Of a stretch of DNA of 64,000 nucleotides, positions 1 through 64,000 are shown one piece after another. The stretch spans positions 1,544,546 through 1,608,545 of the forward strand of contig NZ_JACIEA010000001.1 in assembly GCF_014196595.1 (NCBI RefSeq). Reading direction: 5' to 3'. The stretch comes from Sphingorhabdus rigui. GTDB taxonomy: Bacteria; Pseudomonadota; Alphaproteobacteria; Sphingomonadales; Sphingomonadaceae. Every line of letters begins with the position of its first letter. The first letter of the stretch is position 1. Below the pieces are notes generated by a model that had not been told where the DNA came from, did not search any database, and saw nothing but the letters and a program-made list of their open reading frames with translations. The position numbers and the translations under genes were made by a program.

Positions 1-1426
1 TTGACGTGCGTTTGTCGACAAACCGCTGACGCAGCGCATCGTGCAACGCGTCCGATAATTTTTCTTCGAGCGCCCGCGCGCGTTCGGCCATCGCTGGCGG
101 GTTGGCCAGCCAATCGTTCCGGTGCGCGATATAGGTCCATGTCCGCACCGCTGCGATTCGGGCGGACAGCGTGTCGACGTCGCCTTGAATATTATCCAGC
201 CGCGCCAGCTCGTTGGCGTAAATGCCGTGCGGAATGACGCGCGCGCCCTGCCCCAGATATTGCCATAAGGACGCGACAAAGCGGCTATGATGCTCCTCAC
301 CCATTTGCCGGAAATCCGGCAAGCAGGCCACTTCCCACAACCGCGCCACATCAACAGGATGCCGGATCAGCGATTTCACATCGGGCATTTCGGCCAGTCG
401 CTTGAGCACCAAAAGGTCGATGACCTTGGGCGCGGGCAACAGGCCCGGACGGCCCGGTTTTTTCTCAAGATCCGCAATCAGCGTCGCGATGTCGTTAAAT
501 CTTGGCTTTGCCTCGCGCCAAAATAGCCAGTCCAGCCTTGGGAAACTGTGCCCCTCAATCGCCAGCACCTCTTCGGGGGTAAACTCGCTGCCTTCGCCCG
601 CGAGCGTGCCAAAGCTTCCGTCCCGTTGGTGCCGTCCGGCCCGCCCCGCGATTTGCGCCATTTCGGCGACGGTCAACCTGCGTCTGCGCGAACCGTCAAA
701 TTTCGACAGGCTGACAAAGGCGACATGTGCGACATCAAGGTTCAGCCCCATGCCAATCGCATCTGTGGCCACGAGATAATCAACCTCGCCCGACTGGAAC
801 ATCGCCACCTGCGCATTGCGGGTGCGCGGCGACAAGGCCCCCATGACCACCGCAGCGCCGCCCCGCATCCGGCGTAATGTTTCGGCGACTGCATACACCT
901 GCTCAATCGAAAACGCGACGATGGCAGACCGTTTGGGCAGCCGGGACAGCTTCTTTGCGCCGGCATAGCTTAACGTGGAAAAGCGCGGGCGCGAGATGAT
1001 CTCCGCATCGGGCAGCAGCGACCGGATGATCGGGCGCAGGCTTTCCGAACCCAAGATCATCGTTTCCTCACGTCCGCGGGCATGCAAGATGCGGTCTGTA
1101 AAAATATGCCCGCGCTCGGGGTCCGCCCCCAATTGCGCTTCGTCAATTGCAACGAAGGCAAATTCCTTGTGGATCGGCATGCTTTCCACGGTGCAGCAAT
1201 ACCAGCGCGCCTGTGGCGGCTCGATCCGCTCTTCGCCCGTAATCAGCGCGACATTTTGCGCGCCTTTAATCGCCACCAGCCGGTCATAGATTTCCCGCGC
1301 CAGCAGCCGCAATGGAAAGCCGATCATTCCGCTCGAATGGGCGCACATCCGCTCAACAGCGAGATGGGTCTTGCCGGTGTTGGTTGGACCTAAAATGGCC
1401 GTGAGGGCGGAACGGACTGGCGGCAA
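1..1426 (-). CDS. SUV3-like ATP-dependent RNA/DNA helicase (3' end cut by window edge)
   Basis: The reverse strand reads as a superfamily 2 helicase that begins near 1426 and runs off the left edge. The Walker A motif GPTNTGKTH lies about 15 residues from the start. It is followed by FPLRLLAREIYDR, TGEERI, the Walker B-like AIDEAQ, and the C-terminal helicase motifs VATDAIGMGLN and QIAGRAGR. These are the hallmarks of the SUV3/MgpS-like helicases of alphaproteobacteria, which in mitochondria act in RNA turnover. No ATG is available: an in-frame TGA lies just upstream, so the TTG at 1426-1424 is the likely start. It follows the flavoprotein gene by 4 nt, which suggests cotranscription. The C-terminal part is not visible. 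Confidence 0.85.
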   Translation of the reverse strand, partial: MPPVRSALTAILGPTNTGKTHLAVERMCAHSSGMIGFPLRLLAREIYDRLVAIKGAQNVALITGEERIEPPQARWYCCTVESMPIHKEFAFVAIDEAQLGADPERGHIFTDRILHARGREETMILGSESLRPIIRSLLPDAEIISRPRFSTLSYAGAKKLSRLPKRSAIVAFSIEQVYAVAETLRRMRGGAAVVMGALSPRTRNAQVAMFQSGEVDYLVATDAIGMGLNLDVAHVAFVSLSKFDGSRRRRLTVAEMAQIAGRAGRHQRDGSFGTLAGEGSEFTPEEVLAIEGHSFPRLDWLFWREAKPRFNDIATLIADLEKKPGRPGLLPAPKVIDLLVLKRLAEMPDVKSLIRHPVDVARLWEVACLPDFRQMGEEHHSRFVASLWQYLGQGARVIPHGIYANELARLDNIQGDVDTLSARIAAVRTWTYIAHRNDWLANPPAMAERARALEEKLSDALHDALRQRFVDKRTS

Positions 1427-1430
1427 AAGT

Positions 1431-2666
1431 TTAGGTGGCTGTCAATTCTGCAGCGAGTTCTTTCAAGGGAACTTCGGTGTTTGCCAATTGTTCAGCGGAA
1501 GGCGACAAGCCCTCGGTCACAAAGGCGCGGCCCTGCACATAATCCTTGGTCGCGTTCACACAATCAAGGGCAATGACACGGCCCGATTTCAAATAGATCA
1601 GCGAAAAGCTGCGTGCCTCCAAATCACCGCGCAGCACAGTCGTGTCATAGCCGGCGCTGATGCCAACGGTTTGCAGCCTTAAGTCATATTGGTTTGACCA
1701 GAACCACGGCACCGCATGATATTCGGTCAACGCACCCATCAGGCTTTTCGCCACCGCATTGGCCATGTCATTGGCATTCTGCACCGATTCCACGCGCATG
1801 ATATTGCCGCCGGCAAAGCTGTTGGCATGGGCCGCGCAATCACCAATGGCAAAGATATCTGGCAAGGACGTCCGGCAATAAGCGTCGACGTCAACCCCAG
1901 CGCCGCCAGCGGCACCCGCCGTCAACAAAGGCGCAACCGAAGGGATGATGCCAATGCCAACGATGACCATTTGCGCAGGTATAACTTCGCCATCGGTCAA
2001 GCGAACGCCGGTGGCGACATCGTCGCCTTCAATCGCCGCAATGCCGACGTTCAGACGCAGATCGACGCCATGGCTGCGATGTTCAGATTCATAAAAACGC
2101 GACAGCGGTTCGCCAGCGACCCGCGCAAGCACGCGATCCATCGCCTCCAGCACCGTCACTTTCTTACCCATTTTACGCAGCACCGCTGCGGCCTCAAGCC
2201 CGATATAGCCACCGCCGACAATCACAACGTCCGCGACATCATCCAGGCCTTCGACCATGTGATCCACATCGGCCCGGGTCCTGACAACATGCACGCCGCG
2301 TAGGTTGCCCCCCGTGACCGGCAATTGCCGCGGGTCGCCGCCTGTGGCCCAGATCATATGGCCATAAGTGATGACTGTGCCGTCAGCAGTCGTGACGGAA
2401 TGCGCGGCGGCATCCACCGTCTCCACCCGCTGGCCAAGCAACATATCCACCGAACGCTCCGCCCAAAACGCAGCAGGCCGGATCATGATGCGTTCAAACG
2501 GCTTGTCGCCCGCAAAATAGTCCTTGGACAATGGTGGGCGCTCATAAGGATATTCAGGTTCGGCATTGACGATAGCGATGCTGCCTTCGAATTTTGCCTG
2601 CCGCAATGCGATGGCCGCTTGCGCACCGCCATGGCCGCCACCGACGATGAGAATGTCATAATGCAT
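1431..2666 (-). CDS. FAD-dependent NAD(P)H oxidoreductase, ferredoxin-reductase type
   Basis: The 411-residue protein has an N-terminal FAD Rossmann motif ([12 protein letters not shown], residues 6-17), the conserved [12 protein letters not shown] segment and a second NAD(P)H Rossmann motif [15 protein letters not shown] at about 145-160. The second FAD-binding signature DIFAIGDCA follows at about 275. This architecture is that of putidaredoxin/rhodocoxin-type reductases, which pass electrons from NADH to a 2Fe-2S ferredoxin serving a P450 or dioxygenase. No ferredoxin or oxygenase gene is visible in the window, so its partner is unknown. It is probably cotranscribed with the helicase downstream. 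Confidence 0.85.
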
Positions 2667-2775
2667 CGTTCAAGATTCGCTCATTAGGAAAATATCAAAA
2701 GTGCGGTAAGCAAAAGGTCAGCAACTGGCTAGTCCCATGCTTGCGGCACTATCAAATAAATGGCAGAGGATGGCG

Positions 2776-3930
2776 ATGACTTTAGACTTTGCCCTCGGCG
2801 AAAATGCCGACATGATCCGCGATACCACCAAGCGCTTTGCGACGGATAAAATCGCGCCCTTGGCCACCAAAATTGATGCCGATGACTGGTTTCCACGGGA
2901 AGAATTATGGCCAGCCATGGGCGCGCTTGGGCTGCACGGCATGACGGTTGCACAAGAAGATGGCGGCCTTGGCCTTGGCTATTTGGAACATGTTGTCGCC
3001 GTTGAGGAGGTCAGCCGGGCGTCGGCATCCATCGGACTGTCTTATGGCGCGCATTCCAATCTGTGCGTCAACCAGATCGCGCGTTGGGCCTCGCCCGAGC
3101 AAAAGGCGAAATATCTGCCCAAGCTGATTTCGGGCGAACATGTCGGCAGTTTGGCCATGTCCGAAACCGGCGCAGGTTCGGACGTTGTTTCGATGAAGCT
3201 GAAGGCCGAAGCGGTTCAGGGCGGTTACATATTGAACGGTACGAAATTCTGGATCACCAACGCGCCTTATGCGGACACTTTGGTTGTCTATGCCAAGACC
3301 GCGCCTGAGGCTGCATCGCGCGGCATCACCGCCTTTCTGATCGAGAAAGGCATGGAGGGTTTTTCCATCGGCCAGAAAATCGACAAGGTCGGGATGCGCG
3401 GATCGCCCACGGCGGAACTGGTGTTCAACGACTGCTTCGTATCCGAAGAACAGATGATGGGCCCGTTGCATGGCGGCGTTGGCGTGTTGATGTCGGGTCT
3501 GGATTATGAGCGCGTTGTTCTCGCCGGGCTTCAACTTGGCGTGATGCAGGCCTGCCTTGACGTCGTCTTGCCCTATGTCCGCGAACGCAAGCAGTTCGGC
3601 AAACCCATCGGCAGTTTCCAACTGATGCAGGCGAAGATTGCCGACATGTATGTCGCGCTCAATTCTGCCCGCAGCTATGTTTACAATGTCGCGCGCGCAT
3701 GTGACGCGGGCCAGACCACCCGCTTTGACGCAGCAGGCGCGATCCTGTTGGCCAGCGAAAACGCCGTGAAGGTGGCGGGCGAAGCCATTCAGGCACTGGG
3801 CGGCGCTGGCTATACCAAGGATTGGCCGGTCGAGCGTTATTGGCGCGATGCCAAATTGCTCGACATTGGTGCAGGAACAAATGAAATTCGCCGGATGTTG
3901 ATTGGCCGGGAGCTGATCGGAGCGGCGTGA
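2776..3930 (+). CDS. ivd: Isovaleryl-CoA dehydrogenase
   Basis: An acyl-CoA dehydrogenase of 384 residues using FAD, expected to oxidise isovaleryl-CoA to 3-methylcrotonyl-CoA in leucine breakdown. Two features point to this subfamily. The catalytic base is expected in helix G, where the sequence has LDYERVVLAG (Glu about 245). The usual C-terminal catalytic Glu of other acyl-CoA dehydrogenases is replaced by Ala in IGAGTNEIRR. The FAD/substrate motifs LAMSETGAGSD and WITNAPYAD are present. I prefer ATG 2776, because AGAGG at 2765-2769 is 6 nt upstream of it; ATG 2770 would abut that Shine-Dalgarno sequence. The other leucine-pathway genes (methylcrotonyl-CoA carboxylase and so on) are not in the window. 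Confidence 0.9.
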   Translation: MTLDFALGENADMIRDTTKRFATDKIAPLATKIDADDWFPREELWPAMGALGLHGMTVAQEDGGLGLGYLEHVVAVEEVSRASASIGLSYGAHSNLCVNQIARWASPEQKAKYLPKLISGEHVGSLAMSETGAGSDVVSMKLKAEAVQGGYILNGTKFWITNAPYADTLVVYAKTAPEAASRGITAFLIEKGMEGFSIGQKIDKVGMRGSPTAELVFNDCFVSEEQMMGPLHGGVGVLMSGLDYERVVLAGLQLGVMQACLDVVLPYVRERKQFGKPIGSFQLMQAKIADMYVALNSARSYVYNVARACDAGQTTRFDAAGAILLASENAVKVAGEAIQALGGAGYTKDWPVERYWRDAKLLDIGAGTNEIRRMLIGRELIGAA

Positions 3931-3957
3931 GCAAAAGATGACGCAGGAGTCAGCAGA

Positions 3958-4692
3958 ATGAGCCGTCCGGTATTGGGTGTCATCGCGTGTAACCGCATGG
4001 TCGGCAACGAAGTCGCCCAAGCCGTGATGAACCGCTATATCCGCGCGGCCATGACCTATGCTGATGTGGCGGCGTTAATCATCCCCTCGCTGCCCGACCT
4101 GATGACCGCCGCTGAAGTCGCGCCACGGATCGACGGCATATTGCTGACCGGCAGCCCGTCAAATGTCGCGACGCGGCATTATGGTGAGGAAGGCGGCGAT
4201 GGCCCCTTTGACGACGGCCGCGACGAGATCGCGATGTCCATGGTCGACCGCATGATTGACGCGCGCAAGCCCGTCTTTGGCATTTGCCGGGGTTTTCAGG
4301 AAATCAACGTCGCCTTAGGCGGAACGTTGCGCCGCGATACGAGCGCGAGCGATACCCTTATCCGCCATCACGCACCGGACGATGTTGATTTCGACGCCAT
4401 GTTCGACCACCGCCATCCGGTTGAACTTGCCGACGGTGGTATGCTGTCCAATGCTTATGCCAAAGGCGCGTTGGACGTAAACTCGGTGCATTTTCAAGGC
4501 ATCGGCACGCTCGCGGATGGTCTGACGGTGGAGGCGCGCGCACCCGATGGACTTATAGAGGCCTATAGCGCCCGACCCAATGGCGCCCCCTTGCTGGCGG
4601 TCCAGTGGCACCCCGAATGGGGGACGGAAAATGACGCGGATTCGCAAACCTATTTCCACCTTTTGGGAAAGGCGTTAAGAGGTAATCTGTGA
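3958..4692 (+). CDS. puuD: Gamma-glutamyl-gamma-aminobutyrate hydrolase family protein (peptidase C26, PuuD-like)
   Basis: A class I glutamine-amidotransferase-like hydrolase of 244 residues. The nucleophile elbow FGICRGFQEIN carries Cys at about 110, and the His-x-Glu pair is in VQWHPEW (His about 218, Glu about 220). In the Puu route, enzymes of this kind cleave gamma-glutamyl-GABA to glutamate and GABA. The start ATG is preceded by AGGAG at 9 nt. It lies 27 nt after the isovaleryl-CoA dehydrogenase gene and upstream of an omega-aminotransferase and a polyamine importer. This context supports polyamine catabolism, although PuuA, PuuB and PuuC are not visible here. Confidence 0.85.
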   Translation: MSRPVLGVIACNRMVGNEVAQAVMNRYIRAAMTYADVAALIIPSLPDLMTAAEVAPRIDGILLTGSPSNVATRHYGEEGGDGPFDDGRDEIAMSMVDRMIDARKPVFGICRGFQEINVALGGTLRRDTSASDTLIRHHAPDDVDFDAMFDHRHPVELADGGMLSNAYAKGALDVNSVHFQGIGTLADGLTVEARAPDGLIEAYSARPNGAPLLAVQWHPEWGTENDADSQTYFHLLGKALRGNL

Positions 4693-4775
4693 ACATAAAT
4701 GTGACCCGTTATAACCGCTATCAAGCACGGATAGGCTTTTCGCCCTGAATTGAATTCGGGCGCTGCCCTATCGCT

Positions 4776-4881
4776 CCCCTCCCGCAAGCGGGAGGGGCTG
4801 GGGGTGGGCCTGCAACGGCTAGATCAGATAGATCGCCTGCGGCTCCCACCCTCCCCTAACCCCTCCCGCCTGCCGGAGGGG
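4776..4881. repeat. GC-rich palindromic intergenic repeat
   Basis: The segment between the puuD-like gene and the aminotransferase holds a perfect 10-bp inverted repeat (CCCCTCCCGC at 4776-4785, GCGGGAGGGG at 4788-4797, AA between). A larger inverted repeat follows, in which GGGGCTGGGGGTGGG is matched by CCCACCCTCCCCTAACCCC about 40 nt on. The element ends in another CCTCCCGC/CGGAGGGG hairpin. It looks like a mobile palindromic unit of the kind scattered between genes in sphingomonads and related bacteria, rather than a terminator, because there is no T-run. Confidence 0.65.
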
Positions 4882-4901
4882 AACATTATGGAGACCTTTT
4901 C

Positions 4902-6293
4902 ATGCCCCGCAATTACGACATCGCCGAACTTCGCCGTTTAGACATCGCCCACCATTTGCCCGCGCAAGCCGACTGGCAGGAAATCGAAGACCTGGGCGGC
5001 AGCCGCATCATCACCCATGCTGACGGCTGCTATATCCATGATGGCGACGGCAATCGCATTTTGGACGGAATGGCTGGCCTGTGGTGTGTCAACGTGGGCT
5101 ATGGCCGCGATGAGCTTGCTGAGGTTGCGCGCGAACAAATGCTGGAGCTGCCATATTATAACAGTTTCTTCAAAACCGCGAACGCACCAGCCATCTTGCT
5201 GGCCGAAAAGATTGCGAGCCTGACTGGCGGCCGCCTGCCACATGTGTTTTTCAACAGCTCCGGTTCCGAAGCCAATGACACGATATTACGGATGGTGCGC
5301 CATTATTGGCAGGTGAAGGGCGAACATAGCCGCACCATCGTTATCAGCCGCCACAATGCCTATCATGGCTCCACCGTGGCGGGCGTCAGCATGGGCGGAA
5401 TGAAGGTCATGCACGGCCAAGGCTTCCCTGCCCCCGGCATCTTGCCGATGGCGGGTATTGAACATGTCCGCCAGCCTTATTGGTACAATGAAGGCCGCGA
5501 TATGACGCCTGAAGATTTCGGCACGGCATGCGCGCAAGCCATTGAGGATAAGATATTAGAAGTAGGCCCGGAAAATGTCGCTGCCTTCATTGGTGAGCCG
5601 GTACAAGGCGCAGGCGGCGTTATCATTCCGCCAGCCAATTACTGGCCGCAGGTGGAAGCAATCTGCCGCAAATATGGCATATTGTTGGTCTGTGACGAGG
5701 TTATCTGCGGCTTTGGCCGCACCGGCAATATTTGGGGCCACGAAACCGTTGGCGTAAAACCGGACATCATCGCCATGGCCAAGGGGCTGTCGTCGGGTTA
5801 CCTGCCGATTTCGGCTGTCGCCGTGAGCGCGGAGATCGTCCAGGTCATTAAAACCGGTGGCGATTTCGTTCATGGCTACACCTATTCGGGGCACCCCGTC
5901 GCATCCGCCGTCGCCTTACGCAATATCGAGATTATGGAGCGCGAGGGATTGTTCGAAAAAGTCCGGAACGAAACCGGCCCCTATCTTGCCGAAAAGCTGG
6001 CGACACTGCGCGACCACCCCCTGGTCGGTGAAGCCCGCTCGGTTGGCTTGCTTGGCGCGGTCGAGGTTGTTGCCGACAAGGCCACTGGCGCGCGTTTCGG
6101 CGGGGCTGAAGGCACGGCAGGGCCAATGGTACGCGATATCTGCATCCGCAACGGCCTGATGGTGCGCGGCATCCGCGACAGCATCGTAATGTGCCCGCCA
6201 CTGATTATCACGCCGTCGCAGATCGATGATTTGATTGGCATCATTCGCACGTCACTGGATGAGGCCGAGCCGAAGTTACGCGCGATCGGGTAG
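4902..6293 (+). CDS. Class III omega-aminotransferase, probable putrescine/polyamine:pyruvate transaminase
   Basis: A PLP-dependent fold-type I class III aminotransferase of 463 residues. Visible elements are the substrate-entrance DGMAGLWCVNVGYGR (residues 55-69), the PLP-phosphate loop SSGSEAND (about 119-126), Asp265 of CDEVICGFGRTG and the Schiff-base Lys294 in AMAKGLSSGYLP. The overall pattern matches the SpuC-type putrescine/cadaverine:pyruvate and beta-alanine:pyruvate transaminases. GGAG lies 8 nt before the ATG. Its place between a PuuD-like hydrolase and a Pot-type importer favours an amine donor derived from polyamines. The exact substrate cannot be read from sequence alone. Confidence 0.85.
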   Translation: MPRNYDIAELRRLDIAHHLPAQADWQEIEDLGGSRIITHADGCYIHDGDGNRILDGMAGLWCVNVGYGRDELAEVAREQMLELPYYNSFFKTANAPAILLAEKIASLTGGRLPHVFFNSSGSEANDTILRMVRHYWQVKGEHSRTIVISRHNAYHGSTVAGVSMGGMKVMHGQGFPAPGILPMAGIEHVRQPYWYNEGRDMTPEDFGTACAQAIEDKILEVGPENVAAFIGEPVQGAGGVIIPPANYWPQVEAICRKYGILLVCDEVICGFGRTGNIWGHETVGVKPDIIAMAKGLSSGYLPISAVAVSAEIVQVIKTGGDFVHGYTYSGHPVASAVALRNIEIMEREGLFEKVRNETGPYLAEKLATLRDHPLVGEARSVGLLGAVEVVADKATGARFGGAEGTAGPMVRDICIRNGLMVRGIRDSIVMCPPLIITPSQIDDLIGIIRTSLDEAEPKLRAIG

Positions 6294-6313
6294 GTTATTT
6301 AGTCCGTCTATTT

Positions 6314-6391
6314 CCGTCATGCTGAACTCGTTTCAGCATCTTACTTACGGCGGCCAATAAGTAAGACCCTGAAACAAGTTCAGGGTGACGG
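6314..6391. repeat. Long imperfect palindromic intergenic repeat (REP-like)
   Basis: An approximately 78-bp inverted repeat. The left arm begins CCGTCATGCTGAACTCGTTT and runs through CAGCATCTTACTTA. The right arm begins TAAGTAAGACCCTGAAACAA and ends GTTCAGGGTGACGG. The arms differ at a few positions (ATGCTG opposite CCCTG), and 8 nt (CGGCGGCC with flanks) form the centre. Sequences of this GTCATGCTGAACT / AGTTCAGGGTGAC kind recur between genes in many sphingomonad genomes. It sits in the gap between the aminotransferase and FKBP genes and has no T-run. Confidence 0.7.
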
Positions 6392-6462
6392 GTCTGGATG
6401 ATCAGCACTACGGTAAGTTGTTCACGCTAGACAAACCACATCCAATGATTACCTAGGACCCC

Positions 6463-7263
6463 ATGAAATCCAAAATGCTCCAGCGCGCCCTCACGGCTGC
6501 CGTCACCCCTGCCCTGCTTCTTCAATTTACGCCTGCACATGCGGCGGCCCCGGTTGCGGCAAAGCCCAAGCCATCCGTTCTCACCTGCACGACCACGACA
6601 CCGGAAGGTCTGTCCTACACCGTCATTAAGGCGGGTAAAGGCGAACGTCCGAATGCTGAATCGCGCGTGATCGTGAATTATAAGGGCATGCTGACCGCTG
6701 ACGGCACCGAGTTTGATTCAGGGCAAGGCGCACAGTTTCCCGTTGGCGGCGTCATCCCCGGTTTTGCGCAGGGTCTGCAATTGATGCAGGCGGGCGGCAG
6801 CTACCGTCTCTGCATCCCGTCAAAGCTTGGCTATGGCGCGGCAGGCACTGGTCCCATCCCCGCCAATGCGGATCTGGTGTTCGAAGTCGATTTGCTGTCC
6901 TTCAAAAACCCTGCGCCAAAGCCAGTCATTCCAGTGGCAGAACGCAGTTGTTCGCAAACCACGGCAAGCGGACTTGGCTTTGACCTCATAAAGGCCGGCG
7001 CGGGCAAGAGCGCGACCGATAGCGACATGGCGCTGGTCGACTTCACCGTTTTTGACGCCAGCACCGGCGTCGTGCAGCAGCAGCGCGAATGGGAAAAAAT
7101 TGCGTTGAGCCAAGCATCGCCCGTGTTCGGCGAGGGGCTGAAAATGATGCAGGCAGGCTCAACCTATCGTTTTTGCATGCCCAAGGGCGCTGATTCCGGT
7201 CCCGAAAGCAACATCATCGTGACCTTGTTGGATGTCCGGCCTGCGCCAACCGCTGACAATTAA
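6463..7263 (+). CDS. Exported FKBP-type peptidyl-prolyl isomerase with a second, degenerate FKBP-like domain
   Basis: A protein of 266 residues with an N-terminal signal peptide (hydrophobic stretch ending TPAHAAA, about residue 30), so it is periplasmic. The first FKBP domain (about 45-148) has the family landmarks VNYKGML, GTEFDS, VIPGFAQGLQLM and LGYGAAGTGPIPANADL. A second copy (about 160-262) keeps the layout (VFGEGLKMMQAGSTYRFCMP) but lacks the VNYxG and YG..G..IP signatures, so it is probably not catalytic. AGGA precedes the ATG by 4 nt. Its neighbours are the aminotransferase upstream and the convergent importer operon; no functional link is apparent. Confidence 0.85.
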   Translation: MKSKMLQRALTAAVTPALLLQFTPAHAAAPVAAKPKPSVLTCTTTTPEGLSYTVIKAGKGERPNAESRVIVNYKGMLTADGTEFDSGQGAQFPVGGVIPGFAQGLQLMQAGGSYRLCIPSKLGYGAAGTGPIPANADLVFEVDLLSFKNPAPKPVIPVAERSCSQTTASGLGFDLIKAGAGKSATDSDMALVDFTVFDASTGVVQQQREWEKIALSQASPVFGEGLKMMQAGSTYRFCMPKGADSGPESNIIVTLLDVRPAPTADN

Positions 7264-7291
7264 GGGGAATCGCGGCGGACGGACTTTGCGT

Positions 7292-8428
7292 CTAGCTTAA
7301 TAGGACCACGGGGCTGTCCGCACGCCAGTGCATGCTGACCTTGTCGTCCCATGTGAAATCCTCTTGATCATGGCGTGACAGGTTTGGGCGGCTGACGCGG
7401 ATCATCTGTCCGCCATCCAGCTGGATTTCATACAGCGTGATATCGCCGAGATAGCTCATGCCCTTAATCGTGCCGCGCGCGAGGTTGTGGCCATCGGGGG
7501 CGTCTTGGGCGGCTGCGCGAACGGCTTTGCCTTCGCCGGGCACATGCAGGTAAATCTTTTCGGGACGCAGCGCGACCCAGACATCGGCGCCATGCGGTCC
7601 GGTGACACCATGGTTGAGGTAAATTTTGCCAAGGCCGGGGCAATCAACGGCGGCCTTATCCGGCTCGTCCAGCGTCAACTTGCCCTCAAAAATGTTCACG
7701 GAACCCACAAAATCGGCCACGAAGCGGTTGGCGGGATATTCATAGAGATCAGCAGGTGGCGCAAGCTGTGCGACTTCGCCTTTGTTGATGACGGCAACCC
7801 GGCTTGCCATCGACAATGCCTCATCCTGATCATGCGTGACCGTGACAAAGGTAATGCCGACCTTGTCCTGCAGATCAGCCAATTCAAACTGCATCTGCGC
7901 GCGCAATTTGGCGTCGAGCGCAGACAAAGGTTCATCGAGCAACAGCACCTTTGGCCGCATCACCAGACTGCGCGCGAGGGCAACGCGCTGGCGCTGCCCA
8001 CCCGACATCTGGTCCGGCATCCGGTCTTCAAATCCGCCCAATTTCACCAGCTCAAGCGCTTCGGCAACGCGGTCGCGAATCTCGCCCTTAGATACGCCAG
8101 CTATGCGCAGGCCATAGCCGACATTGTCGGTGACGTTCATGTGCGGAAAGACGGCGTAGCTTTGGAATACCATGTTCACGGGCCGCTTGTTCGGCGGCAC
8201 AAGGCTCATATCCTGCCCGTCGATAAAGATCTGCCCCTCGGTCGGCATTTCAAAGCCGGCGATCATCCGCAGCAGCGTGGTTTTGCCGCAGCCGGACGGT
8301 CCCAACAGAACGAAGAATTCGCCTGCGAGAATATCCAGACTGATATTATCGACAGCGGTCACCTTGCCAAAGCGTTTGGACACATTGCGGATTTGAATGA
8401 TGGGCTGTTTGGCTTGGGTCATAAGCAT
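7292..8428 (-). CDS. potG: Polyamine ABC transporter ATPase (PotG/PotA-like)
   Basis: A cytoplasmic ATPase of 378 residues that powers polyamine import. It has Walker A GPSGCGKTT (about 41-49), the Q-loop, the ABC signature MSGGQRQRVALARSL, Walker B LLLDEPLSALD and the H-loop VTHDQDEA. A C-terminal TOBE-like region includes WVALRPEKI and RGTIKGMSYLGD. It is the last gene of the four-gene importer and starts about 5 nt after the second permease. A second in-frame ATG lies 6 nt downstream (8422); the AGAG Shine-Dalgarno fits it at 9 nt and the first ATG at 3 nt, so the start could be either. Confidence 0.9.
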   Translation of the reverse strand: MLMTQAKQPIIQIRNVSKRFGKVTAVDNISLDILAGEFFVLLGPSGCGKTTLLRMIAGFEMPTEGQIFIDGQDMSLVPPNKRPVNMVFQSYAVFPHMNVTDNVGYGLRIAGVSKGEIRDRVAEALELVKLGGFEDRMPDQMSGGQRQRVALARSLVMRPKVLLLDEPLSALDAKLRAQMQFELADLQDKVGITFVTVTHDQDEALSMASRVAVINKGEVAQLAPPADLYEYPANRFVADFVGSVNIFEGKLTLDEPDKAAVDCPGLGKIYLNHGVTGPHGADVWVALRPEKIYLHVPGEGKAVRAAAQDAPDGHNLARGTIKGMSYLGDITLYEIQLDGGQMIRVSRPNLSRHDQEDFTWDDKVSMHWRADSPVVLLS

Positions 8429-8433
8429 GATCT

Positions 8434-9276
8434 CTAATGGGTTTCCGCAATGCCCTTCACGCCCTGCAGTTTCAGCGCGATGAAGGTCAGGATGACAGTA
8501 AGGAGGATGAGGATTGTCGACGCGGCGTTCACCTCTGGCGTGACCGAGAAACGGACCATCGAATATACCTTCACCGGGAAGGTAATCGTGTCCGGACCGC
8601 TGGTGAAAAAGGTGATGACGAAATCATCGAGACTAAGCGTGAACGCCAAAAGCGCACCGGCCACCAACGCCGGCCGTATGTGCGGCAGCAGGACATCGCG
8701 AAACGCCTGCCATTCCGTCGCGCCAAGGTCCTTTGCGGCCTCTTCCTCTTCCTTGTTAAAACTCGCCAAGCGCGCACGCACAACCATGGCAACGAACGGG
8801 AAACAGAACGTAATATGCGCAATCGTGATCGCGGAAAGATTGAGCGGCCATGCCAAATCGGTTGGCCAGTCGACTTTCGCAAAAAAGATCAAAAATGCGA
8901 CGCCCAAACAAATCTCAGGAACAATAATCGGCAGGGACATGGTCCCTTCGACCAGCCCCTTGAACGGAAACCGGAACCGCCAGAGCGCAACCGCCGCGAG
9001 TGCGCCAATCACAAGGCTGACGATCGTCGCAAGCGCCGCGATGGTGAGCGAGTTGACCAACGCCTCCACCAGACTGTCGTTGTTCAGCGCTTTCTCATAA
9101 TATTTGAGGGTAAAGCCCTTCCACACGACATTGCGCTTACTGTCGTTAAAACTGAAGATCATCAATATGATGAGCGGCGCGTAGAGGAACAGCATGGTCA
9201 ATCCGACCCAACTGCGCATCCACAGCTTTCTGGTATATTCCAACGGCGCGATGGGGGTGCGATTGAACATCTTCAC
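8434..9276 (-). CDS. potI: Polyamine ABC transporter permease, PotI/PotC type
   Basis: An inner-membrane permease of 280 residues with about six hydrophobic segments. It carries the conserved EAA loop EEAAKDLGATEWQAFRDVLLP, seen here at about residues 178-198, which contacts the ATPase. The first helix MLFLYAPLIILMIFSF and the segment SLDDFVITFFTSG are typical of PotC/PotI. The start codon overlaps the stop of the upstream permease by 4 nt (ATGA), indicating translational coupling. Confidence 0.9.
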   Translation of the reverse strand: MKMFNRTPIAPLEYTRKLWMRSWVGLTMLFLYAPLIILMIFSFNDSKRNVVWKGFTLKYYEKALNNDSLVEALVNSLTIAALATIVSLVIGALAAVALWRFRFPFKGLVEGTMSLPIIVPEICLGVAFLIFFAKVDWPTDLAWPLNLSAITIAHITFCFPFVAMVVRARLASFNKEEEEAAKDLGATEWQAFRDVLLPHIRPALVAGALLAFTLSLDDFVITFFTSGPDTITFPVKVYSMVRFSVTPEVNAASTILILLTVILTFIALKLQGVKGIAETH

Positions 9277-10184
9277 GCCGCCTTCACTTTGTTCGAACGC
9301 ATCGATTGAAACGCGATCAGAATGAACATTGCGTAGATGAGCAGGAACGAAAGCGCAGCGCCAAATGGCCAGTCATTCGCACGTTTGAATTGCCGTTCGA
9401 TAACATTGGCGATCATCTGGCTGTCTGTCCCGCCCATAAGATCAGGGGTCAGATACGCACCAAGTGCCGGGATCAATGTAATCATCACGCCCGCGACAAT
9501 GCCCGGTGCGGCCAGCGGAACCACGATCTGCATAAAGGTTTTGAGATGCCCTGCCCCCAAATCGAGGCTGGCCTCAATCAGGCTTTTGTCCAGCCGGTCG
9601 AGCGCGGAATAGAGCGGCAAGACCATGAAAGGCAGATGGACATAGACCAGCCCAAGCACGACCGCGAAATTATTGTACAGCAACTGCACGGGCGTCCACG
9701 CGTCGAGCGGCTGCATGCCGACAAGCGTACGCAGCCAACTGGCGCCTTCCCACAGTCCGGCCAAGCCCTTGTTCATATATCCGTTGGTGCCCATCAGCGC
9801 CATCAACGCATAAGTGCGGATTAACAGATTGGTCCAAAAGGGCAGCATGATGCCAAGCAGCAGCCATGGTCGCCATTTTGGCGCGGCGAAGGTAATCGCC
9901 ATGGCAACCGGAAAGCCGATGATCAGGCACAAGAGCGTGGTCAGCCCCGCGACCGCAAAGCTTTTCAGAAAAATCGATACATACAGCCACTCGGTCGCGC
10001 GCTTGTAATTGTCGAGCGTGCCGGAAATTTCAATGTCGGCAGGCCCGGCATTCTGCCCAAAGCTGTACAGCCAAACAATGGCCATGGGTGCCACAAAGAA
10101 CAGGGCGAGCCAGAATACCGGTGCCGTAACAACGGCGGCAAAAGGTTTCTTCTGGCTTTTCCAGTCTTGCAGCGCCCCCGACAT
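9273..10184 (-). CDS. potH: Polyamine ABC transporter permease, PotH/PotB type
   Basis: An inner-membrane permease of 303 residues. Several hydrophobic helices are visible, the first being LALFFVAPMAIVWLYSF. The EAA loop IEASLDLGAGHLKTFMQIVVP sits about 95 residues from the C terminus and is followed by ALGAYLTPDLMGG, typical of PotB/PotH. The ATG begins 3 nt after the stop of the binding-protein gene with no separate ribosome site, so translation is probably coupled. Together with the neighbouring permease it forms the heterodimeric membrane channel. Confidence 0.9.
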   Translation of the reverse strand: MSGALQDWKSQKKPFAAVVTAPVFWLALFFVAPMAIVWLYSFGQNAGPADIEISGTLDNYKRATEWLYVSIFLKSFAVAGLTTLLCLIIGFPVAMAITFAAPKWRPWLLLGIMLPFWTNLLIRTYALMALMGTNGYMNKGLAGLWEGASWLRTLVGMQPLDAWTPVQLLYNNFAVVLGLVYVHLPFMVLPLYSALDRLDKSLIEASLDLGAGHLKTFMQIVVPLAAPGIVAGVMITLIPALGAYLTPDLMGGTDSQMIANVIERQFKRANDWPFGAALSFLLIYAMFILIAFQSMRSNKVKAA

Positions 10185-10187
10185 ATT

Positions 10188-11297
10188 TTAGGCCGCCCGC
10201 ACGCGGGTGAACGCCTCCTCATATTTTGGCTGAAGCTCTGGATTGAACTTTGCATATTCGCATTTCGCCAAAACATCTGCTGGCGGGAAGATGACCGGAT
10301 TGTTCTTGTACGCATCGGGCATCAGCGCCTTTGCGGCGTCATTTGGCGTTGGATACAAAATCGTTTCGGTAATCTTTTTGCCAGCTTCGGCATCCAGCAA
10401 ATAGTTGATGAATGCGTGGGCATTTTTCGGATGCGGCGCGCCCTTGGGAATGCACAGATTGTCGGAGTTCAGCTGGCTGCCTTCTTTGGGAATGACAAAA
10501 CCAATGTCGGAATCTTCGACCATCGCCTGCGCAATGTCGCCATTATATTCGAGCACCAGATCGACTTCGCCCTTAAGCAACAAGTCCTGACCATTGTCTT
10601 CGTGGAAGGCTTTGATGTTCGGCTTTTGCTTGATCATCATGGCTTCGATGGCCTTCAAATCGGCATCGGTCAGGCCGTTGACCGACTTGCCCATATATTT
10701 CCCGTAAAGCCGGAACATGTCGCCCGCCTCGGACAGCACGGCGATGCGGCCTTTATATTCATCACTGTCGAACAGCACTTTCCAGCTGTCCGGCACAGCC
10801 TTCACCTTGGACTTGCGGTAGCCAATGCCCAGCGCCAACCAGGTGTAAGGCATCGAATATTTGCGTGCCGGATCATAGGGGACATCCTGATAATCTTTGG
10901 CAACATTTTTGAAGTTCGGAATTTGCGCTTGATCAAGCGGCATCAGCATATCGGCCGCGGCCATACGCTCCACAAAATCATTGGATGGGACGATAACGTC
11001 ATAGCCCGGGTTTCCGGCGCGCAGCTTGGCGAACAGTTCGTCATTGCTGGCGAACAGCGTCATGTTGACGTCTACGCCAGCGCTGTCCTTATAATCTTCC
11101 AAGGTGGTTTCGCCGATATAGGTGTCCCAATTGTAGAAGTTCAGCTTCGCCTCTTCACCATTGGCCAGCTTCTTCGCTTCTTTCTCACCGCAACCAGCAA
11201 GCGCGCCGGTCAGCGAGAAACCAACAGCGGCAACGCCCATCCCTTTTAACATGGCCCGGCGGTTGCTGCCCGCGTGTAAAAACGTCTTAAAGTCCAT
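10188..11297 (-). CDS. potF: Polyamine ABC transporter substrate-binding lipoprotein (PotF/PotD-like)
   Basis: An extracytoplasmic binding protein of about 369 residues. The N terminus has a twin-arginine-like SNRRAMLKG followed by a hydrophobic stretch ending in the lipobox LAGC, so it is probably a lipoprotein, possibly Tat-exported. The start of the mature domain, LNFYNWDTYIGE, is the PotD/PotF signature; Trp and Asp in that segment help bind the amine. The start at 11297 was chosen because GGAG lies 7 nt upstream; an upstream extension to 11336 lacks such a site and would precede the signal. It is the first gene of the F-H-I-G operon. The 145-nt gap upstream presumably holds the promoter. 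Confidence 0.88.
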   Translation of the reverse strand: MDFKTFLHAGSNRRAMLKGMGVAAVGFSLTGALAGCGEKEAKKLANGEEAKLNFYNWDTYIGETTLEDYKDSAGVDVNMTLFASNDELFAKLRAGNPGYDVIVPSNDFVERMAAADMLMPLDQAQIPNFKNVAKDYQDVPYDPARKYSMPYTWLALGIGYRKSKVKAVPDSWKVLFDSDEYKGRIAVLSEAGDMFRLYGKYMGKSVNGLTDADLKAIEAMMIKQKPNIKAFHEDNGQDLLLKGEVDLVLEYNGDIAQAMVEDSDIGFVIPKEGSQLNSDNLCIPKGAPHPKNAHAFINYLLDAEAGKKITETILYPTPNDAAKALMPDAYKNNPVIFPPADVLAKCEYAKFNPELQPKYEEAFTRVRAA

Positions 11298-11442
11298 GAT
11301 TAATCTCCAGCAGAAGCATATCGTTAACATGCACATGCTGGACTATTAATGGGACTTAGAAAAGACCCTTTTTTCCGCGTGTTGCGGCGCAATTTTATTG
11401 CGATTTAACGCAATTATTGTGCACCGCAACATAACACCTCAT

Positions 11443-12639
11443 TCAACGCTTCTTCGCGTCGGCGTCGACCGCAGCTTGGACCGCCTTGTAGAAGGCTTCA
11501 CGCCCTGCACCCACGGTGTCGGGATCGGTCGCCTTTGGCCAATTGCTGTTGGACGCAATGATCAGCTTCCGTTTGGGATCAATGAAGATGCCCTGCCCGA
11601 AAATACCTTGGGCGGCATAGCTGCCGTCATCATAGGTCCACCATTGATAGCCATAGCCCCTGCCAGCCATACCGATGTCGGCTTGCTTCACCGTCGCAGA
11701 TGCCAACCAGTTATCCGGCCATATGCTCTGCCCGTTTATCTTGGCACCACCCATAACGAACAAGCCAAAACGGGCATAATCACGGGTCGAGGCCTGAATG
11801 CAGCAGCCGCTGATTTCATGCCCGGTTGAACCCAAAAGCCAGCTTGCGTCTTGTTCCATGCCATAAGGTGCCCAGACCTTTTCGGACAGATAATCAGACA
11901 GCTTTTTCTTGGTGGCAGAACTGACCAACACGCCGATCAGGTTGGTTTCGCCAGTCTTATACACCCACTTCGTTCCGGCGGGCGCTTCACGCGGCAAATT
12001 GCGCATATAGCTGACCGTTACATCCATGCCCTTTTCGGGCTTGTGCAGGTTGAACAATGCGACGTCGGATTTGGGATCGGCATAATCCTCATTCCATCTT
12101 ACGCCCGACGTCATCGTCAGCAGCTGCGCAATGGTCACGTCGTCATAAGCAGAACCCTTTAGATCGGGAATATAGGCCGAGACCATGTCGTCGACGCTTT
12201 TGATATAGCCATCCTTAATGGCGGCACCGACCAATGTTGAGGTGAAGGACTTGGCGACGGAGAAGCTTGTCCACTTGCCCTGCGCATCAAAATCGAGACC
12301 GTATTTTTCAACACGGATCTTGCCATCTTGGACAATGACGAGGCCAGCGGTACGCTGCGCCTTCATATAGGCGTCGACATCCATATCAATGTTCAGCGGC
12401 TCGCCCTTGGGCATGGGATAGACCGTGTCACCCGTTTTGATGATGTTCGATTTCGCCAATATGGGAATGCGGTCCAATGCGCGGAAACCGGCGTCGCGTT
12501 GCTCAACGCTCCAGAACAGCACATTAGCGTCCGTCGGCAGGTGCGAGATGAGCGCTTTCATATCCTTGTCCGCGCTGGCCCAGAAACCGCCAGCCGCAGC
12601 CGCGATCACGATAATTATACCCAATATCCATTTTTTCAT
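11443..12639 (-). CDS. Serine hydrolase of the beta-lactamase / class C fold
   Basis: A protein of 398 residues with an N-terminal membrane anchor or signal (MKKWILGIIIVIAAAAGGFW). The catalytic SxxK motif is SVAK in TSFSVAKSFTS, and the second motif is YKTGETN (Tyr-x-x-Asn-like). A Gly-rich strand GIFGQGIFID takes the place of the KTG strand. The family includes penicillin-binding-like esterases and 6-aminohexanoate-dimer hydrolases; there is no evidence that it confers antibiotic resistance. GGGGGAG 4 nt before the ATG at 12639 fixes the start, 66 nt inside the longest frame. It lies upstream of potF in the same direction, separated by 145 nt. Confidence 0.82.
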   Translation of the reverse strand: MKKWILGIIIVIAAAAGGFWASADKDMKALISHLPTDANVLFWSVEQRDAGFRALDRIPILAKSNIIKTGDTVYPMPKGEPLNIDMDVDAYMKAQRTAGLVIVQDGKIRVEKYGLDFDAQGKWTSFSVAKSFTSTLVGAAIKDGYIKSVDDMVSAYIPDLKGSAYDDVTIAQLLTMTSGVRWNEDYADPKSDVALFNLHKPEKGMDVTVSYMRNLPREAPAGTKWVYKTGETNLIGVLVSSATKKKLSDYLSEKVWAPYGMEQDASWLLGSTGHEISGCCIQASTRDYARFGLFVMGGAKINGQSIWPDNWLASATVKQADIGMAGRGYGYQWWTYDDGSYAAQGIFGQGIFIDPKRKLIIASNSNWPKATDPDTVGAGREAFYKAVQAAVDADAKKR

Positions 12640-12917
12640 CTTGCTCCCCCACCGGTCATTTTTTGAGCGACGTTCATTCCGCCGTCCCTGAATCCACCTT
12701 CGCAATACATCAGATAATAGCGCGAAAGCGAAATGAATTTATCATCACAACCATTGGGCGGCGCATCGCTTTACAGTGCTGGACACCGAAAACATGCCAG
12801 ATTGCATGCACAAACGATAGCAGACATTGCGAAAGCGGGACCTGCGCCTTATGTATGTAACACACGCCGGTTAAACGGCTGAAATCTGGGCGACAGCCCG
12901 TTGGAGGAGCTCTTTCG

Positions 12918-13526
12918 ATGCGTAACCAAGTTGTAAAATCTTTGCTATTAACCGCTGCGGCCCTCTCTCTTGCAAGCTGCGGCATCAACAGCGTTCCGAC
13001 CGCTGAGGAAAATGCCAAGGCAAAATGGGCCGACGTCCAGGCCGCGTTTCAAGAGCGCGCGAACCTTATTCCCAACTTGGCGAATGTCGTCAAAGGTGCA
13101 GCTGCGCAGGAAAACAAAACCTTGACCGAAGTCATCGAGGCGCGCGCGCGCGCGACGTCACCAAATATTCAGGTCAATCCTGATGACCTGAGCGATCCCG
13201 CAAAAATGGCTGCTTTTCAGGCTGCGCAAAACCAATTGTCGGGCAGCCTCTCGCGGCTTCTCGTATCGGTTGAGCAATATCCGCAGTTGAAGAGCCAAGA
13301 GGGCTATCTGAAACTGCAGGATCAGCTGGAAGGTCAGGAAAACCGCGTGCGCATCACCTTGCGCGATTATAACGAGGCTGTGCGTGGGTATAACACCACC
13401 ATCCGCACATTCCCCGATATCATCGGCGCGAAGATCATCCATGGCGCGCAACCGATGATCCCATATCAAGCCACCACGCAAGGCGCCGAAACCGCACCGG
13501 CGCTTGATATGGCGCCTGCAACTTAA
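12918..13526 (+). CDS. lemA: LemA family lipoprotein
   Basis: A protein of 202 residues with a lipoprotein signal ending in LASC (Cys about 21). The LemA core follows: VQAAFQERANLIPNLANVVKG, an all-helical segment, SQEGYLKLQDQLEGQENRV and ITLRDYNEAVRGYNTTIRTFP. LemA proteins are membrane-anchored helical proteins of unsettled function, commonly encoded beside TPM-domain proteins, as here. The ribosome site GGAGGAGC lies 7 nt before the ATG. It heads a probable operon with the two TPM genes and the Nudix gene. The 278-nt gap upstream, divergent from the serine hydrolase, holds nothing else that I recognise. Confidence 0.92.
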   Translation: MRNQVVKSLLLTAAALSLASCGINSVPTAEENAKAKWADVQAAFQERANLIPNLANVVKGAAAQENKTLTEVIEARARATSPNIQVNPDDLSDPAKMAAFQAAQNQLSGSLSRLLVSVEQYPQLKSQEGYLKLQDQLEGQENRVRITLRDYNEAVRGYNTTIRTFPDIIGAKIIHGAQPMIPYQATTQGAETAPALDMAPAT

Positions 13527-13547
13527 CCCCTTGTTGGGATGACACAC

Positions 13548-14348
13548 ATGAAAAAGGCCCTTGGCCTGCTGACAGCGCTGCTTTTGACCTTAACCGGTCA
13601 GGCAGCGCTTGCGCAAAACTTCCCCACGCTTTCGGGCCGCGTTGTCGATCAGGCGGACTTGCTCGATCCGCAGCAAGAGGCGGCGTTGACCGCCAAGCTG
13701 CAGGGGCTGGAAACGCGCACCAAGCGGCAGTTGGTGGTGGCGACATTAAACAGCCTCGAAGGCTATGAAATATCCGATTATGGATATCGGCTTGGCCGCC
13801 AATGGGCGCTTGGGCAGGATGGCAAAGGCGAGACCGAAAAAGACAATGGCGCGATCCTGATCGTCGCGCCCAATGAACGCAAAATGCGGATCGAGGTTGG
13901 CTATGGTCTTGAACCCGTCCTGACCGACGGCCTGTCATCAACCATCATTCGCAACGACATCACGCCACTTTTCAAGGCGGGTGATTTTGCCGGCGGTATT
14001 AATGCCGGTGTCGACCGCATCGTCACGCAGCTTGAGTTACCGGCCGACGAAGCCGCCAAAATCGCGCAAGCGGCGGAGCAACGTCAGGGCAAGGACGAAG
14101 GCATACCGTTCGGCGCGATTATCTTCATCCTGTTCCTGATCTTCTTCGTATTTCTGCCGATGATCCGGTCGATGAACGGTGGCGGGCGCAAGCACCGGCG
14201 CGGCGGCATCGCTCCGGTCATCATCTGGGGCGGTGGCGGTGGCTTCGGCGGTGGTGGCGGCTTCGGCGGTGGTGGCGGCTTCGGCGGCGGTGGTTTTGGC
14301 GGGGGCGGCGGCAGCTTCGGCGGCGGCGGTGCTTCGGGTGGTTGGTAG
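13548..14348 (+). CDS. TPM-domain (YgcG-like) protein with glycine-rich tail
   Basis: A protein of 266 residues with a cleavable signal peptide (ending QAALAQ). A TPM domain follows (about 30-160) with the landmarks GRVVDQADLLD, VATLNSLEGYEI, GAILIVAPNERKMRIEVGYG and LEPVLTDG. A single TM helix (IPFGAIIFILFLIFFVFLPM) is followed by a tail of GGGGFGG repeats. TPM proteins are linked to membrane protein quality control or phosphatase-like activity, but the role here is unknown. ATG 13548 is preferred over 13539: GGGA lies 8 nt before the former and overlaps the latter. Confidence 0.88.
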   Translation: MKKALGLLTALLLTLTGQAALAQNFPTLSGRVVDQADLLDPQQEAALTAKLQGLETRTKRQLVVATLNSLEGYEISDYGYRLGRQWALGQDGKGETEKDNGAILIVAPNERKMRIEVGYGLEPVLTDGLSSTIIRNDITPLFKAGDFAGGINAGVDRIVTQLELPADEAAKIAQAAEQRQGKDEGIPFGAIIFILFLIFFVFLPMIRSMNGGGRKHRRGGIAPVIIWGGGGGFGGGGGFGGGGGFGGGGFGGGGGSFGGGGASGGW

Positions 14349-14359
14349 AAAGTATCGTT

Positions 14360-15049
14360 ATGGCCTTAACTAAAATTAGCCGGATGACCGAAGCCGACCT
14401 CGAATTGGTAACGGCTGCAGTTGCGGATGCCGAGCATCACACAAGCGGCGAAATCGTGACCATCGTCACCGATCTGTCCGATCATTATGAAGACATCGGC
14501 ATCGCCTGGGCAAGCGGCGTCGCCTTTGTGGCGCTTGCAACCTATGCGACGTTCCCTAACGCCTACATCGGCCTCATCAACCGCCTGACCGGTGGTTGGG
14601 GCCATGAATATACTACCAACGAATATGTCGCGCTGCTTCTGACAGCGGTTGCCCTGAAATGGGTTGGGACATGGCTGATTCTGAAATGGATGCCGTTGCG
14701 TCTTTGGCTAACACCCAAAGCGACAAAATTGGCACGCGTGCGTAACCATGCGATCAGCCTGTTTAAGGTCGGAACCGAATCCAAGACCGTCGGTCGCACC
14801 GGCGTTTTGTTATATTTGTCGATGTTGGAACATCGTGCCGAAATCGTCGCGGACGAAGCCATTGCATCAAAGGTCGCGCCAGAAGTTTGGGGCGATGCCA
14901 TGGTTGCGCTGCTTGACCATGTGAAGGCGGGTAACCCCGGACAGGGTGTTGCCGCCGCCGTTGCGCAAATGGGTGTTGTTTTGGCGGATCATTTCCCCAA
15001 AGGCAGCGAAAACCCCAACGAACTACCGGACAGGCTTATCCAGCTATGA
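14360..15049 (+). CDS. TPM-domain membrane protein
   Basis: The 229-residue product begins with a TPM-like N terminus (TEADLELVTAAVADAEHHTSGEI, here residues 9-31). Two hydrophobic segments near 57-72 and 95-115 and a C-terminal portion (TGVLLYLSMLEHRAEIVADEAI) typical of short TPM proteins follow. It has no signal peptide. The reading frame opens at a TTG overlapping the previous gene, but ATG 14360 with GAAAG upstream is a more natural start. LemA plus one long and one short TPM protein is a recurrent alphaproteobacterial arrangement. The last four bases (ATGA) overlap the Nudix start. Confidence 0.8.
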   Translation: MALTKISRMTEADLELVTAAVADAEHHTSGEIVTIVTDLSDHYEDIGIAWASGVAFVALATYATFPNAYIGLINRLTGGWGHEYTTNEYVALLLTAVALKWVGTWLILKWMPLRLWLTPKATKLARVRNHAISLFKVGTESKTVGRTGVLLYLSMLEHRAEIVADEAIASKVAPEVWGDAMVALLDHVKAGNPGQGVAAAVAQMGVVLADHFPKGSENPNELPDRLIQL

Positions 15050-15564
15050 ATGCAGACGAGGACGTCGAAAACGTGATGTGGCAAGGCCGCTTCATCACGG
15101 CGAAGACACGCGGAACATGGGAATATGTCAGTCGCGCGCGCGGTATCAAGGCAGGCGTTATCTTGGCGGTCGAAGATGACCATGTCCTGCTTGTCGAACA
15201 ATATCGCGTGCCTCTTGGCGCAAATTGCATCGAGCTTCCCGCTGGTCTGATTGGCGACCATGACGAAGACGAGGACACGCTCACCTCTGCCGCACGCGAG
15301 CTTGAGGAAGAAACCGGCTATCGGGCAGACACCCTCGAAATCGTCGGCGAGTTTTTCTCATCCCCCGGCATGGTCAGCGAAAGCTTTTCACTGGTGCGCG
15401 CACATGGCCTTACGAAAATAAGCGAAGGCGGCGGTGTTGATGGCGAGAATATCATCGTCCATCGCGTTGCCCTGCCCGATGTGCCCCGCTTCGTTCAATC
15501 CAAGCGCGACGAGGGCTGCGTTGTCGACGTCAAGCTGCTGATGCTGCCCGGGATGCTGTTTTAA
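15046..15564 (+). CDS. Nudix hydrolase, ADP-ribose pyrophosphatase type
   Basis: A cytoplasmic enzyme of 172 residues with a complete Nudix box: G, five residues, E, seven residues, RELEEETGY (about 71-93). It is preceded by the LLVEQYRVPLGANCIELPAGL segment (about 47-67) typical of ADP-ribose or nucleoside-diphosphate-sugar pyrophosphatases. The metal ligands are the Glu residues of RELEEE. It is translationally coupled to the TPM gene by a 4-nt ATGA overlap. Its 3' end converges with, and overlaps by 4 nt, the stop of the NDUFS4-like gene. Confidence 0.88.
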   Translation: MNADEDVENVMWQGRFITAKTRGTWEYVSRARGIKAGVILAVEDDHVLLVEQYRVPLGANCIELPAGLIGDHDEDEDTLTSAARELEEETGYRADTLEIVGEFFSSPGMVSESFSLVRAHGLTKISEGGGVDGENIIVHRVALPDVPRFVQSKRDEGCVVDVKLLMLPGMLF

Positions 15565-15839
15565 CGGAAGTTATCCGCATAAGCCTGAAGCTTCAGGGTC
15601 TTCGGCGGTGTTGGAATGTAGGTCGCAGCGATGCCATTTTTGTCGGCATAAGCGCGCGCGGCATCAAGCGTTGGAAAGGTCAAACGGACCTGCGATTGCG
15701 TGTCGCCTGACCCCGCCCAACCCATCAGCGGATCGGCCTTGCGCGGTTCATTCGACTGAAACTCGAGTACCCACTCGTCCGTGTGGCCACGGCCCGATTG
15801 CATGGCATTTTTGGGACGCTGAAAAATACGGGCTGACAT
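15561..15839 (-). CDS. NDUFS4-like accessory subunit of NADH:ubiquinone oxidoreductase (ETC complex I family)
   Basis: A protein of 92 residues. Features are MSARIFQRPKNAMQSG, WVLEFQSNEPRKADPLMGWAG (positions 23-43 of the frame) and FPTLDAARAYADKNGI. These match the ETC_C1_NDUFS4 family, the 18-kDa accessory complex I subunit found in alphaproteobacteria and mitochondria. I chose ATG 15839 because AGGAA lies 7 nt upstream and homologues begin with MSARI-like sequences; a longer frame to 15962 is unsupported. This supports an alphaproteobacterial, aerobically respiring host. Confidence 0.88.
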   Translation of the reverse strand: MSARIFQRPKNAMQSGRGHTDEWVLEFQSNEPRKADPLMGWAGSGDTQSQVRLTFPTLDAARAYADKNGIAATYIPTPPKTLKLQAYADNFR

Positions 15840-15895
15840 GGATATTTCCTGAAAATTACGTTCGCGAATGCCTTGCCCGAACGGCACTGGATTCG

Positions 15896-18367
15896 TCAAG
15901 CGTTGCGGGGCACATCGCGCGCTTGCGCCTTCTTCGTCTTCAGGCTGGCCACACTCTCCCAAGGCGCATCGGGCCAGTTATGCCGAGGATATCTGCCCCG
16001 CATTTCTTTGGCCACGTCCCGCCAGCTACCGCGCCAAAACTCTGGCAGATTGCGGGTGGTCTGGATGGGACGGCCAGCAGGCGACGTCAGGCTTAACACC
16101 AACGCGATGCGCTCCGCGCCAACCGTGGGATGGCTATCAAGGCCAAACAAGCCCTGTACGCGCAGCTCAACCGTTGGCCCGGCCTCTGCTGCATAATCGA
16201 TGGCATGGGTCGTTCCTGGCGGACTGACAAAGGATGCTGGCGCAATTTGGTCAATGCGGGTGCGCTGATCCCAGCCCAGCATATTGTCGAGCGCTGTCGA
16301 CAATGCCGAGGGTGACACATCGCGCAACCGGTTCACGCCGATCAGCAGCGGCAAAAGCCATTGCTCCGCCGCTTCCAATAATGCCTCGTCACTGACAGCA
16401 GCAATGCCCGCAAATTGTGCGCGCTCACGAAGCGCCAGCGCCGCTTTTGACCATGGCAGTGCACCCACACCCATTTCGCGCACCGCGGCCAGTAACGCAC
16501 GCGCCACGGCCGCTTGGTCGGGTTTTTCTATGCGACCTTCGCTTAAGACGATCGCACCGATCCGCCGCTGCGCGCGTGCATCCACGCGGTCGGCGTTCTT
16601 ATCGTAAGACAGGGTCTCTTCCTGCGTTATCCGCTCGGCAAAATGGCTGAGTATCTCGGCTTCCGTCAGTGGCGCGGCGGACAATATGCGCGCGCCCGAT
16701 GCGGCGCCTTGAACATCGGCCACCGCGAGCCATTCTTCGCGCGCCAGAAGCGACGCGGTATCCAACTGCAACCCGCGTCCCATCGCGCTAATCCATTTTT
16801 CGCCTTTGTTATCGCGGCGCTTGGCAATGCGATCGGGATAGGCGGTGGCGATGAGGCCGCCGATGCTGAGCGGTTCTTGTCCGCCAGCGCCGCTGCGGCA
16901 CATCCGCGATATGCGCTGCGCCAGCTTGCGTGCGGCATCCGCCTTAGGGCTGCGTTCGCCGACAAAGCGTTCAAACCGCGTTTCGATATTCTCGCCTTGC
17001 CCGCCAAGTCCGCGTTCCTGCAGCAGCAGGGCCAGCATCGCTGCATCCTCACCCTGTCCGCTCTTGGACGCTTCTACGACCATATGTGCGAGCGGTGGCG
17101 GTAATGGGAGGTCCGCAAGCTGAACGCCATGCGGCGTAATATGCCCCGACGCGTCGAGCGCGTTGATAGACAACAGCAACTTTCGCGCTTGCTGAAGCGC
17201 GGGTGCTGGCGGGCCATCAAGCCAGCGCAACTTGGTCGGATCATTCTCCCCCCAACGTGCGCAGTCGAGCAGCAACGGCGCGAGATCGCTTTCCAATATT
17301 TCGGGCGGGTCAAATGGGGGAAGCCCGCCATTGCCGGCTTCCTGCCACAGCCGATAGGCAACGCCCGCCTGCTGCCGCGCGGCACGCCCTGCCCGCTGGG
17401 TTACCGCAGACAGGCTCGCGCGCTCGGTCACCAGCCGGGTAACGCCAGCGGCTTGGTCGAACCGCGCGCGCCGCGCCAAGCCGCTGTCGATGACGATGCG
17501 AACGCCATCAATGGTCAGGCTGGTCTCGGCGATGTTGGTCGCAAAAATGATTTTCCGGCGCTGCTGCGCGTCACGGCGGACCGCGAGCCTTTGCGCCGCC
17601 GGGTCAATTTGGCCATGCAGTTTATGCACGACGATGTTTTCGCCAATACTACCGAGACTGTCCACGGCGCGATCAATCTCGCGCACGCCGGGTAAGAAAA
17701 CGAGAATATCGCCGTCTTCCTCGGACAACGCCTGCCGGACCGCGCGCACGATATCCGCTTCGATGGCTTGTTCGGCGCGGCGGCCGACATAGCGGAAATC
17801 CAGCGGCCATCTTTCACCATCGCTCTCGACGACTGGTGCATCGCCCATCAACTGCGAAAATCTGGAACCATCCAACGTTGCCGACATGGCCAGCACACGT
17901 AGATCGGGCCGGAATGCGGTTTGTGCCTCAAGCGCAAGCGCAAGGCCAAAGTCGCTGTCGATGCTGCGTTCATGGACTTCGTCAAACAACACCGCAGAAA
18001 CGCCGGCAAGCTCAGGATCGCTAATGATACGGTTCCGAAAAATGCCCTCGGTCATGACCAATATACGGCTATTGGGGCCTTGTTTGCTATCCAACCGTGT
18101 GGTGTAGCCAACCCGTCCCCCGACGGCTTCGCCCAGCCCCTCCGCAATGCGCTCTGCCGCCATACGCGCGGCAAGGCGGCGGGGGGACAGCAGCAAAATC
18201 TGGCCATCGCAATAAGGTTCATCCAACAATGCCGGGGCGACCATAGTGGTCTTGCCCGCCCCTGGCGGCGCAATCAGGACGGCATTGGGTGATGCACGCA
18301 ACGATGCCAGCAGGTCTGGCATAACGGCCATGACGGGCAGCATTTGGTCCGATGTCTGTTCAGCCAT
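15896..18367 (-). CDS. hrpB: ATP-dependent helicase HrpB
   Basis: A DEAH-box helicase of 823 residues. Motif I is APPGAGKTT (about 33-41). Motif II is DEVHERSIDSDFGLAL, motif III is MSATLDG, and motif VI is VTQRAGRAARQQAG. The C-terminal half (AMGRGLQLD, FGLDSHPT, TSPAGRPIQTT and a terminal WRGSWRDVAKEMRGRYPRHNWP) is the HrpB-specific extension. Its substrate and physiological role are poorly known. It lies between the NDUFS4-like and polyprenyl synthase genes, transcribed the same way. Confidence 0.92.
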   Translation of the reverse strand: MAEQTSDQMLPVMAVMPDLLASLRASPNAVLIAPPGAGKTTMVAPALLDEPYCDGQILLLSPRRLAARMAAERIAEGLGEAVGGRVGYTTRLDSKQGPNSRILVMTEGIFRNRIISDPELAGVSAVLFDEVHERSIDSDFGLALALEAQTAFRPDLRVLAMSATLDGSRFSQLMGDAPVVESDGERWPLDFRYVGRRAEQAIEADIVRAVRQALSEEDGDILVFLPGVREIDRAVDSLGSIGENIVVHKLHGQIDPAAQRLAVRRDAQQRRKIIFATNIAETSLTIDGVRIVIDSGLARRARFDQAAGVTRLVTERASLSAVTQRAGRAARQQAGVAYRLWQEAGNGGLPPFDPPEILESDLAPLLLDCARWGENDPTKLRWLDGPPAPALQQARKLLLSINALDASGHITPHGVQLADLPLPPPLAHMVVEASKSGQGEDAAMLALLLQERGLGGQGENIETRFERFVGERSPKADAARKLAQRISRMCRSGAGGQEPLSIGGLIATAYPDRIAKRRDNKGEKWISAMGRGLQLDTASLLAREEWLAVADVQGAASGARILSAAPLTEAEILSHFAERITQEETLSYDKNADRVDARAQRRIGAIVLSEGRIEKPDQAAVARALLAAVREMGVGALPWSKAALALRERAQFAGIAAVSDEALLEAAEQWLLPLLIGVNRLRDVSPSALSTALDNMLGWDQRTRIDQIAPASFVSPPGTTHAIDYAAEAGPTVELRVQGLFGLDSHPTVGAERIALVLSLTSPAGRPIQTTRNLPEFWRGSWRDVAKEMRGRYPRHNWPDAPWESVASLKTKKAQARDVPRNA

Positions 18368-18432
18368 GATGGTTTGCGGCTGTAGTCATGAATTGCGCCT
18401 ATGCCCGTGCTGCATCGGCACTGACCGTGCGA

Positions 18433-19446
18433 TCAATATGCGCGTGCTATGGCGAATTCGACCGCCTCAGTCAGCGCAGATTTGGCTTCACCATTGGGGA
18501 AATGCGCAATCGCATCAATTGCGCGTTGGCCATAATGCCGCGCGCGATCCAGCGTGTCGTCAATCGCATTATGCGCCTGAAGCAATGTGCGCGCATGCTT
18601 CAGATCTGCGTCCGAAATCCGGTTACCAAGCATCGCATCGCGCCAGAATTTCTGTTCATCGGCATTGCCACGGATATGGGCCAGAATGACGGGCAAGGTT
18701 ACCTTGCCATCGCGGAAATCGTCGCCGCTGTCTTTGCCCATGGTTGCGCCATCGGACACATAATCAATGGCGTCGTCAACCAATTGAAATGCGATCCCCA
18801 GATTGCGACCATACGCGTCCAGCGACATTTCTTGCGCATCGCCGCTTTCGGCCACGACCGCCGCAATCCGGCAGGCCGCTGCGAACAACGCCGCAGTCTT
18901 CGATCCAATGATTTCGAGATATTTTTCTTCGGTCGTCGAAATCTGCCGCTGGGCGGTCAATTGATTGACCTCACCCTCTGCAATCACGGCAGACGCGTTC
19001 GACAAGATTTTGAGAACCTTAAGCGATCCATCCTCGACCATCAGCTCAAATGAACGGCTGAACAGAAAGTCACCGACCAATACAGCGGCAGGGTTACCGA
19101 AAATAAGGTTGGCGGCGGTTTTGCCGCGGCGCATGTCGCTGCCGTCGACAACATCATCGTGCAGCAAGGTTGCGGTGTGAATAAACTCGACGGCCGCCGC
19201 CAGCTTGTGATGACGGTCGCCGGGATAATCGAGAAGCTGCGCGCACGCCAATGTCAGCATCGGGCGCATCCGCTTTCCACCGCCAGCAATAAGATGCCCG
19301 GCCAGTTCAGGAATAAGCGGGATTTCGGACTGCATACGGTCCAAAATGACCGCGTTCACCTTGTTCATTCCGGGTGCGACCAGCTTGAACATGGGTTCCA
19401 AAGATGGCGCACGATTTCCGCCGATTTTATGTATGGTTGCAGTCAT
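18433..19446 (-). CDS. ispB: Trans-polyprenyl diphosphate synthase (octa-/decaprenyl type)
   Basis: A class I prenyltransferase of 337 residues that builds the isoprenoid side chain of ubiquinone. The first aspartate-rich motif is LLHDDVVDGSDMRRG and the second is QLVDDAIDYVSD. The GGGKRMRPML segment binds isopentenyl diphosphate. The chain length cannot be deduced from this view; sphingomonads normally make ubiquinone-10. ATG 19446 gives MTATIHKIGG; the frame extends 33 nt further upstream without support. It is divergent from the chorismate mutase gene, with a 96-nt gap. Confidence 0.88.
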   Translation of the reverse strand: MTATIHKIGGNRAPSLEPMFKLVAPGMNKVNAVILDRMQSEIPLIPELAGHLIAGGGKRMRPMLTLACAQLLDYPGDRHHKLAAAVEFIHTATLLHDDVVDGSDMRRGKTAANLIFGNPAAVLVGDFLFSRSFELMVEDGSLKVLKILSNASAVIAEGEVNQLTAQRQISTTEEKYLEIIGSKTAALFAAACRIAAVVAESGDAQEMSLDAYGRNLGIAFQLVDDAIDYVSDGATMGKDSGDDFRDGKVTLPVILAHIRGNADEQKFWRDAMLGNRISDADLKHARTLLQAHNAIDDTLDRARHYGQRAIDAIAHFPNGEAKSALTEAVEFAIARAY

Positions 19447-19542
19447 AATCGTTTCGCTCTGACGACAGCCGCGTCGCAAGGCAAGTGCAAATGGCGTATT
19501 TCCTCTTGTCCGTTGCAGTCATTATCGGCACAGGATGCAGTC

Positions 19543-19830
19543 ATGGACGATCAAGAAACCCTCACCCGTTTTCGTGAAAGCATCGACAATATCGATGCCG
19601 CGCTCGTATTCATGCTGGCCGAGCGCTTTAAAATAACGCAGGCGGTGGGCGAGTTTAAGGCAAAGTCTGCGCTGCCACCCGCCGATCCCGCCCGCGAAGA
19701 ACGGCAGATTGAACGGCTTCGGCAACTGGCCCGCGATGCGAAGCTTGATCCGGATTTTACCGAAAAATTCCTGCGGTTCATCATCGATGAAGTCATCCGC
19801 CATCATCAGCAGATCCGCGACGCAAGCTGA
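19543..19830 (+). CDS. Chorismate mutase, AroQ type (monofunctional)
   Basis: An all-helical protein of 95 residues with the AroQ pattern: RESIDNIDAALVFMLAERF, ITQAVGEFKAKSALPPADPA (Lys of the active site) and REERQIERL. It converts chorismate to prephenate for phenylalanine and tyrosine synthesis. No prephenate dehydratase is fused to it. AGGA lies 7 nt before the ATG; the long frame upstream is not coding. It ends directly against the stop of the convergent histidine kinase gene (19830/19831). Confidence 0.88.
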   Translation: MDDQETLTRFRESIDNIDAALVFMLAERFKITQAVGEFKAKSALPPADPAREERQIERLRQLARDAKLDPDFTEKFLRFIIDEVIRHHQQIRDAS

Positions 19831-21210
19831 TTAGCTGATCGCTTTGGGTAACCTGAGGCGCACGAGCAACCCGCCCAAATCTTCGCTTTCTTCAAGCCGG
19901 ACGGTCCCGCCGTAAATTTCAACAACATCGCGAACAATCGCCAAGCCAAGCCCCGTGCCCGGCTTACCAGTATCTAGACGCGCGCCGCGGTCGAACAAAC
20001 GTTCACGCTCGCCTTCTGGTATGCCCTTCCCATCGTCCTCAATAAGCATTTCGACAAAATCGCCTGCGTCTTCGACCGTAACAAACACGCTGCCGCCACC
20101 ATATTTGGCTGCATTTTCGATCAAGTTGCCGAGCATTTCATCGAGATCCTGGCGTTCAACACGGGCAGCGATTTCCTTATCGCCCGCCATGTCGAGCCGG
20201 ACATGCGAATATAGGCGGCTGACGGCGCGTTCGACGGACTCAAGGCTGTCCCATACTTGCGCGCGGCTATGGCTATGCCCGCGCCGTCCGACGGCACGCG
20301 CACGCGCCAAATGATGGTCCACCTGACGCCGCATGGTCGTGGCTTCGCGAATGACGGTTTCGGCGAGGTCGGGTGATTGCGCGGTCGCACTGTTCATGAT
20401 GACCGTGAGCGGCGTTTTAAGTGCATGCGCCAAATTCCCGGCATGACGCCGCGATTCTTCGGCCTGCTTTTCATTATGGTCCAGCAAGGCGTTCAGTTCA
20501 TTGACCATCGGCATGACTTCGTCCGGCAAGGCGTCGGTAACCCGGCTTTCACGGCCACTGCGCATCTGCGCGATCGCTTTGCGCACCGCACGCAGCGGCC
20601 ATAAGCCATAAAATGTCTGGAGCGCGGCCAAAATAATGAGGCCAAGACCGAGCAAAAGAAAACTCGTTACCAGCACGGACCGTAGCTCGATAATTTGCTG
20701 ATCAAGGCTGTCCCGGCTTTGCGCAACCATGAAGGTCCACGCGATGTCGGAATCGGGGAGCTTGATTGCGCGTTCGGCAATGCGCAAGGGTTCTTCGGCG
20801 AATTCGTTGCTGTTCCGGAAATGGACGGCTTGGTCGTTATGATTGGCAGGCGCACTTAATGCGCGGTCCCATAATGACCGGGATGGGAATGGCATCGCGC
20901 CCTTTCCGGTGATTTGCCAATATAGGCCGCTGTTGGGTTCAAGAAAGCGCTGATCGCCCAACGGGCGGTTCATCCGGATTTCACCATCGGGACCGATTTC
21001 CGCCGAAGCAATCATCGCGGTCAGAACATATTCCAGCTGATTGTCGAAATTCTGCTCGACCGAATTGACCAACACGCGGTCAAGCGCGGCACCGCCACCG
21101 ATCAACAATATCGTAATCCACGCCGCAGCGGTCAGAATCATCCGGCGGGTCAGCGAACCCGTGCTCTGAAACTGGCTTCGCCACGTCGGTGCTTGATTGG
21201 CCGTTTTCAT
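19831..21210 (-). CDS. Two-component sensor histidine kinase (membrane)
   Basis: A protein of 459 residues. TM1 is at about 25-45, a periplasmic sensor of roughly 130 residues follows, and TM2 is at about 178-200. A HAMP-like linker (LRAVRKAIAQMRSGRE) precedes the H-box HAGNLAHALKTPL with His262. The N, G1 and G2 boxes are NLIENAAKYG, IEDDGKGIP and GTGLGLAIV. Kinases of this build (PhoQ/FeuQ-like) sense envelope or metal/osmotic stress. It is third in an operon with a PepSY protein and an OmpR regulator, 14 nt after the regulator, and has no obvious own ribosome site. Confidence 0.88.
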   Translation of the reverse strand: MKTANQAPTWRSQFQSTGSLTRRMILTAAAWITILLIGGGAALDRVLVNSVEQNFDNQLEYVLTAMIASAEIGPDGEIRMNRPLGDQRFLEPNSGLYWQITGKGAMPFPSRSLWDRALSAPANHNDQAVHFRNSNEFAEEPLRIAERAIKLPDSDIAWTFMVAQSRDSLDQQIIELRSVLVTSFLLLGLGLIILAALQTFYGLWPLRAVRKAIAQMRSGRESRVTDALPDEVMPMVNELNALLDHNEKQAEESRRHAGNLAHALKTPLTVIMNSATAQSPDLAETVIREATTMRRQVDHHLARARAVGRRGHSHSRAQVWDSLESVERAVSRLYSHVRLDMAGDKEIAARVERQDLDEMLGNLIENAAKYGGGSVFVTVEDAGDFVEMLIEDDGKGIPEGERERLFDRGARLDTGKPGTGLGLAIVRDVVEIYGGTVRLEESEDLGGLLVRLRLPKAIS

Positions 21211-21224
21211 GGCGACCGGCTTGT

Positions 21225-21890
21225 TCAGCTGACGGGTTCCTCAAGGCTATAGCCAAGGCCGCGGATCGTCGAGATCACATCTTGGCCAAGCTTTTTGCGG
21301 ATGCGCGTTACGAACACTTCAATCGTGTTGGAATCGCGGTCAAAATCCTGATCATAAATATGCTCAATCAACTCGGTCCGCGACACAACCTTGCCCTTGT
21401 GGTGCATCAGGTAGGACAGCAATTTATATTCCTGCGCGGTCAATTTCACGGGCTCGCCGCCCAGCGTGACGCGGCCTGAGCGTGTATCAAGGCGAACCTC
21501 GCCAACGGTAAGTTCGGACGAAGCATTGCCCGACGCGCGGCGGATCAGCGCCCGAAGACGCGCGATCAGCTCTTCTGTCTGGAATGGCTTTGCCAGATAA
21601 TCATCGGCACCCGCATCAAGACCAGCGACCTTATCAGACCAGCTGTCACGCGCCGTCAGAACCAGAACGGGGAATTTCCGCCCTTCCTTGCGCCAGCGAT
21701 CAAGAACCGTGAGTCCATCAATTTCAGGCAGGCCCAGGTCAAGAATGACCGCATCGTAATTTTCGGTCGAGCCCATATAATGGCCGTCTTCGCCGTCGGT
21801 GGACAAATCAACCGCATATCCAGCCCCTTCAAGGGTGGACTTTAATTGCTTGCCCAATGTGGGTTCGTCTTCGACGATCAAGATGCGCAT
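21225..21890 (-). CDS. OmpR/PhoB-family response regulator
   Basis: A protein of 221 residues. The receiver domain (1-115) has the acidic pair ED at 7-8, the phospho-acceptor Asp51 in ILDLGLP, Thr in VLTARDS and Lys in LAKPFQ. A C-terminal winged helix (about 128-218) includes LTAQEYKLLSYLMHHKGKVV (residues counted within it) and TIEVFVTRIRKKLG. It is the partner of the downstream kinase. The ribosome site AAGGGGA is about 5-6 nt before the ATG. Confidence 0.92.
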   Translation of the reverse strand: MRILIVEDEPTLGKQLKSTLEGAGYAVDLSTDGEDGHYMGSTENYDAVILDLGLPEIDGLTVLDRWRKEGRKFPVLVLTARDSWSDKVAGLDAGADDYLAKPFQTEELIARLRALIRRASGNASSELTVGEVRLDTRSGRVTLGGEPVKLTAQEYKLLSYLMHHKGKVVSRTELIEHIYDQDFDRDSNTIEVFVTRIRKKLGQDVISTIRGLGYSLEEPVS

Positions 21891-21962
21891 GCTGTCCCCT
21901 TAAATTGTTAAATATTCTGCCAAAATCGGGCTAGCAGATTCGCCGCCTGCCGCAAAATTCAT

Positions 21963-22259
21963 TCAGCGTTGCCGCAGAACGTTGCCGGTCTTTCCATCGA
22001 CATCGACGAAGATAACGCGGTCCTTATTGATGAACTTCAGCCGGTAAACCTGCGCGCTTGGATCATATTCAGGACCCAGATATTGCATTCCGCGCATACG
22101 CGGCACGACGCTTGCCTCGATCTCGCGCAGCGATTTCACTTTTCCGGCCGCCATATCCTGACGTGCATCATCCTGTTCGCCGCGACGCGCATCGGCGGGA
22201 AAGGCCGTCAGCAACGCAATGGCCGAAAGCCCTGCGAAAATTGAAGTTCGGTTCAACAT
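21963..22259 (-). CDS. Small exported PepSY-like protein
   Basis: A protein of 98 residues with a signal peptide (MLNRTSIFAGLSAIALLTAF, cleavage near ADA). A PepSY-like domain follows (VKSLREIEASVVPRMRGMQY, YDPSAQVYRLKFI, VIFVDVDGKTGNVL). PepSY domains inhibit peptidases or modulate periplasmic sensors. Its position directly upstream of the regulator and kinase (72 nt) suggests that it is the periplasmic output or feedback arm of that system. AGGA abuts the ATG, so the exact start is uncertain. Confidence 0.75.
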   Translation of the reverse strand: MLNRTSIFAGLSAIALLTAFPADARRGEQDDARQDMAAGKVKSLREIEASVVPRMRGMQYLGPEYDPSAQVYRLKFINKDRVIFVDVDGKTGNVLRQR

Positions 22260-22302
22260 TCCTGCGCACTACCCCCATGGCATTGAACGTAAAATGAATG
22301 GA

Positions 22303-22323
22303 GGCCGGTCATCACAACCGGCC
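22303..22323 (-). terminator. Possible terminator hairpin downstream of the SIMPL gene
   Basis: A 7-bp perfect stem GGCCGGT/ACCGGCC with a 7-nt loop lies just beyond the SIMPL stop. On the minus strand the stem is followed by TCCATTCATTTT, only a weak U-rich tract. It separates the SIMPL gene from the PepSY operon downstream and could reduce read-through. Confidence 0.45.
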
Positions 22324-22331
22324 CGATAAGA

Positions 22332-23045
22332 TTATTTCACCATTTCAAAGGTGAATGAAAGGGTTGCCCCTACGCTTAATTCACCCGGCGCGATCGGTGT
22401 CGACTTTTCCGACGCATCCATCGCGCGCAAGACCATGGGCCGTGGATAGCCACCGCCTTGGCTGTCGGTTTCTTCAACGCGCAAGACGCGGACATCATTG
22501 TAGCCAGCCTTTCGTGCAAGATTTTGTGCGCGGCTCATTGCGGTTGCCCAAACCTTGTCACGGGCAGCGCCGCGAAACGCACTGTCATCATCAACGCTGA
22601 ATGTCGGACCATTGAAGCTTGTCGCGCCATCGACCGCAAGCGCATCCAGAAACGCGCCCAGTTTCTTCAGGTCGCGCAGTTTCGATGTCACCATGTTCGA
22701 AGCCTGATAGCCTTTGAAAATTTGCCGCCCATCGCGATAATCAAATTGCTGGTTAAGGCTGATCTGCGTGGTTTGGATATCGCGCTCGGCAATACCCAAT
22801 GTCTTCAGCCGCGCAACAACCGACGCCATTTGCACGTTGTTCGCGCGGACGGCCTCGGTCGCCGTTGGTGCCATATTTTGGACGCCGGTTGAAAAGGTCG
22901 CGATATCTGGCTTGGCGTCAACAGATTCGGTGATCGTCAGATCAATGACGGGGTTTGCGGCGGTGATACTAACCTGCGTGGCCATCGCTTCGCCCGACGC
23001 CAACCCTGTGGTTGCCAGCAAAGCGGCAAAAATCATTATACGCAT
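22332..23045 (-). CDS. SIMPL-domain (DUF541/YggE-like) exported protein
   Basis: A protein of 237 residues with a signal peptide (MRIMIFAALLATTGLASGEA, cleavage near AMA). The SIMPL fold follows: ATFSTGVQNMAPTATEAVRA, TLGIAERDIQTTQISLNQQFDY, a central block with LRDLKKLGAFLDALAVDGAT, and AMSRAQNLARKAGY. Members are periplasmic or outer-membrane proteins tied to oxidative stress tolerance in some bacteria; the biochemical role is unknown. The start at 23045 is set by AGGAG with a 6-nt spacer; the longer frame to 23072 has none. Confidence 0.85.
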   Translation of the reverse strand: MRIMIFAALLATTGLASGEAMATQVSITAANPVIDLTITESVDAKPDIATFSTGVQNMAPTATEAVRANNVQMASVVARLKTLGIAERDIQTTQISLNQQFDYRDGRQIFKGYQASNMVTSKLRDLKKLGAFLDALAVDGATSFNGPTFSVDDDSAFRGAARDKVWATAMSRAQNLARKAGYNDVRVLRVEETDSQGGGYPRPMVLRAMDASEKSTPIAPGELSVGATLSFTFEMVK

Positions 23046-23072
23046 AATATGCTCCTGTTTGATGCCAACCAC

Positions 23073-23921
23073 TTATATCGCGGTTCGGCGTGCCCAATCG
23101 ATATAGGCTTGGCGAAGCTGAACGGTTGCCGAACCGGGCGTTCCATCGCCGATGGTTTTGCCGTTGATTTCCACCACCGGCATCACAAAGCCTGATGCCG
23201 ACGAAACGAAAGCCTCAGCGGCTTGTTCCGCCTCCGCGACCGAAAACGCCCGCTCTTCGATTGTTTGCGCAACCAATGGTAAAACCGCGGCACGGGTAAT
23301 GCCATGCAGGATTTCGCGGTTCAGCGGATGCGTCACCAGCACGCCATCATGCGTAATGATATGCGCGTTTTGCGCGGTCCCCTCTGTCACGACGCCGCCA
23401 CGTTCCATCCACGCGTCGTCGACCCCGCGGGCAATCGCCTCATTCTTCATCAGCGACGCATAGAGCAATTGCGTCGTTTTGATATCGGCCCTGCCCCAGC
23501 GCAGATCTGGCAAAGTCACCACACGAATGCCGCGCTTTGCCAATGGGGTGTCTGCCAATGCACGGCTTTGGCTAAAGGCCAGAACGGTCGGCGTTGTGCC
23601 TTCGGGTGGGAAGACAAAATCACGATCAGTCGGCGCGCCGCGCGTGACTTGCCAATAGATCATGCCTTCCTCAACCGCATTGCGCGCGACAAGTTCGCGG
23701 CAAATCGTGAGCCACGACCCCGCATCAGGCGCGCCTTTAATACCCAGTTCGCCAAGCGAGCGGGCCAGTCGCTGCACATGGCCGTCAAAATCCACCAGCT
23801 TGCCGCCCAGTACCGAGACAACTTCGTAGACCGAGTCAGCGAACAGAAAGCCCCGGTCGAATACCGATACTTTGCCGTCGATTTCGGGAACATATGCCCC
23901 GTTGAGATAAATAGTGCGCAT
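23073..23921 (-). CDS. dat: D-amino acid aminotransferase (fold-type IV PLP enzyme)
   Basis: An enzyme of 282 residues. Landmarks are the N-terminal FDRGFLFADSVYEV, the Schiff-base Lys148 in DIKTTQLLYASLMKNEA, Glu in VTEGTAQNAH and LHGITRAAVLPL. The family interconverts D-alanine and other D-amino acids with 2-oxo acids, feeding peptidoglycan precursors or catabolism. A branched-chain or 4-amino-4-deoxychorismate role cannot be fully excluded, but the NAH and RGF patterns favour D-amino acids. It is transcribed away from uup. Confidence 0.85.
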   Translation of the reverse strand: MRTIYLNGAYVPEIDGKVSVFDRGFLFADSVYEVVSVLGGKLVDFDGHVQRLARSLGELGIKGAPDAGSWLTICRELVARNAVEEGMIYWQVTRGAPTDRDFVFPPEGTTPTVLAFSQSRALADTPLAKRGIRVVTLPDLRWGRADIKTTQLLYASLMKNEAIARGVDDAWMERGGVVTEGTAQNAHIITHDGVLVTHPLNREILHGITRAAVLPLVAQTIEERAFSVAEAEQAAEAFVSSASGFVMPVVEINGKTIGDGTPGSATVQLRQAYIDWARRTAI

Positions 23922-24002
23922 ATGACGTCTGTGCTGGAAGCACCGCTAATCGTCAACATCGACATTGTCATTCCCGTTGCGACCCCCTATCCGCCAGCGC
24001 AT

Positions 24003-25805
24003 ATGTCTCAACCCCCAATCTTCGCATTCGAAAATCTCGCGCTGCAGCAAGGTGGCGGCTGGCTGTTTCAGGATATCAACCTGTTTATTGGCGCACGCGA
24101 TCGGCTCGCGCTGATTGGCCGCAATGGCGCGGGCAAAACAACGTTGATGAAACTGGTCGCTGGCACGGTCGAGGCGGACAAAGGCACCCGCGTTGTCGTT
24201 CCCGGCACCAACATCGTCATGCTGGAACAAGACCCCGACGTGACATCGTTCGATCGGCTCGTCGATTTTGCCATTCATGGCGAAAAAGGCCCGCCCGAAT
24301 ATGCGGTGCGCGCCATTGCGGACCAGTTGGGCATAAATCTGGACCGCGAAGCCAAGACCGCAAGCGGTGGTGAGAAACGGCGCGCCGCGATTTGCCGCGC
24401 ATTGGCCAGCGAACCCGATTTGCTGTTGCTCGACGAGCCGACCAACCATTTGGATCTCGCCGCGATTGAATGGCTGGAAGATTGGCTGACGCGGTATCGC
24501 GGCGCCTTCATGGTTATCAGCCATGACCGGACATTTTTAACGCGTCTGACGCGGCAGACATTCTGGCTGGACCGTGGCCTGTTGCGCAGGAATGAGATTG
24601 GCTTTGGTGGCTATGATGCGTGGACCGAGCGCGTCTATGCCGAAGATGCGCGTAATGCGGACCGGCTTGATGCCAAGCTGAAGATCGAGGCACATTGGCT
24701 TGAGCGCGGCGTCACTGCGCGGCGTAAGCGCAATCAGGGGCGGCTCGCAAAGCTGTGGGAAATGCGCGCCGCACGCGCCGCAATGATCGGCCCGCAAGGC
24801 ACCGCCAAACTCGCCGCCGCAAGCGACGATAGCAAAACCAAAACCGTCATCAGCGCAGAAGGCGTCGGCAAAAGCTTTGGCGACCGCACGATTATCAAGG
24901 ATTTTACGCTGCGTATCCAGCGCGGGGACCGCATCGGCATTGTCGGCGCGAACGGTACTGGCAAAACGACCTTAATCCGTATGCTGACCGGTGAAACGCA
25001 GCCCGACAGCGGCAGCATCACGCTATCGCCAACGCTGACCGGCATTGTCATCGATCAGCAGCGCAAATTGCTGACCCCCGAAAAGCGCGTGCGTGATGTG
25101 CTCGCCGATGGCAGCGACTGGATTGATGTGCGCGGTGTGCGCAAACATGTTCAGGGTTATCTCAAAGAGTTTCTGTTTGACCCCGCATTGATTGAGGCGC
25201 GGATCGGCTCGTTATCGGGTGGCGAACAATCGCGTATTTTGTTGGCGCGCGAATTCGCGCGTGAGGCCAATTTGCTGGTGCTGGATGAACCCACAAACGA
25301 CCTCGACCTTGAAACGCTGGATCTGCTGCAGGAAGTCATTGCCGATTATGATGGCACTGTGCTGATCGTCAGCCACGACCGTGATTTCCTTGACCGAACG
25401 GTGACGCTCACGCTCGGCCTTGATGGATCAGGGCATGTCGACATCATTGCGGGCGGTTATGCCGATTGGGAAGCCAAGCGGGACAAGCGCGACAAACCCG
25501 CAGCGAAAAAGGCAGACAAACCCGCCGCGCGGCCAGAGGTAAGCAACGACACTGCGCCTGCCAAACGGGTTAAGCTGACCTACAAAGACCAGCGCGACTA
25601 TGATCTGCTGCCCAGCCGCATTGCCGAGATCGATGCCGAGGTTGCAGCCGCCGAAAAGGAAATAAGCGAACCGACGCTCTACACAAAGAACTCGGCGCGA
25701 TTTGCCGAACTGACGGCAAAGACCGAAAAACTGCGCGCCGAAAAGGACGCGGCGGAGGAGCGGTGGCTCGAATTGGCCATGATGGTTGAGGAAGCGGCCA
25801 CCTAA
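24003..25805 (+). CDS. uup: ABC-F family ATPase, Uup-like
   Basis: A cytoplasmic protein of about 600 residues with two ABC domains. Domain 1 has GRNGAGKTTLMK, SGGEKRRAAICRAL and LLLDEPTNHLDL; domain 2 has GANGTGKTTLIR, SGGEQSRILLAREF and LVLDEPTNDLDL. A linker of about 80 residues (WLERGVTARRKRNQGR) joins them, and a C-terminal coiled coil (about 535-595) follows a Lys/Ala-rich stretch. That tail marks the Uup subgroup, which acts at ribosomes or branched DNA. The reading frame extends far upstream, but ATG 24003 gives the family-like MSQPPIFAFENL start; a second in-frame ATG is at 23922. No strong ribosome site was found. Confidence 0.88.
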   Translation: MSQPPIFAFENLALQQGGGWLFQDINLFIGARDRLALIGRNGAGKTTLMKLVAGTVEADKGTRVVVPGTNIVMLEQDPDVTSFDRLVDFAIHGEKGPPEYAVRAIADQLGINLDREAKTASGGEKRRAAICRALASEPDLLLLDEPTNHLDLAAIEWLEDWLTRYRGAFMVISHDRTFLTRLTRQTFWLDRGLLRRNEIGFGGYDAWTERVYAEDARNADRLDAKLKIEAHWLERGVTARRKRNQGRLAKLWEMRAARAAMIGPQGTAKLAAASDDSKTKTVISAEGVGKSFGDRTIIKDFTLRIQRGDRIGIVGANGTGKTTLIRMLTGETQPDSGSITLSPTLTGIVIDQQRKLLTPEKRVRDVLADGSDWIDVRGVRKHVQGYLKEFLFDPALIEARIGSLSGGEQSRILLAREFAREANLLVLDEPTNDLDLETLDLLQEVIADYDGTVLIVSHDRDFLDRTVTLTLGLDGSGHVDIIAGGYADWEAKRDKRDKPAAKKADKPAARPEVSNDTAPAKRVKLTYKDQRDYDLLPSRIAEIDAEVAAAEKEISEPTLYTKNSARFAELTAKTEKLRAEKDAAEERWLELAMMVEEAAT

Positions 25806-26317
25806 CCCGGTATCCGGTAAAAGGTCACCAGCCGGTCGAGCGCAATTTTCAGCACGAGCTTTCCAGACCGCACAGGCCATGACATCTCACGTTCTGCCGC
25901 AGGCATGCTCTCGCCCACGCAAATAACCCGCCACGCAATGTCCGACAGGTCGGGGCCAAGCGCGGACAAGGCATCGTCAAAACGCGCCTTTGCGCTCATC
26001 ATCCGCTCTGTCCGGTTCAAGCCGGTCGGCGCAGCGCGTTTTTGGCGGCCGATCGGAATATTTTCCCAAGACATTGTGACGTGCGGGCCGAGCGCCGCAG
26101 ATTCATAATCGCGGCGCAAGGTTTCCCCGGCCAACATCTGCCGGTCCGACAAGTGACCACGCGCATGCAACCATGACAGCGGCGATTCTGCGAGATTGAC
26201 GGTCACCGTGCGACGGACTTTCGCATTTCGCGGAACTGGACCGGTTTCGCGCAAGCCCCGCTCGGCCAATAGCCGTGGATCAGGCAGGTTACGTTTTGCA
26301 TGGGACTTTGAAGGCAT
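25802..26317 (-). CDS. DUF6456 domain protein
   Basis: A protein of 171 residues. The N terminus is basic and low in structure. From about residue 43 it shows the DUF6456 pattern: ESPLSWLHARG, AGETLRRDYESAALGPHVTMSW, GPDLSDIAWRVICVGESM and a terminal EMSWPVRSGKLVLKIALDRL. In longer alphaproteobacterial members this domain follows a helix-turn-helix, which is absent here. GGAG lies 7 nt before the ATG. It is divergent from a small XRE regulator, 88 nt apart, and its stop overlaps the convergent uup stop. Function is not established from sequence; a transcription role is likely. Confidence 0.8.
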   Translation of the reverse strand: MPSKSHAKRNLPDPRLLAERGLRETGPVPRNAKVRRTVTVNLAESPLSWLHARGHLSDRQMLAGETLRRDYESAALGPHVTMSWENIPIGRQKRAAPTGLNRTERMMSAKARFDDALSALGPDLSDIAWRVICVGESMPAAEREMSWPVRSGKLVLKIALDRLVTFYRIPG

Positions 26318-26356
26318 ATCTATTCTCCGCTTAATCAGCGAATCACCCTTGCCATG

Positions 26357-26376
26357 TGGTAAATATTGTAGGAAAG
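26357..26376. promoter_or_regulatory. Candidate operator in the DUF6456/XRE divergent promoter
   Basis: The word TGGTAAATATTGTAGGAAAG lies midway between the two divergent start codons. Its right part TTGTAGGAAAG is identical to one arm of the inverted repeat before the muramidase gene at 30.4 kb, and the rest matches the other arm with small gaps. It is 30 nt upstream of the XRE start codon and 40 nt from the DUF6456 start, a natural place for an autoregulatory site. Assignment as an operator is inferred from the repetition only. Confidence 0.5.
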
Positions 26377-26405
26377 AAAAAACCTATCTGGTGATGGAGT
26401 ATTTT

Positions 26406-26969
26406 ATGCAAAGCCGAATTCGTGATGTGCGCAGGGCCAAGGGGATGACGCTTGCCGATGTGGCGGAACGGTGCAAACCCGCAACGACGGCGCAGACCAT
26501 TGGGCGGCTGGAGACCGGTACGCGGGTGCTGTCGCTGATTTGGATTAACCGCATTGCCGATGCCTTGGGCGTTGAATCGAGCGATTTGTTGGCCCTGCCC
26601 GACCAGCAGTATTTGCCTGTGGCCGCCATCTTAAACGAGGACGGCACACATGCGCCGACCAAGAAAGAACGCATCATGGTGCCGAACGTGGGCGGGACGA
26701 TGGTCGGCCTGCGTATTGCCGCGGCGACGGGCGAATATCGCCGTGGTGACGAATTATGGCTTGAACAGATTCAGCCTGACGCTTTTGGATCTGCGCTCAA
26801 TCTGGACGTTTTGGTTCCACGCCCCGGTGGCCGTTTCCTCTTTGGCCGATTGTTGGGGCGCGAGGCGGGCAAGCTGCATCTGCTGCCGCTTGAGGCTGGA
26901 GCACGGCAACAGGTCGTCGCGGACCCGGCGTGGATTGCGAAAGCCGTACGGCTTGTCCGCAAGCTGTAG
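26406..26969 (+). CDS. XRE-family transcriptional regulator with a LexA/S24-like C-terminal region lacking visible catalytic residues
   Basis: A protein of 187 residues. The N-terminal HTH (about 4-62) reads IRDVRRAKGMTLADVAERC, TAQTIGRLETGTR and WINRIADALGVESSDLL. The C-terminal part (about 88-187; VGLRIAAATGEYRRGDELWL and GRFLFGRLLGREAGKLHLLP) has the strand order of LexA/CI-type S24 domains, but no Ser-Lys pair is recognisable, so RecA-dependent self-cleavage is unlikely. ATG 26406 has GGAG with a 6-nt spacer; an ATG 12 nt upstream does not. It may regulate its own promoter and the lysis cassette. Confidence 0.82.
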   Translation: MQSRIRDVRRAKGMTLADVAERCKPATTAQTIGRLETGTRVLSLIWINRIADALGVESSDLLALPDQQYLPVAAILNEDGTHAPTKKERIMVPNVGGTMVGLRIAAATGEYRRGDELWLEQIQPDAFGSALNLDVLVPRPGGRFLFGRLLGREAGKLHLLPLEAGARQQVVADPAWIAKAVRLVRKL

Positions 26970-27071
26970 CGCGCGGGATGCGGATGCCACCGCGAACGCG
27001 CAGGCATTCTCCGGGAAAGAAAATGCCCGCCAGTTAGCCGACTTTTTCCGGACGCTGTCCGGACGTCAGGT

Positions 27072-28052
27072 TTACGATTCAATACCTTCGATGATGCGCT
27101 CGGCCTTTGAACCGGCTTCATCGGTCGGCACAAAGCTGTGTGAGCCGACCTTGAGCCAGATCAGGATTGGCGCAGCCTGATAAATCGAAGAATATGTTCC
27201 AACGACAATACCAAACGCCATCGCGGCGCTGAATCCGAAAATAACGTCTGGCCCGAACAGCACGAGGACAATCAACGGCAGCGAGATCGACACGCTGGTC
27301 ATGACCGTACGCGACAATGTTTCGTTCACCGAAAGGTTCAAGAGCGACGCCATTTCCATCTTGCGGAATTTCATCAGGTTTTCGCGAATACGGTCATAGA
27401 CAACCACGGTATCGTTCAACGAATAACCGATGATCGTCAGCAGGGCCGCGATGATGTTCAGGTCGAACTCCCAACCCGTCAGCGCAAACAGGCCGAAGGT
27501 AAGCGTTACGTCGTGGACAAGCGACCAGATGGCGCCCACGCCGAACTGCCATTCAAACCGGAACCAGATGTAAATCGATACGCCAGCCATCGCTGCAAGC
27601 AGCGCGAGGATACCCTTGCTGAACAATTCCTCCGACACCTTACCCGACACCGAATCCACGCCGTCAATGCGCACGTCAGGGTGACCCGCTTTCAACGTAT
27701 CGGTGATCTTTGTTGCCATGGCATTGGCGAGCTCAGGATTCTTATCGGCGCCTTCCGGCAATTTCATGCGGATCGAGACCTGATTTTCAGCGCCAAAACG
27801 CTGAATGGTCGGATCGCCATAGCCGAGCTTCGCTACCGTTTCGCGTAATTCCGTGACCGGTGCGGATGCGCTTTGCGTAAATGTCGCGCGGATCATTTGG
27901 CCGCCGATAAAATCGACACCAAAGTTCAGGCCCTTTGCGGCCACCAATCCAACCGACGCGACCATCAGAAAAAGACTGATCCCAAAGGCCCAGGTCCGCC
28001 ATCTCAGGAAATCGATATTTGTATCGTCAGGAACGACTTTGAGCAGTTTCAT
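27072..28052 (-). CDS. secF: Protein translocase subunit SecF
   Basis: An inner-membrane protein of 326 residues that works with SecD to complete protein export using the proton gradient. It has the N-terminal TM, the VDFIGGQMI motif (about 47-55), a periplasmic domain and a C-terminal five-TM bundle with LNDTVVVYDRIRENL and LSRTVMTSVSISLPLIVLVLFG spread over residues 220-265. It starts 10 nt after secD and is the last gene of yajC-secD-secF. It converges with the XRE gene. Confidence 0.95.
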   Translation of the reverse strand: MKLLKVVPDDTNIDFLRWRTWAFGISLFLMVASVGLVAAKGLNFGVDFIGGQMIRATFTQSASAPVTELRETVAKLGYGDPTIQRFGAENQVSIRMKLPEGADKNPELANAMATKITDTLKAGHPDVRIDGVDSVSGKVSEELFSKGILALLAAMAGVSIYIWFRFEWQFGVGAIWSLVHDVTLTFGLFALTGWEFDLNIIAALLTIIGYSLNDTVVVYDRIRENLMKFRKMEMASLLNLSVNETLSRTVMTSVSISLPLIVLVLFGPDVIFGFSAAMAFGIVVGTYSSIYQAAPILIWLKVGSHSFVPTDEAGSKAERIIEGIES

Positions 28053-28062
28053 GTCTATATCC

Positions 28063-29661
28063 TCAAATCGTCAGTTCATGGGGACGGGTACGCTTCACCC
28101 AGCGTGAAACCCACATGCGCGTGATGGTAACTGCGGTGAAAACCGATGTGACGATCCCGATCATCAATACCACTGCGAAACCGCGAATGGGTCCGGAGCC
28201 AAAGATGAACAGCAATACCGCCGCAATGACGTTGGTGCTGTTCGCGTCAAAAATGGCGCGGCTGGCTTCTTTATAGCCAAATTCAATCGCCTGCACGACA
28301 CGGCGGCCCCGTTTCAATTCTTCGCGAATACGCTCGTTGATCAACACGTTTGCGTCAACCGCAGCACCAATGGTCAATACGAAACCAGCAATGCCCGGCA
28401 GGGTCAGCGTTGCGTTGGCAAATGCCATGACGCCAAGGATCATGGCGACGTTGATGACCAACGCGACGTTGGCATACATGCCGAAGCGACCATAAACGAG
28501 GAACATCAGCACCAGAATTGCAGTGGTACCGATAACCGCAGCCAAAATGCCGCGGCGGATTGAGTCTGCACCCAAATCCGGGCCAACAGAGCGCTCCTCA
28601 ACAATCTTCAGATCAACAGGCAATGCGCCCGACCGAAGCGAGATGGACAGTGCGTTCGCACTTTCCGTCGTGAAGCTTCCAGAAATTTGGGAGACACCGC
28701 CAAAAATGGGTTCACGAATTTGTGGTGCCGAAATCACCTGTCCGTCCAACACGATGGCGAACAGCTTGTTGACATTCTGCTGCGTCATACGGGCAAATTT
28801 CTGCCCGCCTTCGCTGTCGAACTGGATGGTGACCGCTGGCTCATTTGTCTGCGGGTCGAATGTCGGGTCAGCCTTGACCAGCTTGTCGCCGGAAATGCCG
28901 CCCAACCGGCGCACGGCAATGTACGGCAGACCGGAAGGGTTATCGGGATAGGGGAGAACTTGGCTACCAACGCGGGCCTTGCCCTGCGCGGTTTGATCTG
29001 GGTCGGCTTGTTCGTCGACAAGCTTGAACTCAAGCTTGGCCGTCTTACCAATCAATGCCTTCAACGCCTCTGGATCATCCAATCCGGGGACCTGAACAAC
29101 GATGCGATTTTCACCCTGACGAATGATCGTAGGCTCAAGCGTGCCCAAGGCGTTGATGCGGCGATCGATAACGTCCTTTGCCGTATCCATCGCTTGATCG
29201 AGTGCGGTTTCATCGCCTGTGCCCGCTGGCGTCAGGATCATGCGGTTGCCGTCATTCACCCCGATGTTCCAGTCGCGGCTGCCGGTCGCGTTGCTGGTCA
29301 AAGGCAACAACGCCTCGCGTGCGGCGTCGATTTGCGTGGGGCTATCGACGGTGAAGCTCAATTGTCCGTTGGCACGCGACACATCCGAAATCGCAATCCG
29401 CGGATCGGCGCGGCGCATTGCCGTTCTGACGCTGTCTTCCAAAGCTTCCAACCGGGTTTCGGCAAGCTGCGAAGTGTCCGCCTCAAGCAGAATGTGGCTA
29501 CCCCCCGCAAGGTCGAGACCAAGGTTGATGGTCGGCGTCGGCACAAATTGCGCGAGCTGCGCCCTGATGTGGGTAGGCAACACGCTTGGTATGGCAAAAA
29601 GCACACCCAGAACAATCAGGGTGTTGAGCATCCATACGCGCCAACGGGGAAAATCAAGCAT
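28063..29661 (-). CDS. secD: Protein translocase subunit SecD
   Basis: An inner-membrane protein of 532 residues with one N-terminal TM, then LGLDLAGGSHILLEAD (SecD D1 signature), the P1 head region (ENRIVVQVPGLDDPEALK and SGSFTTESANALSISLRSGALP in parts) and six-TM bundle motifs including GAAVDANVLINERIREELKRG (start about 430). It pairs with SecF and YajC around SecYEG. The 68-nt gap to yajC contains no separate promoter that I can recognise. Confidence 0.95.
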   Translation of the reverse strand: MLDFPRWRVWMLNTLIVLGVLFAIPSVLPTHIRAQLAQFVPTPTINLGLDLAGGSHILLEADTSQLAETRLEALEDSVRTAMRRADPRIAISDVSRANGQLSFTVDSPTQIDAAREALLPLTSNATGSRDWNIGVNDGNRMILTPAGTGDETALDQAMDTAKDVIDRRINALGTLEPTIIRQGENRIVVQVPGLDDPEALKALIGKTAKLEFKLVDEQADPDQTAQGKARVGSQVLPYPDNPSGLPYIAVRRLGGISGDKLVKADPTFDPQTNEPAVTIQFDSEGGQKFARMTQQNVNKLFAIVLDGQVISAPQIREPIFGGVSQISGSFTTESANALSISLRSGALPVDLKIVEERSVGPDLGADSIRRGILAAVIGTTAILVLMFLVYGRFGMYANVALVINVAMILGVMAFANATLTLPGIAGFVLTIGAAVDANVLINERIREELKRGRRVVQAIEFGYKEASRAIFDANSTNVIAAVLLFIFGSGPIRGFAVVLMIGIVTSVFTAVTITRMWVSRWVKRTRPHELTI

Positions 29662-29729
29662 AGGCTGGGTCCGAACGAACTGGAAAAACGGAATTTGGGG
29701 TCAGCATCACTGCTGTTCAACCCCGGCGA

Positions 29730-30056
29730 TCAATCGTTAGCGGCTTTGGCGCCGCGCGGCTGGACGTTGGCGATGGTGGATTTAACCGCCTTCACCCGCA
29801 CATTTGGCGCGATTTCGACTTCGACATAGTCATCGGCAACTTTCGTTACCTTGCCCATCAAGCCACCCGCAGTGACGACTTCATCATTCTTCTGCACCGC
29901 GTTGATTTTCGCCTCATGCTCCTTGGCGCGCTTTTGCTGCGGGCGAATGAGAAACATGTAAAAAACGACGAAGATCAAAAGCAGCGGGAACAGCTGCACA
30001 AAAAATGCCGAACCGCCCGCGCCACCAGCTGCAGCGCCCAAGATAACAAACTCCAT
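29730..30056 (-). CDS. yajC: Preprotein translocase subunit YajC
   Basis: A single-TM protein of 108 residues. The hydrophobic segment LFPLLLIFVVFYMFLIRPQQKRAKEHEAK follows the usual YajC layout (described by its first 20: LFPLLLIFVVFYMFLIRPQQ), and the cytoplasmic part has GDEV-like NDEVVTAGGLMGKVTKV. GAGG lies 6 nt before ATG 30056; the GTG 12 nt upstream that lengthens the frame overlaps that site. It is first in the yajC-secD-secF operon, with about 175 nt to the tRNA gene upstream. Confidence 0.92.
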   Translation of the reverse strand: MEFVILGAAAGGAGGSAFFVQLFPLLLIFVVFYMFLIRPQQKRAKEHEAKINAVQKNDEVVTAGGLMGKVTKVADDYVEVEIAPNVRVKAVKSTIANVQPRGAKAAND

Positions 30057-30232
30057 CGGAAACCTCACAATTTAAAAAAGGCGCCCAATGCAGGCGCGGT
30101 CCTGAACAATCCGGCGCGATTATCACCTGCACCCAGCTGACGCAACGTCAAAGCGTCCAAACCGCGCTTGCTTTTAGGAAACCAGCGCCATATAGGCGCG
30201 CTTCCACTGGCCTCGGCGAGGTCTTTGGCGGT

Positions 30233-30309
30233 CGGGACGTAGCGCAGCCTGGTAGCGCATCACACTGGGGGTGTGGGGGTCGCAGGTTCGAATCCTGTCG
30301 TCCCGACCA
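30233..30309 (+). tRNA. tRNA-Pro (anticodon GGG)
   Basis: A 77-nt cloverleaf. The acceptor stem CGGGACG pairs with CGTCCCG, with discriminator A and encoded CCA at 30307-30309. The D arm is GCGC...GCGC. The anticodon stem is TCACA/TGTGG with loop CTGGGGG, giving anticodon GGG for CCC/CCT codons. The T arm is GCAGG-TTCGAAT-CCTGT with one mismatch-free stem. It sits 119 nt upstream of the lysis cassette; no repeated 3' end suggesting an attachment site was found in the window. Confidence 0.97.
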
Positions 30310-30373
30310 ATTATTCCAAGAAAATTTGCATCAAATAAGACCGCGACGCGCCAGCGCTGCGGCTTTGCGTTTT

Positions 30374-30421
30374 TCACTTTCCTACAAATAACCATATTGG
30401 TTATTATTGTTACGAAAGTGA
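30374..30421. promoter_or_regulatory. Nested inverted repeat (candidate double operator or leader hairpin) before the muramidase gene
   Basis: The outer arms TCACTTTC (30374-30381) and GAAAGTGA (30414-30421) and the inner arms ATAACCA (30388-30394) and TGGTTAT (30398-30404) are perfect inverted pairs. Each half (30377-30394 read in reverse, and 30398-30418) resembles the word in the XRE/DUF6456 promoter at 26357-26376. The right outer arm runs into the ribosome site GTGAGGA, 7 nt before ATG 30429, so the same symmetry could act in RNA by hiding that site. DNA-operator and RNA-hairpin readings are both open. Confidence 0.55.
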
Positions 30422-30428
30422 GGACTCG

Positions 30429-30977
30429 ATGACAATGGATCATATTGACGCGCTGATTGATGACCTGATTGCCCGTGAAGGCGACTATGTAAATCATCCG
30501 GCGGACCGAGGCGGCCCGACCCGCTGGGGCATTACCGAAGCGGTGGCGCGTCGGCACGGCTATCATGACAAGATGAGCCAACTCCCCCGGACCGAAGCCG
30601 CGGCCATTTACAAACGCATATATTGGCATGCCCCCGGCTTTGCCGATGTGGCAGCCATTGCACCAGATTTGGCGGCAGAATTGTTCGATACCGGCGTCAA
30701 TATGGGCACCGGAACGGCCACCGGCTTTCTGCAACGCGCGTTGAACGCATTGAACCGGAATGGGCGTGACTATGCGGATATTGTGGTTGATCGCAAAATG
30801 GGCCCCGCAACGTTGCGCGCACTTTCTGCCTTTTTCGACACACGTGGACGCGCTGCAGAAAATGTTCTGCTGAAGGCAATGGATGCCCTGCAGGGTGCCC
30901 ATTATGTCCGGCTGGCGGAGGCGCGGCCATCGCAGGAAGCCTTTCTGTATGGCTGGCTATCGAACCGTATTGGATAA
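30429..30977 (+). CDS. GH108 lysozyme / N-acetylmuramidase (lysis enzyme)
   Basis: A protein of 182 residues. The GH108 catalytic segment REGDYVNHPADRGGPTRWGIT (first 20 as written: REGDYVNHPADRGGPTRWGI) carries the acid Glu at about 17. The C-terminal peptidoglycan-binding half includes LFDTGVNMGTGTATGFLQRA and DYADIVVDRKMGPATLRAL. Such enzymes (zliS/secretion activator, phage and GTA endolysins) cleave the glycan chain of peptidoglycan. There is no signal peptide, so it would need the neighbouring holin to reach the wall. GAGGA precedes the ATG. A strong inverted repeat covers its promoter/leader. Confidence 0.9.
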   Translation: MTMDHIDALIDDLIAREGDYVNHPADRGGPTRWGITEAVARRHGYHDKMSQLPRTEAAAIYKRIYWHAPGFADVAAIAPDLAAELFDTGVNMGTGTATGFLQRALNALNRNGRDYADIVVDRKMGPATLRALSAFFDTRGRAAENVLLKAMDALQGAHYVRLAEARPSQEAFLYGWLSNRIG

Positions 30978-30994
30978 ATCAAAAAGGATTTCTT

Positions 30995-31408
30995 ATGGCA
31001 TTTGTTGACGGATTAATTGGGCCAATTGCCAGCATCATCGACAAAATCATTCCCGATCCGAAGGCGCGCGATACCGCCAAGCTTGAACTGCTTAAATTGC
31101 AGGGCAGTCAGGAGCTCGAGAATATAAAGACGCAGCTGTCGGGCATCTTGGCCGAAGCGCAATCGGCGGACCCATGGACAAGCAGAGCGCGGCCAAGCTT
31201 TTTATATGTCATGTATGCAATGCTGCTCTGGGCTATTCCGATGGGACTGATTTCCGCTGTCCAACCCGAAACCGCCGCCAACATCGCGGCGGGCATGAAT
31301 GCCTATCTCAACGGCCTACCAGAGCCATTGTACGCGCTGTTTGGTACAGGCTATCTTGGTTACACCGTCGCGCGCCAATGGGGGATTTCGCGGGGAACGG
31401 AAAAATAG
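30995..31408 (+). CDS. GTA-type holin (3TM holin family)
   Basis: A protein of 137 residues. A short N-terminal hydrophobic/amphipathic segment (FVDGLIGPIASIIDKIIPD) is followed by a charged helix, then two membrane segments: FLYVMYAMLLWAIPMGLISA and LYALFGTGYLGYTVARQWG. WTSRARPSFLYVMY is characteristic of the GTA_holin_3TM family, proteins that release gene transfer agents or phage-like particles. The gene begins 18 nt after the muramidase stop, so the two form a lysis operon. Confidence 0.82.
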   Translation: MAFVDGLIGPIASIIDKIIPDPKARDTAKLELLKLQGSQELENIKTQLSGILAEAQSADPWTSRARPSFLYVMYAMLLWAIPMGLISAVQPETAANIAAGMNAYLNGLPEPLYALFGTGYLGYTVARQWGISRGTEK

Positions 31409-31479
31409 TTGCGCATGAAGGCCTTCATCCGTTACGCCTTATTACCCACTCGTAATGCATGGGACTGAGGAGAACCAAT

Positions 31480-31734
31480 ATGAAGAAAGTTGTCGCAACT
31501 GTTGCCGCTCTCGCGTTCACAATTTCGCTCGCTGCATGCGGCGAAGCTGGCGAAAAGGCAGCTGAAGAAACCGCAGAAGCAGCCGACGCAACTGGCGAAG
31601 CTGTTGAAGCTGGGGCAGAAAATGCCATGACTGCTGCTGAAGGTGCAGCGGACGCCACTGCAGAAGCAGCAGGCGAAGCTGCCGACGCAACCGCTGATGC
31701 CGCTGACAATGCAATGAAGGAAGAAGACAAGTAA
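31480..31734 (+). CDS. Small Ala/Glu-rich lipoprotein
   Basis: A protein of 84 residues. The lipoprotein signal ends LAAC (Cys about 20). The remaining 64 residues are almost only Ala, Glu, Asp, Gly and Thr in repeated units such as EAADATGEA, EAADATADA and EGAADATAEA, expected to form a long amphipathic acidic helix. The function is unknown; a Lpp-like or stress lipoprotein is possible. GGAG lies 7 nt before ATG 31480. A strong terminator follows 25 nt after the stop, so it is probably an independent, well-expressed unit. Confidence 0.8.
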   Translation: MKKVVATVAALAFTISLAACGEAGEKAAEETAEAADATGEAVEAGAENAMTAAEGAADATAEAAGEAADATADAADNAMKEEDK

Positions 31735-31759
31735 GAGTCTTTTTTTCCGAAAAACATGA

Positions 31760-31794
31760 AGCCCGCCCTGCCCTGAGCAGCGGCGGGCTTTTTT
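31760..31794 (+). terminator. Rho-independent terminator
   Basis: The stem AGCCCGCC (31760-31767) / GGCGGGCT (31782-31789) with a 14-nt loop is followed by a run of six T. It ends the transcript of the small lipoprotein gene. Confidence 0.9.
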
Positions 31795-31833
31795 GTGTCA
31801 ATTCACCTTATGCGCAGTCGGGAAATAAGGGCG

Positions 31834-31849
31834 CCCGCATTCTTGCGGG
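31834..31849. repeat. Small perfect hairpin in the gap before the hydrolase-membrane fusion gene
   Basis: CCCGCA, TTCT, TGCGGG form a 6-bp stem with a 4-nt loop and no T-run. It is one of the few features in the approximately 258-nt gap 31797-32054; a leader element or a repeat remnant is possible. Confidence 0.35.
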
Positions 31850-32054
31850 ATCTAAACCATGTTGCCGCGCCAGCGCGTCGCTCTCTCCCGAACATCGCGT
31901 GTTCGATCACAAGATGGGCTGCTTCGTTGTTATTCGATCATCCTGTGCATCGCCGTTCATCGCGAATAGTTGCATCGCAAACCTCGCCGCCATACAGTCG
32001 CGAAAAGCACATTTGGGCGGGGGGGTATTGCGGGTGTCAGTCACAGATGAAAAT

Positions 32055-33761
32055 ATGGGCCACGCCATAAGCACAAAACCGCGCTGGTGGTTAATCCTGA
32101 TTGGATTGGCTATCGTTCTGGCAGGCGCGTTTCTCGCCCAAAGCGTTCGAACGGCAGATGGCACAATCGTTCGCGATATACGTTTTAAAGGCACCAATGG
32201 GACGGTCATGAGCGCGTTGCTCTATGTCCCCAAAAACGCCACGCCAGCGACACCAGCGCCGGGCATTCTTGCCGTCCACGGTTACATTAACTCGCGCGAG
32301 ACGCAGGACGGTTTTGCGATTGAATTTGCCCGCAGGGGCTATGTGGTTTTGTCGCTTGATCAGACCGGCCATGGCTACAGTCAGGGGCCTGCATTCTCAA
32401 ACGGCTTCGGCGGTCCCGATGGTTTGAAATATTTGCGGTCTCTGCCGATGGTCGATGTTGATCAAATCGGACTGGAAGGACACAGCATGGGCGGCTGGAC
32501 GGTGCTTGCCGCGGCCGCTGCCATGCCCAACGCTTATACGTCGATGGTCCTGGAGGGCTCATCAACCGGCGCGCCATTCGCGCAGGAAGGATCGCCCAAT
32601 TGGCCACGCAATGCTGCGGTGGTTTTCAGCCGCTATGACGAATTTTCAAATTTGATGTGGGGCGTTGCCCGTGCGCAGGATGTTGCGACAAGCAGCAAGC
32701 TGCAAACATTATTTGGCACGAAGGCGTCTGTTGTCGAAAACCGTCTATATGGCAGCGTTGCAGACGGGACCGCGCGCAAACTCTATCAACCGGCAACAAC
32801 CCATCCCGGCGACCATGCATCCACGGCTGCCATTGGACACGCGATTGATTGGTTTGGCACCACGCTGACTGGTGGCACGCCCAAACCGGCAAACGATCAA
32901 ATATGGTATTGGAAAGAATTTGGCACGGGCATTGGCCTTGTTGGTTTTGTGATGATCATGCTCGGTGCGTTTGATGCACTTGTCCGATTGCCCCTATTCG
33001 CGTCGGTGAAAGGCACGCCGGTCCCTGCCGCGGCAGAACGCGATGGCGCGTGGTGGAAGGGCTTCGCGTTCAGCACCGTGCTTCCCGCGCTGTTATTCTT
33101 TCCGACGTTCATTGCCGCCTATCTTCTGCTTCCGGCATCGCAATGGCTGCCGCAGGCAGTCACCACGCAAATCACACTTTGGGCTGTGACCAGCGCTGGT
33201 GTGAGCCTTTTGATCGGTCGCATGATGGGACGCAGCAGTGCCGCACAACAATCCAACTGGTTTAAGTCCATATTGCTGGCTCTGGCGACGGTGGCGGCTG
33301 GCTATGCCGCGCTCTTGCTCGTCGATATGCTGTTCCTGACCGATTTTCGGCTTTGGGTCGTCGCGGTCAAGCTTCCCAGCGCCAGCCAGTGGGGGATTGC
33401 CGCGATCTACGTCGTGCCGCTTACCCTCGCCTTTTTGGTAACAACCAAATCACTGGCCAATGCCACCGTCCGCAGCGACAGCGCCGGGCGTCGTTATCTG
33501 GCGGCAATATGCACGCTCACGACGGGCTTCATAGTCTTGTTGGGCGTCATTTACGGCCTGCTGTTCATGACCGGATCACTGATTACCGCATTTGATCCAC
33601 TCAGCACCGTCATCGCCATCCAGTTTGTGCCCGTGCTGATTGCCATCGCCATCATCGCGACATTCACGTGGCAACGCACGGGCAGCTATCGTTCAGGCGG
33701 GCTGATCGCCGGAATTTTGGTGACGCTGTACGCCGTTGCGGGAACAGCGACGCAAATCTGA
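32055..33761 (+). CDS. Membrane protein with extracytoplasmic alpha/beta hydrolase domain and C-terminal TM bundle
   Basis: About 568 residues. An N-terminal TM (WWLILIGLAIVLAGAFLAQS) is followed by a dienelactone-hydrolase-like domain: the oxyanion region VHGYINS, the nucleophile elbow GLEGHSMGGWT (Ser) and a late HPGDHAST (His). From about residue 290 onward eight or so hydrophobic helices follow. The hydrolase would face the periplasm. The substrate is unknown. ATG 32055 is the first ATG with a good N terminus; a GTG at 32034 preceded by a G-run is an alternative start. Confidence 0.75.
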   Translation: MGHAISTKPRWWLILIGLAIVLAGAFLAQSVRTADGTIVRDIRFKGTNGTVMSALLYVPKNATPATPAPGILAVHGYINSRETQDGFAIEFARRGYVVLSLDQTGHGYSQGPAFSNGFGGPDGLKYLRSLPMVDVDQIGLEGHSMGGWTVLAAAAAMPNAYTSMVLEGSSTGAPFAQEGSPNWPRNAAVVFSRYDEFSNLMWGVARAQDVATSSKLQTLFGTKASVVENRLYGSVADGTARKLYQPATTHPGDHASTAAIGHAIDWFGTTLTGGTPKPANDQIWYWKEFGTGIGLVGFVMIMLGAFDALVRLPLFASVKGTPVPAAAERDGAWWKGFAFSTVLPALLFFPTFIAAYLLLPASQWLPQAVTTQITLWAVTSAGVSLLIGRMMGRSSAAQQSNWFKSILLALATVAAGYAALLLVDMLFLTDFRLWVVAVKLPSASQWGIAAIYVVPLTLAFLVTTKSLANATVRSDSAGRRYLAAICTLTTGFIVLLGVIYGLLFMTGSLITAFDPLSTVIAIQFVPVLIAIAIIATFTWQRTGSYRSGGLIAGILVTLYAVAGTATQI

Positions 33762-33935
33762 TCTGGTGCACACCGGCTGATAACCATGCAACGGTCGGTC
33801 GCCACGGAATAAAGCAACGCGAACCGCAGTTCTATACGGCTACGATTAGTCCTAGCCGACCTTAGCCTTTAGCAGCGTTAACCTCTAAATGCGTAAGTTC
33901 AGGAACGTTCCAGCACTAGGGGACATTTCGTGCGT

Positions 33936-34175
33936 TCAATGGCGCAGTGGCTCGACATCAACTGGCTTGCCGCAATCCCTTTGTTGCGGCTCGGGATCAA
34001 TCCATGGTTCTTCTTCAGGCGAACGGTCTGGGTAGCGGGCCGGTTCAGTTGGCGGCTGTTCTACGGGCGATTGGTCGGGCCGTTCACTCGGATGCCGGAG
34101 AGGATATTCCGGTATTTGTGGCGGACTATCGGGATGTTCTTCCGGATGTTGCTGGTCGTCACCGTACATATCCAC
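33936..34175 (-). CDS. Small Pro/Glu-rich hydrophilic protein (hypothetical)
   Basis: A 79-residue frame in the gap 33762-34404, which otherwise holds no gene. The product is extremely rich in Pro, Glu, Asp, Arg and Gln (PEEHPDSPPQIPEYPL, SPVEQPPTEPARYP, EEEPWIDPEPQQRD), the composition of the short unstructured proteins often found in sphingomonads. GAGG is 5 nt before the ATG. Overlapping plus-strand frames give less protein-like sequences. No homology is claimed. In the rest of the gap I see only AT-richer sequence and GGAACGTTCC at about 33902. Confidence 0.5.
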   Translation of the reverse strand: MDMYGDDQQHPEEHPDSPPQIPEYPLRHPSERPDQSPVEQPPTEPARYPDRSPEEEPWIDPEPQQRDCGKPVDVEPLRH

Positions 34176-34404
34176 CTCGCCAAAAATATTCGGCCTGCGG
34201 CCCCATTGTTGGTGTCCGATCTCTCAATCAGCAACCAAGGCTGGGAACCACAGGCCTAGCCAAATGTGTCATCGTCAACCTGCCAGACCCAACGCATTCA
34301 CCGAAGTGAGGATTTGGAAACGACAGTCGACTCGGCATCTGACACCCAAAGAATGACGCACCATGAAATGTGCCGAAATACGTAAATCACCCGAGGGACA
34401 AAGT

Positions 34405-35613
34405 TCAGCGCGCTTTGACGCGCGCATGGTCGGAGATCTTTTCACTTGGATGAAGGATGACGACCGCACCCTTTTTCAGGCCGCTCAGCAGTTCTGCCTT
34501 CTCGTCGTTCATCCTGCCGATAGTTACCGGAACTAACCTTGCCCTGCCATTTTGCACGGCAAAGACTGCCCATTTGCCCTTGTCGCGAAAAAGCGAGCTG
34601 ATCGGAAGTTGCTGCGCGTTCGCGCTTTCCCATTCGACCGCGCGGATGATGACGCGGAAACCATGGCCGAGCTTGGTCCATTTTTCCGGCGGATCGATGA
34701 TGTCGATAATGACATTGACCCGCTGTTCCTCAACACCCAGCGCGGAGATTTTGGTGAAGCCAAAGGGCTCAATGCGCCGCACGCGGCCGTTAAGTGGCTG
34801 TGCACCACCCCAATTGTCGATCAGCACGCGTGCGCCCGGTCGCAATCGAACGGCATCGGCGGAAAGCAGGTCGGTGACAATTTCCAACTTTCGCGGATCG
34901 CCGATTTCGACCAGTGGCGTGCCAGCGGCCACCGTTACCTCGCTCTCCTGCGCAACCCGCATGACGGTGCCGCTGGTGGGGGAGCGGACATTAAGCGTTC
35001 CACGGCTGCCGCGCGGTGAAATGGGTGTTACAAGATTGGCGCGGGCGGCGTCGCGGTCGAAGCGCGTGGCCTCGGTTGCGCGGGTGGCCTCCGAATAGGC
35101 CGCTCTGGCCGACGATACCGAGGCATTGGCGCTGTCGAGTGCAGCGCGGGTAGCGAATCCTTTATGGAACAATGCTTCAACGCGGCCTTGCTGCTGAATT
35201 GCCAAATCGCGGGCTGCGCGCGCCTGCTCAATCCGCATAGATGAAGACGCCACCATGGCATCGAGCGCCTGCACCTGCGCGCGTGCACGCGCCTCGGTGC
35301 GCGGATCGAGGAAATCGGGATCGACCGGCGTCATCCTTGCGACCACCGTTTGCCCGGCAATCACCGGATCGCCGGGTTCCAGCTCGATCCGGGTCAACCG
35401 ACCGTTAATTGGGGCTGCGACAACAAACAGGTCATGCACACGGGTTTCGCCTTCATCATCGATGGTTACCGTCATCGGCCCTTGCGTGACTTTTGCCAGA
35501 TCGACCTGATAAGGCGGCTTGCGAATAGCGAGGTAGAGCGCGGCGATCACCACGGCGGCAATGAGCGCCGAAATCACAAGTGGCCCGGGGCGGAGGAAGT
35601 TGCGTTTCGCCAT
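34405..35613 (-). CDS. HlyD/RND-type periplasmic adaptor (membrane fusion) protein
   Basis: A protein of 402 residues. A TM at about 12-31 (PLVISALIAAVVIAALYLAI) is followed by a barrel-sandwich hybrid domain split by a coiled-coil hairpin (about 105-190; LDAMVASSSMRIEQARAAR) and C-terminal beta-barrel sections. The lipoyl-like motif GRLTRIELEPGDPV is at about 70. It would bridge the inner-membrane ABC exporter to the periplasm. It starts 1 nt after the permease stop, as third gene in an ATPase-permease-adaptor operon. Confidence 0.88.
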   Translation of the reverse strand: MAKRNFLRPGPLVISALIAAVVIAALYLAIRKPPYQVDLAKVTQGPMTVTIDDEGETRVHDLFVVAAPINGRLTRIELEPGDPVIAGQTVVARMTPVDPDFLDPRTEARARAQVQALDAMVASSSMRIEQARAARDLAIQQQGRVEALFHKGFATRAALDSANASVSSARAAYSEATRATEATRFDRDAARANLVTPISPRGSRGTLNVRSPTSGTVMRVAQESEVTVAAGTPLVEIGDPRKLEIVTDLLSADAVRLRPGARVLIDNWGGAQPLNGRVRRIEPFGFTKISALGVEEQRVNVIIDIIDPPEKWTKLGHGFRVIIRAVEWESANAQQLPISSLFRDKGKWAVFAVQNGRARLVPVTIGRMNDEKAELLSGLKKGAVVILHPSEKISDHARVKAR

Positions 35614-35614
35614 G

Positions 35615-37990
35615 TCAGTCCCAGATTTTCAAAACGGCGACCAGATCGAGCCGGTCGAGCCTGCGGCGAACGAACAGCGCGGTAATCGCAGCGGCGAGCA
35701 GTACGAGGAGTACAGCCTGCGCAACCGTGCCCGCGGTGAGGCCAAACGGCACAATGAACAAATCGCCGCCGAGGGCAGAACTCAGCCAACGCGAGAGATA
35801 ATATCCAAAGGCCACTCCAAAGGGCAGTCCCACCATCGTCAGGATCGCAAGTTCGCCAAGCAGGATGTACGAGACTTCTGATCGGCGATAGCCGAGCACG
35901 CGCAGCGAAGCCAAATCGCGCGACCGTTCCGCCAGACTGATGCGCGCATTATTGTAAATCACGCCAAAGACTATCAGCGCGGAAAAACCGGTGTTAAACA
36001 GGGTGACGATACCCATCGTCTCACCGATCGTTTCTTCCAACCCGCTTCGTGAAGCGGCCCTGAGCGAGACACCAGCGATGAGCGGGGTCATCTTCAGATA
36101 ACGATACAGCTCATCAATGCGCGCCGGATCGACGCCCAGATAGGCCCCTGAAAGCAGTGGTGGTTCTTTGAGCCGCGCGGCGATCATGTCCGCATCGACA
36201 TAAGCGGGGCTGCCAACTGCACTTTTGATGATGCCCACGACAGGCAGTGCGAAATGGTCACGCCGTCCCTCGGTTATTTGCACGTCCAAAGAATCGCCTA
36301 TCGCGAGCCCCAGTTCGTTCGAAAGGCCGTAAGAAACGAGAACCCCGCGCGGCGGTGCCTCGATAATCGCACCGTCGATACCGACTATCCGGTTTAGATC
36401 GCTACCGGAGATCGCAGCAGTCAGGGCTTCGGATTTGGACCGGCGTTCGCCATCCAGTTTGGCGCCTATCATCCGCATTGGTTCGGCGCGCCAGACACCC
36501 GGCGCGCGTTGCAGTTCGAACAAGGCCCTTTGGTCGCGCGGCTCGGCAAAAGTGACCATCACATCGGCCCGGTTCGATTGGTCGAACAATATGTTGATCA
36601 TGAGCGCAACATTGTCACGCGAGCCCGCTGAGGTGATGTAAAGGCCCAGCGCGGCGGCAACGCCCAGCGACCCCAAGGCCGAGCGGAAAGGCCGGCGGAG
36701 GATGCCACGCAATATAATCCGCGTTGGCTCGTCCAAGGCGCGCATCCGCCCGATCAGCCGGGCGATGGCGCCTGCATAATTGGGCGGCAAAGGAGGGCGC
36801 ATCGCCTCGACCGGAGTCATCCGGCGCACACGCCGTACCGACTGAAATACGCCGAGCAGCACCACCGCAATCGTCGCTATGCTCGCCATCGCATAAACGT
36901 CGAGACCAGCGCGATAATTGAGGAAGGGAAAGACAAAAAACGCCTGATACATCCTGGCCAGCCCACGGCCTAGCCACGACCCCAACACAATGCCGAGGAC
37001 CAGTCCTGGCACCGACAAGACCACCGCGATCTTGGCATAATGCGCCATGATCGTCTGCCCGCGATAGCCAAAGGCCATCAGCAGCCCAATCACCTCGTGC
37101 TCAGCATCGATGAGGCGCGAGAGCACCATGTTGATCAGGAAAGCCGCAGTGCCGAGAAAGATCGGTGGCAATATGCCCGTCATCGTCTGCAACTGCCTAA
37201 GCTCGTTGCTTACAAAGCGGTCGGATATCTGTTCAATGCGAGGGTAAGCGCTTACGCCGCCATAGCGCGCGAGCAGGCGATCCAGACGCCGGATGACGTC
37301 GCCTGCGTCTGCGCTGCGATCGATCCGCACCAGCGCCTCGTTGAAAGCATCGGTCAGGTCGAGCGAAGCCGCGAGATGCGCCTCGCCCATCCACAGAACA
37401 CCGAACCGGCGGTTGTCGGGGAAAATCTGCCCCGGGCCGATTGCATAAATATATTCTGGCGACAGAGCGGTGCCGACCACCCGCAGATGCTGGCGTTTGC
37501 CATAGAGCAACGCGTCGATGCCATCGCCCAGACTGATCCGCGCAGCTTCGGCAAACTTTTCGTTCGCCATAACTTCTTCTGGCCGGTTTGGGTCTGGCCA
37601 GCGCCCGCTGCGAAGAACAAGCGCGTTCAAGCGGGGTTCGCCGCGCGCCGGGATCGAGTGGATACGCGCCGTAATGGGTTCGGCGATCCCGGGAATATCG
37701 AGCGTTGCGCCAGCGGTGATACGCCCCTCAACCATGCTGACGCCCGGCAGCCCCTTTATTTCCTTCAGCACGCTTTTCGGTGCGCGCTTGGCCGGGGCGA
37801 AAATGTCGGCGAAGCGATAGCGATCATAATACGCCTCCCGCGTTGTATCCAGCGAGCGGATCATCCCCAGCGACATCACCACCATCCCTACGCCCGCGGC
37901 AATCACCAGCGCGATCGCGAAAGCCTGGCTGCGCATCCGCCACAGGTCGCGCAGCACCTTGCGGTCCAATGGGCTGAGCCCGATTACCAT
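35615..37990 (-). CDS. ABC exporter permease with duplicated FtsX/MacB-like domains
   Basis: A protein of 791 residues. TM1 ([20 protein letters not shown]) is followed by a large periplasmic domain, three TMs (around 270-400), then a second copy starting near 435 ([18 protein letters not shown]) with its own periplasmic part and three terminal TMs. This two-fold arrangement is found in FtsX-like exporters of lipids, lipoproteins or lipophilic molecules. The start overlaps the ATPase stop by 7 nt. The cargo is unknown. Confidence 0.85.
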
Positions 37991-38697
37991 ATCATGTCGC
38001 CCGGGCGGCGACGCGTCGGATTTGGGCTGCTGCTGGCGAGCTGGCCATCGGCAAAGCGCAGCACATGGTCGGCCATTTCAGCGATCACGGCATTGTGCGT
38101 GATCAAAAGCGTGGTGGTGCCGAGCTCGCGGTTGACCTGATCGAGTGCCTCCAGCACGCGCACCCCCGTTTGGCTGTCGAGCGCGCCGGTGGGTTCATCG
38201 CACAACAACACCTTGGGGCGTTTGGCGATGGCGCGCGCGATAGCAACGCGCTGTTGCTCACCTCCAGAAAGCTGGGTGGGAAAATGGTCGAGACGGCTTT
38301 CAAGGCCCACCAGCGCAAGTGCCTCGGCGGGTTCCATCGGCTCCTCCGCAATCTCGGTGATGAGTGCCACATTCTCGCGCGCGGTCAGCGATGCGACAAG
38401 ATTGTAGAACTGGAAGACAAAACCAACATGATGGCGGCGATATTCGGTTAGGCCGTGATCCCCGAGGCTGGTTAGCTCAATATCCTCGAAATGCACATGG
38501 CCACTGGTTGCCTGATCGAGGCCACCGACGATGTTGAGAAACGTTGATTTCCCAGAGCCGCTTGGCCCGAGCAATACAACCATAGCCGATTGCTGCACAT
38601 CGAGATTAACACCGCGCAACGCCTGAACCGCCGCGTCGCCTTCCCCATAAGTTTTGGTCAGGCCCTCGATCCGGTACAGCGGTGGGGCAGACGCCAT
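37984..38697 (-). CDS. ABC exporter ATPase, LolD/MacB-like
   Basis: A cytoplasmic ATPase of 237 residues. Walker A is GPSGSGKST (about 43-51), the signature is [15 protein letters not shown], Walker B is [11 protein letters not shown] and the H-loop is [14 protein letters not shown]. The family motif [17 protein letters not shown] is typical of LolD/MacB-type ATPases. GGAAG precedes the ATG at 5 nt. It heads a three-gene operon divergent from an alpha/beta hydrolase. Confidence 0.92.
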
Positions 38698-38795
38698 TTC
38701 ATCTTCCTTCGCGCTGATCGGTAAGATCTAGAGAGTAAGACAACACGCAAATGGCACGCGATAGGTATTATTACTGACCTGTGAATCCGGTCAAT

Positions 38796-38809
38796 CCGTG
38801 AGTCTACGG
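38796..38809. promoter_or_regulatory. Candidate FixJ-like word in the ABC-exporter / hydrolase divergent region
   Basis: CCGTGAGTCTACGG read on the minus strand gives CCGTAGACTCACGG, which resembles TACGTAGTTCACC in the hsp20/fixL intergenic region. It is weakly palindromic (CCGT/ACGG). The divergent region also has GCGATAGGTATT (38758-38769), a 12-mer repeated at 60415-60426. This is low-confidence evidence based on word similarity only. Confidence 0.25.
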
Positions 38810-38862
38810 AATGAAACTATCTATCAATTCGATTATCACGGCGCCTAGCAAAGGAGGTCGTT

Positions 38863-39882
38863 ATGCAAACTCGGAACTGGATTGGATTGGCAACAGCCGC
38901 AGGTGCAGCTGCTGTCGCAAGCGGCGCATATCTGCGTTACCGGCGCGAACTGAACGAAAAAGCACAAAAGCTGGAAGCGAACAGTTTTATAGCCAACACC
39001 AAATGCGGGCGTATCGAATACGGGCGCGAGGGCAAGGGGCGAGCTGCGCTGGTCATTCACGGTGCGGGCGGCGGCTATGACCAAGGACTTTATCTTGCCC
39101 GCGAAATGTTGGGTGAAGGCTTTGACGTCATTGCGCCATCACGCTTTGGTTATCTCCGCACGCCCGTCCCTGCCGACGCATCACATGCGGCGCAGGCCCA
39201 TGCGCACGCCGCCTTACTGGACAAGCTTGCTGTGCAAAAAACGATTGTCATGGGTGTGTCTGCGGGTGCACCGAGCGCGATCGAATTCGCCTCTCGCTAT
39301 CCCGACCGGACGACCGCTTTGGTGCTGGTCGTCCCGCGCACATATGATCCTGACAATCAGGCGGGTGCCCAACCAACGCCGCAGAACAAAACGGTCATTC
39401 GCCTTTTCGAGAACTCGGCCGATTTCCCTTATTGGGCAGCGACAAAAGTCGGGCGCAAAACACTGGTTCGCTTCTTTGGCGTCGATCCAGCACTTGAAGC
39501 GAAAGCAGGGCCTGAAGACCGTGAAAAGATAAAGACGCTATTGGCTGAAATGCTGCCTTTGTCAGCGCGCGCCGAAGGCATCATCGCTGATACAGCCGGC
39601 GAACTTGCAAAGCCCGATCTTGAGGGAATTCGGTGTCCGACGCTGGTGATTTCGGCTGAGGACGACCTTTATCATACGCTTCCTGGCGCCCGTTTTGCCG
39701 CAGAACATATCCCGGATGCAACGCTGAAGGTCTTCAAGACCGGAGGCCACCTGCTGATTTCACACAGCAACGAATTGCGCGGTATGATTGCCGACTTCCT
39801 GAGCCAGCATGACGGTGACAATGCGCCGCGGTCCGGTAAAAAAATATCCGTAGGCTTACCGGCAACGGCTGCCGCCCATTGA
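38863..39882 (+). CDS. Alpha/beta hydrolase with N-terminal membrane anchor
   Basis: A protein of 339 residues. A hydrophobic N terminus (WIGLATAAGAAAVASGAYL) precedes an alpha/beta hydrolase core: VIHGAGGGYDQ (oxyanion), VMGVSAGAPSAIEF (nucleophile Ser about 134), the acid in ISAEDDLYHT and His in TGGHLLISHS. The exceptionally good ribosome site AAAGGAGG is 5 nt before the ATG. The substrate is unknown. It is divergent from the exporter operon and directly precedes a lipoprotein gene. Confidence 0.85.
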   Translation: MQTRNWIGLATAAGAAAVASGAYLRYRRELNEKAQKLEANSFIANTKCGRIEYGREGKGRAALVIHGAGGGYDQGLYLAREMLGEGFDVIAPSRFGYLRTPVPADASHAAQAHAHAALLDKLAVQKTIVMGVSAGAPSAIEFASRYPDRTTALVLVVPRTYDPDNQAGAQPTPQNKTVIRLFENSADFPYWAATKVGRKTLVRFFGVDPALEAKAGPEDREKIKTLLAEMLPLSARAEGIIADTAGELAKPDLEGIRCPTLVISAEDDLYHTLPGARFAAEHIPDATLKVFKTGGHLLISHSNELRGMIADFLSQHDGDNAPRSGKKISVGLPATAAAH

Positions 39883-39907
39883 ACAACGTCGATTCATAAA
39901 GCGTGTC

Positions 39908-39925
39908 GCGATACCTTGGTATCGC
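39908..39925. promoter_or_regulatory. Perfect palindrome in the leader of the lipoprotein gene
   Basis: GCGATACC-TT-GGTATCGC is an 8-bp perfect inverted repeat about 21 nt before ATG 39947. The 11-mer GTCGCGATACC at its left (39905-39915) recurs 24 nt before the UspA start codon at 46836-46846. It could be an operator or a hairpin. Confidence 0.4.
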
Positions 39926-39946
39926 CAGTTGAGCGGAGTAATTGCA

Positions 39947-40537
39947 ATGATCAAGAATGTATTACGACGTAAGATCGTGGCGGCCTCCGCATCATTGTCG
40001 GCAGCATTGTTACTATCGTCCTGTATGACCGCGACGCCGTATCAGCCAGAGGTTCGGGGGCAGCGCATCCATGGGGGATATTCAGAGCAGCGGTTAGCCA
40101 ATAACCGGTTTCGCGTTACCTTTGACGGAAATACGCTCACGTCGCGCGAACGTGTTGAGGGCTATCTGCTGTACCGTGCGGCCGAACTGACGATAAAAGA
40201 GGGGTTTGACTGGTTTCGTATCGTTGACCGCGAGACCGACCGAGATCGGCGGGAGTATATTGAACCATCGCCATTTTACCGTCCATGGTACGGATATGTC
40301 TATTGGCGGCCGTACTGGCGCTACTACCGGCCGCATTATGGCTGGCAATATTGGTATCCCTATGAAGACAACCCGTTTTGGGCCGACGGTATTGATGTCC
40401 GCACCGTCGAAGAGTTCGAGGCGCACGCAGAGATAGAAATGGGGCACGGGATCACGCCACATGAAAAAAATATATTCGACGCGCGCAAGGTGCGTGACGA
40501 GCTGGAACCGTCAATCGAGCGGCCAAAAGAGCGCTGA
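39947..40537 (+). CDS. Tyr/Trp/Arg-rich lipoprotein of the CC0125-like family
   Basis: A protein of 196 residues with a lipobox LSSC (Cys about 27). A compact domain follows: GYSEQRLANNRFRVTFDGN, SRERVEGYLLYRAAELT, EGFDWFRIVDRETD. A segment strongly enriched in aromatics and Arg comes next (YRPWYGYVYWRPYWRYYRPH, about 112-131), and then an acidic C terminus. The first part matches a family of alphaproteobacterial lipoproteins of unknown function. GGAG is 8 nt before ATG 39947; an ATG 18 nt upstream is less suitable. Confidence 0.78.
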   Translation: MIKNVLRRKIVAASASLSAALLLSSCMTATPYQPEVRGQRIHGGYSEQRLANNRFRVTFDGNTLTSRERVEGYLLYRAAELTIKEGFDWFRIVDRETDRDRREYIEPSPFYRPWYGYVYWRPYWRYYRPHYGWQYWYPYEDNPFWADGIDVRTVEEFEAHAEIEMGHGITPHEKNIFDARKVRDELEPSIERPKER

Positions 40538-40582
40538 GAATTTGTCGGCGCTCGATGGGTAAAAGCCGTATGCCGACATGCA

Positions 40583-41278
40583 TCACTTCATAGGCCTTGC
40601 GGAGTCTGCAACTCTTAATCCGAAACCGCGCGCTTCGTTCAGAAGCGACACAACTTCTGCATCACTCGTTTGAGTGAAATCGTGATAGAATTCGCCAACT
40701 GCACCAAACGGCTTATAGGTTTCGAGACAGATGACCTGGTCGCATTCATGACCAAGGTCGCGTGCAACCTCGGGCGGCGCTACTGGGACAGCGAGGATCA
40801 GCCAAGAGGGCTCATTCTTGTTTGCACCACGCAAGGCGGCCCTCATCGTGCCTCCGGTGGCAATGCCGTCATCGACAACGATCACCATACGACCGTTTAT
40901 GCTAATAGGCGCGTGGTCGCCGCAATAGGCTTTGCGGCGCCTGTCTATCTCTGCGAGCTGCCGCCGCATTTCGGCACGAATATAATCAGGACTGGGCCCA
41001 AGTTGCCGAACGATATCTTCATTCAACACAAGTTGCGGGCTCGCCCCATCAACCACGGCCCCGATGCCGAACTCGGCATATCCAGGCGCACCAATCTTGC
41101 GCACAAACAGCAGGTCTAGTGGCGCATCAAGCGCCTTTGCGACCTCGAACGCAACGGGTACCCCGCCACGCGGAAGAGCAAGAATAACCGGATGCTGGGG
41201 CGCAAGGTGCAAAAGCTGCCGAGCAAGCTTGCGACCGGCGTCGCGACGGTCCTCGAATGGATAGTCGCGGTTAAACAT
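40583..41278 (-). CDS. Phosphoribosyltransferase-domain protein
   Basis: A type I PRTase of 231 residues. The PRPP-binding loop VIVVDDGIATGGT occupies about 132-144, and the N-terminal ALPRGGVPVAFEVAKAL and LFVRKIGAPGYAEFGIGAV are typical of the stand-alone PRTases seen with dienelactone hydrolases and erythromycin esterases. The substrate is unknown. AGGGG lies 9 nt before the ATG. It is the last gene of a three-gene operon and begins 2 nt after the upstream stop. In M. tuberculosis Rv2030c a PRTase domain is fused to an erythromycin-esterase domain. Confidence 0.88.
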   Translation of the reverse strand: MFNRDYPFEDRRDAGRKLARQLLHLAPQHPVILALPRGGVPVAFEVAKALDAPLDLLFVRKIGAPGYAEFGIGAVVDGASPQLVLNEDIVRQLGPSPDYIRAEMRRQLAEIDRRRKAYCGDHAPISINGRMVIVVDDGIATGGTMRAALRGANKNEPSWLILAVPVAPPEVARDLGHECDQVICLETYKPFGAVGEFYHDFTQTSDAEVVSLLNEARGFGLRVADSARPMK

Positions 41279-41280
41279 CG

Positions 41281-41943
41281 TCAAATACCCCTTCTTGCAA
41301 ATTGCGCGAAATGCATCGCAAACCAATCGCTGGCATGGGTGATCACCTGATCAAGCGTTCCTGGTTCCTCAAACAAATGCCCCGCGCGCTGAACGATCAG
41401 CAGCTTTTTTGGACAGCTAAGCGCCATGAATGCTTGCTGGTTCAGGGTGATCACGGGCCCATCCAGGCTGCCGACGAGGAGCAATGTGGGTGCGCGAACC
41501 ATCGGCAATGCCGCTCCGGCCATGTCCGGTCTGCCTCCGCGCGATACGATTGCGGCTATGTCCGGATCATCTGCAGCTGCGATGAGCGCAGCTGCTGCAC
41601 CCGTGCTTGCGCCAAAATAGCCAATGGGCAAGTGACGCAGGTCGGCATTGCTCCTCGCCCATTTCGTCGCCGATTTTAGCCGGCTGGCGAGCAATTCGAC
41701 GTCGAACACGTTCCGTCGGTTCTGTTCCTCTTCGGTCGTCAGCAGATCGAGCAACAGGGTCGCCTGCCCCTGCATTCGAAGTTCAGCTGCAACATGATTG
41801 TTCCGCGGGCTGAGACGTCCGCTTCCGCTGCCATGTGCAAAGATAACAAGTCCTGTCGAAACCGGAGGTATCCCGAGCAGCGCGCGAAGGCGATGCGGCC
41901 CAACCAGGATCTCTTGTAGCGGGGTATCAAGGTGTGACGCCAT
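41281..41943 (-). CDS. Alpha/beta hydrolase, dienelactone-hydrolase-like
   Basis: A protein of 220 residues. The oxyanion segment is FAHGSGSGRLSPRN, the nucleophile elbow GYFGASTGAAAAL (Ser), the acid VGSLDGPV and the His AGHLFEEPG. The start at 41943 was chosen because it lies 4 nt after the stop of the esterase gene, which suggests translational coupling. Longer starts would overlap that gene. It is the middle gene between the erythromycin esterase and the phosphoribosyltransferase. Confidence 0.82.
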   Translation of the reverse strand: MASHLDTPLQEILVGPHRLRALLGIPPVSTGLVIFAHGSGSGRLSPRNNHVAAELRMQGQATLLLDLLTTEEEQNRRNVFDVELLASRLKSATKWARSNADLRHLPIGYFGASTGAAAALIAAADDPDIAAIVSRGGRPDMAGAALPMVRAPTLLLVGSLDGPVITLNQQAFMALSCPKKLLIVQRAGHLFEEPGTLDQVITHASDWFAMHFAQFARRGI

Positions 41944-41947
41944 GACA

Positions 41948-43303
41948 TTAAAGCCCAAAAGGATATGTTTCAGGCGCGCCATGCGGCTTTTCATGCCCAA
42001 GCGGCGTCACTGCATGGGACCGTTCAAACCAGACAAAGGCATCGAACTGGTCGGCCAATACCGCCTCGAAATAATGGCTAAGAAATTCGGTCTCCGGCCT
42101 GTAGACCACACCAATTGCGCGCTCTAGCAAAGGCTCGCGCAATATATGCGCCAGCGATTGACGGGAGCGCCCGCGCCAGTCGGTCAACGTACGAGCAAGG
42201 CCGGTTCGCCGAAAGGCATGCTCATAACTATCGGACCGCGCAGGACGCACAGTCTTCACTTGCATATCTGCACCCCATTCGCTCGCCGCTGCGACCGTTC
42301 CGGTGTCAGTGCCAAAACCAATCAGCACAGCATCATCACCATAAGCCACCCGGCAAAGCTGCCCAATGTTGAACTCGCCGTTCCACCCCATTGCCGTCGC
42401 AGACGCATCGCCGATATGCGAATTATGCGCCCAGACGACCGCCTTGGTACCGACACCTCGATGTGCGATGACCGCTTGCAGGGTGCTGAACATATGACGG
42501 TCGCGTAGGTTCCACGATGCAGCACCGCCTTGATAGATGGCGCGGTAATAGCGCTCCGCCTCACGCACGATCCGTGCGTTTTGTGTAGCATCAAACCACG
42601 CTTCACCATCGCTCGCCAGATATCCCAGCCGTTTGTCGAGTAACGTGTGCAGCTGCTCCACTGCTTGTTGCGCGCAGTCGGGTCGTTCGCCGCGCACGAC
42701 GGCGCGGCCATATTTTGCTGGCTCGTCTTGCCATGGAGTCAGGCAACCATAGCGCCATCGCGCCATTGTGGCTTCGTCAGGATCGACCTTGTCGAGATAG
42801 GTGAGCACCGAATGGATGGACTCGCTCAGACTGTAAACATCAAGCCCGTGAAACGACGCCTTCGCGCGGTCGGGCTGACCTTCATTATGTCCGCGCATCC
42901 AGTCGGCAAAGGCCAGTAGTTCGGCATTGCGCCACATCCATGTCGGGAAGCGGACAAAGCCCTCGCCACGGCGCGGCCGCTTTTCATGGTGGCGGACATA
43001 CCCATCGATCCGGGCCGCATCGGGCCAGTCGGCCTCAACCGCGACCACAGTAAAGCCATGATGTTCGATCAGTTGTCGCGTGATCGCCGCGCGCGCATTA
43101 TAGAATTCAGATGTGCCGTGGGTCGCTTCGCCGAGCAAAACGATCTGCGCATCGCCGAAGCGGTCAAAAAACTGCCCAAACGCCTCTTGCTGCTCGGGTG
43201 CAGGCAGCGGTTCGGCATATTGCCGCAACGCATCGACCAGCCGCTTGGACGCTTCTCGCTTGGGCTTGTCCTGCAATGAAATCGTCGTCATGATTTGCAT
43301 CAT
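41948..43303 (-). CDS. Erythromycin-esterase family protein
   Basis: About 451 residues. Conserved elements are VLLGEATHGTSEFYNARAAI, VVAVEADWPDAARIDGYVR, FPTWMWRNAELLAFADWMR, HGLDVYSLSESIHSVLTYLD and KAVVWAHNSHIGDASAT. His and Glu in GEATHG and WAHNSH are the family catalytic residues. Real macrolide esterases are only one branch; this type, linked to a PRTase and hydrolase, is a stress-island protein of unknown substrate, so resistance should not be assumed. Starts at 43303 (GAAG 5 nt upstream) or 43291 are possible. It is divergent from the PEP synthase gene. Confidence 0.85.
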   Translation of the reverse strand: MMQIMTTISLQDKPKREASKRLVDALRQYAEPLPAPEQQEAFGQFFDRFGDAQIVLLGEATHGTSEFYNARAAITRQLIEHHGFTVVAVEADWPDAARIDGYVRHHEKRPRRGEGFVRFPTWMWRNAELLAFADWMRGHNEGQPDRAKASFHGLDVYSLSESIHSVLTYLDKVDPDEATMARWRYGCLTPWQDEPAKYGRAVVRGERPDCAQQAVEQLHTLLDKRLGYLASDGEAWFDATQNARIVREAERYYRAIYQGGAASWNLRDRHMFSTLQAVIAHRGVGTKAVVWAHNSHIGDASATAMGWNGEFNIGQLCRVAYGDDAVLIGFGTDTGTVAAASEWGADMQVKTVRPARSDSYEHAFRRTGLARTLTDWRGRSRQSLAHILREPLLERAIGVVYRPETEFLSHYFEAVLADQFDAFVWFERSHAVTPLGHEKPHGAPETYPFGL

Positions 43304-43356
43304 ACCGGCTTCAATTAGGCAGCGGCATCCGGTTGATTGCGTATGGTTATTGTTAG

Positions 43357-43366
43357 GTAGATTTCC
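43357..43366. promoter_or_regulatory. Candidate FixJ-like word upstream of PEP synthase
   Basis: GTAGATTTCC, within TTAGGTAGATTTCCGGAG, is in the 137-nt divergent region between the esterase operon and the PEP synthase gene. It resembles GTA-N-TTTCCC-like half-sites of rhizobial FixJ targets, as I remember them. It is one of four similar words in this island. Confidence 0.3.
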
Positions 43367-43440
43367 GGAGTTACGCTTCGCATCCAAGAGATTAACTAAA
43401 TCGGCAAGAATATCGATCCGGGCGTTCAGCAGGTAGAGAT

Positions 43441-45843
43441 ATGCCAAAGCCTTCGCAGCATTACGTCCGCTTTATCCGCTGGTTCGATGAGATCGGGTTG
43501 GATGATCTCAACCTAGCTGGGGGGAAAAACGCGTCACTGGGCGAACTCGCCCGGTTCCTTGGCAGCAGCATCAAAGTGCCTGAAGGATTCGTCATAACAG
43601 CGGACGCCTATCGTCAAACCATTGATCGAGACAATCTTTGGCAACGGATGATGGTCATACTTGACCAGACCGACTGGCGAAATCCGAAAGCGACGGGACC
43701 GGCGGCGGCAACATTGCGTGCGATGGTCCAAAATGCGCGGTTACCTGACGGGCTCGTTGCCGATATTGAATTCGCCTACCGCCGGCTTGAACGCGAGTTT
43801 GGACGCGGCGTTGCAGTCGCTGTTCGCAGCAGCGCGACTGCCGAAGATTCTCCGACGGCCTCATTTGCTGGCGTGCACGAAAGTTACCTCAATGTACGAA
43901 GCGCAAAGGCTTTGGTCGGTGCGGTCAAAGATTGCTTTGCATCTTTGTTCAGCGAACGGGCGATCTCCTATCGCATAGATAAGGGCTTTGCCCATCATAG
44001 CGTTGCGCTGTCTGTAGGGGTGCAGCGAATGATACGAGCCGACCGTGCGAGTTCGGGGGTCATTTTTACGCTCGACACCGAAAGTGGTAGCCGTGACGTC
44101 GTCTTGATCAGCGGCGTTTGGGGTTTGGGTGAGGCGATTGTTCAGGGCATCGCCGACCCGGACGAGTTCCTTGTGCATAAACCAACAATGCGGATCGGGC
44201 GCAGCACTATTTTGCGGCGGCGGATCGGGGCAAAGCAGGTGAAACTGGTTTACGGAAAGCGCATGGATGCCGGACGGACAAAATGGCAAACCGTCCCGCG
44301 CAAGATGCAGGCCATGCAATGCCTGTCCGATGCGGAAATACTCGATCTGGCACGTCAGGCAATCCTGATCGAAGGCCACTATAGCACGCATTATGGCAGC
44401 CCGACACCGATGGACGTCGAATGGGCCAAAGATGGCGCTGATGGTGAATTATACATAATTCAGGCACGCCCCGAAACCGTTCACGCGACGGTGGGGGATG
44501 CTGCGCTGAAGCTCTTTCGCCTGACCGGCAGCGGGCCAGTTGTGGTGTCTGGTCAGGCCGTCGGCCAAGGGATCGCCACTGGTGTTGTGCGCTTCGTAAC
44601 CACTAAGGCAGACCTTGCCGAACTCAACGCAGGAGATGTGTTGGTCGCCGAAACGACCGCACCCGATTGGGAATCTGTGATGAAACGCGCTGCTGCAATC
44701 GTCACCGAGCATGGCGGCCGGACCTGCCATGCTGCCATTGTTGCCCGCGAACTTGGCATCCCCGCGATTGTCGGCGCAAAAGGCGCCCGGAGCCTTTTAC
44801 AAGCTGGCCAGCAAATTACGGTATCATGTGCCGAAGGAGAGCGCGGAAAGGTGTATGCTGGCCATATTCCCTTCGCGCTTGACGATGTGGACGTCGCAAA
44901 TATCACGCCAGCCGATGTAGAGATTATGGTGAACATCGGGAATCCGGATATTGCATTTCGCACGGCCGCATTGCCGGTTGCCGGTGTTGGTTTGGCGCGG
45001 ATCGAATTCATCATCGCCAATGCGATAGGCGCCCACCCAATGGCATTGTTGTTCCCGGAACGCGTTACTTCGAAAAAGACCCGGCGACAACTCGACGCCC
45101 TGACCAAAGGCTATCGTGGCGGCGCGGATTATTACACTTCGCGCCTCGCCGAAGGAATTGGCGTCATAACCGCGGCCTTTTATCCGCGGCCTGTCATTGT
45201 GCGGACGTCCGATTTTAAATCAAATGAATATGCGTCCCTGATAGGTGGCGCCGATTTCGAGAAACCAGAAAACAACCCGATGATTGGATTCAGAGGAGCG
45301 TCTCGTTACATGCATCCCGATTTCCGGCCAGCGTTCGAACTCGAATGCGCGGCAATCAAGCATGTGCGCGACGATATGGGCCTTACTAATCTGGTCATCA
45401 TGATCCCTTTCTGCCGCAGTCTGCGCGAGGCTAATGAGGTGCTCGACATCATGGCGCGCAGCGATCTCAACCGCGGTGAGAATGGTCTGAAAGTTTATAT
45501 GATGTGCGAAATCCCGAGCAACGTAATCCTGATCGATGAGTTTGCGAAATTGTTTGACGGTTTCTCGATCGGCTCCAACGATCTGACACAATTGATCCTC
45601 GGCATTGATCGCGACGCCGACATATTGGCAGATAGTTTTAACGAAGAAGATCCAGCCGTATTAAAAATGATCGAGCAAACAATTGCCGGTACCCATAAGG
45701 CCGGTCGCCATTGCGGCATTTGCGGACAGGCCCCGTCGGACCGCCCCGGGTTCGCCAAGTGGCTGATTGACCGGCACATCGACAGCATCAGTCTCAATCC
45801 CGATAGCGTCCTCAGGGTAATGCAACGCCTCGCGTTAGACTGA
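43441..45843 (+). CDS. ppsA: Phosphoenolpyruvate synthase
   Basis: A protein of 800 residues that converts pyruvate, ATP and water to PEP, AMP and phosphate. The N-terminal ATP-grasp region begins LNLAGGKNASLGELARF and includes VAVRSSATAEDSPTASFAG. The phospho-His domain has GGRTCHAAIVARELGIPA (His430). The C-terminal PEP/pyruvate domain ends in CGICGQAPSD (Cys761). It is standard length for PpsA. GGTAGAG is close to the ATG. PEP synthase in a hypoxia-type island suggests gluconeogenic flow during non-growth. It is divergent from the esterase operon and followed by two small genes. Confidence 0.93.
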   Translation: MPKPSQHYVRFIRWFDEIGLDDLNLAGGKNASLGELARFLGSSIKVPEGFVITADAYRQTIDRDNLWQRMMVILDQTDWRNPKATGPAAATLRAMVQNARLPDGLVADIEFAYRRLEREFGRGVAVAVRSSATAEDSPTASFAGVHESYLNVRSAKALVGAVKDCFASLFSERAISYRIDKGFAHHSVALSVGVQRMIRADRASSGVIFTLDTESGSRDVVLISGVWGLGEAIVQGIADPDEFLVHKPTMRIGRSTILRRRIGAKQVKLVYGKRMDAGRTKWQTVPRKMQAMQCLSDAEILDLARQAILIEGHYSTHYGSPTPMDVEWAKDGADGELYIIQARPETVHATVGDAALKLFRLTGSGPVVVSGQAVGQGIATGVVRFVTTKADLAELNAGDVLVAETTAPDWESVMKRAAAIVTEHGGRTCHAAIVARELGIPAIVGAKGARSLLQAGQQITVSCAEGERGKVYAGHIPFALDDVDVANITPADVEIMVNIGNPDIAFRTAALPVAGVGLARIEFIIANAIGAHPMALLFPERVTSKKTRRQLDALTKGYRGGADYYTSRLAEGIGVITAAFYPRPVIVRTSDFKSNEYASLIGGADFEKPENNPMIGFRGASRYMHPDFRPAFELECAAIKHVRDDMGLTNLVIMIPFCRSLREANEVLDIMARSDLNRGENGLKVYMMCEIPSNVILIDEFAKLFDGFSIGSNDLTQLILGIDRDADILADSFNEEDPAVLKMIEQTIAGTHKAGRHCGICGQAPSDRPGFAKWLIDRHIDSISLNPDSVLRVMQRLALD

Positions 45844-45899
45844 ATTGTTACGCAACATTGCGTATCCCACGGCTGCCCAATGTCGTGCAAAACATCGAT

Positions 45900-46259
45900 A
45901 TGACTTGGAAAACCATTCGCTTGGAACTTGCGCGTACGGCAGAATTTCCAGAAGGTTCTGCGGCGCATGCCTATGTGTTGCGGCTGCCAATTGACGACAA
46001 TGGCTTTATAGAACGGTCGGCCATCAAGCATGCAACCCAAAGCCCGATAGTCCATCGCATGTGGCCCAACGAGCCGGATCGGACAGGCGTGGTCATAAGC
46101 CAGCGCGCTGGCTGGGCATTTTCATATGAAGATGGTGATGCCGATGATGAGGGTGTTTTCCAATTGGAACACCATCCAATCAAACCTGGCCAATATTTGA
46201 CCATCACCGAAACAAATGGGGAGCGCCTGCCGTTCAAGGTGGTGAGTTGCCATGCTTAG
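45900..46259 (+). CDS. Conserved small protein of unknown function following ppsA
   Basis: A product of 119 residues: MTWKTIRLELARTAEFPEGS, an AYVLRLPIDDNGFI segment, HRMWPNEPDRTGVVISQRAG and a C-terminal LEHHPIKPGQYLTITETNGE. It is hydrophilic, without signal or TM. I do not recognise a family. The regular beta-rich sequence and absence of low-complexity composition argue for a real gene. The start is uncertain: ATG 45900 lacks a strong ribosome site. It overlaps the next gene by 8 nt, so the two form a pair. Confidence 0.7.
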   Translation: MTWKTIRLELARTAEFPEGSAAHAYVLRLPIDDNGFIERSAIKHATQSPIVHRMWPNEPDRTGVVISQRAGWAFSYEDGDADDEGVFQLEHHPIKPGQYLTITETNGERLPFKVVSCHA

Positions 46260-46683
46260 CTTTGGCCAAATGATAACGCAATTTAGCGGTCCCATCCGTT
46301 ATTTTGTAATGGTCTATTTCGCACGCTTTGCATTGGGCATGATCAGCGAATTCAGGGTTACTCCGGCGGTTGGTCTGAGCGCCGCGTTGCTGATGGAAAT
46401 GCCAGTCATGGCAATAGTCTCGTTTTTCTCAGCGCGGTTTGTGCTGGATAGGGCACCTGATACCAAAACGCCCAGCGACTTCTTGTTCATTGGCTGCACC
46501 GCATTTGTCCTGCTGTTAATTGCCGAAGAGACTATGGCACGGATCCTCAGCGACAGTTCAGTTTTTACTCTCTGGGCAGGCTTGAGCCCGTTTGCGGCGC
46601 TGACCAATGCGACCGTTCTTGGGCTGTTCATGCTGATGCCATTGATTGTCGGTCTAAAGCGCAATCCGGCGGTGCCAAGCTGA
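46252..46683 (+). CDS. Small integral membrane protein of unknown function
   Basis: A product of 143 residues with about four TM segments: PIRYFVMVYFARFALGMIS, VGLSAALLMEMPVMAIVSFF, DFLFIGCTAFVLLLIAEETM and FAALTNATVLGLFMLMPLIV. It overlaps the preceding gene by 8 nt and is likely translated together with it. No family recognised. Both may belong to the ppsA transcript. Confidence 0.72.
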   Translation: MLSFGQMITQFSGPIRYFVMVYFARFALGMISEFRVTPAVGLSAALLMEMPVMAIVSFFSARFVLDRAPDTKTPSDFLFIGCTAFVLLLIAEETMARILSDSSVFTLWAGLSPFAALTNATVLGLFMLMPLIVGLKRNPAVPS

Positions 46684-46777
46684 TGTCAGGCAAGGTGATT
46701 CTTGCAGCGGATCATCCCGTTTTCGAAATCCGCGGTGGCTCATAAAGGTGCATTTAATAGGTCCTGACCCTAGCATC

Positions 46778-46788
46778 CGTATTTTCCC
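46778..46788. promoter_or_regulatory. Candidate FixJ-like word upstream of the UspA gene
   Basis: CGTATTTTCCC is about 82 nt before the UspA start codon, within the 186-nt intergenic region. It resembles the words GTAGATTTCC (ppsA), TACGTAGTTCACC (hsp20/fixL) and GTACTGTTCC (glycosyltransferase). Confidence 0.3.
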
Positions 46789-46869
46789 TGATATGGCGCG
46801 TTCCCCGCGCAGGTTAAGTTCGTGAATACTAAATCGTCGCGATACCGCGCCGCCTGAGGGAGAGTTGAA

Positions 46870-47682
46870 ATGAAATCCCTGTTATTACATGTGCAGGACG
46901 ATGCCGGAATGGAAGCCCGGTTGCAGGCTGCGCTTTCCATCGCACGCGCCACATCCGGTCATGTCAGTTGCCTGCATGTGACCCCGATCAACCTCTATAT
47001 CATGTCAGACGGTATGACTGGCGCTTATATGATGCCCAACTTCATCACAACGCTCGACGAGATGGAAAAGAAAATGCGTGCGCGGATTGAGGAGAGTCTG
47101 AAAAATGAGGATGTATCATGGGACTATGAGCATGTGGACGGCGAACCTGCCCAGGAAATTGTCAGCCGGTCTTCGCTCGCCGACTTAGTCGTTTTGGGCC
47201 GATATCACCACCGCGAAACACGTTACACACCCATCACGTTGATGGGTGATGTCTTACAAAGTGCGCGCGCGCCGATATTGGTGCAGCCTCAGGAGCTGAA
47301 CACATTTGACGTATTCGGGCCCGCCGTCGTTGGATGGAATGGCAGTTTCGAAGCCGCCAATGCGCTGCGCGCAGCACTTCCGCTGCTTAAAATGGCATCA
47401 GCGGTCCACATTGTGACCGTCGAAGAACCAAAAGAGCATCGATTACCCTCGCTTGCCGCTTCGACCTATTTGTCGCGTCACGGTGTAACGTCTGAACTGC
47501 ACGCACGTCCAAAATCAGACATGCCTGTAGAAAAAGCGATTATCGAGACCGCGCAGGTTATGGATGCGGGCTATATTGTCATGGGCGGCTATGGCCACAG
47601 CCGGGCGCGAGAATTTCTTTTTGGCGGTGTAACGCGAACGCTTCTTTCGGAATGTGCTATCCCGCTAATCATGGGACGCTAA
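46870..47682 (+). CDS. Universal stress protein with two UspA domains
   Basis: A protein of 270 residues made of an N-terminal UspA domain (about 1-140) and a C-terminal one (about 148-270). The C-terminal copy has the ATP-binding-type loop MGGYGHSRAREFLFGGVTR, while the first copy has VVLGRYHHRE at the matching place and may not bind ATP. Tandem UspA proteins of this length are typical of hypoxia and stationary-phase regulons. GAGGGAGAG precedes the ATG. It probably starts an operon with the DUF4010 and metallo-hydrolase genes (gaps of 6 and 16 nt). Confidence 0.92.
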   Translation: MKSLLLHVQDDAGMEARLQAALSIARATSGHVSCLHVTPINLYIMSDGMTGAYMMPNFITTLDEMEKKMRARIEESLKNEDVSWDYEHVDGEPAQEIVSRSSLADLVVLGRYHHRETRYTPITLMGDVLQSARAPILVQPQELNTFDVFGPAVVGWNGSFEAANALRAALPLLKMASAVHIVTVEEPKEHRLPSLAASTYLSRHGVTSELHARPKSDMPVEKAIIETAQVMDAGYIVMGGYGHSRAREFLFGGVTRTLLSECAIPLIMGR

Positions 47683-47688
47683 AACCTG

Positions 47689-48954
47689 ATGCCGATGAGC
47701 GATCTTGCGTATCGCGACCTAGGCATCGCATTTGCGGCTGGTTTACTGGTTGGTATTGAGCGTGGATGGCGTCAGCGCGATGTTGCCGCCGGCGGCCGGG
47801 TCGCAGGCGTAAGAACATTCGCTGTGCTCGGCGGGCTTGGAGGGCTGCTCGGCCTAATCCAGCAGGTCTATGGCGCGGCGGCAGCCACCATATTGCTTGG
47901 CGCTGCGGTGCTCATGCTTGTGATTGGATATACCCGTTCAATGTCTTCGCCGGAGGACGTCAGCGTAACGAGTTTGATCGCGGCATTGTCTACGCTGTGC
48001 TTCGGTATGTTGGCCACATCAGGTCATCCGGCATTGGCAATGGCGACTGCTGCTGTCGTCACGCTGATCCTGACGCAACGGCGCGGTTTGCATACTATGA
48101 TCAAAAAGCTGGGTGAAAGTGACGTTATCGCCCTTGCCCGGTTTGCCATCATTGCTGGCGCGATTTGGCCATTCCTGCCTGATGCGCGTTACGGTCCATA
48201 TGCAGCATGGAACCCACGACAACTTTGGTTGGTCGTAGTCTTTGTTACGGGGCTTTCCTTCGCCGGATATGCTGCGAGCCGGATCTTTGGTTCAAAAAAA
48301 GGCGTGTTGGCCACAGCCGTTATTGGCGGTGCTTATTCCTCAACGGCAGTTACCGCTCTGCTATCGCATCGGCTCCGGACAGACCAAACCGGTCAAGGAA
48401 CATTGTCGGCGGGAATAGCACTCGCGACATCCATCATGTTTGTGAGAGTGTTGTTTCTGACCGCCATTATTGCCAATTTCGCATTTATGACAGTGTTGCA
48501 ATTGGCTGGCCCCGCAGTGTTGGTTGGCGCCGTTGCCGGAATGGTATTGCTCCGCGATCAAACGTCGGCGACGTCTACCGAACTTGCGCGCTTGGGAAAT
48601 CCTATCGCTATCATTCCTGCACTTGGATTTCTAATTCTGGTCGCCATCATGGCGGTTGCCGCGCGCTGGGCTGAGATTGAGTTTGGGGGTGGCGGGGCGC
48701 TAGCGCTCATAATCACCATTGGTCTTTTCGACGTCGATGCGGCCATCGTCACGCTTGGCGGGCTGTCTTCCGGCACCCTTAATCCCGGTATTGCCGGCCT
48801 CGCTCTTGTCGGCGCTGTGCTCGCAAATATGCTGGTCAAGATTGGTGTCATCATAATCTATGCCGGTCCAAAAGCGGGAGGAAAGGCAATCTGTGCACTG
48901 GCCCTTGGCGCCGCGACATTGGCGGGCGCAATAGGGTTAGCGATGGCAACTTAA
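47689..48954 (+). CDS. MgtC/SapB-like and DUF4010 membrane protein
   Basis: A protein of 421 residues with about 12 hydrophobic segments. The N-terminal part contains the MgtC/SapB motif IAFAAGLLVGIERGWRQRD (about 13-31) and GVRTFAVLGGLGGLLG. The C-terminal half has the DUF4010 pattern GVLATAVIGGAYSSTAVTAL and GLFDVDAAIVTLGGLSSG. Its function is unknown; related proteins affect survival under magnesium or acid stress. The ATG lies 6 nt after the UspA stop. Confidence 0.85.
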   Translation: MPMSDLAYRDLGIAFAAGLLVGIERGWRQRDVAAGGRVAGVRTFAVLGGLGGLLGLIQQVYGAAAATILLGAAVLMLVIGYTRSMSSPEDVSVTSLIAALSTLCFGMLATSGHPALAMATAAVVTLILTQRRGLHTMIKKLGESDVIALARFAIIAGAIWPFLPDARYGPYAAWNPRQLWLVVVFVTGLSFAGYAASRIFGSKKGVLATAVIGGAYSSTAVTALLSHRLRTDQTGQGTLSAGIALATSIMFVRVLFLTAIIANFAFMTVLQLAGPAVLVGAVAGMVLLRDQTSATSTELARLGNPIAIIPALGFLILVAIMAVAARWAEIEFGGGGALALIITIGLFDVDAAIVTLGGLSSGTLNPGIAGLALVGAVLANMLVKIGVIIIYAGPKAGGKAICALALGAATLAGAIGLAMAT

Positions 48955-48970
48955 ACCGGGATTAGAACAA

Positions 48971-50539
48971 ATGGGTTCAGTCGAAATAATTTTCCATGGC
49001 GCAGCAGGCACCGTTACGGGTTCCTGCTTTGAGGTCCGTGCAAATAACAAAACGGTGCTCATCGATTGCGGGATGTTTCAAGGAACACGCTCGTTGGAGG
49101 CGCTCAACCATGAACAATTGCCCTTTGATCCCAAGGCAATTTCTGCTGTCATTTTGACCCACGCGCACCTCGATCACAGCGGCCGCCTGCCTTATCTGAC
49201 CGCGCAAGGTTGCCATGCGCAGATCTGGATGACGGCGCCCACCGCCGACATTATCGAGCCTTTGTTGCTCGATTCCGCAAAGCTGCAGGCAGCTGATGCG
49301 GCTCGGCGCAATCGTCGCCCCGACCGAATGGCATTACCGCCTTTCATACCGCTTTATACCGGAGACGATGTGACATCATGCATCGGTCAGATAAAAGAGA
49401 CATGCTATGGGGCGTGGAATGAGCTGGGCAATGACGATGGGTTTCGGCTCTGGGATGCACAACACATCGTCGGTTCGGCGTCTGTCGAGTTGAAGTTGGC
49501 AGATCAACGAATTTTATTTTCTGGCGACATCGGCGGCGGTTCGGCCATCCAGTGTGCAGACGTCCCACTTGGCGGCTATGACCAGATCATCTGTGAAACA
49601 ACTTACGGCGATCGCACGCGCGAACCAGTTTTGATCAGTGACCGCCGCGAACAGCTGGCTCAGTATATCGAAGAGGCGCTGGGTAAGAATGGCAATGTAC
49701 TGATCCCCGCGTTCGCAGTCGAACGAACACAGATCGTGTTGGAAGACCTAGTCGCGCTGTTTGAATCTAAACGGTTAAAGCCCTTTAACGTCTTCGTAGA
49801 TTCGCCGCTTGCCGAACGGGTCACGCGCACAACGCAACGTCATCGCCTCACAGGATATGATTTGTTTAGTGTGCCGAACATCCGGTTTACCCACGATGTT
49901 GAGGAATCGAAGCAGATCAACAGCATGTCTGGCGTGATTATCATCGCAGGATCGGGAATGTGCCAAGGCGGGCGTATTCGGCATCATCTGCTACATAACC
50001 TCCCGAATGCCCGGGCACGGGTGCTGCTGGTAGGCTACCAAGTTGCCGGCACACTGGGTGCGGTGCTTCGCGACGGTGCCCGCAATGTTCGCATTTCGGG
50101 ACACGATGTACCGGTTCGTGCCGATGTAAAAATAATCGATTCCTATTCGGTCCATGCTGACCGTCCGGCGTTAATGCAATGGATTAAGGACCGCGGCCCG
50201 GTGTCGGGCTCGGTCTTCCTCGTCCATGGCGAGCAACACGCGCTTTCGGTATTTGCCCAAGACATTCGCAAAGCCGGGTTAGCACCTCATGTAGTCGTTC
50301 CCATGCTCGGCGAGAGTTGGAGTGTCAGCGCCAACCATGCAGCAAAGCGCATTTGCCCAGCGCGCGAGGATTTGCAGGTCCGCATCGCACCACGCGACTG
50401 GACAGCAAGCCTGGCTGCGCTCAAGTCCGGATTGGCGGATCGTCTGCGCGCATTGCCGTCGGACGCAGCGCGAGAACGTGTCCTCGCATCGATGACACGC
50501 GCGCTTGAAGATGCAGAGAGCATCCGGACAATTACCTAG
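48971..50539 (+). CDS. Metallo-beta-lactamase / beta-CASP family RNase-like hydrolase
   Basis: A protein of 522 residues. The Zn-binding motif THAHLDHSGRLPYL is at about 60-73. Later metal ligands lie in WDAQHIVGSASVEL (His) and FSGDIGGG (Asp). The beta-CASP motifs include CETTYGDRT, VLIPAFAVERTQ, IAGSGMCQGGRIRHHL and SYSVHADR. The RNA-metabolising (YSH1/CPSF-like) branch of bacteria has this layout, so a ribonuclease activity is likely but not shown. The gene begins 16 nt after the DUF4010 stop. Confidence 0.9.
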   Translation: MGSVEIIFHGAAGTVTGSCFEVRANNKTVLIDCGMFQGTRSLEALNHEQLPFDPKAISAVILTHAHLDHSGRLPYLTAQGCHAQIWMTAPTADIIEPLLLDSAKLQAADAARRNRRPDRMALPPFIPLYTGDDVTSCIGQIKETCYGAWNELGNDDGFRLWDAQHIVGSASVELKLADQRILFSGDIGGGSAIQCADVPLGGYDQIICETTYGDRTREPVLISDRREQLAQYIEEALGKNGNVLIPAFAVERTQIVLEDLVALFESKRLKPFNVFVDSPLAERVTRTTQRHRLTGYDLFSVPNIRFTHDVEESKQINSMSGVIIIAGSGMCQGGRIRHHLLHNLPNARARVLLVGYQVAGTLGAVLRDGARNVRISGHDVPVRADVKIIDSYSVHADRPALMQWIKDRGPVSGSVFLVHGEQHALSVFAQDIRKAGLAPHVVVPMLGESWSVSANHAAKRICPAREDLQVRIAPRDWTASLAALKSGLADRLRALPSDAARERVLASMTRALEDAESIRTIT

Positions 50540-50627
50540 GTGGCATTCCCGATTTGCGGGCCACGACAACTTCATCAATATCGCGCGTGGGGGCTATCCT
50601 AAATATTGCATATAAAGGAGAATTCCG

Positions 50628-51278
50628 ATGAAGACAGACAGTCAGTTGCAAAAAGATGTGATGGCCGAACTGGAATGGGAACCAAGCGTCGAACATGCCA
50701 ATATCGGAGTTGCGGCGAAAGATGGCGTTATCACTCTTTCCGGTTTTGTGAGCAGCTATGCTTCCAAAATTGCGGCTGAACAGGCTGCGCGGCGGGTTAA
50801 AGGCGTCCGAGGTCTTGCCGAAGAGATCGAAGTGCGTTTCGCAAGCGATGCGAAAACGGCAGACCCCGAGATTGCCAAGCGGATCGCTGACATGTTCGAT
50901 TGGAGTGCAACGATTCCAAAGGGCAAGATCAACATAAAGGTCGAACATGGCTGGGTGTCATTAAGCGGGGATGTTGGTTATCATTATCAGCGCCAAGCGG
51001 CGGGCGATATGGCTTCGCGGGTTTCAGGGGTCAAAGGTGTGAGCAACCTGATCGCAGTGAAACAGACGCCGTCCAAAATCGATATTCGGCAACGCATCAT
51101 GGATGCTTTCAAACGATCCGCCGATCTGGATGCCGGTACCATCACAGTCGAGACAGAAGGTGACAAGGTTAAATTGTCCGGCAAAGTCCATTCAAGTTAT
51201 GAGCGCCGGATCGCCGAACGGGCTGCTTGGGCAGCGCCTGGAGTGAACCGTCTTGAAGACAACATCATGATCATCTGA
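50628..51278 (+). CDS. Triple BON-domain protein (OsmY-like)
   Basis: A protein of 216 residues with three BON domains at about 3-68, 79-145 and 148-215. Each follows the pattern seen in VAAKDGVITLSGFVSSYASK, IKVEHGWVSLSGDVGYHYQR and VETEGDKVKLSGKVHSSYER. There is no signal peptide, unlike OsmY. BON domains bind phospholipid or envelope surfaces and are usually linked to osmotic/stationary stress. AAAGGAG lies 8 nt before the ATG. A strong terminator follows. Confidence 0.9.
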   Translation: MKTDSQLQKDVMAELEWEPSVEHANIGVAAKDGVITLSGFVSSYASKIAAEQAARRVKGVRGLAEEIEVRFASDAKTADPEIAKRIADMFDWSATIPKGKINIKVEHGWVSLSGDVGYHYQRQAAGDMASRVSGVKGVSNLIAVKQTPSKIDIRQRIMDAFKRSADLDAGTITVETEGDKVKLSGKVHSSYERRIAERAAWAAPGVNRLEDNIMII

Positions 51279-51317
51279 ATTTTGACTTTCCCCTTCTGCG
51301 ACCCTGGGGAAATGACT

Positions 51318-51361
51318 GAGCGGGCCTTGCTATCTGTAAGATCGGGGCCCGCTCTTTTTTT
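51318..51361 (+). terminator. Rho-independent terminator after the BON gene
   Basis: GAGCGGGCC (51318-51326) pairs perfectly with GGCCCGCTC (51346-51354), followed by a run of seven T. The loop is about 19 nt. The convergent DUF6629 gene ends 12 nt further on. Confidence 0.92.
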
Positions 51362-51372
51362 GCGCAACCAGT

Positions 51373-52047
51373 TCAGCGATCGACATTAACGCTGCTGCGG
51401 TAACAAGGTACAATTGCCGAATGGCGGGGCGGAAAGTGCAGCAAGATAATCATGCTGATCAATGCTGCGAAATAACACCAGACAGACGCGAACCACATCG
51501 TGTAAAAAGCATATGTGGCGATCATCGACGCGATAATCACCGCGCCAAGGAGCCTGACACTTTTGTAACTCGACAGCAACGGTGCGAGGCAAGTTGCGGT
51601 TGCGTAAAACGCAAACATAATTTCTTCATTATCGTGCGGCAAACGATAGCGGATGTGCGATCGAACGATTTCGGCGCCAATTGGGTGTGTCGCAATCGCA
51701 TGTGCGAAAAAGATCGCAGTTACGACCCCGGCGACAAGAGGAAGCAGGAGACGTTTACGGTGCGCGGATTTCCGCTCCATCAACCAGATCGCCAATGGCG
51801 CGTAGATTGGCCACAATATGTTGGCAAACCCCAAATAACCGACAGTCAGACACTGCTGCGACGACGAACGTTCCGCCAGAACAAGCCATAGGGCCCCTTC
51901 GATAACCTGTTGGATCCCAAACAAAAGGGGAATGGCCGCATATGCATAATCTGGCTTGTGCGCACGACGAACGGCAATCGATCCAACTGCCAGTAAAACG
52001 GCCCCGGCTGCGAAACTGGCGGTTGCAGAAAAACAGATGATCGTCAC
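51373..52047 (-). CDS. DUF6629 family membrane protein
   Basis: A product of 224 residues with seven or so hydrophobic segments. It begins CFSATASFAAGAVLLAVGSI, with FGIQQVIEGALWLVL, FANILWPIYAPLAIWLMER and MWFASVWCYFAALISMIILL. This matches the DUF6629 family, whose members normally start MCFSATASF. Here the codon before Cys is ATC and the nearest accepted start is GTG at 52047. AGGGA abuts that GTG, so initiation is uncertain. Its function is unknown. It lies between convergent BON and same-strand nitroreductase genes. Confidence 0.8.
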   Translation of the reverse strand: MTIICFSATASFAAGAVLLAVGSIAVRRAHKPDYAYAAIPLLFGIQQVIEGALWLVLAERSSSQQCLTVGYLGFANILWPIYAPLAIWLMERKSAHRKRLLLPLVAGVVTAIFFAHAIATHPIGAEIVRSHIRYRLPHDNEEIMFAFYATATCLAPLLSSYKSVRLLGAVIIASMIATYAFYTMWFASVWCYFAALISMIILLHFPPRHSAIVPCYRSSVNVDR

Positions 52048-52119
52048 TCCCTGGCATCATATGCGAATGGGCTCCGACGCATGCAGGTTGCCAGGCCGCT
52101 TTGTAATCAGGATATCTAC

Positions 52120-53223
52120 TTATCGGCTGATTTCCCAGGGGATCAGAACATCTGTAACGGGCCTTCGTAATGACATAGGCAAAGCAGGGGCATAGCCCAA
52201 GCGGATTACCAAATCAGGTCGACTGCCCGGTGTGCCAAGCCAGCTGGCAAATTGTTGCCGCGCGCTGGTGACTTCGATGGGTTGATTGATATGTGCGTGC
52301 CGCAAGCCCAATGCGGTGGCTTGCAAGGCGAAACGCTGAAAACTGCGGCCCACCTTGATCCAATTGTCTTTGTTTGCTTTGTCGCCGGTGAACACCGCGA
52401 CGACCGGGGATGAGCGGATTTGCGCTGCATATTTTTTGTTCTCTGCATCCACATCCCAAAACTGTGAAAACAGTGCCCGGCCGACAAATGTCGGAGCAAT
52501 CGGCCCGCCCGTCGAGAGGCTGAACAGACCATCCCTTTTTGCAAGCGCCGCGTCCGGATTAAAACGAACCCATTGCTTCATCTCTTTGACAAAATCAGGG
52601 TTGCCCATTTGCTGAGTGTTGGCCGAAATCACTTGATCAAGCACGGCTTCGCGCTGCCTATCATCCGTGATGATATGAATGGATACGCCTTCCACATTGC
52701 CGGCAGCTTCAAGATCAGCCAAATCAGCTACAGAAATTCGGCCACCCTGATATATTGATCGGGTCGTTTGTCTTTTGGGAATGGCTGAATAGAGAGCTGA
52801 TTTTTCGGCTTTTCCTCGGCCCAGACCAATATCGATGCGGCCACCATCGGTATTCAGAAATAGCAATTCTCCAGGCCGGCCATGCGCGGCCCCAGCCAGC
52901 AGTAGATTTTCCGCTGCACAGCCGAGGCTTATAAACAGATGATGGTCGTCGGGATCAACCACAGGCGTTCGTCGCGACAAATCTGGAATGATGCTGGCGT
53001 TGCTGCCATTTATGGAAAATCGCCAAGGTTGGCTGTTATGGCCGTTGGCGGCCAAGGTGGCAAAGCGAAGCATCTCCTGCATATCTGGATTTTTAGGCAG
53101 ATCAGCGCGAAGCTTTGCGGCGGCTGTTTGATAATCCATCGCATCAGCGCGTGCGCATGCCACAAGAGGCATTAATGCAATTGCCGCCGTCGATTGGCAG
53201 ATAAACTGGCGACGGCTCTGCAT
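52120..53223 (-). CDS. Acg-family nitroreductase-like flavoprotein (Tat-exported)
   Basis: A protein of 367 residues. The N terminus MQSRRQFICQSTAAIALMPL has the twin-arginine motif SRRQFI and a hydrophobic stretch ending VAC, so export by Tat is likely. The nitroreductase-fold core has LAANGHNSQPWRFSI, DPDDHHLFISLGCAAENLLL and VVAVFTGDKANKDNWIKVGR, and late LRHAHINQPIEV. It resembles Acg (Rv2032), a DosR-regulon member of M. tuberculosis that is thought to bind but not readily turn over FMN. It follows hsp20 by 100 nt on the same strand, the same pairing as Rv2031c/Rv2032. Confidence 0.85.
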   Translation of the reverse strand: MQSRRQFICQSTAAIALMPLVACARADAMDYQTAAAKLRADLPKNPDMQEMLRFATLAANGHNSQPWRFSINGSNASIIPDLSRRTPVVDPDDHHLFISLGCAAENLLLAGAAHGRPGELLFLNTDGGRIDIGLGRGKAEKSALYSAIPKRQTTRSIYQGGRISVADLADLEAAGNVEGVSIHIITDDRQREAVLDQVISANTQQMGNPDFVKEMKQWVRFNPDAALAKRDGLFSLSTGGPIAPTFVGRALFSQFWDVDAENKKYAAQIRSSPVVAVFTGDKANKDNWIKVGRSFQRFALQATALGLRHAHINQPIEVTSARQQFASWLGTPGSRPDLVIRLGYAPALPMSLRRPVTDVLIPWEISR

Positions 53224-53298
53224 ATCTAGTCCTTTTTTGGTTCGGCGACAGGTCCACTTCGGGGGAGGGGTGGAAGGAGGACCTGCCGCCTACATATC

Positions 53299-53318
53299 CG
53301 GCACATATGACTGTGCCG
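53299..53318. promoter_or_regulatory. Hairpin just after hsp20 (attenuator-like)
   Basis: CGGCACA-TATGAC-TGTGCCG is a 7-bp perfect inverted repeat 4 nt beyond the hsp20 stop. A second repeat, CAGGTCC (53255-53261) with GGACCTG (near 53279-53285), lies between it and the nitroreductase start. Neither has a clear T-run, so partial termination or mRNA protection between hsp20 and the nitroreductase gene is possible. Confidence 0.4.
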
Positions 53319-53322
53319 AAAG

Positions 53323-53814
53323 CTATCCTTTGATTGGAATCTTGCGCTCGCGTTCAATCGCTGCTGGACTTTTTGGAAGATGGACCGACAAAATCCCGTC
53401 ACGCGCCTTGGCCGTAATTTTCTCGTGATCAATGCCCTGTGGCAATTCGATTACGCGTTCAAACCGGCCGTATCGGCGTTCGGAGAACAGGAAGTCCCCT
53501 TCCCTTTCTTCATGCTGCTCCCGCTTTTCTCCGGTCAGGCGCAGCAGGCCATCAGATACCTTAAGTTCGACATCCTCAGCCTGTATTCCGGGGATTTCCG
53601 CTACAAGCTCATATTCGGTTTCCTTGTCCTTGAGTTCGAGCGCAGGACCGGAAAGCGCTTGCATACGCCGTGTCAAACTCAACCCCATGGGTCGCGTCCA
53701 TAAATCATCGAGTAGATGATCGAATTCGCTCCGAACGCGTGTCAGCGGCTCCCAGAAATTGTCCGCATTTTGTTTGGCCGGTCGCTGGGCCGCAACTTTT
53801 TCAAGCTGGTTCAT
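53323..53814 (-). CDS. Hsp20/alpha-crystallin small heat shock protein
   Basis: A protein of 163 residues. An alpha-crystallin domain covers about 48-150: LELKDKETEYELVAEIPGI, VELKVSDGLLRLTGEKREQ, FERVIELPQGIDHEKITAKA and DGILSVHLPKSP. A C-terminal IPI motif (RKIPIKG) mediates oligomerisation. The Gly in the LxxGIL-like segment is conserved. GGAGG is 5 nt before ATG 53814; a start 12 nt upstream is less suited. It is divergent from fixL with a 185-nt region carrying a TACGTA box. Confidence 0.93.
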   Translation of the reverse strand: MNQLEKVAAQRPAKQNADNFWEPLTRVRSEFDHLLDDLWTRPMGLSLTRRMQALSGPALELKDKETEYELVAEIPGIQAEDVELKVSDGLLRLTGEKREQHEEREGDFLFSERRYGRFERVIELPQGIDHEKITAKARDGILSVHLPKSPAAIERERKIPIKG

Positions 53815-53900
53815 GATGTCCTCCAATATTGCGATGAAATTTGAAAGCCCAAACTAGCGACTACAGTAACATCCCAAAATCCGAAGATTCCCCTATGCGC

Positions 53901-53916
53901 AACTACGTAGTTCACC
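53901..53916. promoter_or_regulatory. TACGTA-centred palindrome between hsp20 and fixL (candidate FixJ site)
   Basis: AACTACGTAGTT (53901-53912) is a perfect 12-bp palindrome in the divergent hsp20/fixLJ region, followed by CACC. FixJ/TodT-type regulators often bind TACGTA-like sequences. It lies about 88 nt from each start, compatible with control of both directions. Functional assignment is inference. Confidence 0.45.
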
Positions 53917-53999
53917 GCATTGTGCGTTCGGGAGACTTCGGCCACGACCATTCGACATAATCTGGAAAATCAGTTAGGCTGCTGCTTGGGAGGTCGAGT

Positions 54000-55538
54000 T
54001 TGTTGGATATCGGTTCGGATCGCACTTCTTCCGACAGAACGGGATTTCTGGATGCCATTCTGGAGACACTGTCCGAGGCCGTGGCTATCATCCTTCCCGA
54101 CCATCGGCTGGCTGAGCTAAACGCCGCCGGCCTCTCTTTGTTGGGTATTGAGTCTCTAAACGACATACCGCCGGGATCGCCCTTGTTGCTTCTGGATCCC
54201 AATCATGCCCCACAATTCAAAGCACATTTCGACAAGGTGATGTCGGGCAATACACCAGATAAGATCGAACCACTTTTTCTGGTTGTGCATGCTCTTGATG
54301 GCGAACGAAGAGCAATCGAATGCAGGTTGGCTCCGCTCAAAAGCGGCGACGGTGAGCCCGCAGGCGTGATCGTTACCGCCCGAGAGGTAAGCCAGCGCGA
54401 AAATAATCTGCAGAAAGTGTCTGAGAGCGCGGCATTGCTGTCGGCGATACTTCAAACCGTACCCGATCCCATGATCGTGATCGACGAGGATGGTTTAATT
54501 ACATCATTCAGTAAAACCGCAGAAACACTTTTTGGTTACCTAGAGGACGAAGTATTAGGCCGCAGTATCGAAATGGTGATGCCCGAACCATATCGCGGGG
54601 CCCATCATTCCTATATAAAACGTTATCTTCAAACCGGTGAAAAGCGAATTATTGGTATCGGACGCATACTCGAAGGCCAGAAAAAAGACGGAAGTATTTT
54701 CCCGATGGAGCTCGTGGTCGGCGAAATCCAGGTGGGCGAGCACCGCGCATTTACTGGCTTTATCCGCGACCTGACTGAGAAGTTTGAAGCTGAAGCGAAA
54801 ATGAACGAACTACAGGCGGAGCTGGCGCATACATCGAGGCTTAGCGCTGTCGGAACATTAGCCTCGGCGCTGGCGCATGAACTCAACCAGCCCTTGACCA
54901 CAATGGCAAATTACTTGGCTACGAGCCGTGATTTGCTGGATGACTGGAAGCCCGAGATGTTGGAGACAATCCGCGAGGCGATCGATGAATCCGGGAAAGC
55001 GGCATTGAGAGCTGGGCAGATTGTACGACGATTGCGCGATTTTGTCTCCAAAGGCGAAATTGACCGGCAGATTTTGCCACTCGGAAAACTGATACACGAT
55101 GCGACAACGCTAGGTCTCGTTGGCGCCCGTGAAAAAGGGATATCCTTATCGGTCGAAATTGAACCGCATATAGACAATGTCATCGCGGACCGCGTTCAAA
55201 TTCAGCAGGTAATCGTGAATTTGATGCGCAACGCGGTTGAGGCGATGGAACATAGCGCGATCAAGCATTTGGCGATCCGCGCCAAGCGGTGTGGTTCGGA
55301 TTATGCAGAAATATCGGTCGCCGACACTGGACATGGTGTGCCTGAGGTCATGCAGGGACATTTGTTCCAGCCCTTTGTCAGCACAAAGGCAAAAGGAATG
55401 GGTCTCGGGCTCTCCATCTCCCACACGATCATAGCTGCCCATGGTGGAGAAATGTCTGTTGAATTCGAACAAGGTGGCGGGACAATCTTTAAGTTCACGG
55501 TGCCACTCGTTTCTGAGGAGATGCAAGATGAATCATGA
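54000..55538 (+). CDS. fixL: FixL-like haem-PAS oxygen-sensor histidine kinase
   Basis: A soluble kinase of 512 residues with no TM segment. An N-terminal PAS-like domain (about 15-130) precedes a second PAS (about 145-260) that matches FixL closely: MIVIDEDGLITSFSKTAETL, MPEPYRGAHHSYIKRY and IIGIGRILEG. The presumed proximal haem ligand is His202 and the distal Arg is Arg222, exactly 20 residues apart as in Bradyrhizobium FixL (His200/Arg220). The H-box ALAHELNQPL has His293, with G boxes DTGHGV and GMGLGLSIS. The start is TTG 54000, after GGGAGG with a 6-nt spacer. It overlaps fixJ by 11 nt. Confidence 0.9.
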   Translation: MLDIGSDRTSSDRTGFLDAILETLSEAVAIILPDHRLAELNAAGLSLLGIESLNDIPPGSPLLLLDPNHAPQFKAHFDKVMSGNTPDKIEPLFLVVHALDGERRAIECRLAPLKSGDGEPAGVIVTAREVSQRENNLQKVSESAALLSAILQTVPDPMIVIDEDGLITSFSKTAETLFGYLEDEVLGRSIEMVMPEPYRGAHHSYIKRYLQTGEKRIIGIGRILEGQKKDGSIFPMELVVGEIQVGEHRAFTGFIRDLTEKFEAEAKMNELQAELAHTSRLSAVGTLASALAHELNQPLTTMANYLATSRDLLDDWKPEMLETIREAIDESGKAALRAGQIVRRLRDFVSKGEIDRQILPLGKLIHDATTLGLVGAREKGISLSVEIEPHIDNVIADRVQIQQVIVNLMRNAVEAMEHSAIKHLAIRAKRCGSDYAEISVADTGHGVPEVMQGHLFQPFVSTKAKGMGLGLSISHTIIAAHGGEMSVEFEQGGGTIFKFTVPLVSEEMQDES

Positions 55539-56178
55539 CAAGATCGTTCATATTGTCGACGACGATGACAGCGTACGCCGGTCAGTCGCATTCATGCTGA
55601 AGCACGCAGGGTATCACGTCGAAAATCACTTGTCTGGCATAGAGTTTTTGAAAGTAGCGAAGCTGGCGCCGCGTGGATGCGTTTTACTTGACGTGCGAAT
55701 GCCCGAAATGGATGGCATTCAGGTCCAACAGGAAATGGCAATTCGGGGGGTAGATATGCCGGTTATTGTCCTGACTGGGCATGGCGATATCGCGATTGCC
55801 GTAAAAGCGATGCGTAACGGCGCGGTCAATTTTATCGAGAAGCCTTACGAGAAGGAGGAGCTCCTTCGTGCCGTCGATGAAGCATTTCAACACCTTTATC
55901 AGTCGCACGATAAGGGCATGAAATCGAGTGAAGCCAAGATTCGTTTGGCCAGCCTTACAGGGCGCGAGCGGGATGTGCTGAACGGGCTTGTGGCGGGCTA
56001 TCCGAACAAAACTATCGCATATGACCTGGGCATATCGCCTCGTACGGTCGAGATATATCGCGCGAACATGATGGAAAAATTGCGCGTCCGCAGCCTTTCC
56101 GAGGCATTGCGTATCGCATTCATCGCCGACCAAAAAACTGCCGAAACTCCTGCCATTTCGGCGGAAAATCTCGTGTAG
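55528..56178 (+). CDS. fixJ: FixJ-like response regulator
   Basis: A protein of 216 residues. The receiver domain (about 5-120) has DDDD at 11-14, phospho-acceptor Asp55 in LLDVRMPEMDG, Thr in VLTGHGD and Lys in EKPYEKEEL. The LuxR-type HTH (about 148-205) reads LTGRERDVLNGLVAGYPNKT, LGISPRTVEIYRANMMEKL. GAGGAG is 7 nt before the ATG. It is the partner of the overlapping kinase. No fixK or FNR-type gene is visible in the window, so it may act directly on the island promoters. Confidence 0.92.
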   Translation: MNHDKIVHIVDDDDSVRRSVAFMLKHAGYHVENHLSGIEFLKVAKLAPRGCVLLDVRMPEMDGIQVQQEMAIRGVDMPVIVLTGHGDIAIAVKAMRNGAVNFIEKPYEKEELLRAVDEAFQHLYQSHDKGMKSSEAKIRLASLTGRERDVLNGLVAGYPNKTIAYDLGISPRTVEIYRANMMEKLRVRSLSEALRIAFIADQKTAETPAISAENLV

Positions 56179-56236
56179 CGCATTGTCAATTCAAGCACGT
56201 TAACAGTCGCAGCCGTTCGCACGAGGAAATCAACCC

Positions 56237-56249
56237 AGTACTGTTCCGG
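56237..56249. promoter_or_regulatory. Candidate FixJ-like word upstream of the glycosyltransferase gene
   Basis: AGTACTGTTCCGG is in the 137-nt gap between fixJ and the glycosyltransferase gene, about 67-79 nt before its ATG. It resembles the words before ppsA and the UspA gene. Word similarity only. Confidence 0.25.
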
Positions 56250-56284
56250 ATTGGACAAGCTTCAACATATACGCACAACGATGA

Positions 56285-56317
56285 ATGGGGGGGTATGAGC
56301 GAAAGATAAACCCCCAT
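56285..56317 (+). promoter_or_regulatory. Leader hairpin reaching the glycosyltransferase start codon
   Basis: ATGGGGG (56285-56291) is complementary to CCCCCAT (56311-56317), which contains the A and T of the start codon at 56316-56318. The 19-nt loop includes the remaining two Gs. No conventional ribosome site lies at the usual distance from this ATG, and an in-frame TAA is 9 nt upstream. The hairpin could sequester the start until melted or bound by a factor. Confidence 0.45.
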
Positions 56318-58601
56318 GGACTTTCAATATTTCGATATCGCGAGCAAAATACCCATTCGGCAGAAATCCGATGCGGCCAGATCGATAAGACCCCGAATTT
56401 CACGCATCGCGCTTATCGGCAATTACCTGCCGCGCAGATGCGGAATCGCTACATTTACCGCCGATATTTTCAACTCTCTAAAATCGCAATATCCCAGCGT
56501 CAAAGTTGACGTTTGGGCGATGAATGACAGTTCCCACAGCTATAATTATCCCTCGGAAGTCAGCGGGAGCATCGCGCAAAATGATCCCATTTCATACCGC
56601 TTGGCGGCTGCAGCCATTTCCGCCAACAAACCCGATCTTGTCTGGCTGCAACATGAATTCGGCATCTTTGGCGGTCGTGCTGGCTGTCACATTCTGAAAT
56701 TGCTGGATCGTGTTTCAGTGCCTGTCGCTGTCACGTTGCATTCGGTCCTTAGCAACCCTGACAGCGACCAACGCCGCGTCACCGATGCATTGCTTAAAAG
56801 ATGCGCCATCGTCATGGTAATGGCGGAGGCGGCTAAGCAGATACTTATCGACACTTATCGATGCGACCCTGCCAAGATTTGCGTCATTCCGCACGGCATT
56901 CCGGATCGGCCATTTACCGCTACCGCGCCTATGAAAGAGCGGTTTGGTTGGAAAAACCGCAAAGTCATTATGACCTTTGGCCTATTGTCGCCGGGCAAGG
57001 GCATCGAGACCGTCATTTTGGCCCTGCCTGCATTAACGCAACGGTTTCCTGAAGCACTATATGTGGTTTTGGGTGCAACGCATCCTCACTGCATTTCCCA
57101 GAATGGCGAAACATACCGCGATAGCCTGAAGGCGATGGCTGACGATCTAGGTGTCTCCAATAATGTCGAATGGATCGATGGCTTTTGTGATACGGAGCAA
57201 CTGCTCGATTATCTGTCTGCCGCAGATATCTACGCCACGCCCTATTTAAACCCTGCGCAAGTGACTTCAGGGACGCTGGCCTATGCAGTCGGTCTGGGCA
57301 AGCCCGTGGTTTCAACCCCTTATGTGCACGCGATCGAATTGCTGGCGGGCGGGCACGGCCATCTTATCGATTTTGGCGACAGCAAGGGGTTCGCGAATGC
57401 GATAATCGATCTTCTGGAAGACGAGGTGGGACTAATGGATCTGCGTAAACGCACTTATGCTCTGAGCCGTAGCATGATTTGGCCTAGATTTTCTGAAGCC
57501 GCTATGGCGCGATTTCAAGAAGGGATACCGCCGTCGGTTGTGCCGACGACACCGATCCGGCCGGTACCTATTCCTGAAACCCTGCCATTTGAAGCGGTCA
57601 TCCGTCACAGCAATTTTACGGGCATTTTGCAGCATAGCCGGTTCGGTGTGCCGGACCGCCGTCACGGTTATTGCATAGACGACAATGCCCGTGCGCTCAT
57701 TTTGGCGTGCCGCAGTCATGCTGATATCATCCAGCGGGATCGCTGGATGGCGGTCTATGCCTCTTTTGTGGACCATGCATGGAACCCCCAAGCTTGCCGG
57801 TTTCGCAATTTTATGGGCTTCGACGGCCAATGGCTTGAGGATATCGGTTCCAATGACTCGAACGGTCGCGCTATTTGGGCCCTGGGTATTGCCGCCGCAT
57901 CCGCCCCAATAGACGGCGTTCGGGATTGGGCGCAGAATTTGTTCGGCGATGCAATCGATCATCTGGCTGGTATTGATTCGCCGCGCGCAAAAGCGTTCAA
58001 AATTCTGGGTAGTGTTGCTGTACAAAATAGCTTGCCCGAGCATCCCGAACTTCTGTCATATATTGTCGAATGGGGCGAGCTACTCGTACAATTGTATCGC
58101 GATACCCAGCGCGACGACTGGCGGTGGTTCGAACCGGTGCTTGCTTATGATAATGCGAGGATTTCCGAGGCATTGATACGCTCAGGCATCCTCCTGCGTA
58201 GGGAGGATTTTGTTCAAATAGGTCTCGCATCGCTCGAATGGCTGAACGAAATTCAAACCAGTTCCAAAGGTACATTTTCGGCGATTGGCTCGGATAGCTT
58301 TAACAGACCGTTTGCTGAGCCCCTTCCGCACGACCAGCAGCCGGTGGAGGCCGCGGCGATGGTGGATGCCTGTGATGCGGCATTTATTGCGACGGGTGAA
58401 CCGGTATGGCAAGATCGCGCGCTCAACGCATATCGTTGGTTTTTAGGCAAAAACGAACATGGCCTTCCCGTCGGTAATGCCGAGACCGGTGCTTGTTTTG
58501 ATGCGCTCACGCCGACAGGCGTTAATTTAAACCAAGGGGCTGAATCACTCCTCGCCTTTCATCTGGCGACCATTTCTATTCAGCCCCATGTCAGACGCTG
58601 A
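56316..58601 (+). CDS. GT4-family glycosyltransferase fused to a C-terminal alpha/alpha-toroid-like domain
   Basis: A protein of 761 residues. The N-terminal half (about 30-420) is a GT-B glycosyltransferase: ALIGNYLPRRCGIATFTADI, LVWLQHEFGIFGG, FGLLSPGKGIETVILAL and YLNPAQVTSGTLAYAVGLGK. The C-terminal half (about 425-755) has helical repeats and conserved YCIDDNARALILACRSH, WLEDIGSNDSNGRAIWALG and YRWFLGKNEHGL, as in six-hairpin glycosidase-like toroids. The 1-nt overlap (TGATG) with the GH130 gene suggests that both act on one glycan, perhaps mannose-containing, but the product is unknown. The start codon is at the foot of a hairpin. Confidence 0.85.
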   Translation: MDFQYFDIASKIPIRQKSDAARSIRPRISRIALIGNYLPRRCGIATFTADIFNSLKSQYPSVKVDVWAMNDSSHSYNYPSEVSGSIAQNDPISYRLAAAAISANKPDLVWLQHEFGIFGGRAGCHILKLLDRVSVPVAVTLHSVLSNPDSDQRRVTDALLKRCAIVMVMAEAAKQILIDTYRCDPAKICVIPHGIPDRPFTATAPMKERFGWKNRKVIMTFGLLSPGKGIETVILALPALTQRFPEALYVVLGATHPHCISQNGETYRDSLKAMADDLGVSNNVEWIDGFCDTEQLLDYLSAADIYATPYLNPAQVTSGTLAYAVGLGKPVVSTPYVHAIELLAGGHGHLIDFGDSKGFANAIIDLLEDEVGLMDLRKRTYALSRSMIWPRFSEAAMARFQEGIPPSVVPTTPIRPVPIPETLPFEAVIRHSNFTGILQHSRFGVPDRRHGYCIDDNARALILACRSHADIIQRDRWMAVYASFVDHAWNPQACRFRNFMGFDGQWLEDIGSNDSNGRAIWALGIAAASAPIDGVRDWAQNLFGDAIDHLAGIDSPRAKAFKILGSVAVQNSLPEHPELLSYIVEWGELLVQLYRDTQRDDWRWFEPVLAYDNARISEALIRSGILLRREDFVQIGLASLEWLNEIQTSSKGTFSAIGSDSFNRPFAEPLPHDQQPVEAAAMVDACDAAFIATGEPVWQDRALNAYRWFLGKNEHGLPVGNAETGACFDALTPTGVNLNQGAESLLAFHLATISIQPHVRR

Positions 58602-59881
58602 TGCTGCAACTGTATCAATCCCCAATACGGTTGCGGGCCGATCCCTCACGTGTCGTGCTGCGGCCTTTCCATCTCGCGTGGAACGCACAAGCCACGAAGG
58701 GACGGATGCTTCAGCTGGTCGATATGGTAAGGGCGCTCGATATGCGAACCGCCAGATCCGAACTGGCCCTCGTTTTTCACGATTTTGAATCGCGGCATTT
58801 GCAGACACAAAATATTCTCATGCAACGATATGAAGAGCTTGAGAAAGATCTGGAACTGGATGGCCGCCGGATTCGCGAAGAAAAGAAGCTGCTTATCGGT
58901 GCCTATTTTTGCCATGAATATAGTTATGCGGCCGCCGCTTTGATGAACCCCAGCGTGACATTACATCCCGATCAAGGGGAGCTTGCCGATGGTTATGTCC
59001 GCATTCTCATCTCGCTGCGGGCCGTAGGAGAAGGCCACATATCGTCGATCGCATTTCGGGAAGGTGTGATAACGACTGACCGCAAATTCGAACTGGTGTC
59101 GCAACCACGTTGCGCAATCGCGGCCGATACATCTGCCGGCGATCCATGCCACCAAAATGGAAATTATGTTTCGGTATTCCGAAGTCCGGACAGTTCGATT
59201 TCGGGAACTGTAATTTTTCCTGTTACCGATGCGCAGCGCAATGGCCTTGAAGATTTGCGGCTAACCAGATTCGAACATGTCGACGGATCAATCGAATGGA
59301 TTGGGACATATACTGCCTATTCAGGCCGCGAAATTCGGTCGGAACTGATGCGTACGAGAGATTTTTCGCGCTTCGACCTTATTCCATTGGAAGGAACCGC
59401 TGCGCAAAACAAAGGACTGTCCTTGTTTCCGCGTGAATTTAACGGGCGGTATAAAATGATCGGACGGCACGACGGCAAAAATCTATTCATTATTGAATCC
59501 GACGATCTCGGCAATTGGGGCGACGGCCAGCTTTTGCTCGAACCGAAATACCCGTGGGAGTTTGTGCAGATTGGCAATTGCGGACCACCCATCGAGATAG
59601 ACGAGGGATGGTTGCTGCTGACCCATGGCGTCGGTGCTATTCGAAAATATTCGATTGGTGCAGTGCTGCTGGACAAAGACGACCCGTCCCGTGTTCTTGC
59701 AAGAACAAGCCATCCTGTCGTGTCAGCGGTCGACGAGGACCGCGAAGGCTATGTTCCCAATGTTGTCTATTCGTGCGGCGGTATCAAAGTGGGCGACGAC
59801 CTATTCCTGCCTTATGGTGTTGCGGATAGTTCGGTTGCGTTCGCATTCCTGTCGATCAAGGACCTGTTGGCCACAATGTAA
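58601..59881 (+). CDS. Glycoside hydrolase/phosphorylase family GH130 protein
   Basis: A protein of 426 residues. The five-bladed beta-propeller pattern of GH130 is suggested by FRSPDSSISGTVIFPVTD, NGLEDLRLTRF (matching the conserved ED-x-R catalytic segment), YTAYSGREIRS, LFPREFNGRYKMIGRHDGKN and CGPPIEIDEGWLLLTHGVG. GH130 enzymes act on beta-mannosides, as hydrolases or phosphorylases. An N-terminal extension of about 140 residues (LADGYVRILISLRAVGEGHI, including helices before it) is seen in the longer members. It is translationally coupled to the glycosyltransferase gene. Confidence 0.85.
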   Translation: MLQLYQSPIRLRADPSRVVLRPFHLAWNAQATKGRMLQLVDMVRALDMRTARSELALVFHDFESRHLQTQNILMQRYEELEKDLELDGRRIREEKKLLIGAYFCHEYSYAAAALMNPSVTLHPDQGELADGYVRILISLRAVGEGHISSIAFREGVITTDRKFELVSQPRCAIAADTSAGDPCHQNGNYVSVFRSPDSSISGTVIFPVTDAQRNGLEDLRLTRFEHVDGSIEWIGTYTAYSGREIRSELMRTRDFSRFDLIPLEGTAAQNKGLSLFPREFNGRYKMIGRHDGKNLFIIESDDLGNWGDGQLLLEPKYPWEFVQIGNCGPPIEIDEGWLLLTHGVGAIRKYSIGAVLLDKDDPSRVLARTSHPVVSAVDEDREGYVPNVVYSCGGIKVGDDLFLPYGVADSSVAFAFLSIKDLLATM

Positions 59882-59917
59882 CGTCAAAATGCATGTGCCG
59901 GTTTTGCTCCGGTGGCT

Positions 59918-60361
59918 TTACAACCGATATTGTTGAAGCATCTGCCCAATCTCAATCGCAGTGCGTCCAGCATAGTCTTTGTCAATCTCTGCCAACAGAC
60001 GCTGGCGGATGTCGGCTGGTAGCGATTTGCGTATGACACCCATCGCATGCGGTGGGGCGATTAGGATAGCCTGCGCTTCATCGTCCCTCATTACTGAGGT
60101 CAGCATTTCGGCCATCTCTTTAATAAACGTGTCCTCTATGAGCTGATGCAAGTCCACAGCTTCATAGGCACCGCGCCTGTGTCCGGTGCTCTGAAAGGTG
60201 CGTCCTGGTTGGTCATCCCCAAGTTCGGCCGTTGAAGGGGTTATCCGCCGCTCCTGCACCATCAGTTCCAGCGAGGGCTTACGCACATTACCCTTGTTCC
60301 GAAACATCGCCATGCGGGCGCCGTCTACAACCATTATCAGTGTACCATGCGCAATCAGCAT
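59918..60361 (-). CDS. Host-attachment family protein (baeRF-like)
   Basis: A protein of 147 residues. Features are the LMVVDGARMAMFRNKGN-like start (VVDGARMAMFRNKG), DQPGRTFQSTGHRRGAYE, and FIKEMAEMLTSVMRDDEAQA with LIAPPHAMGVIRKSL. This matches the 'protein required for attachment to host cells' family, found widely in free-living alphaproteobacteria and thought to be related to archaeal/eukaryotic release-factor-like domains. A role in attachment should not be taken literally. AGGAGG is 6 nt before the ATG. It lies 67 nt after the P-type ATPase stop on the same strand. Confidence 0.85.
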   Translation of the reverse strand: MLIAHGTLIMVVDGARMAMFRNKGNVRKPSLELMVQERRITPSTAELGDDQPGRTFQSTGHRRGAYEAVDLHQLIEDTFIKEMAEMLTSVMRDDEAQAILIAPPHAMGVIRKSLPADIRQRLLAEIDKDYAGRTAIEIGQMLQQYRL

Positions 60362-60427
60362 TCTCTGCCTCCTATCTGAAACATCGATAATGATGACCTG
60401 CCGATGTTGCTGGTGCGATAGGTATTG

Positions 60428-62989
60428 CTACGGATAATGTGCTGTCGTTGAGAGCGGTTTAAACAGAACCATCTTCATAAATTGCAAGAGTAATATTGCA
60501 CCCGCGCCTGTGGCAATCGCGATAGTCAGATCCTGAATTCCCAACGGCGCAAATTCGAGCAGGGATGTGGTTGCCGGAATTAGCAGTATCGCAGAAGAAA
60601 TGCAGACCACGCTAGCCAAGACATAGATCAGTGCACGGTTTTGTCGCCGTAATGCGGTAAAAATTGATCCATGGAACGAGCGATTTATGATGATCAGCGA
60701 CAATATCGAAGCGACGAGTGCAAAGAAAACCAGTGTCCTGACCTGCGCATCACTATAGCCCTTCCAGATTGCAAAAGCATAGACGCCGGCCAGTAGAACG
60801 AAGCTCACCCCGCCCTGAAAAATGCTCCACATTATCATCCCCCAGGAAAATAGCTTCTCATCAGGTGCGCGGGGCGGACGGGTCATAATATCGGACTCGT
60901 CTTCTTCCGCCTCAAACACAAACGCACATACAGGGTCGATCACCATTTCGAGCAGCGCGATATGAATGGGTCCGAACAAGAGCGGCATACCGATCAGGAG
61001 CGGCCCAAGAGCAAATCCGGCAATCGGGACATGGACAGCGAAGATAAAGGCCATGGCCTTTCGGATATTGTCGTAGATGCGGCGACCGAACGCAATTGCC
61101 TTAACGATAGAACCGAAATCATCGTCCAGCAGGACGATGGATGACGCTTCGCGCGCAACATCAGTGCCGCGATTCCCCATTGCGATACCAATATGTGCCG
61201 CCTTTAATGAAGGCGCATCGTTGACCCCGTCCCCTGTCATGGCAACGATTTCGCCGGAGGCTTTCAATGCTTCCACGATCCGCAGTTTTTGTTCGGGCAT
61301 GGTTCTGGCGCACACCGTCACCTTGGCCAGCCGGTCAGCCACGTGCGCATCATCAAGCGCATCCAGTTCAGCGCCGATGAGGATTTCGCCGTCGGCAAAT
61401 CCGGCCTGTAATGCAATTGACCGCGCGGTTTTGGCATAGTCGCCGGTTATCATCATGACCCGCACACCCGCGGCCCGGCACGCAGCCACGGCATCAGGTA
61501 CGCTGGTCCGTAAAGGGTCAGCGAGGCCAATCAGCCCAATCAGTGAGAAATGATAATCGCAATGCGATTTTGCTGGCTGCAGATCCATACTATCGGCAGC
61601 GGCTACACCCAGAACACGTATGCCCTGTTCGGCCATCATATCGGCGGCTTGTGCAAGTTTTCCTGCTTCGCTTGCGCTCAACCGGCATAAGGTCGCAATT
61701 GCCTCTGGCGCGCCCTTGGCTGCGACGACCAGCTTCTCCGGGGTTTGCCATACATTCGACATTGCGAGCAAGTCGGGGCGCAGGCCGTAATTACAAACAA
61801 ATTTCCATTCTGGAGTGCTTTGCTGCTTTGATGATTGGCCAGCCTCGTGGATCGCAACCTCCATCGGATCGACGGTGGCGACTGCACTGGCGGATATTCC
61901 AGTATCGATCAGTTTCCCATATTCTTTGGGAATGGTCCGATAATCATCAATTTTCGTCGTGCCTTTGTCGGGTATCCACAAATGGGTGACCGCCATACGG
62001 TTCACCGTCAACGTGCCGGTCTTGTCTGTACATAATATCGTGGTCGCTCCCAACGTCTCTATCGCCGCAGCGCGCCGGGTCAGAACGCGCACTTTGCTGA
62101 TCCGCCAAGCGCCCACCGCGAGGAAGATGGTCAACACAACCGGAAATTCCTCTGGCAGCATGGACATGCCAATCGAAATTCCTGCGAGCAGCGCGTCAAG
62201 CCAACTGCCGCGGGTCATCCCATATAATAAGGCGACCGCAATCGCGACAGATGTACCGCCAACGGCACACAGCCTGACGATCTGCATCGTTTCGAGCCTG
62301 AGCCGGGGTGCCTCGGGATCAAGCGCGGCCAATGATTTTCCGATCAGCCCGATTTGGGTCGAAAGCCCCGTTGCGGTAACGCAGGCGGCGCCGCTTCCGC
62401 GGGTTATGATAGATCCCGAATAGACCATGGGCTGATCTTCGCCCCCGGGCCGCAATGCTCCGACATATTCGTCAGCCGACGCGGCACGCTTGATAACAGG
62501 CAGAGATTCCCCGGTGAGGAGCGATTCATCGACTTGAAGATCGTTTGTGGCCAGGAGGACTGCATCAGCGGCAATCCGGTCACCTTGATCGAGCAGCAAG
62601 AGATCGCCGCGCACCACATCCCGGCCGGCCACACGTTGCCGCTCCCCATCGCGAATGACAAGCGCGCGCGGAGCTGACAAATCGCGCAGTGCATCGAGTA
62701 CATGCTCGGTCCGGCTTTCCTGCATGATTGTCACCATGACGGAAAAGGATGCAAAGGCCGTCAGGATTAATGCCTCTGTAAGATCGCCGAGCAACAGATA
62801 AGCCAGCCCGCCGAGCATCAGCAGTGCGAGCATCGGTTCACGTACAACATCAAGTATAATGCGGAAAAGCGATCGTTTCCCTGATTTGGGGAGCATGTTG
62901 GGGCCGTCTTCGGCCAAGCGTTTCGTCGCCTCTGCAGTCGACAGTCCCGCAATGTTGCTCAAGGCGTTCAGAGTGAAGGGTTCGGACAT
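60428..62989 (-). CDS. P-type cation-transporting ATPase (P2/Ca2+-type)
   Basis: A protein of 853 residues. An N-terminal cation-ATPase domain precedes TM1-2, the actuator DESLLTGESLPV (about 154-165), TM4 MLPEEFPVV, the phosphorylation site DKTGTLTVNRM with Asp322, the nucleotide-binding motif KGAPEAI, the hinge TGDGVNDAPSLKAA and six C-terminal TMs. The PEEFP sequence and the TM6 segment MVIDPVCAFVFE differ from Ca2+ pumps of the SERCA type, so the ion is uncertain. CtpF (Rv1997) is a comparable P-type ATPase of the DosR regulon. ATG 62989 was chosen; an upstream ATG adds 11 residues. Confidence 0.9.
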   Translation of the reverse strand: MSEPFTLNALSNIAGLSTAEATKRLAEDGPNMLPKSGKRSLFRIILDVVREPMLALLMLGGLAYLLLGDLTEALILTAFASFSVMVTIMQESRTEHVLDALRDLSAPRALVIRDGERQRVAGRDVVRGDLLLLDQGDRIAADAVLLATNDLQVDESLLTGESLPVIKRAASADEYVGALRPGGEDQPMVYSGSIITRGSGAACVTATGLSTQIGLIGKSLAALDPEAPRLRLETMQIVRLCAVGGTSVAIAVALLYGMTRGSWLDALLAGISIGMSMLPEEFPVVLTIFLAVGAWRISKVRVLTRRAAAIETLGATTILCTDKTGTLTVNRMAVTHLWIPDKGTTKIDDYRTIPKEYGKLIDTGISASAVATVDPMEVAIHEAGQSSKQQSTPEWKFVCNYGLRPDLLAMSNVWQTPEKLVVAAKGAPEAIATLCRLSASEAGKLAQAADMMAEQGIRVLGVAAADSMDLQPAKSHCDYHFSLIGLIGLADPLRTSVPDAVAACRAAGVRVMMITGDYAKTARSIALQAGFADGEILIGAELDALDDAHVADRLAKVTVCARTMPEQKLRIVEALKASGEIVAMTGDGVNDAPSLKAAHIGIAMGNRGTDVAREASSIVLLDDDFGSIVKAIAFGRRIYDNIRKAMAFIFAVHVPIAGFALGPLLIGMPLLFGPIHIALLEMVIDPVCAFVFEAEEDESDIMTRPPRAPDEKLFSWGMIMWSIFQGGVSFVLLAGVYAFAIWKGYSDAQVRTLVFFALVASILSLIIINRSFHGSIFTALRRQNRALIYVLASVVCISSAILLIPATTSLLEFAPLGIQDLTIAIATGAGAILLLQFMKMVLFKPLSTTAHYP

Positions 62990-63076
62990 TATTGTGCAGT
63001 TTTGCCCGCTGCACATCAGCATACTATCAGGACTTTACCGGACTGGGGGATGGGCGCGTTCATTGGCGCGGTATTT

Positions 63077-64000
63077 TTATGGTTTGATGGCCACTTTCAA
63101 CACGCCGTCGCGCTGGTGCGCAAACACATCATAGGCGGTCTCGACATCGTCAAGGCTGAAATGGTGCGTCACCAGTGCCTTTGAATCGAATCTGCCCGAT
63201 GCCACGACCTCCATTAACCTTCGCATCCGCTCCTTGCCGCCAGGGCAAAGCGTCGTGACGATGCTGTGATCGCCAAGCCCGGCGGCAAAGGCGTCGAGCG
63301 GGATTTTAAGATCATTTGAGTACACGCCAAGCGAAGATAGCCTGCCGCCTGGTCGAAGTACGCGAAGCGCGCCCTCGAATGTCGATTGCTGTCCCAATGC
63401 CTCGATTGCGACATCGACACCACGCCCGCTGGTCAACCGCATGACTTCAGATACGGGGTCGGTTCTGGAAAAGTCGACAACATGGTCCGCGCCCATATGC
63501 TTGGCCATATCGAGCCGTTCCGTGATGTTATCGATCGCAATGATATTTGAAGCCCCCATCAACCGGGCGCCTGCTGTTGCACATAGTCCGATTGGTCCCT
63601 GAGCAAAAATGGCAACGCTGTCGCCGATGCGGATATGTCCAGCTTCGGCACCGCCCATACCGGTCGACATGATGTCGGGGCACATCAATACCTGCTCATC
63701 GCTGATGCCATCGGGTATCACGGCAAGGTTGGCCATTGCGTCAGGCACGATCAGATAGTCCGCTTGCGCCCCGTCGATGGTGTTGCCCAACCGCCAGCCA
63801 CCCATCGACTGCCAGCCATGAGGCGTGTGGCATCCGCATTGCGAGTGAAATCCCAATAATGATGCGTTGGACGTGCCGGACGGCGTGATGGCGCCCGCAA
63901 TCACGCGCTGTCCGACCTCGAATCCTTCAACGGCACTGCCCAGTTGCTCAATCACACCAACGGGCTCGTGGCCTATGGTTAGTCCCGATTTTACGGCATA
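63077..64000 (-). CDS. Zinc-dependent NAD(P) alcohol dehydrogenase (5' end cut by window edge)
   Basis: The visible 307 residues form most of a medium-chain dehydrogenase, reading in frame from the right edge. GHEPVGVIEQLGSAVEGFEV carries the catalytic-zinc His and Glu of the GHE motif. MCPDIMSTGMGGAEAGHI and the Rossmann motif AQGPIGLCATAGARLMGA follow, then IIAIDNITERLDMAKHMGAD. It most resembles secondary alcohol (isopropanol-type) dehydrogenases. The N-terminal Cys ligand region lies outside the window. It is upstream of the P-type ATPase gene on the same strand with an 87-nt gap. Confidence 0.88.
   Translation of the reverse strand, partial: YAVKSGLTIGHEPVGVIEQLGSAVEGFEVGQRVIAGAITPSGTSNASLLGFHSQCGCHTPHGWQSMGGWRLGNTIDGAQADYLIVPDAMANLAVIPDGISDEQVLMCPDIMSTGMGGAEAGHIRIGDSVAIFAQGPIGLCATAGARLMGASNIIAIDNITERLDMAKHMGADHVVDFSRTDPVSEVMRLTSGRGVDVAIEALGQQSTFEGALRVLRPGGRLSSLGVYSNDLKIPLDAFAAGLGDHSIVTTLCPGGKERMRRLMEVVASGRFDSKALVTHHFSLDDVETAYDVFAHQRDGVLKVAIKP

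Follow-up and report, generated by a model that had tools for sequence, protein, structure and literature searches.

The 64,000-nt window of Sphingorhabdus rigui DNA analyzed here (NZ_JACIEA010000001.1, 1,544,546-1,608,545) contains, at positions 40583-64000, a block of ~20 stress and survival genes grouped about the oxygen sensor FixLJ. Judged on its sequence, this region is likely a cassette for survival at low oxygen that is controlled by its own FixLJ, with predicted FixJ boxes driving its operons. An initial annotation had described it as a survival block for oxygen limitation under FixLJ, and that description is supported: the haem residues of FixL are conserved and what looks like a FixJ operator stands before most island operons.

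Gene families were called by Pfam and NCBIfam profile searches, which bore out the gene list of the initial annotation, every named family being found in its place. At the left, three adjacent minus-strand genes encode a phosphoribosyltransferase (PRTase; 40583..41326, PF00156), an alpha/beta-hydrolase (41281..42000; below the Pfam cut-off, with a colinear 59% homologue in the genus-mate G233), and an erythromycin esterase family protein (41948..43306, PF05139; start codon set by choice at 43304-43306, the longest ORF beginning at 43447). Rv2030c is a PRTase-esterase fusion; of the Rv2030c-like set that had been proposed, both members are present, but as separate adjoining genes with the hydrolase between them. 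The plus strand then carries phosphoenolpyruvate (PEP) synthase (43441..45843; NF005057/TIGR01418, above cut-off), orfA (45900..46259; start chosen from the alignment), a small protein of no named family that recurs in FixLJ loci and is predicted to have a beta-rich fold (model pLDDT 83.5), orfB (46252..46683; no Pfam family in a Pfam search), a tandem universal stress protein (Usp; 46870..47682, PF00582), an MgtC/DUF4010 membrane protein (47689..48954; PF02308, PF13194), a beta-CASP metallo-hydrolase that is likely an RNase (48971..50539; PF10996, PF07521), and a triple-BON protein (50628..51278; PF04972 x3). These are followed on the minus strand by a DUF6629 protein (51373..52047, PF20334), an oxidoreductase above the cut-off of NF047509 ('Acg family FMN-binding oxidoreductase'; 52120..53223; 284 bits against a curated 199), and the small heat-shock protein Hsp20 (53323..53826, PF00011). 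The reported adjacency of Hsp20 and Acg is therefore present, by Pfam positions.

To the right of fixLJ lie plus-strand genes for a GT4 glycosyltransferase (56316..58601; Pfam) and a member of the GH130 mannoside phosphorylase family (58601..59881, PF04041), and minus-strand genes for a baeRF12/Host_attach protein (59918..60361; PF18856, PF10116), a P2-type cation ATPase (60428..63022; Pfam, NCBIfam), and a zinc alcohol dehydrogenase (63077..64000, PF00107), which is cut at the window end and is not specific to FixL loci. The gene annotated as a host-attachment protein is there, but its family name is doubtful: the product scores 102 bits as baeRF family 12 (release-factor related) and 92 as Host_attach (Pfam), so attachment may be a misnomer. 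Since a lipoprotein of the CC0125/CC1285 family (39929..40537, plus strand; NCBIfam) recurs at 8 of 55 FixL places, it is probably the left member of the block, which would then extend leftward. On the other side, the block may extend past the window to a FixK-like Crp gene ~4.7 kb beyond the right end (L055:4686-5486), where a predicted box (13.4) overlaps the listed start codon.

FixL (54000..55538, plus strand; Pfam, NCBIfam, structure alignment) consists of a PAS_4 domain, a haem PAS domain, and a histidine kinase, and is the sole full-length match in the genome. Against the nearest rhizobial FixL model it scores 483 bits, below the equivalog cut-off of 850. Its haem PAS carries the proximal His and distal Arg of true FixL in the alignment, the haem ligand His200, Arg206, and Arg220 being aligned with identical residues in 8js5, from B. 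japonicum, and in 1d06. FixJ (55441..56178, plus strand; Pfam, NCBIfam, alignment to 5xso) has a receiver with its phosphoacceptor and a LuxR-type (GerE) HTH that closely matches the solved FixJ 5xso. It scores 249 bits, just below the NCBIfam cut-off of 255, and its true start is probably inside the listed ORF. Pfam gave no GAF hit in the sensor, a PAS-type FixL and not a GAF-haem DosS/DosT. The haem residues and the FixJ HTH fit the earlier identification of the pair as FixL/FixJ rather than DosS/DosR. A ccoN model found no match in the genome, and one cydA is present.

Linkage of the island families to FixL was quantified at 55 FixL places (five of 40 kb, the others of 20 kb or less). At least one of 17 island families occurred at 38 of them. 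Of 20 arbitrary 20-kb regions taken from related genomes none had such a family, and of 20 other regions of the host genome one did. Usp was found at 24/55 places (0/20 arbitrary regions, 1/20 host-genome regions), the ATPase at 20/55, Hsp20 at 14/55, and orfA at 11/55, the last three being found in none of the 20 arbitrary and none of the 20 host-genome regions. None of the 17 families was seen at the other 17 places, and linkage over the 55 places was not individually significant for PRTase, PEP synthase, BON, DUF4010, esterase, GH130, or Acg; P values here ignore relatedness, and the FixL places are high-ranking matches. FixLJ linkage recurs in the family, but it is loose and gene order is reshuffled. 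Considering that strong homology in G233 stops at the island limits and that four other genus-mates gave no match to FixL, the island is apparently a portable cassette.

Near fixL in 35 related genomes, TACGTA was observed 60 times against 9.9 expected from whole-genome counts, a six-fold enrichment. A box matrix was trained on 56 sites from 34 genomes, all outside the host genus; with it, the FixJ site reported for S. meliloti, TAAGTAATTTCCCTTA, scored 14.2, a value reached by 0 of 20000 random 16-mers. In the island, 7 of 11 promoters exceeded the threshold, vs 2-4 of 271 background promoters, and each of 300 permuted matrices gave three island promoters or fewer. The count becomes 8/12 with the alpha/beta-hydrolase 38863-39882, whose boxes (38794..38812, minus strand, 12.5, upstream of the gene; and 38760, 12.1) were included after the sites had been seen and which may lie outside the island. 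Matches above 13 amounted to 10 strand hits, i.e., nine places, one of them within the PEP synthase gene, in 30.1 kb (from 39901 to the window end and a further 6 kb), and to seven strand hits in 400 kb elsewhere in the genome. All matches above 11 across the island numbered 14, equal to the best of 100 permuted matrices (mean 6.35); only the promoter-level test separated real from permuted matrices.

The motif was also enriched in 20 unseen FixL loci, four of them from genomes whose other FixL locus had served in training: matches above 12 stood at 10.8 per 100 kb, arbitrary regions having 1.2 and the host-genome background 3.7, and 6 of the 20 loci had none. In these loci a box preceded 4/5 orfA, 4/6 Usp, and 2/2 Hsp20 ORFs, vs 4/154 control ORFs. 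Boxes were few before fixL itself (4/35 in training loci, 2/21 in unseen loci), the ATPase (1/12 and 0/9), and, in training loci, BON (1/5) and PEP synthase (1/4). None preceded beta-CASP (0/5 and 0/1), and lipoprotein homologues had one in 5/6 training and 0/2 unseen ORFs. Common regulation, which the initial annotation had only surmised, is now supported by comparison, through the motif enrichment and the 7/11 promoters.

Within the island, the matrix scan predicted FixJ boxes at the divergent esterase/PEP synthase promoter (43352..43370, plus strand, 16.7; partly conserved in G233), before orfA (45847..45865, plus, 11.7), before usp (46774..46792, plus, 12.7; an identical 19-mer in G233, and conserved in locus L064), before the triple-BON gene (50522..50540, minus, 15.8), before DUF6629 (52106..52124, minus, 15.6), at the divergent hsp20/fixL promoter (53902..53920, plus, 17.3), and before the baeRF12 gene (60417..60435, plus, 13.6; G233 does not conserve it in this position). 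Footprints of predicted boxes were found in G233 and L064. The scan gave Acg no box of its own, and it is probably cotranscribed with Hsp20. The GT4-GH130 pair, the ATPase, and the dehydrogenase, likewise without a box, may be passengers or controlled otherwise.

The gene families, haem residues, recurrent FixLJ linkage, shared operator, and cassette limits relative to G233 were computed directly; the oxygen response, activation as the direction of control, the grouping into operons, and what the individual products do we infer, as follows. Oxygen bound at the haem of the second PAS of FixL would keep the kinase off; as oxygen drops, FixL would phosphorylate FixJ, and FixJ~P would bind boxes of the form TAmGTA-N4-TCCnnA, ~30-90 bp before start codons. 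From seven intergenic regions these would turn on nine transcription units, delimited by spacing: esterase-hydrolase-PRTase and, divergently, PEP synthase; orfA-orfB; usp-DUF4010-betaCASP; BON; hsp20-acg and, divergently, fixLJ; DUF6629; and baeRF12. Hsp20 could then protect proteins, Acg manage flavin and redox state, Usp hold stress signals, beta-CASP and baeRF12 tune RNA and translation, PEP synthase redirect carbon, and BON and the lipoprotein protect the envelope. FixJ is known chiefly for turning on fixK. We give about even chances to the wider proposal that in Sphingomonadaceae it directly commands a portable regulon for hypoxia survival, with no tie to nitrogen fixation or cbb3 respiration, in which sensor pair, operators, and effectors move together: a convergent alphaproteobacterial counterpart of DosR, its haem kinase and NarL-type regulator having recruited the same effector families. 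If FixJ does directly command a transferable cassette in this large group of environmental aerobes, oxygen-sensing dormancy programs arose at least twice, and the pairing of different sensors with similar effectors would outline a minimal toolkit for survival without oxygen. The predicted boxes also name concrete targets for testing, among them genes of no known family such as orfA.

Alternatively, the region could be a general stress hotspot where accessory genes collect, FixJ controlling only itself and the FixK gene while FixK or other regulators run the rest. The FixK-like gene nearby, the 17 FixL places lacking any island family, and the reshuffled gene order would fit, as would Bradyrhizobium blr4652 and bll4651, which are marked as direct FixK2 targets (PMC6515984). 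Six Acg-anchored loci with FixLJ likewise had no motif enrichment (3.5 matches above 12 per 100 kb vs 3.4 at Acg loci without FixLJ; two TACGTA in 113 kb). We nevertheless regard a hotspot as unlikely, considering that no TTGA-N6-TCAA site exists in the window while FixJ-like boxes precede 7/11 island promoters, and that in unseen loci boxes stand before orfA, Usp, and Hsp20. The motif might also be that of a different NarL/LuxR-type regulator accompanying FixLJ: many FixL loci contain a second FixJ-like ORF, and beyond the window there is an ORF of LuxR type (L055:4162-4446). This is improbable, since the FixJ site known from the literature agrees with the matrix and FixJ is the only response regulator among the Pfam-searched ORFs of 40583-64000. 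Four of the six Acg-anchored FixLJ loci are titled Sphingomonas or Sphingopyxis.

The cassette under FixLJ resembles the DosR regulon of Mycobacterium tuberculosis in having a haem sensor kinase with a NarL/LuxR-type regulator, and Hsp20, Acg, Usp, PRTase/esterase, and P-type ATPase families; it differs in sensor type and operator, and shows little or no sequence similarity to the mycobacterial members with solved structures. The 20-bp DosR box had no matches at three or fewer mismatches. Among solved structures, Acg matched 2ymv, the mycobacterial Acg, in its final third only (E 1e-5), and Usp had two matches, both at E 1e-3 and both to chains other than mycobacterial Rv2623. Among 80 of 356 Acg relatives, most were Proteobacteria by title and none carried an actinobacterial title; a few occurred in metagenome bins titled Cyanobacteria, Nitrospirae, Chlorobiaceae, Eremiobacterota, or Thermodesulfobacteriota, so Acg may to some extent have moved from one phylum to another. 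The hspX-acg-like adjacency was kept in 1/80 Acg loci (L064), and a homologue of the island Hsp20 lay anywhere in the locus in 2/80, in counts where many loci end at contig ends and a divergent Hsp20 could escape. Identity with the DosR regulon was rejected on the missing box, the weak mycobacterial Acg similarity, and the rarity of Hsp20 near Acg. A genuine relative of the DosR island, carried across phyla and given FixLJ as its new regulator, would share the effector families and the Hsp20-Acg neighbors, and the bins of other phyla, though not Actinobacteria, would suit it; the same results and the mostly proteobacterial titles, together with the separate esterase and PRTase genes, make it very improbable. 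Neither a relationship to DosR nor an actinobacterial source is supported, and convergence is the best reading of the likeness.

Low-oxygen stress clusters are already known in Burkholderia (lxa) and Bradyrhizobium; what is new is a cassette in which FixJ apparently acts directly on many operons. The S. rigui island shares FixL haem residues, FixJ HTH, and FixJ operator with the FixLJ-FixK systems of rhizobia and Caulobacter, where fixK is the only known conserved direct FixJ target and further Rhizobiales sites are nifA, fixX, and one hydroxylase (PMC4999443); it differs in having boxes at many stress operons and no ccoN found. In Bradyrhizobium diazoefficiens, microoxia similarly induces Usp, a host attachment protein, a nitroreductase, and PEP synthase of the cluster bll4644-blr4659. 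Among the members listed for that run, bll4651 and the nitroreductase blr4652 carry the mark of direct FixK2 targets, the others do not, and fixL is not listed (PMC6515984), whereas the S. rigui island has the sensor pair inside and FixJ-like boxes before operons. The Burkholderia cenocepacia lxa (low-oxygen-activated) locus has been compared with the DosR regulon in print, much as here (PMC6127331). It is described as a large stress and metabolism block that is induced by low oxygen, required for anoxic persistence, and missing in some strains; its suspected regulator is the Anr/FixK-type BCAM0049, and the numbering of the FixLJ homologues BCAL2210/2211 places them apart from the lxa genes. 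The lxa block has several Usp; the island has one tandem Usp.

Profile searches (Pfam/NCBIfam) confirmed that all of the gene families listed for this region in the initial annotation are present in the window, which belongs to a 2.47-Mb genome. FixL of the block consists of an N-terminal PAS_4 domain, a second PAS domain, and a kinase; the second PAS can be aligned with haem PAS domains from solved FixL structures, and the haem His and two Arg, identified by residue number, are conserved in that alignment. FixJ aligns with solved FixJ (5xso) across both receiver and HTH. This fixL gave the sole full-length FixL match in the genome, the 11 others being kinase parts (E 2.5e-21 or weaker).

FixL was found in 132 of 298 family genomes (E up to 1e-60); within the genus it occurred in S. 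rigui and one genus-mate (G233) and was absent, at the same cut-off, from the four other genomes searched. From these matches a high-ranking subset of 55 places was analysed (five of 40 kb, two of <20 kb, the remainder of 20 kb), using profiles built from the island proteins for 17 families. Controls were 20 arbitrary regions at round coordinates of our choosing, drawn from 17 genomes of which 16 also belong to the FixL set. At least one island family occurred at 38 of the 55 FixL places and at least two at 26, compared with any family in 0/20 arbitrary regions and 1/20 other S. rigui regions; since the family genomes are related, P values are optimistic. Linkage to FixLJ recurs loosely across the family, with gene order reshuffled. 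Prominent were Usp (24 places), ATPase (20), Hsp20 (14), orfA (45900-46259; 11), a lipoprotein (8), beta-CASP (6), and baeRF12 (6), each absent from the arbitrary regions, with Usp in one of the 20 S. rigui regions. Alcohol dehydrogenase (14/55 vs 3/20 arbitrary) and the alpha/beta-hydrolase at 38863 (9/55 vs 4/20) were not distinctive. OrfA, of an uncharacterised family, has a predicted fold that is small and beta-rich (pLDDT 83.5). Acg joins the block occasionally, as close homologues occurred in 11/149 family genomes, S. rigui included, and at two FixL places, one by a weak 62-bit match. A homologue of the island Hsp20 lay within 2 of 80 Acg loci. GH130, which with GT4 forms a pair (56316-59881) having no FixJ box, was also seen near FixLJ in G233 (locus L183) and in loci L038, L096, L130, and L198. 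In many FixL loci a second, weaker FixJ-profile match (~50-150 bits) lies beside fixJ (e.g., L198 at 10.8 kb, L200 at 10.9 kb, and L224 at 11.7 kb) and might be a FixT-like receiver.

The closest named block, from "Sphingomonadales bacterium Ga0077559" (L064), keeps the order of Hsp20, Acg, BON, beta-CASP, DUF4010, Usp, orfB (46252-46683), and orfA at 62-88% identity; PEP synthase was additionally detected by profile search, DUF6629 is missing at the corresponding spot, and ~3 kb more separates Usp from orfB. G233 is the exception to the reshuffling: its hydrolase, PEP synthase, Usp, beta-CASP, BON, Hsp20, FixL, FixJ, GH130, baeRF12, and ATPase are arranged as in the window, while the 40 kb compared yielded no esterase, PRTase, orfA, DUF4010, DUF6629, Acg, or GT4. 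Strong homology to G233 was confined to 41302-62968, the rest of those 40 kb giving only scattered segments of <35 bits. Within the family, the block therefore apparently acts as a cassette.

A TACGTA palindrome between hsp20 and fixL was first spotted by eye. A comparison of 40 FixL stretches (35 genomes) against 20 arbitrary ones then ranked TACGTA first in enrichment among the 2073 six-mers having at least 15 occurrences (60 vs 3); 9.9 were expected from whole-genome counts with rounded genome sizes, and 25 of the 35 genomes exceeded expectation. Site alignment yielded TACGTA-N4-TCC-NN-A, and a matrix was built from 56 such sites in 34 genomes, this genus excluded. It fits the site given for S. 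meliloti fixK, TAAGTAATTTCCCTTA (PMC4999443), with 14.2 of 21.2, a score reached by none of 20,000 random 16-mers. R. palustris fixK, whose promoter is described as binding FixJ, carries GTACGTAG (PMC13327599).

At scores >13, the 30.1-kb island contained 10 strand hits at nine places, one within the PEP synthase gene, compared with seven in 400 kb of other S. rigui sequence (0.56 expected for the island). Sites >12 lay 47-87 bp before the start codons, picked by inspection, of the 38863 hydrolase, esterase, PEP synthase, Usp, BON, DUF6629, Hsp20, FixL, and baeRF12, while 2/244 background genes had one within 250 bp. Of the 150-bp island promoters, 7/11 were above threshold vs 2-4/271 in the background and at most three island promoters with any of 300 permuted matrices; the island figure becomes 8/12 with the 38863 hydrolase, added after its sites were seen. 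When hits were counted across the entire island at a lower cut-off, a permuted matrix could match the 14 hits of the true one. Six loci carrying Acg and FixLJ showed no motif enrichment, and because four of these are titled Sphingomonas or Sphingopyxis, our confidence was lowered slightly. We nevertheless consider it probable that the region is a low-oxygen survival cassette run by its own FixLJ through the predicted boxes before its transcription units, as inferred from gene spacing. The top-scoring box of the window (19.7; 34368-34395) sits just beyond the stop of an HlyD/ABC transporter operon, with no clear gene downstream.

Among 20 later-fetched FixL regions, four of them from genomes whose other FixL locus served in training, 42 hits >12 were found (10.8 per 100 kb, vs 1.2 in arbitrary regions, 3.7 in S. 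rigui background, and 3.4 in Acg loci lacking FixLJ); six regions had none. Boxes preceded orfA in 4/5 cases, Usp in 4/6, and Hsp20 in 2/2, compared with 4/154 control ORFs, and the ATPase in 0/9. Usp, Hsp20, and orfA look like a common core of predicted FixJ targets. The lipoprotein (5/6) and baeRF12 (4/5) look like members from the training loci alone, the few unseen cases (0/2 and 0/1) giving no backing.

The Usp box together with its flank, GCATCCGTATTTTCCCTGATATGGCGCG, is the same in S. rigui and L064 although the surrounding sequence has diverged; G233 shares the 19-bp box unchanged and conserves the hsp20/fixL and esterase/PEP synthase boxes in part. A stretch around CATTCCCGATT upstream of BON is common to all three, with the predicted box core degraded in G233, where the baeRF12 box is not kept in place.

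The initial annotation had called the island DosR-like, whether assembled independently or transferred between phyla; the resemblance is better explained by convergence than by kinship. Low-oxygen stress blocks are described in Burkholderia (lxa; PMC6127331, PMC3759415, PMC9104464, PMC9733578) and Bradyrhizobium (PMC6515984). In Sphingopyxis granuli, two Usp genes are reported to rise ~3-4 fold in anoxia, in a paper whose main text contains neither the word FixL nor FixK (PMC6472365). Caulobacter FixLJ is described as serving terminal oxidases, haem synthesis, fixK, and fixT (PMC7078487). Since Tsoy et al. give fixK as the only known conserved FixJ target, with a few further ones in Rhizobiales, and report FnrN but no FixK for Sphingomonadales (PMC4999443), a sphingomonad regulon of multiple operons under direct FixJ control, as predicted here, appears to be new to the open-access literature.

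A 21-23 bp sequence, GCATTTAATAGGTCCTGACCC (followed by TA in the window copy), occurs singly at 46750-46772 before usp, adjoining its FixJ box, and was not seen in 20 other S. rigui stretches. It recurs twice, inverted and ~240 bp apart, just right of the window (L055:249-269 and L055:491-511), and the arrangement resembles the termini of a small inverted-repeat element. In the same flank, two Crp/FNR-type genes, a PAS protein, and a LuxR-type ORF are clustered (L055:2461-5486); the second of these Crp genes resembles fixK and carries a FixJ-like box at the listed start codon.
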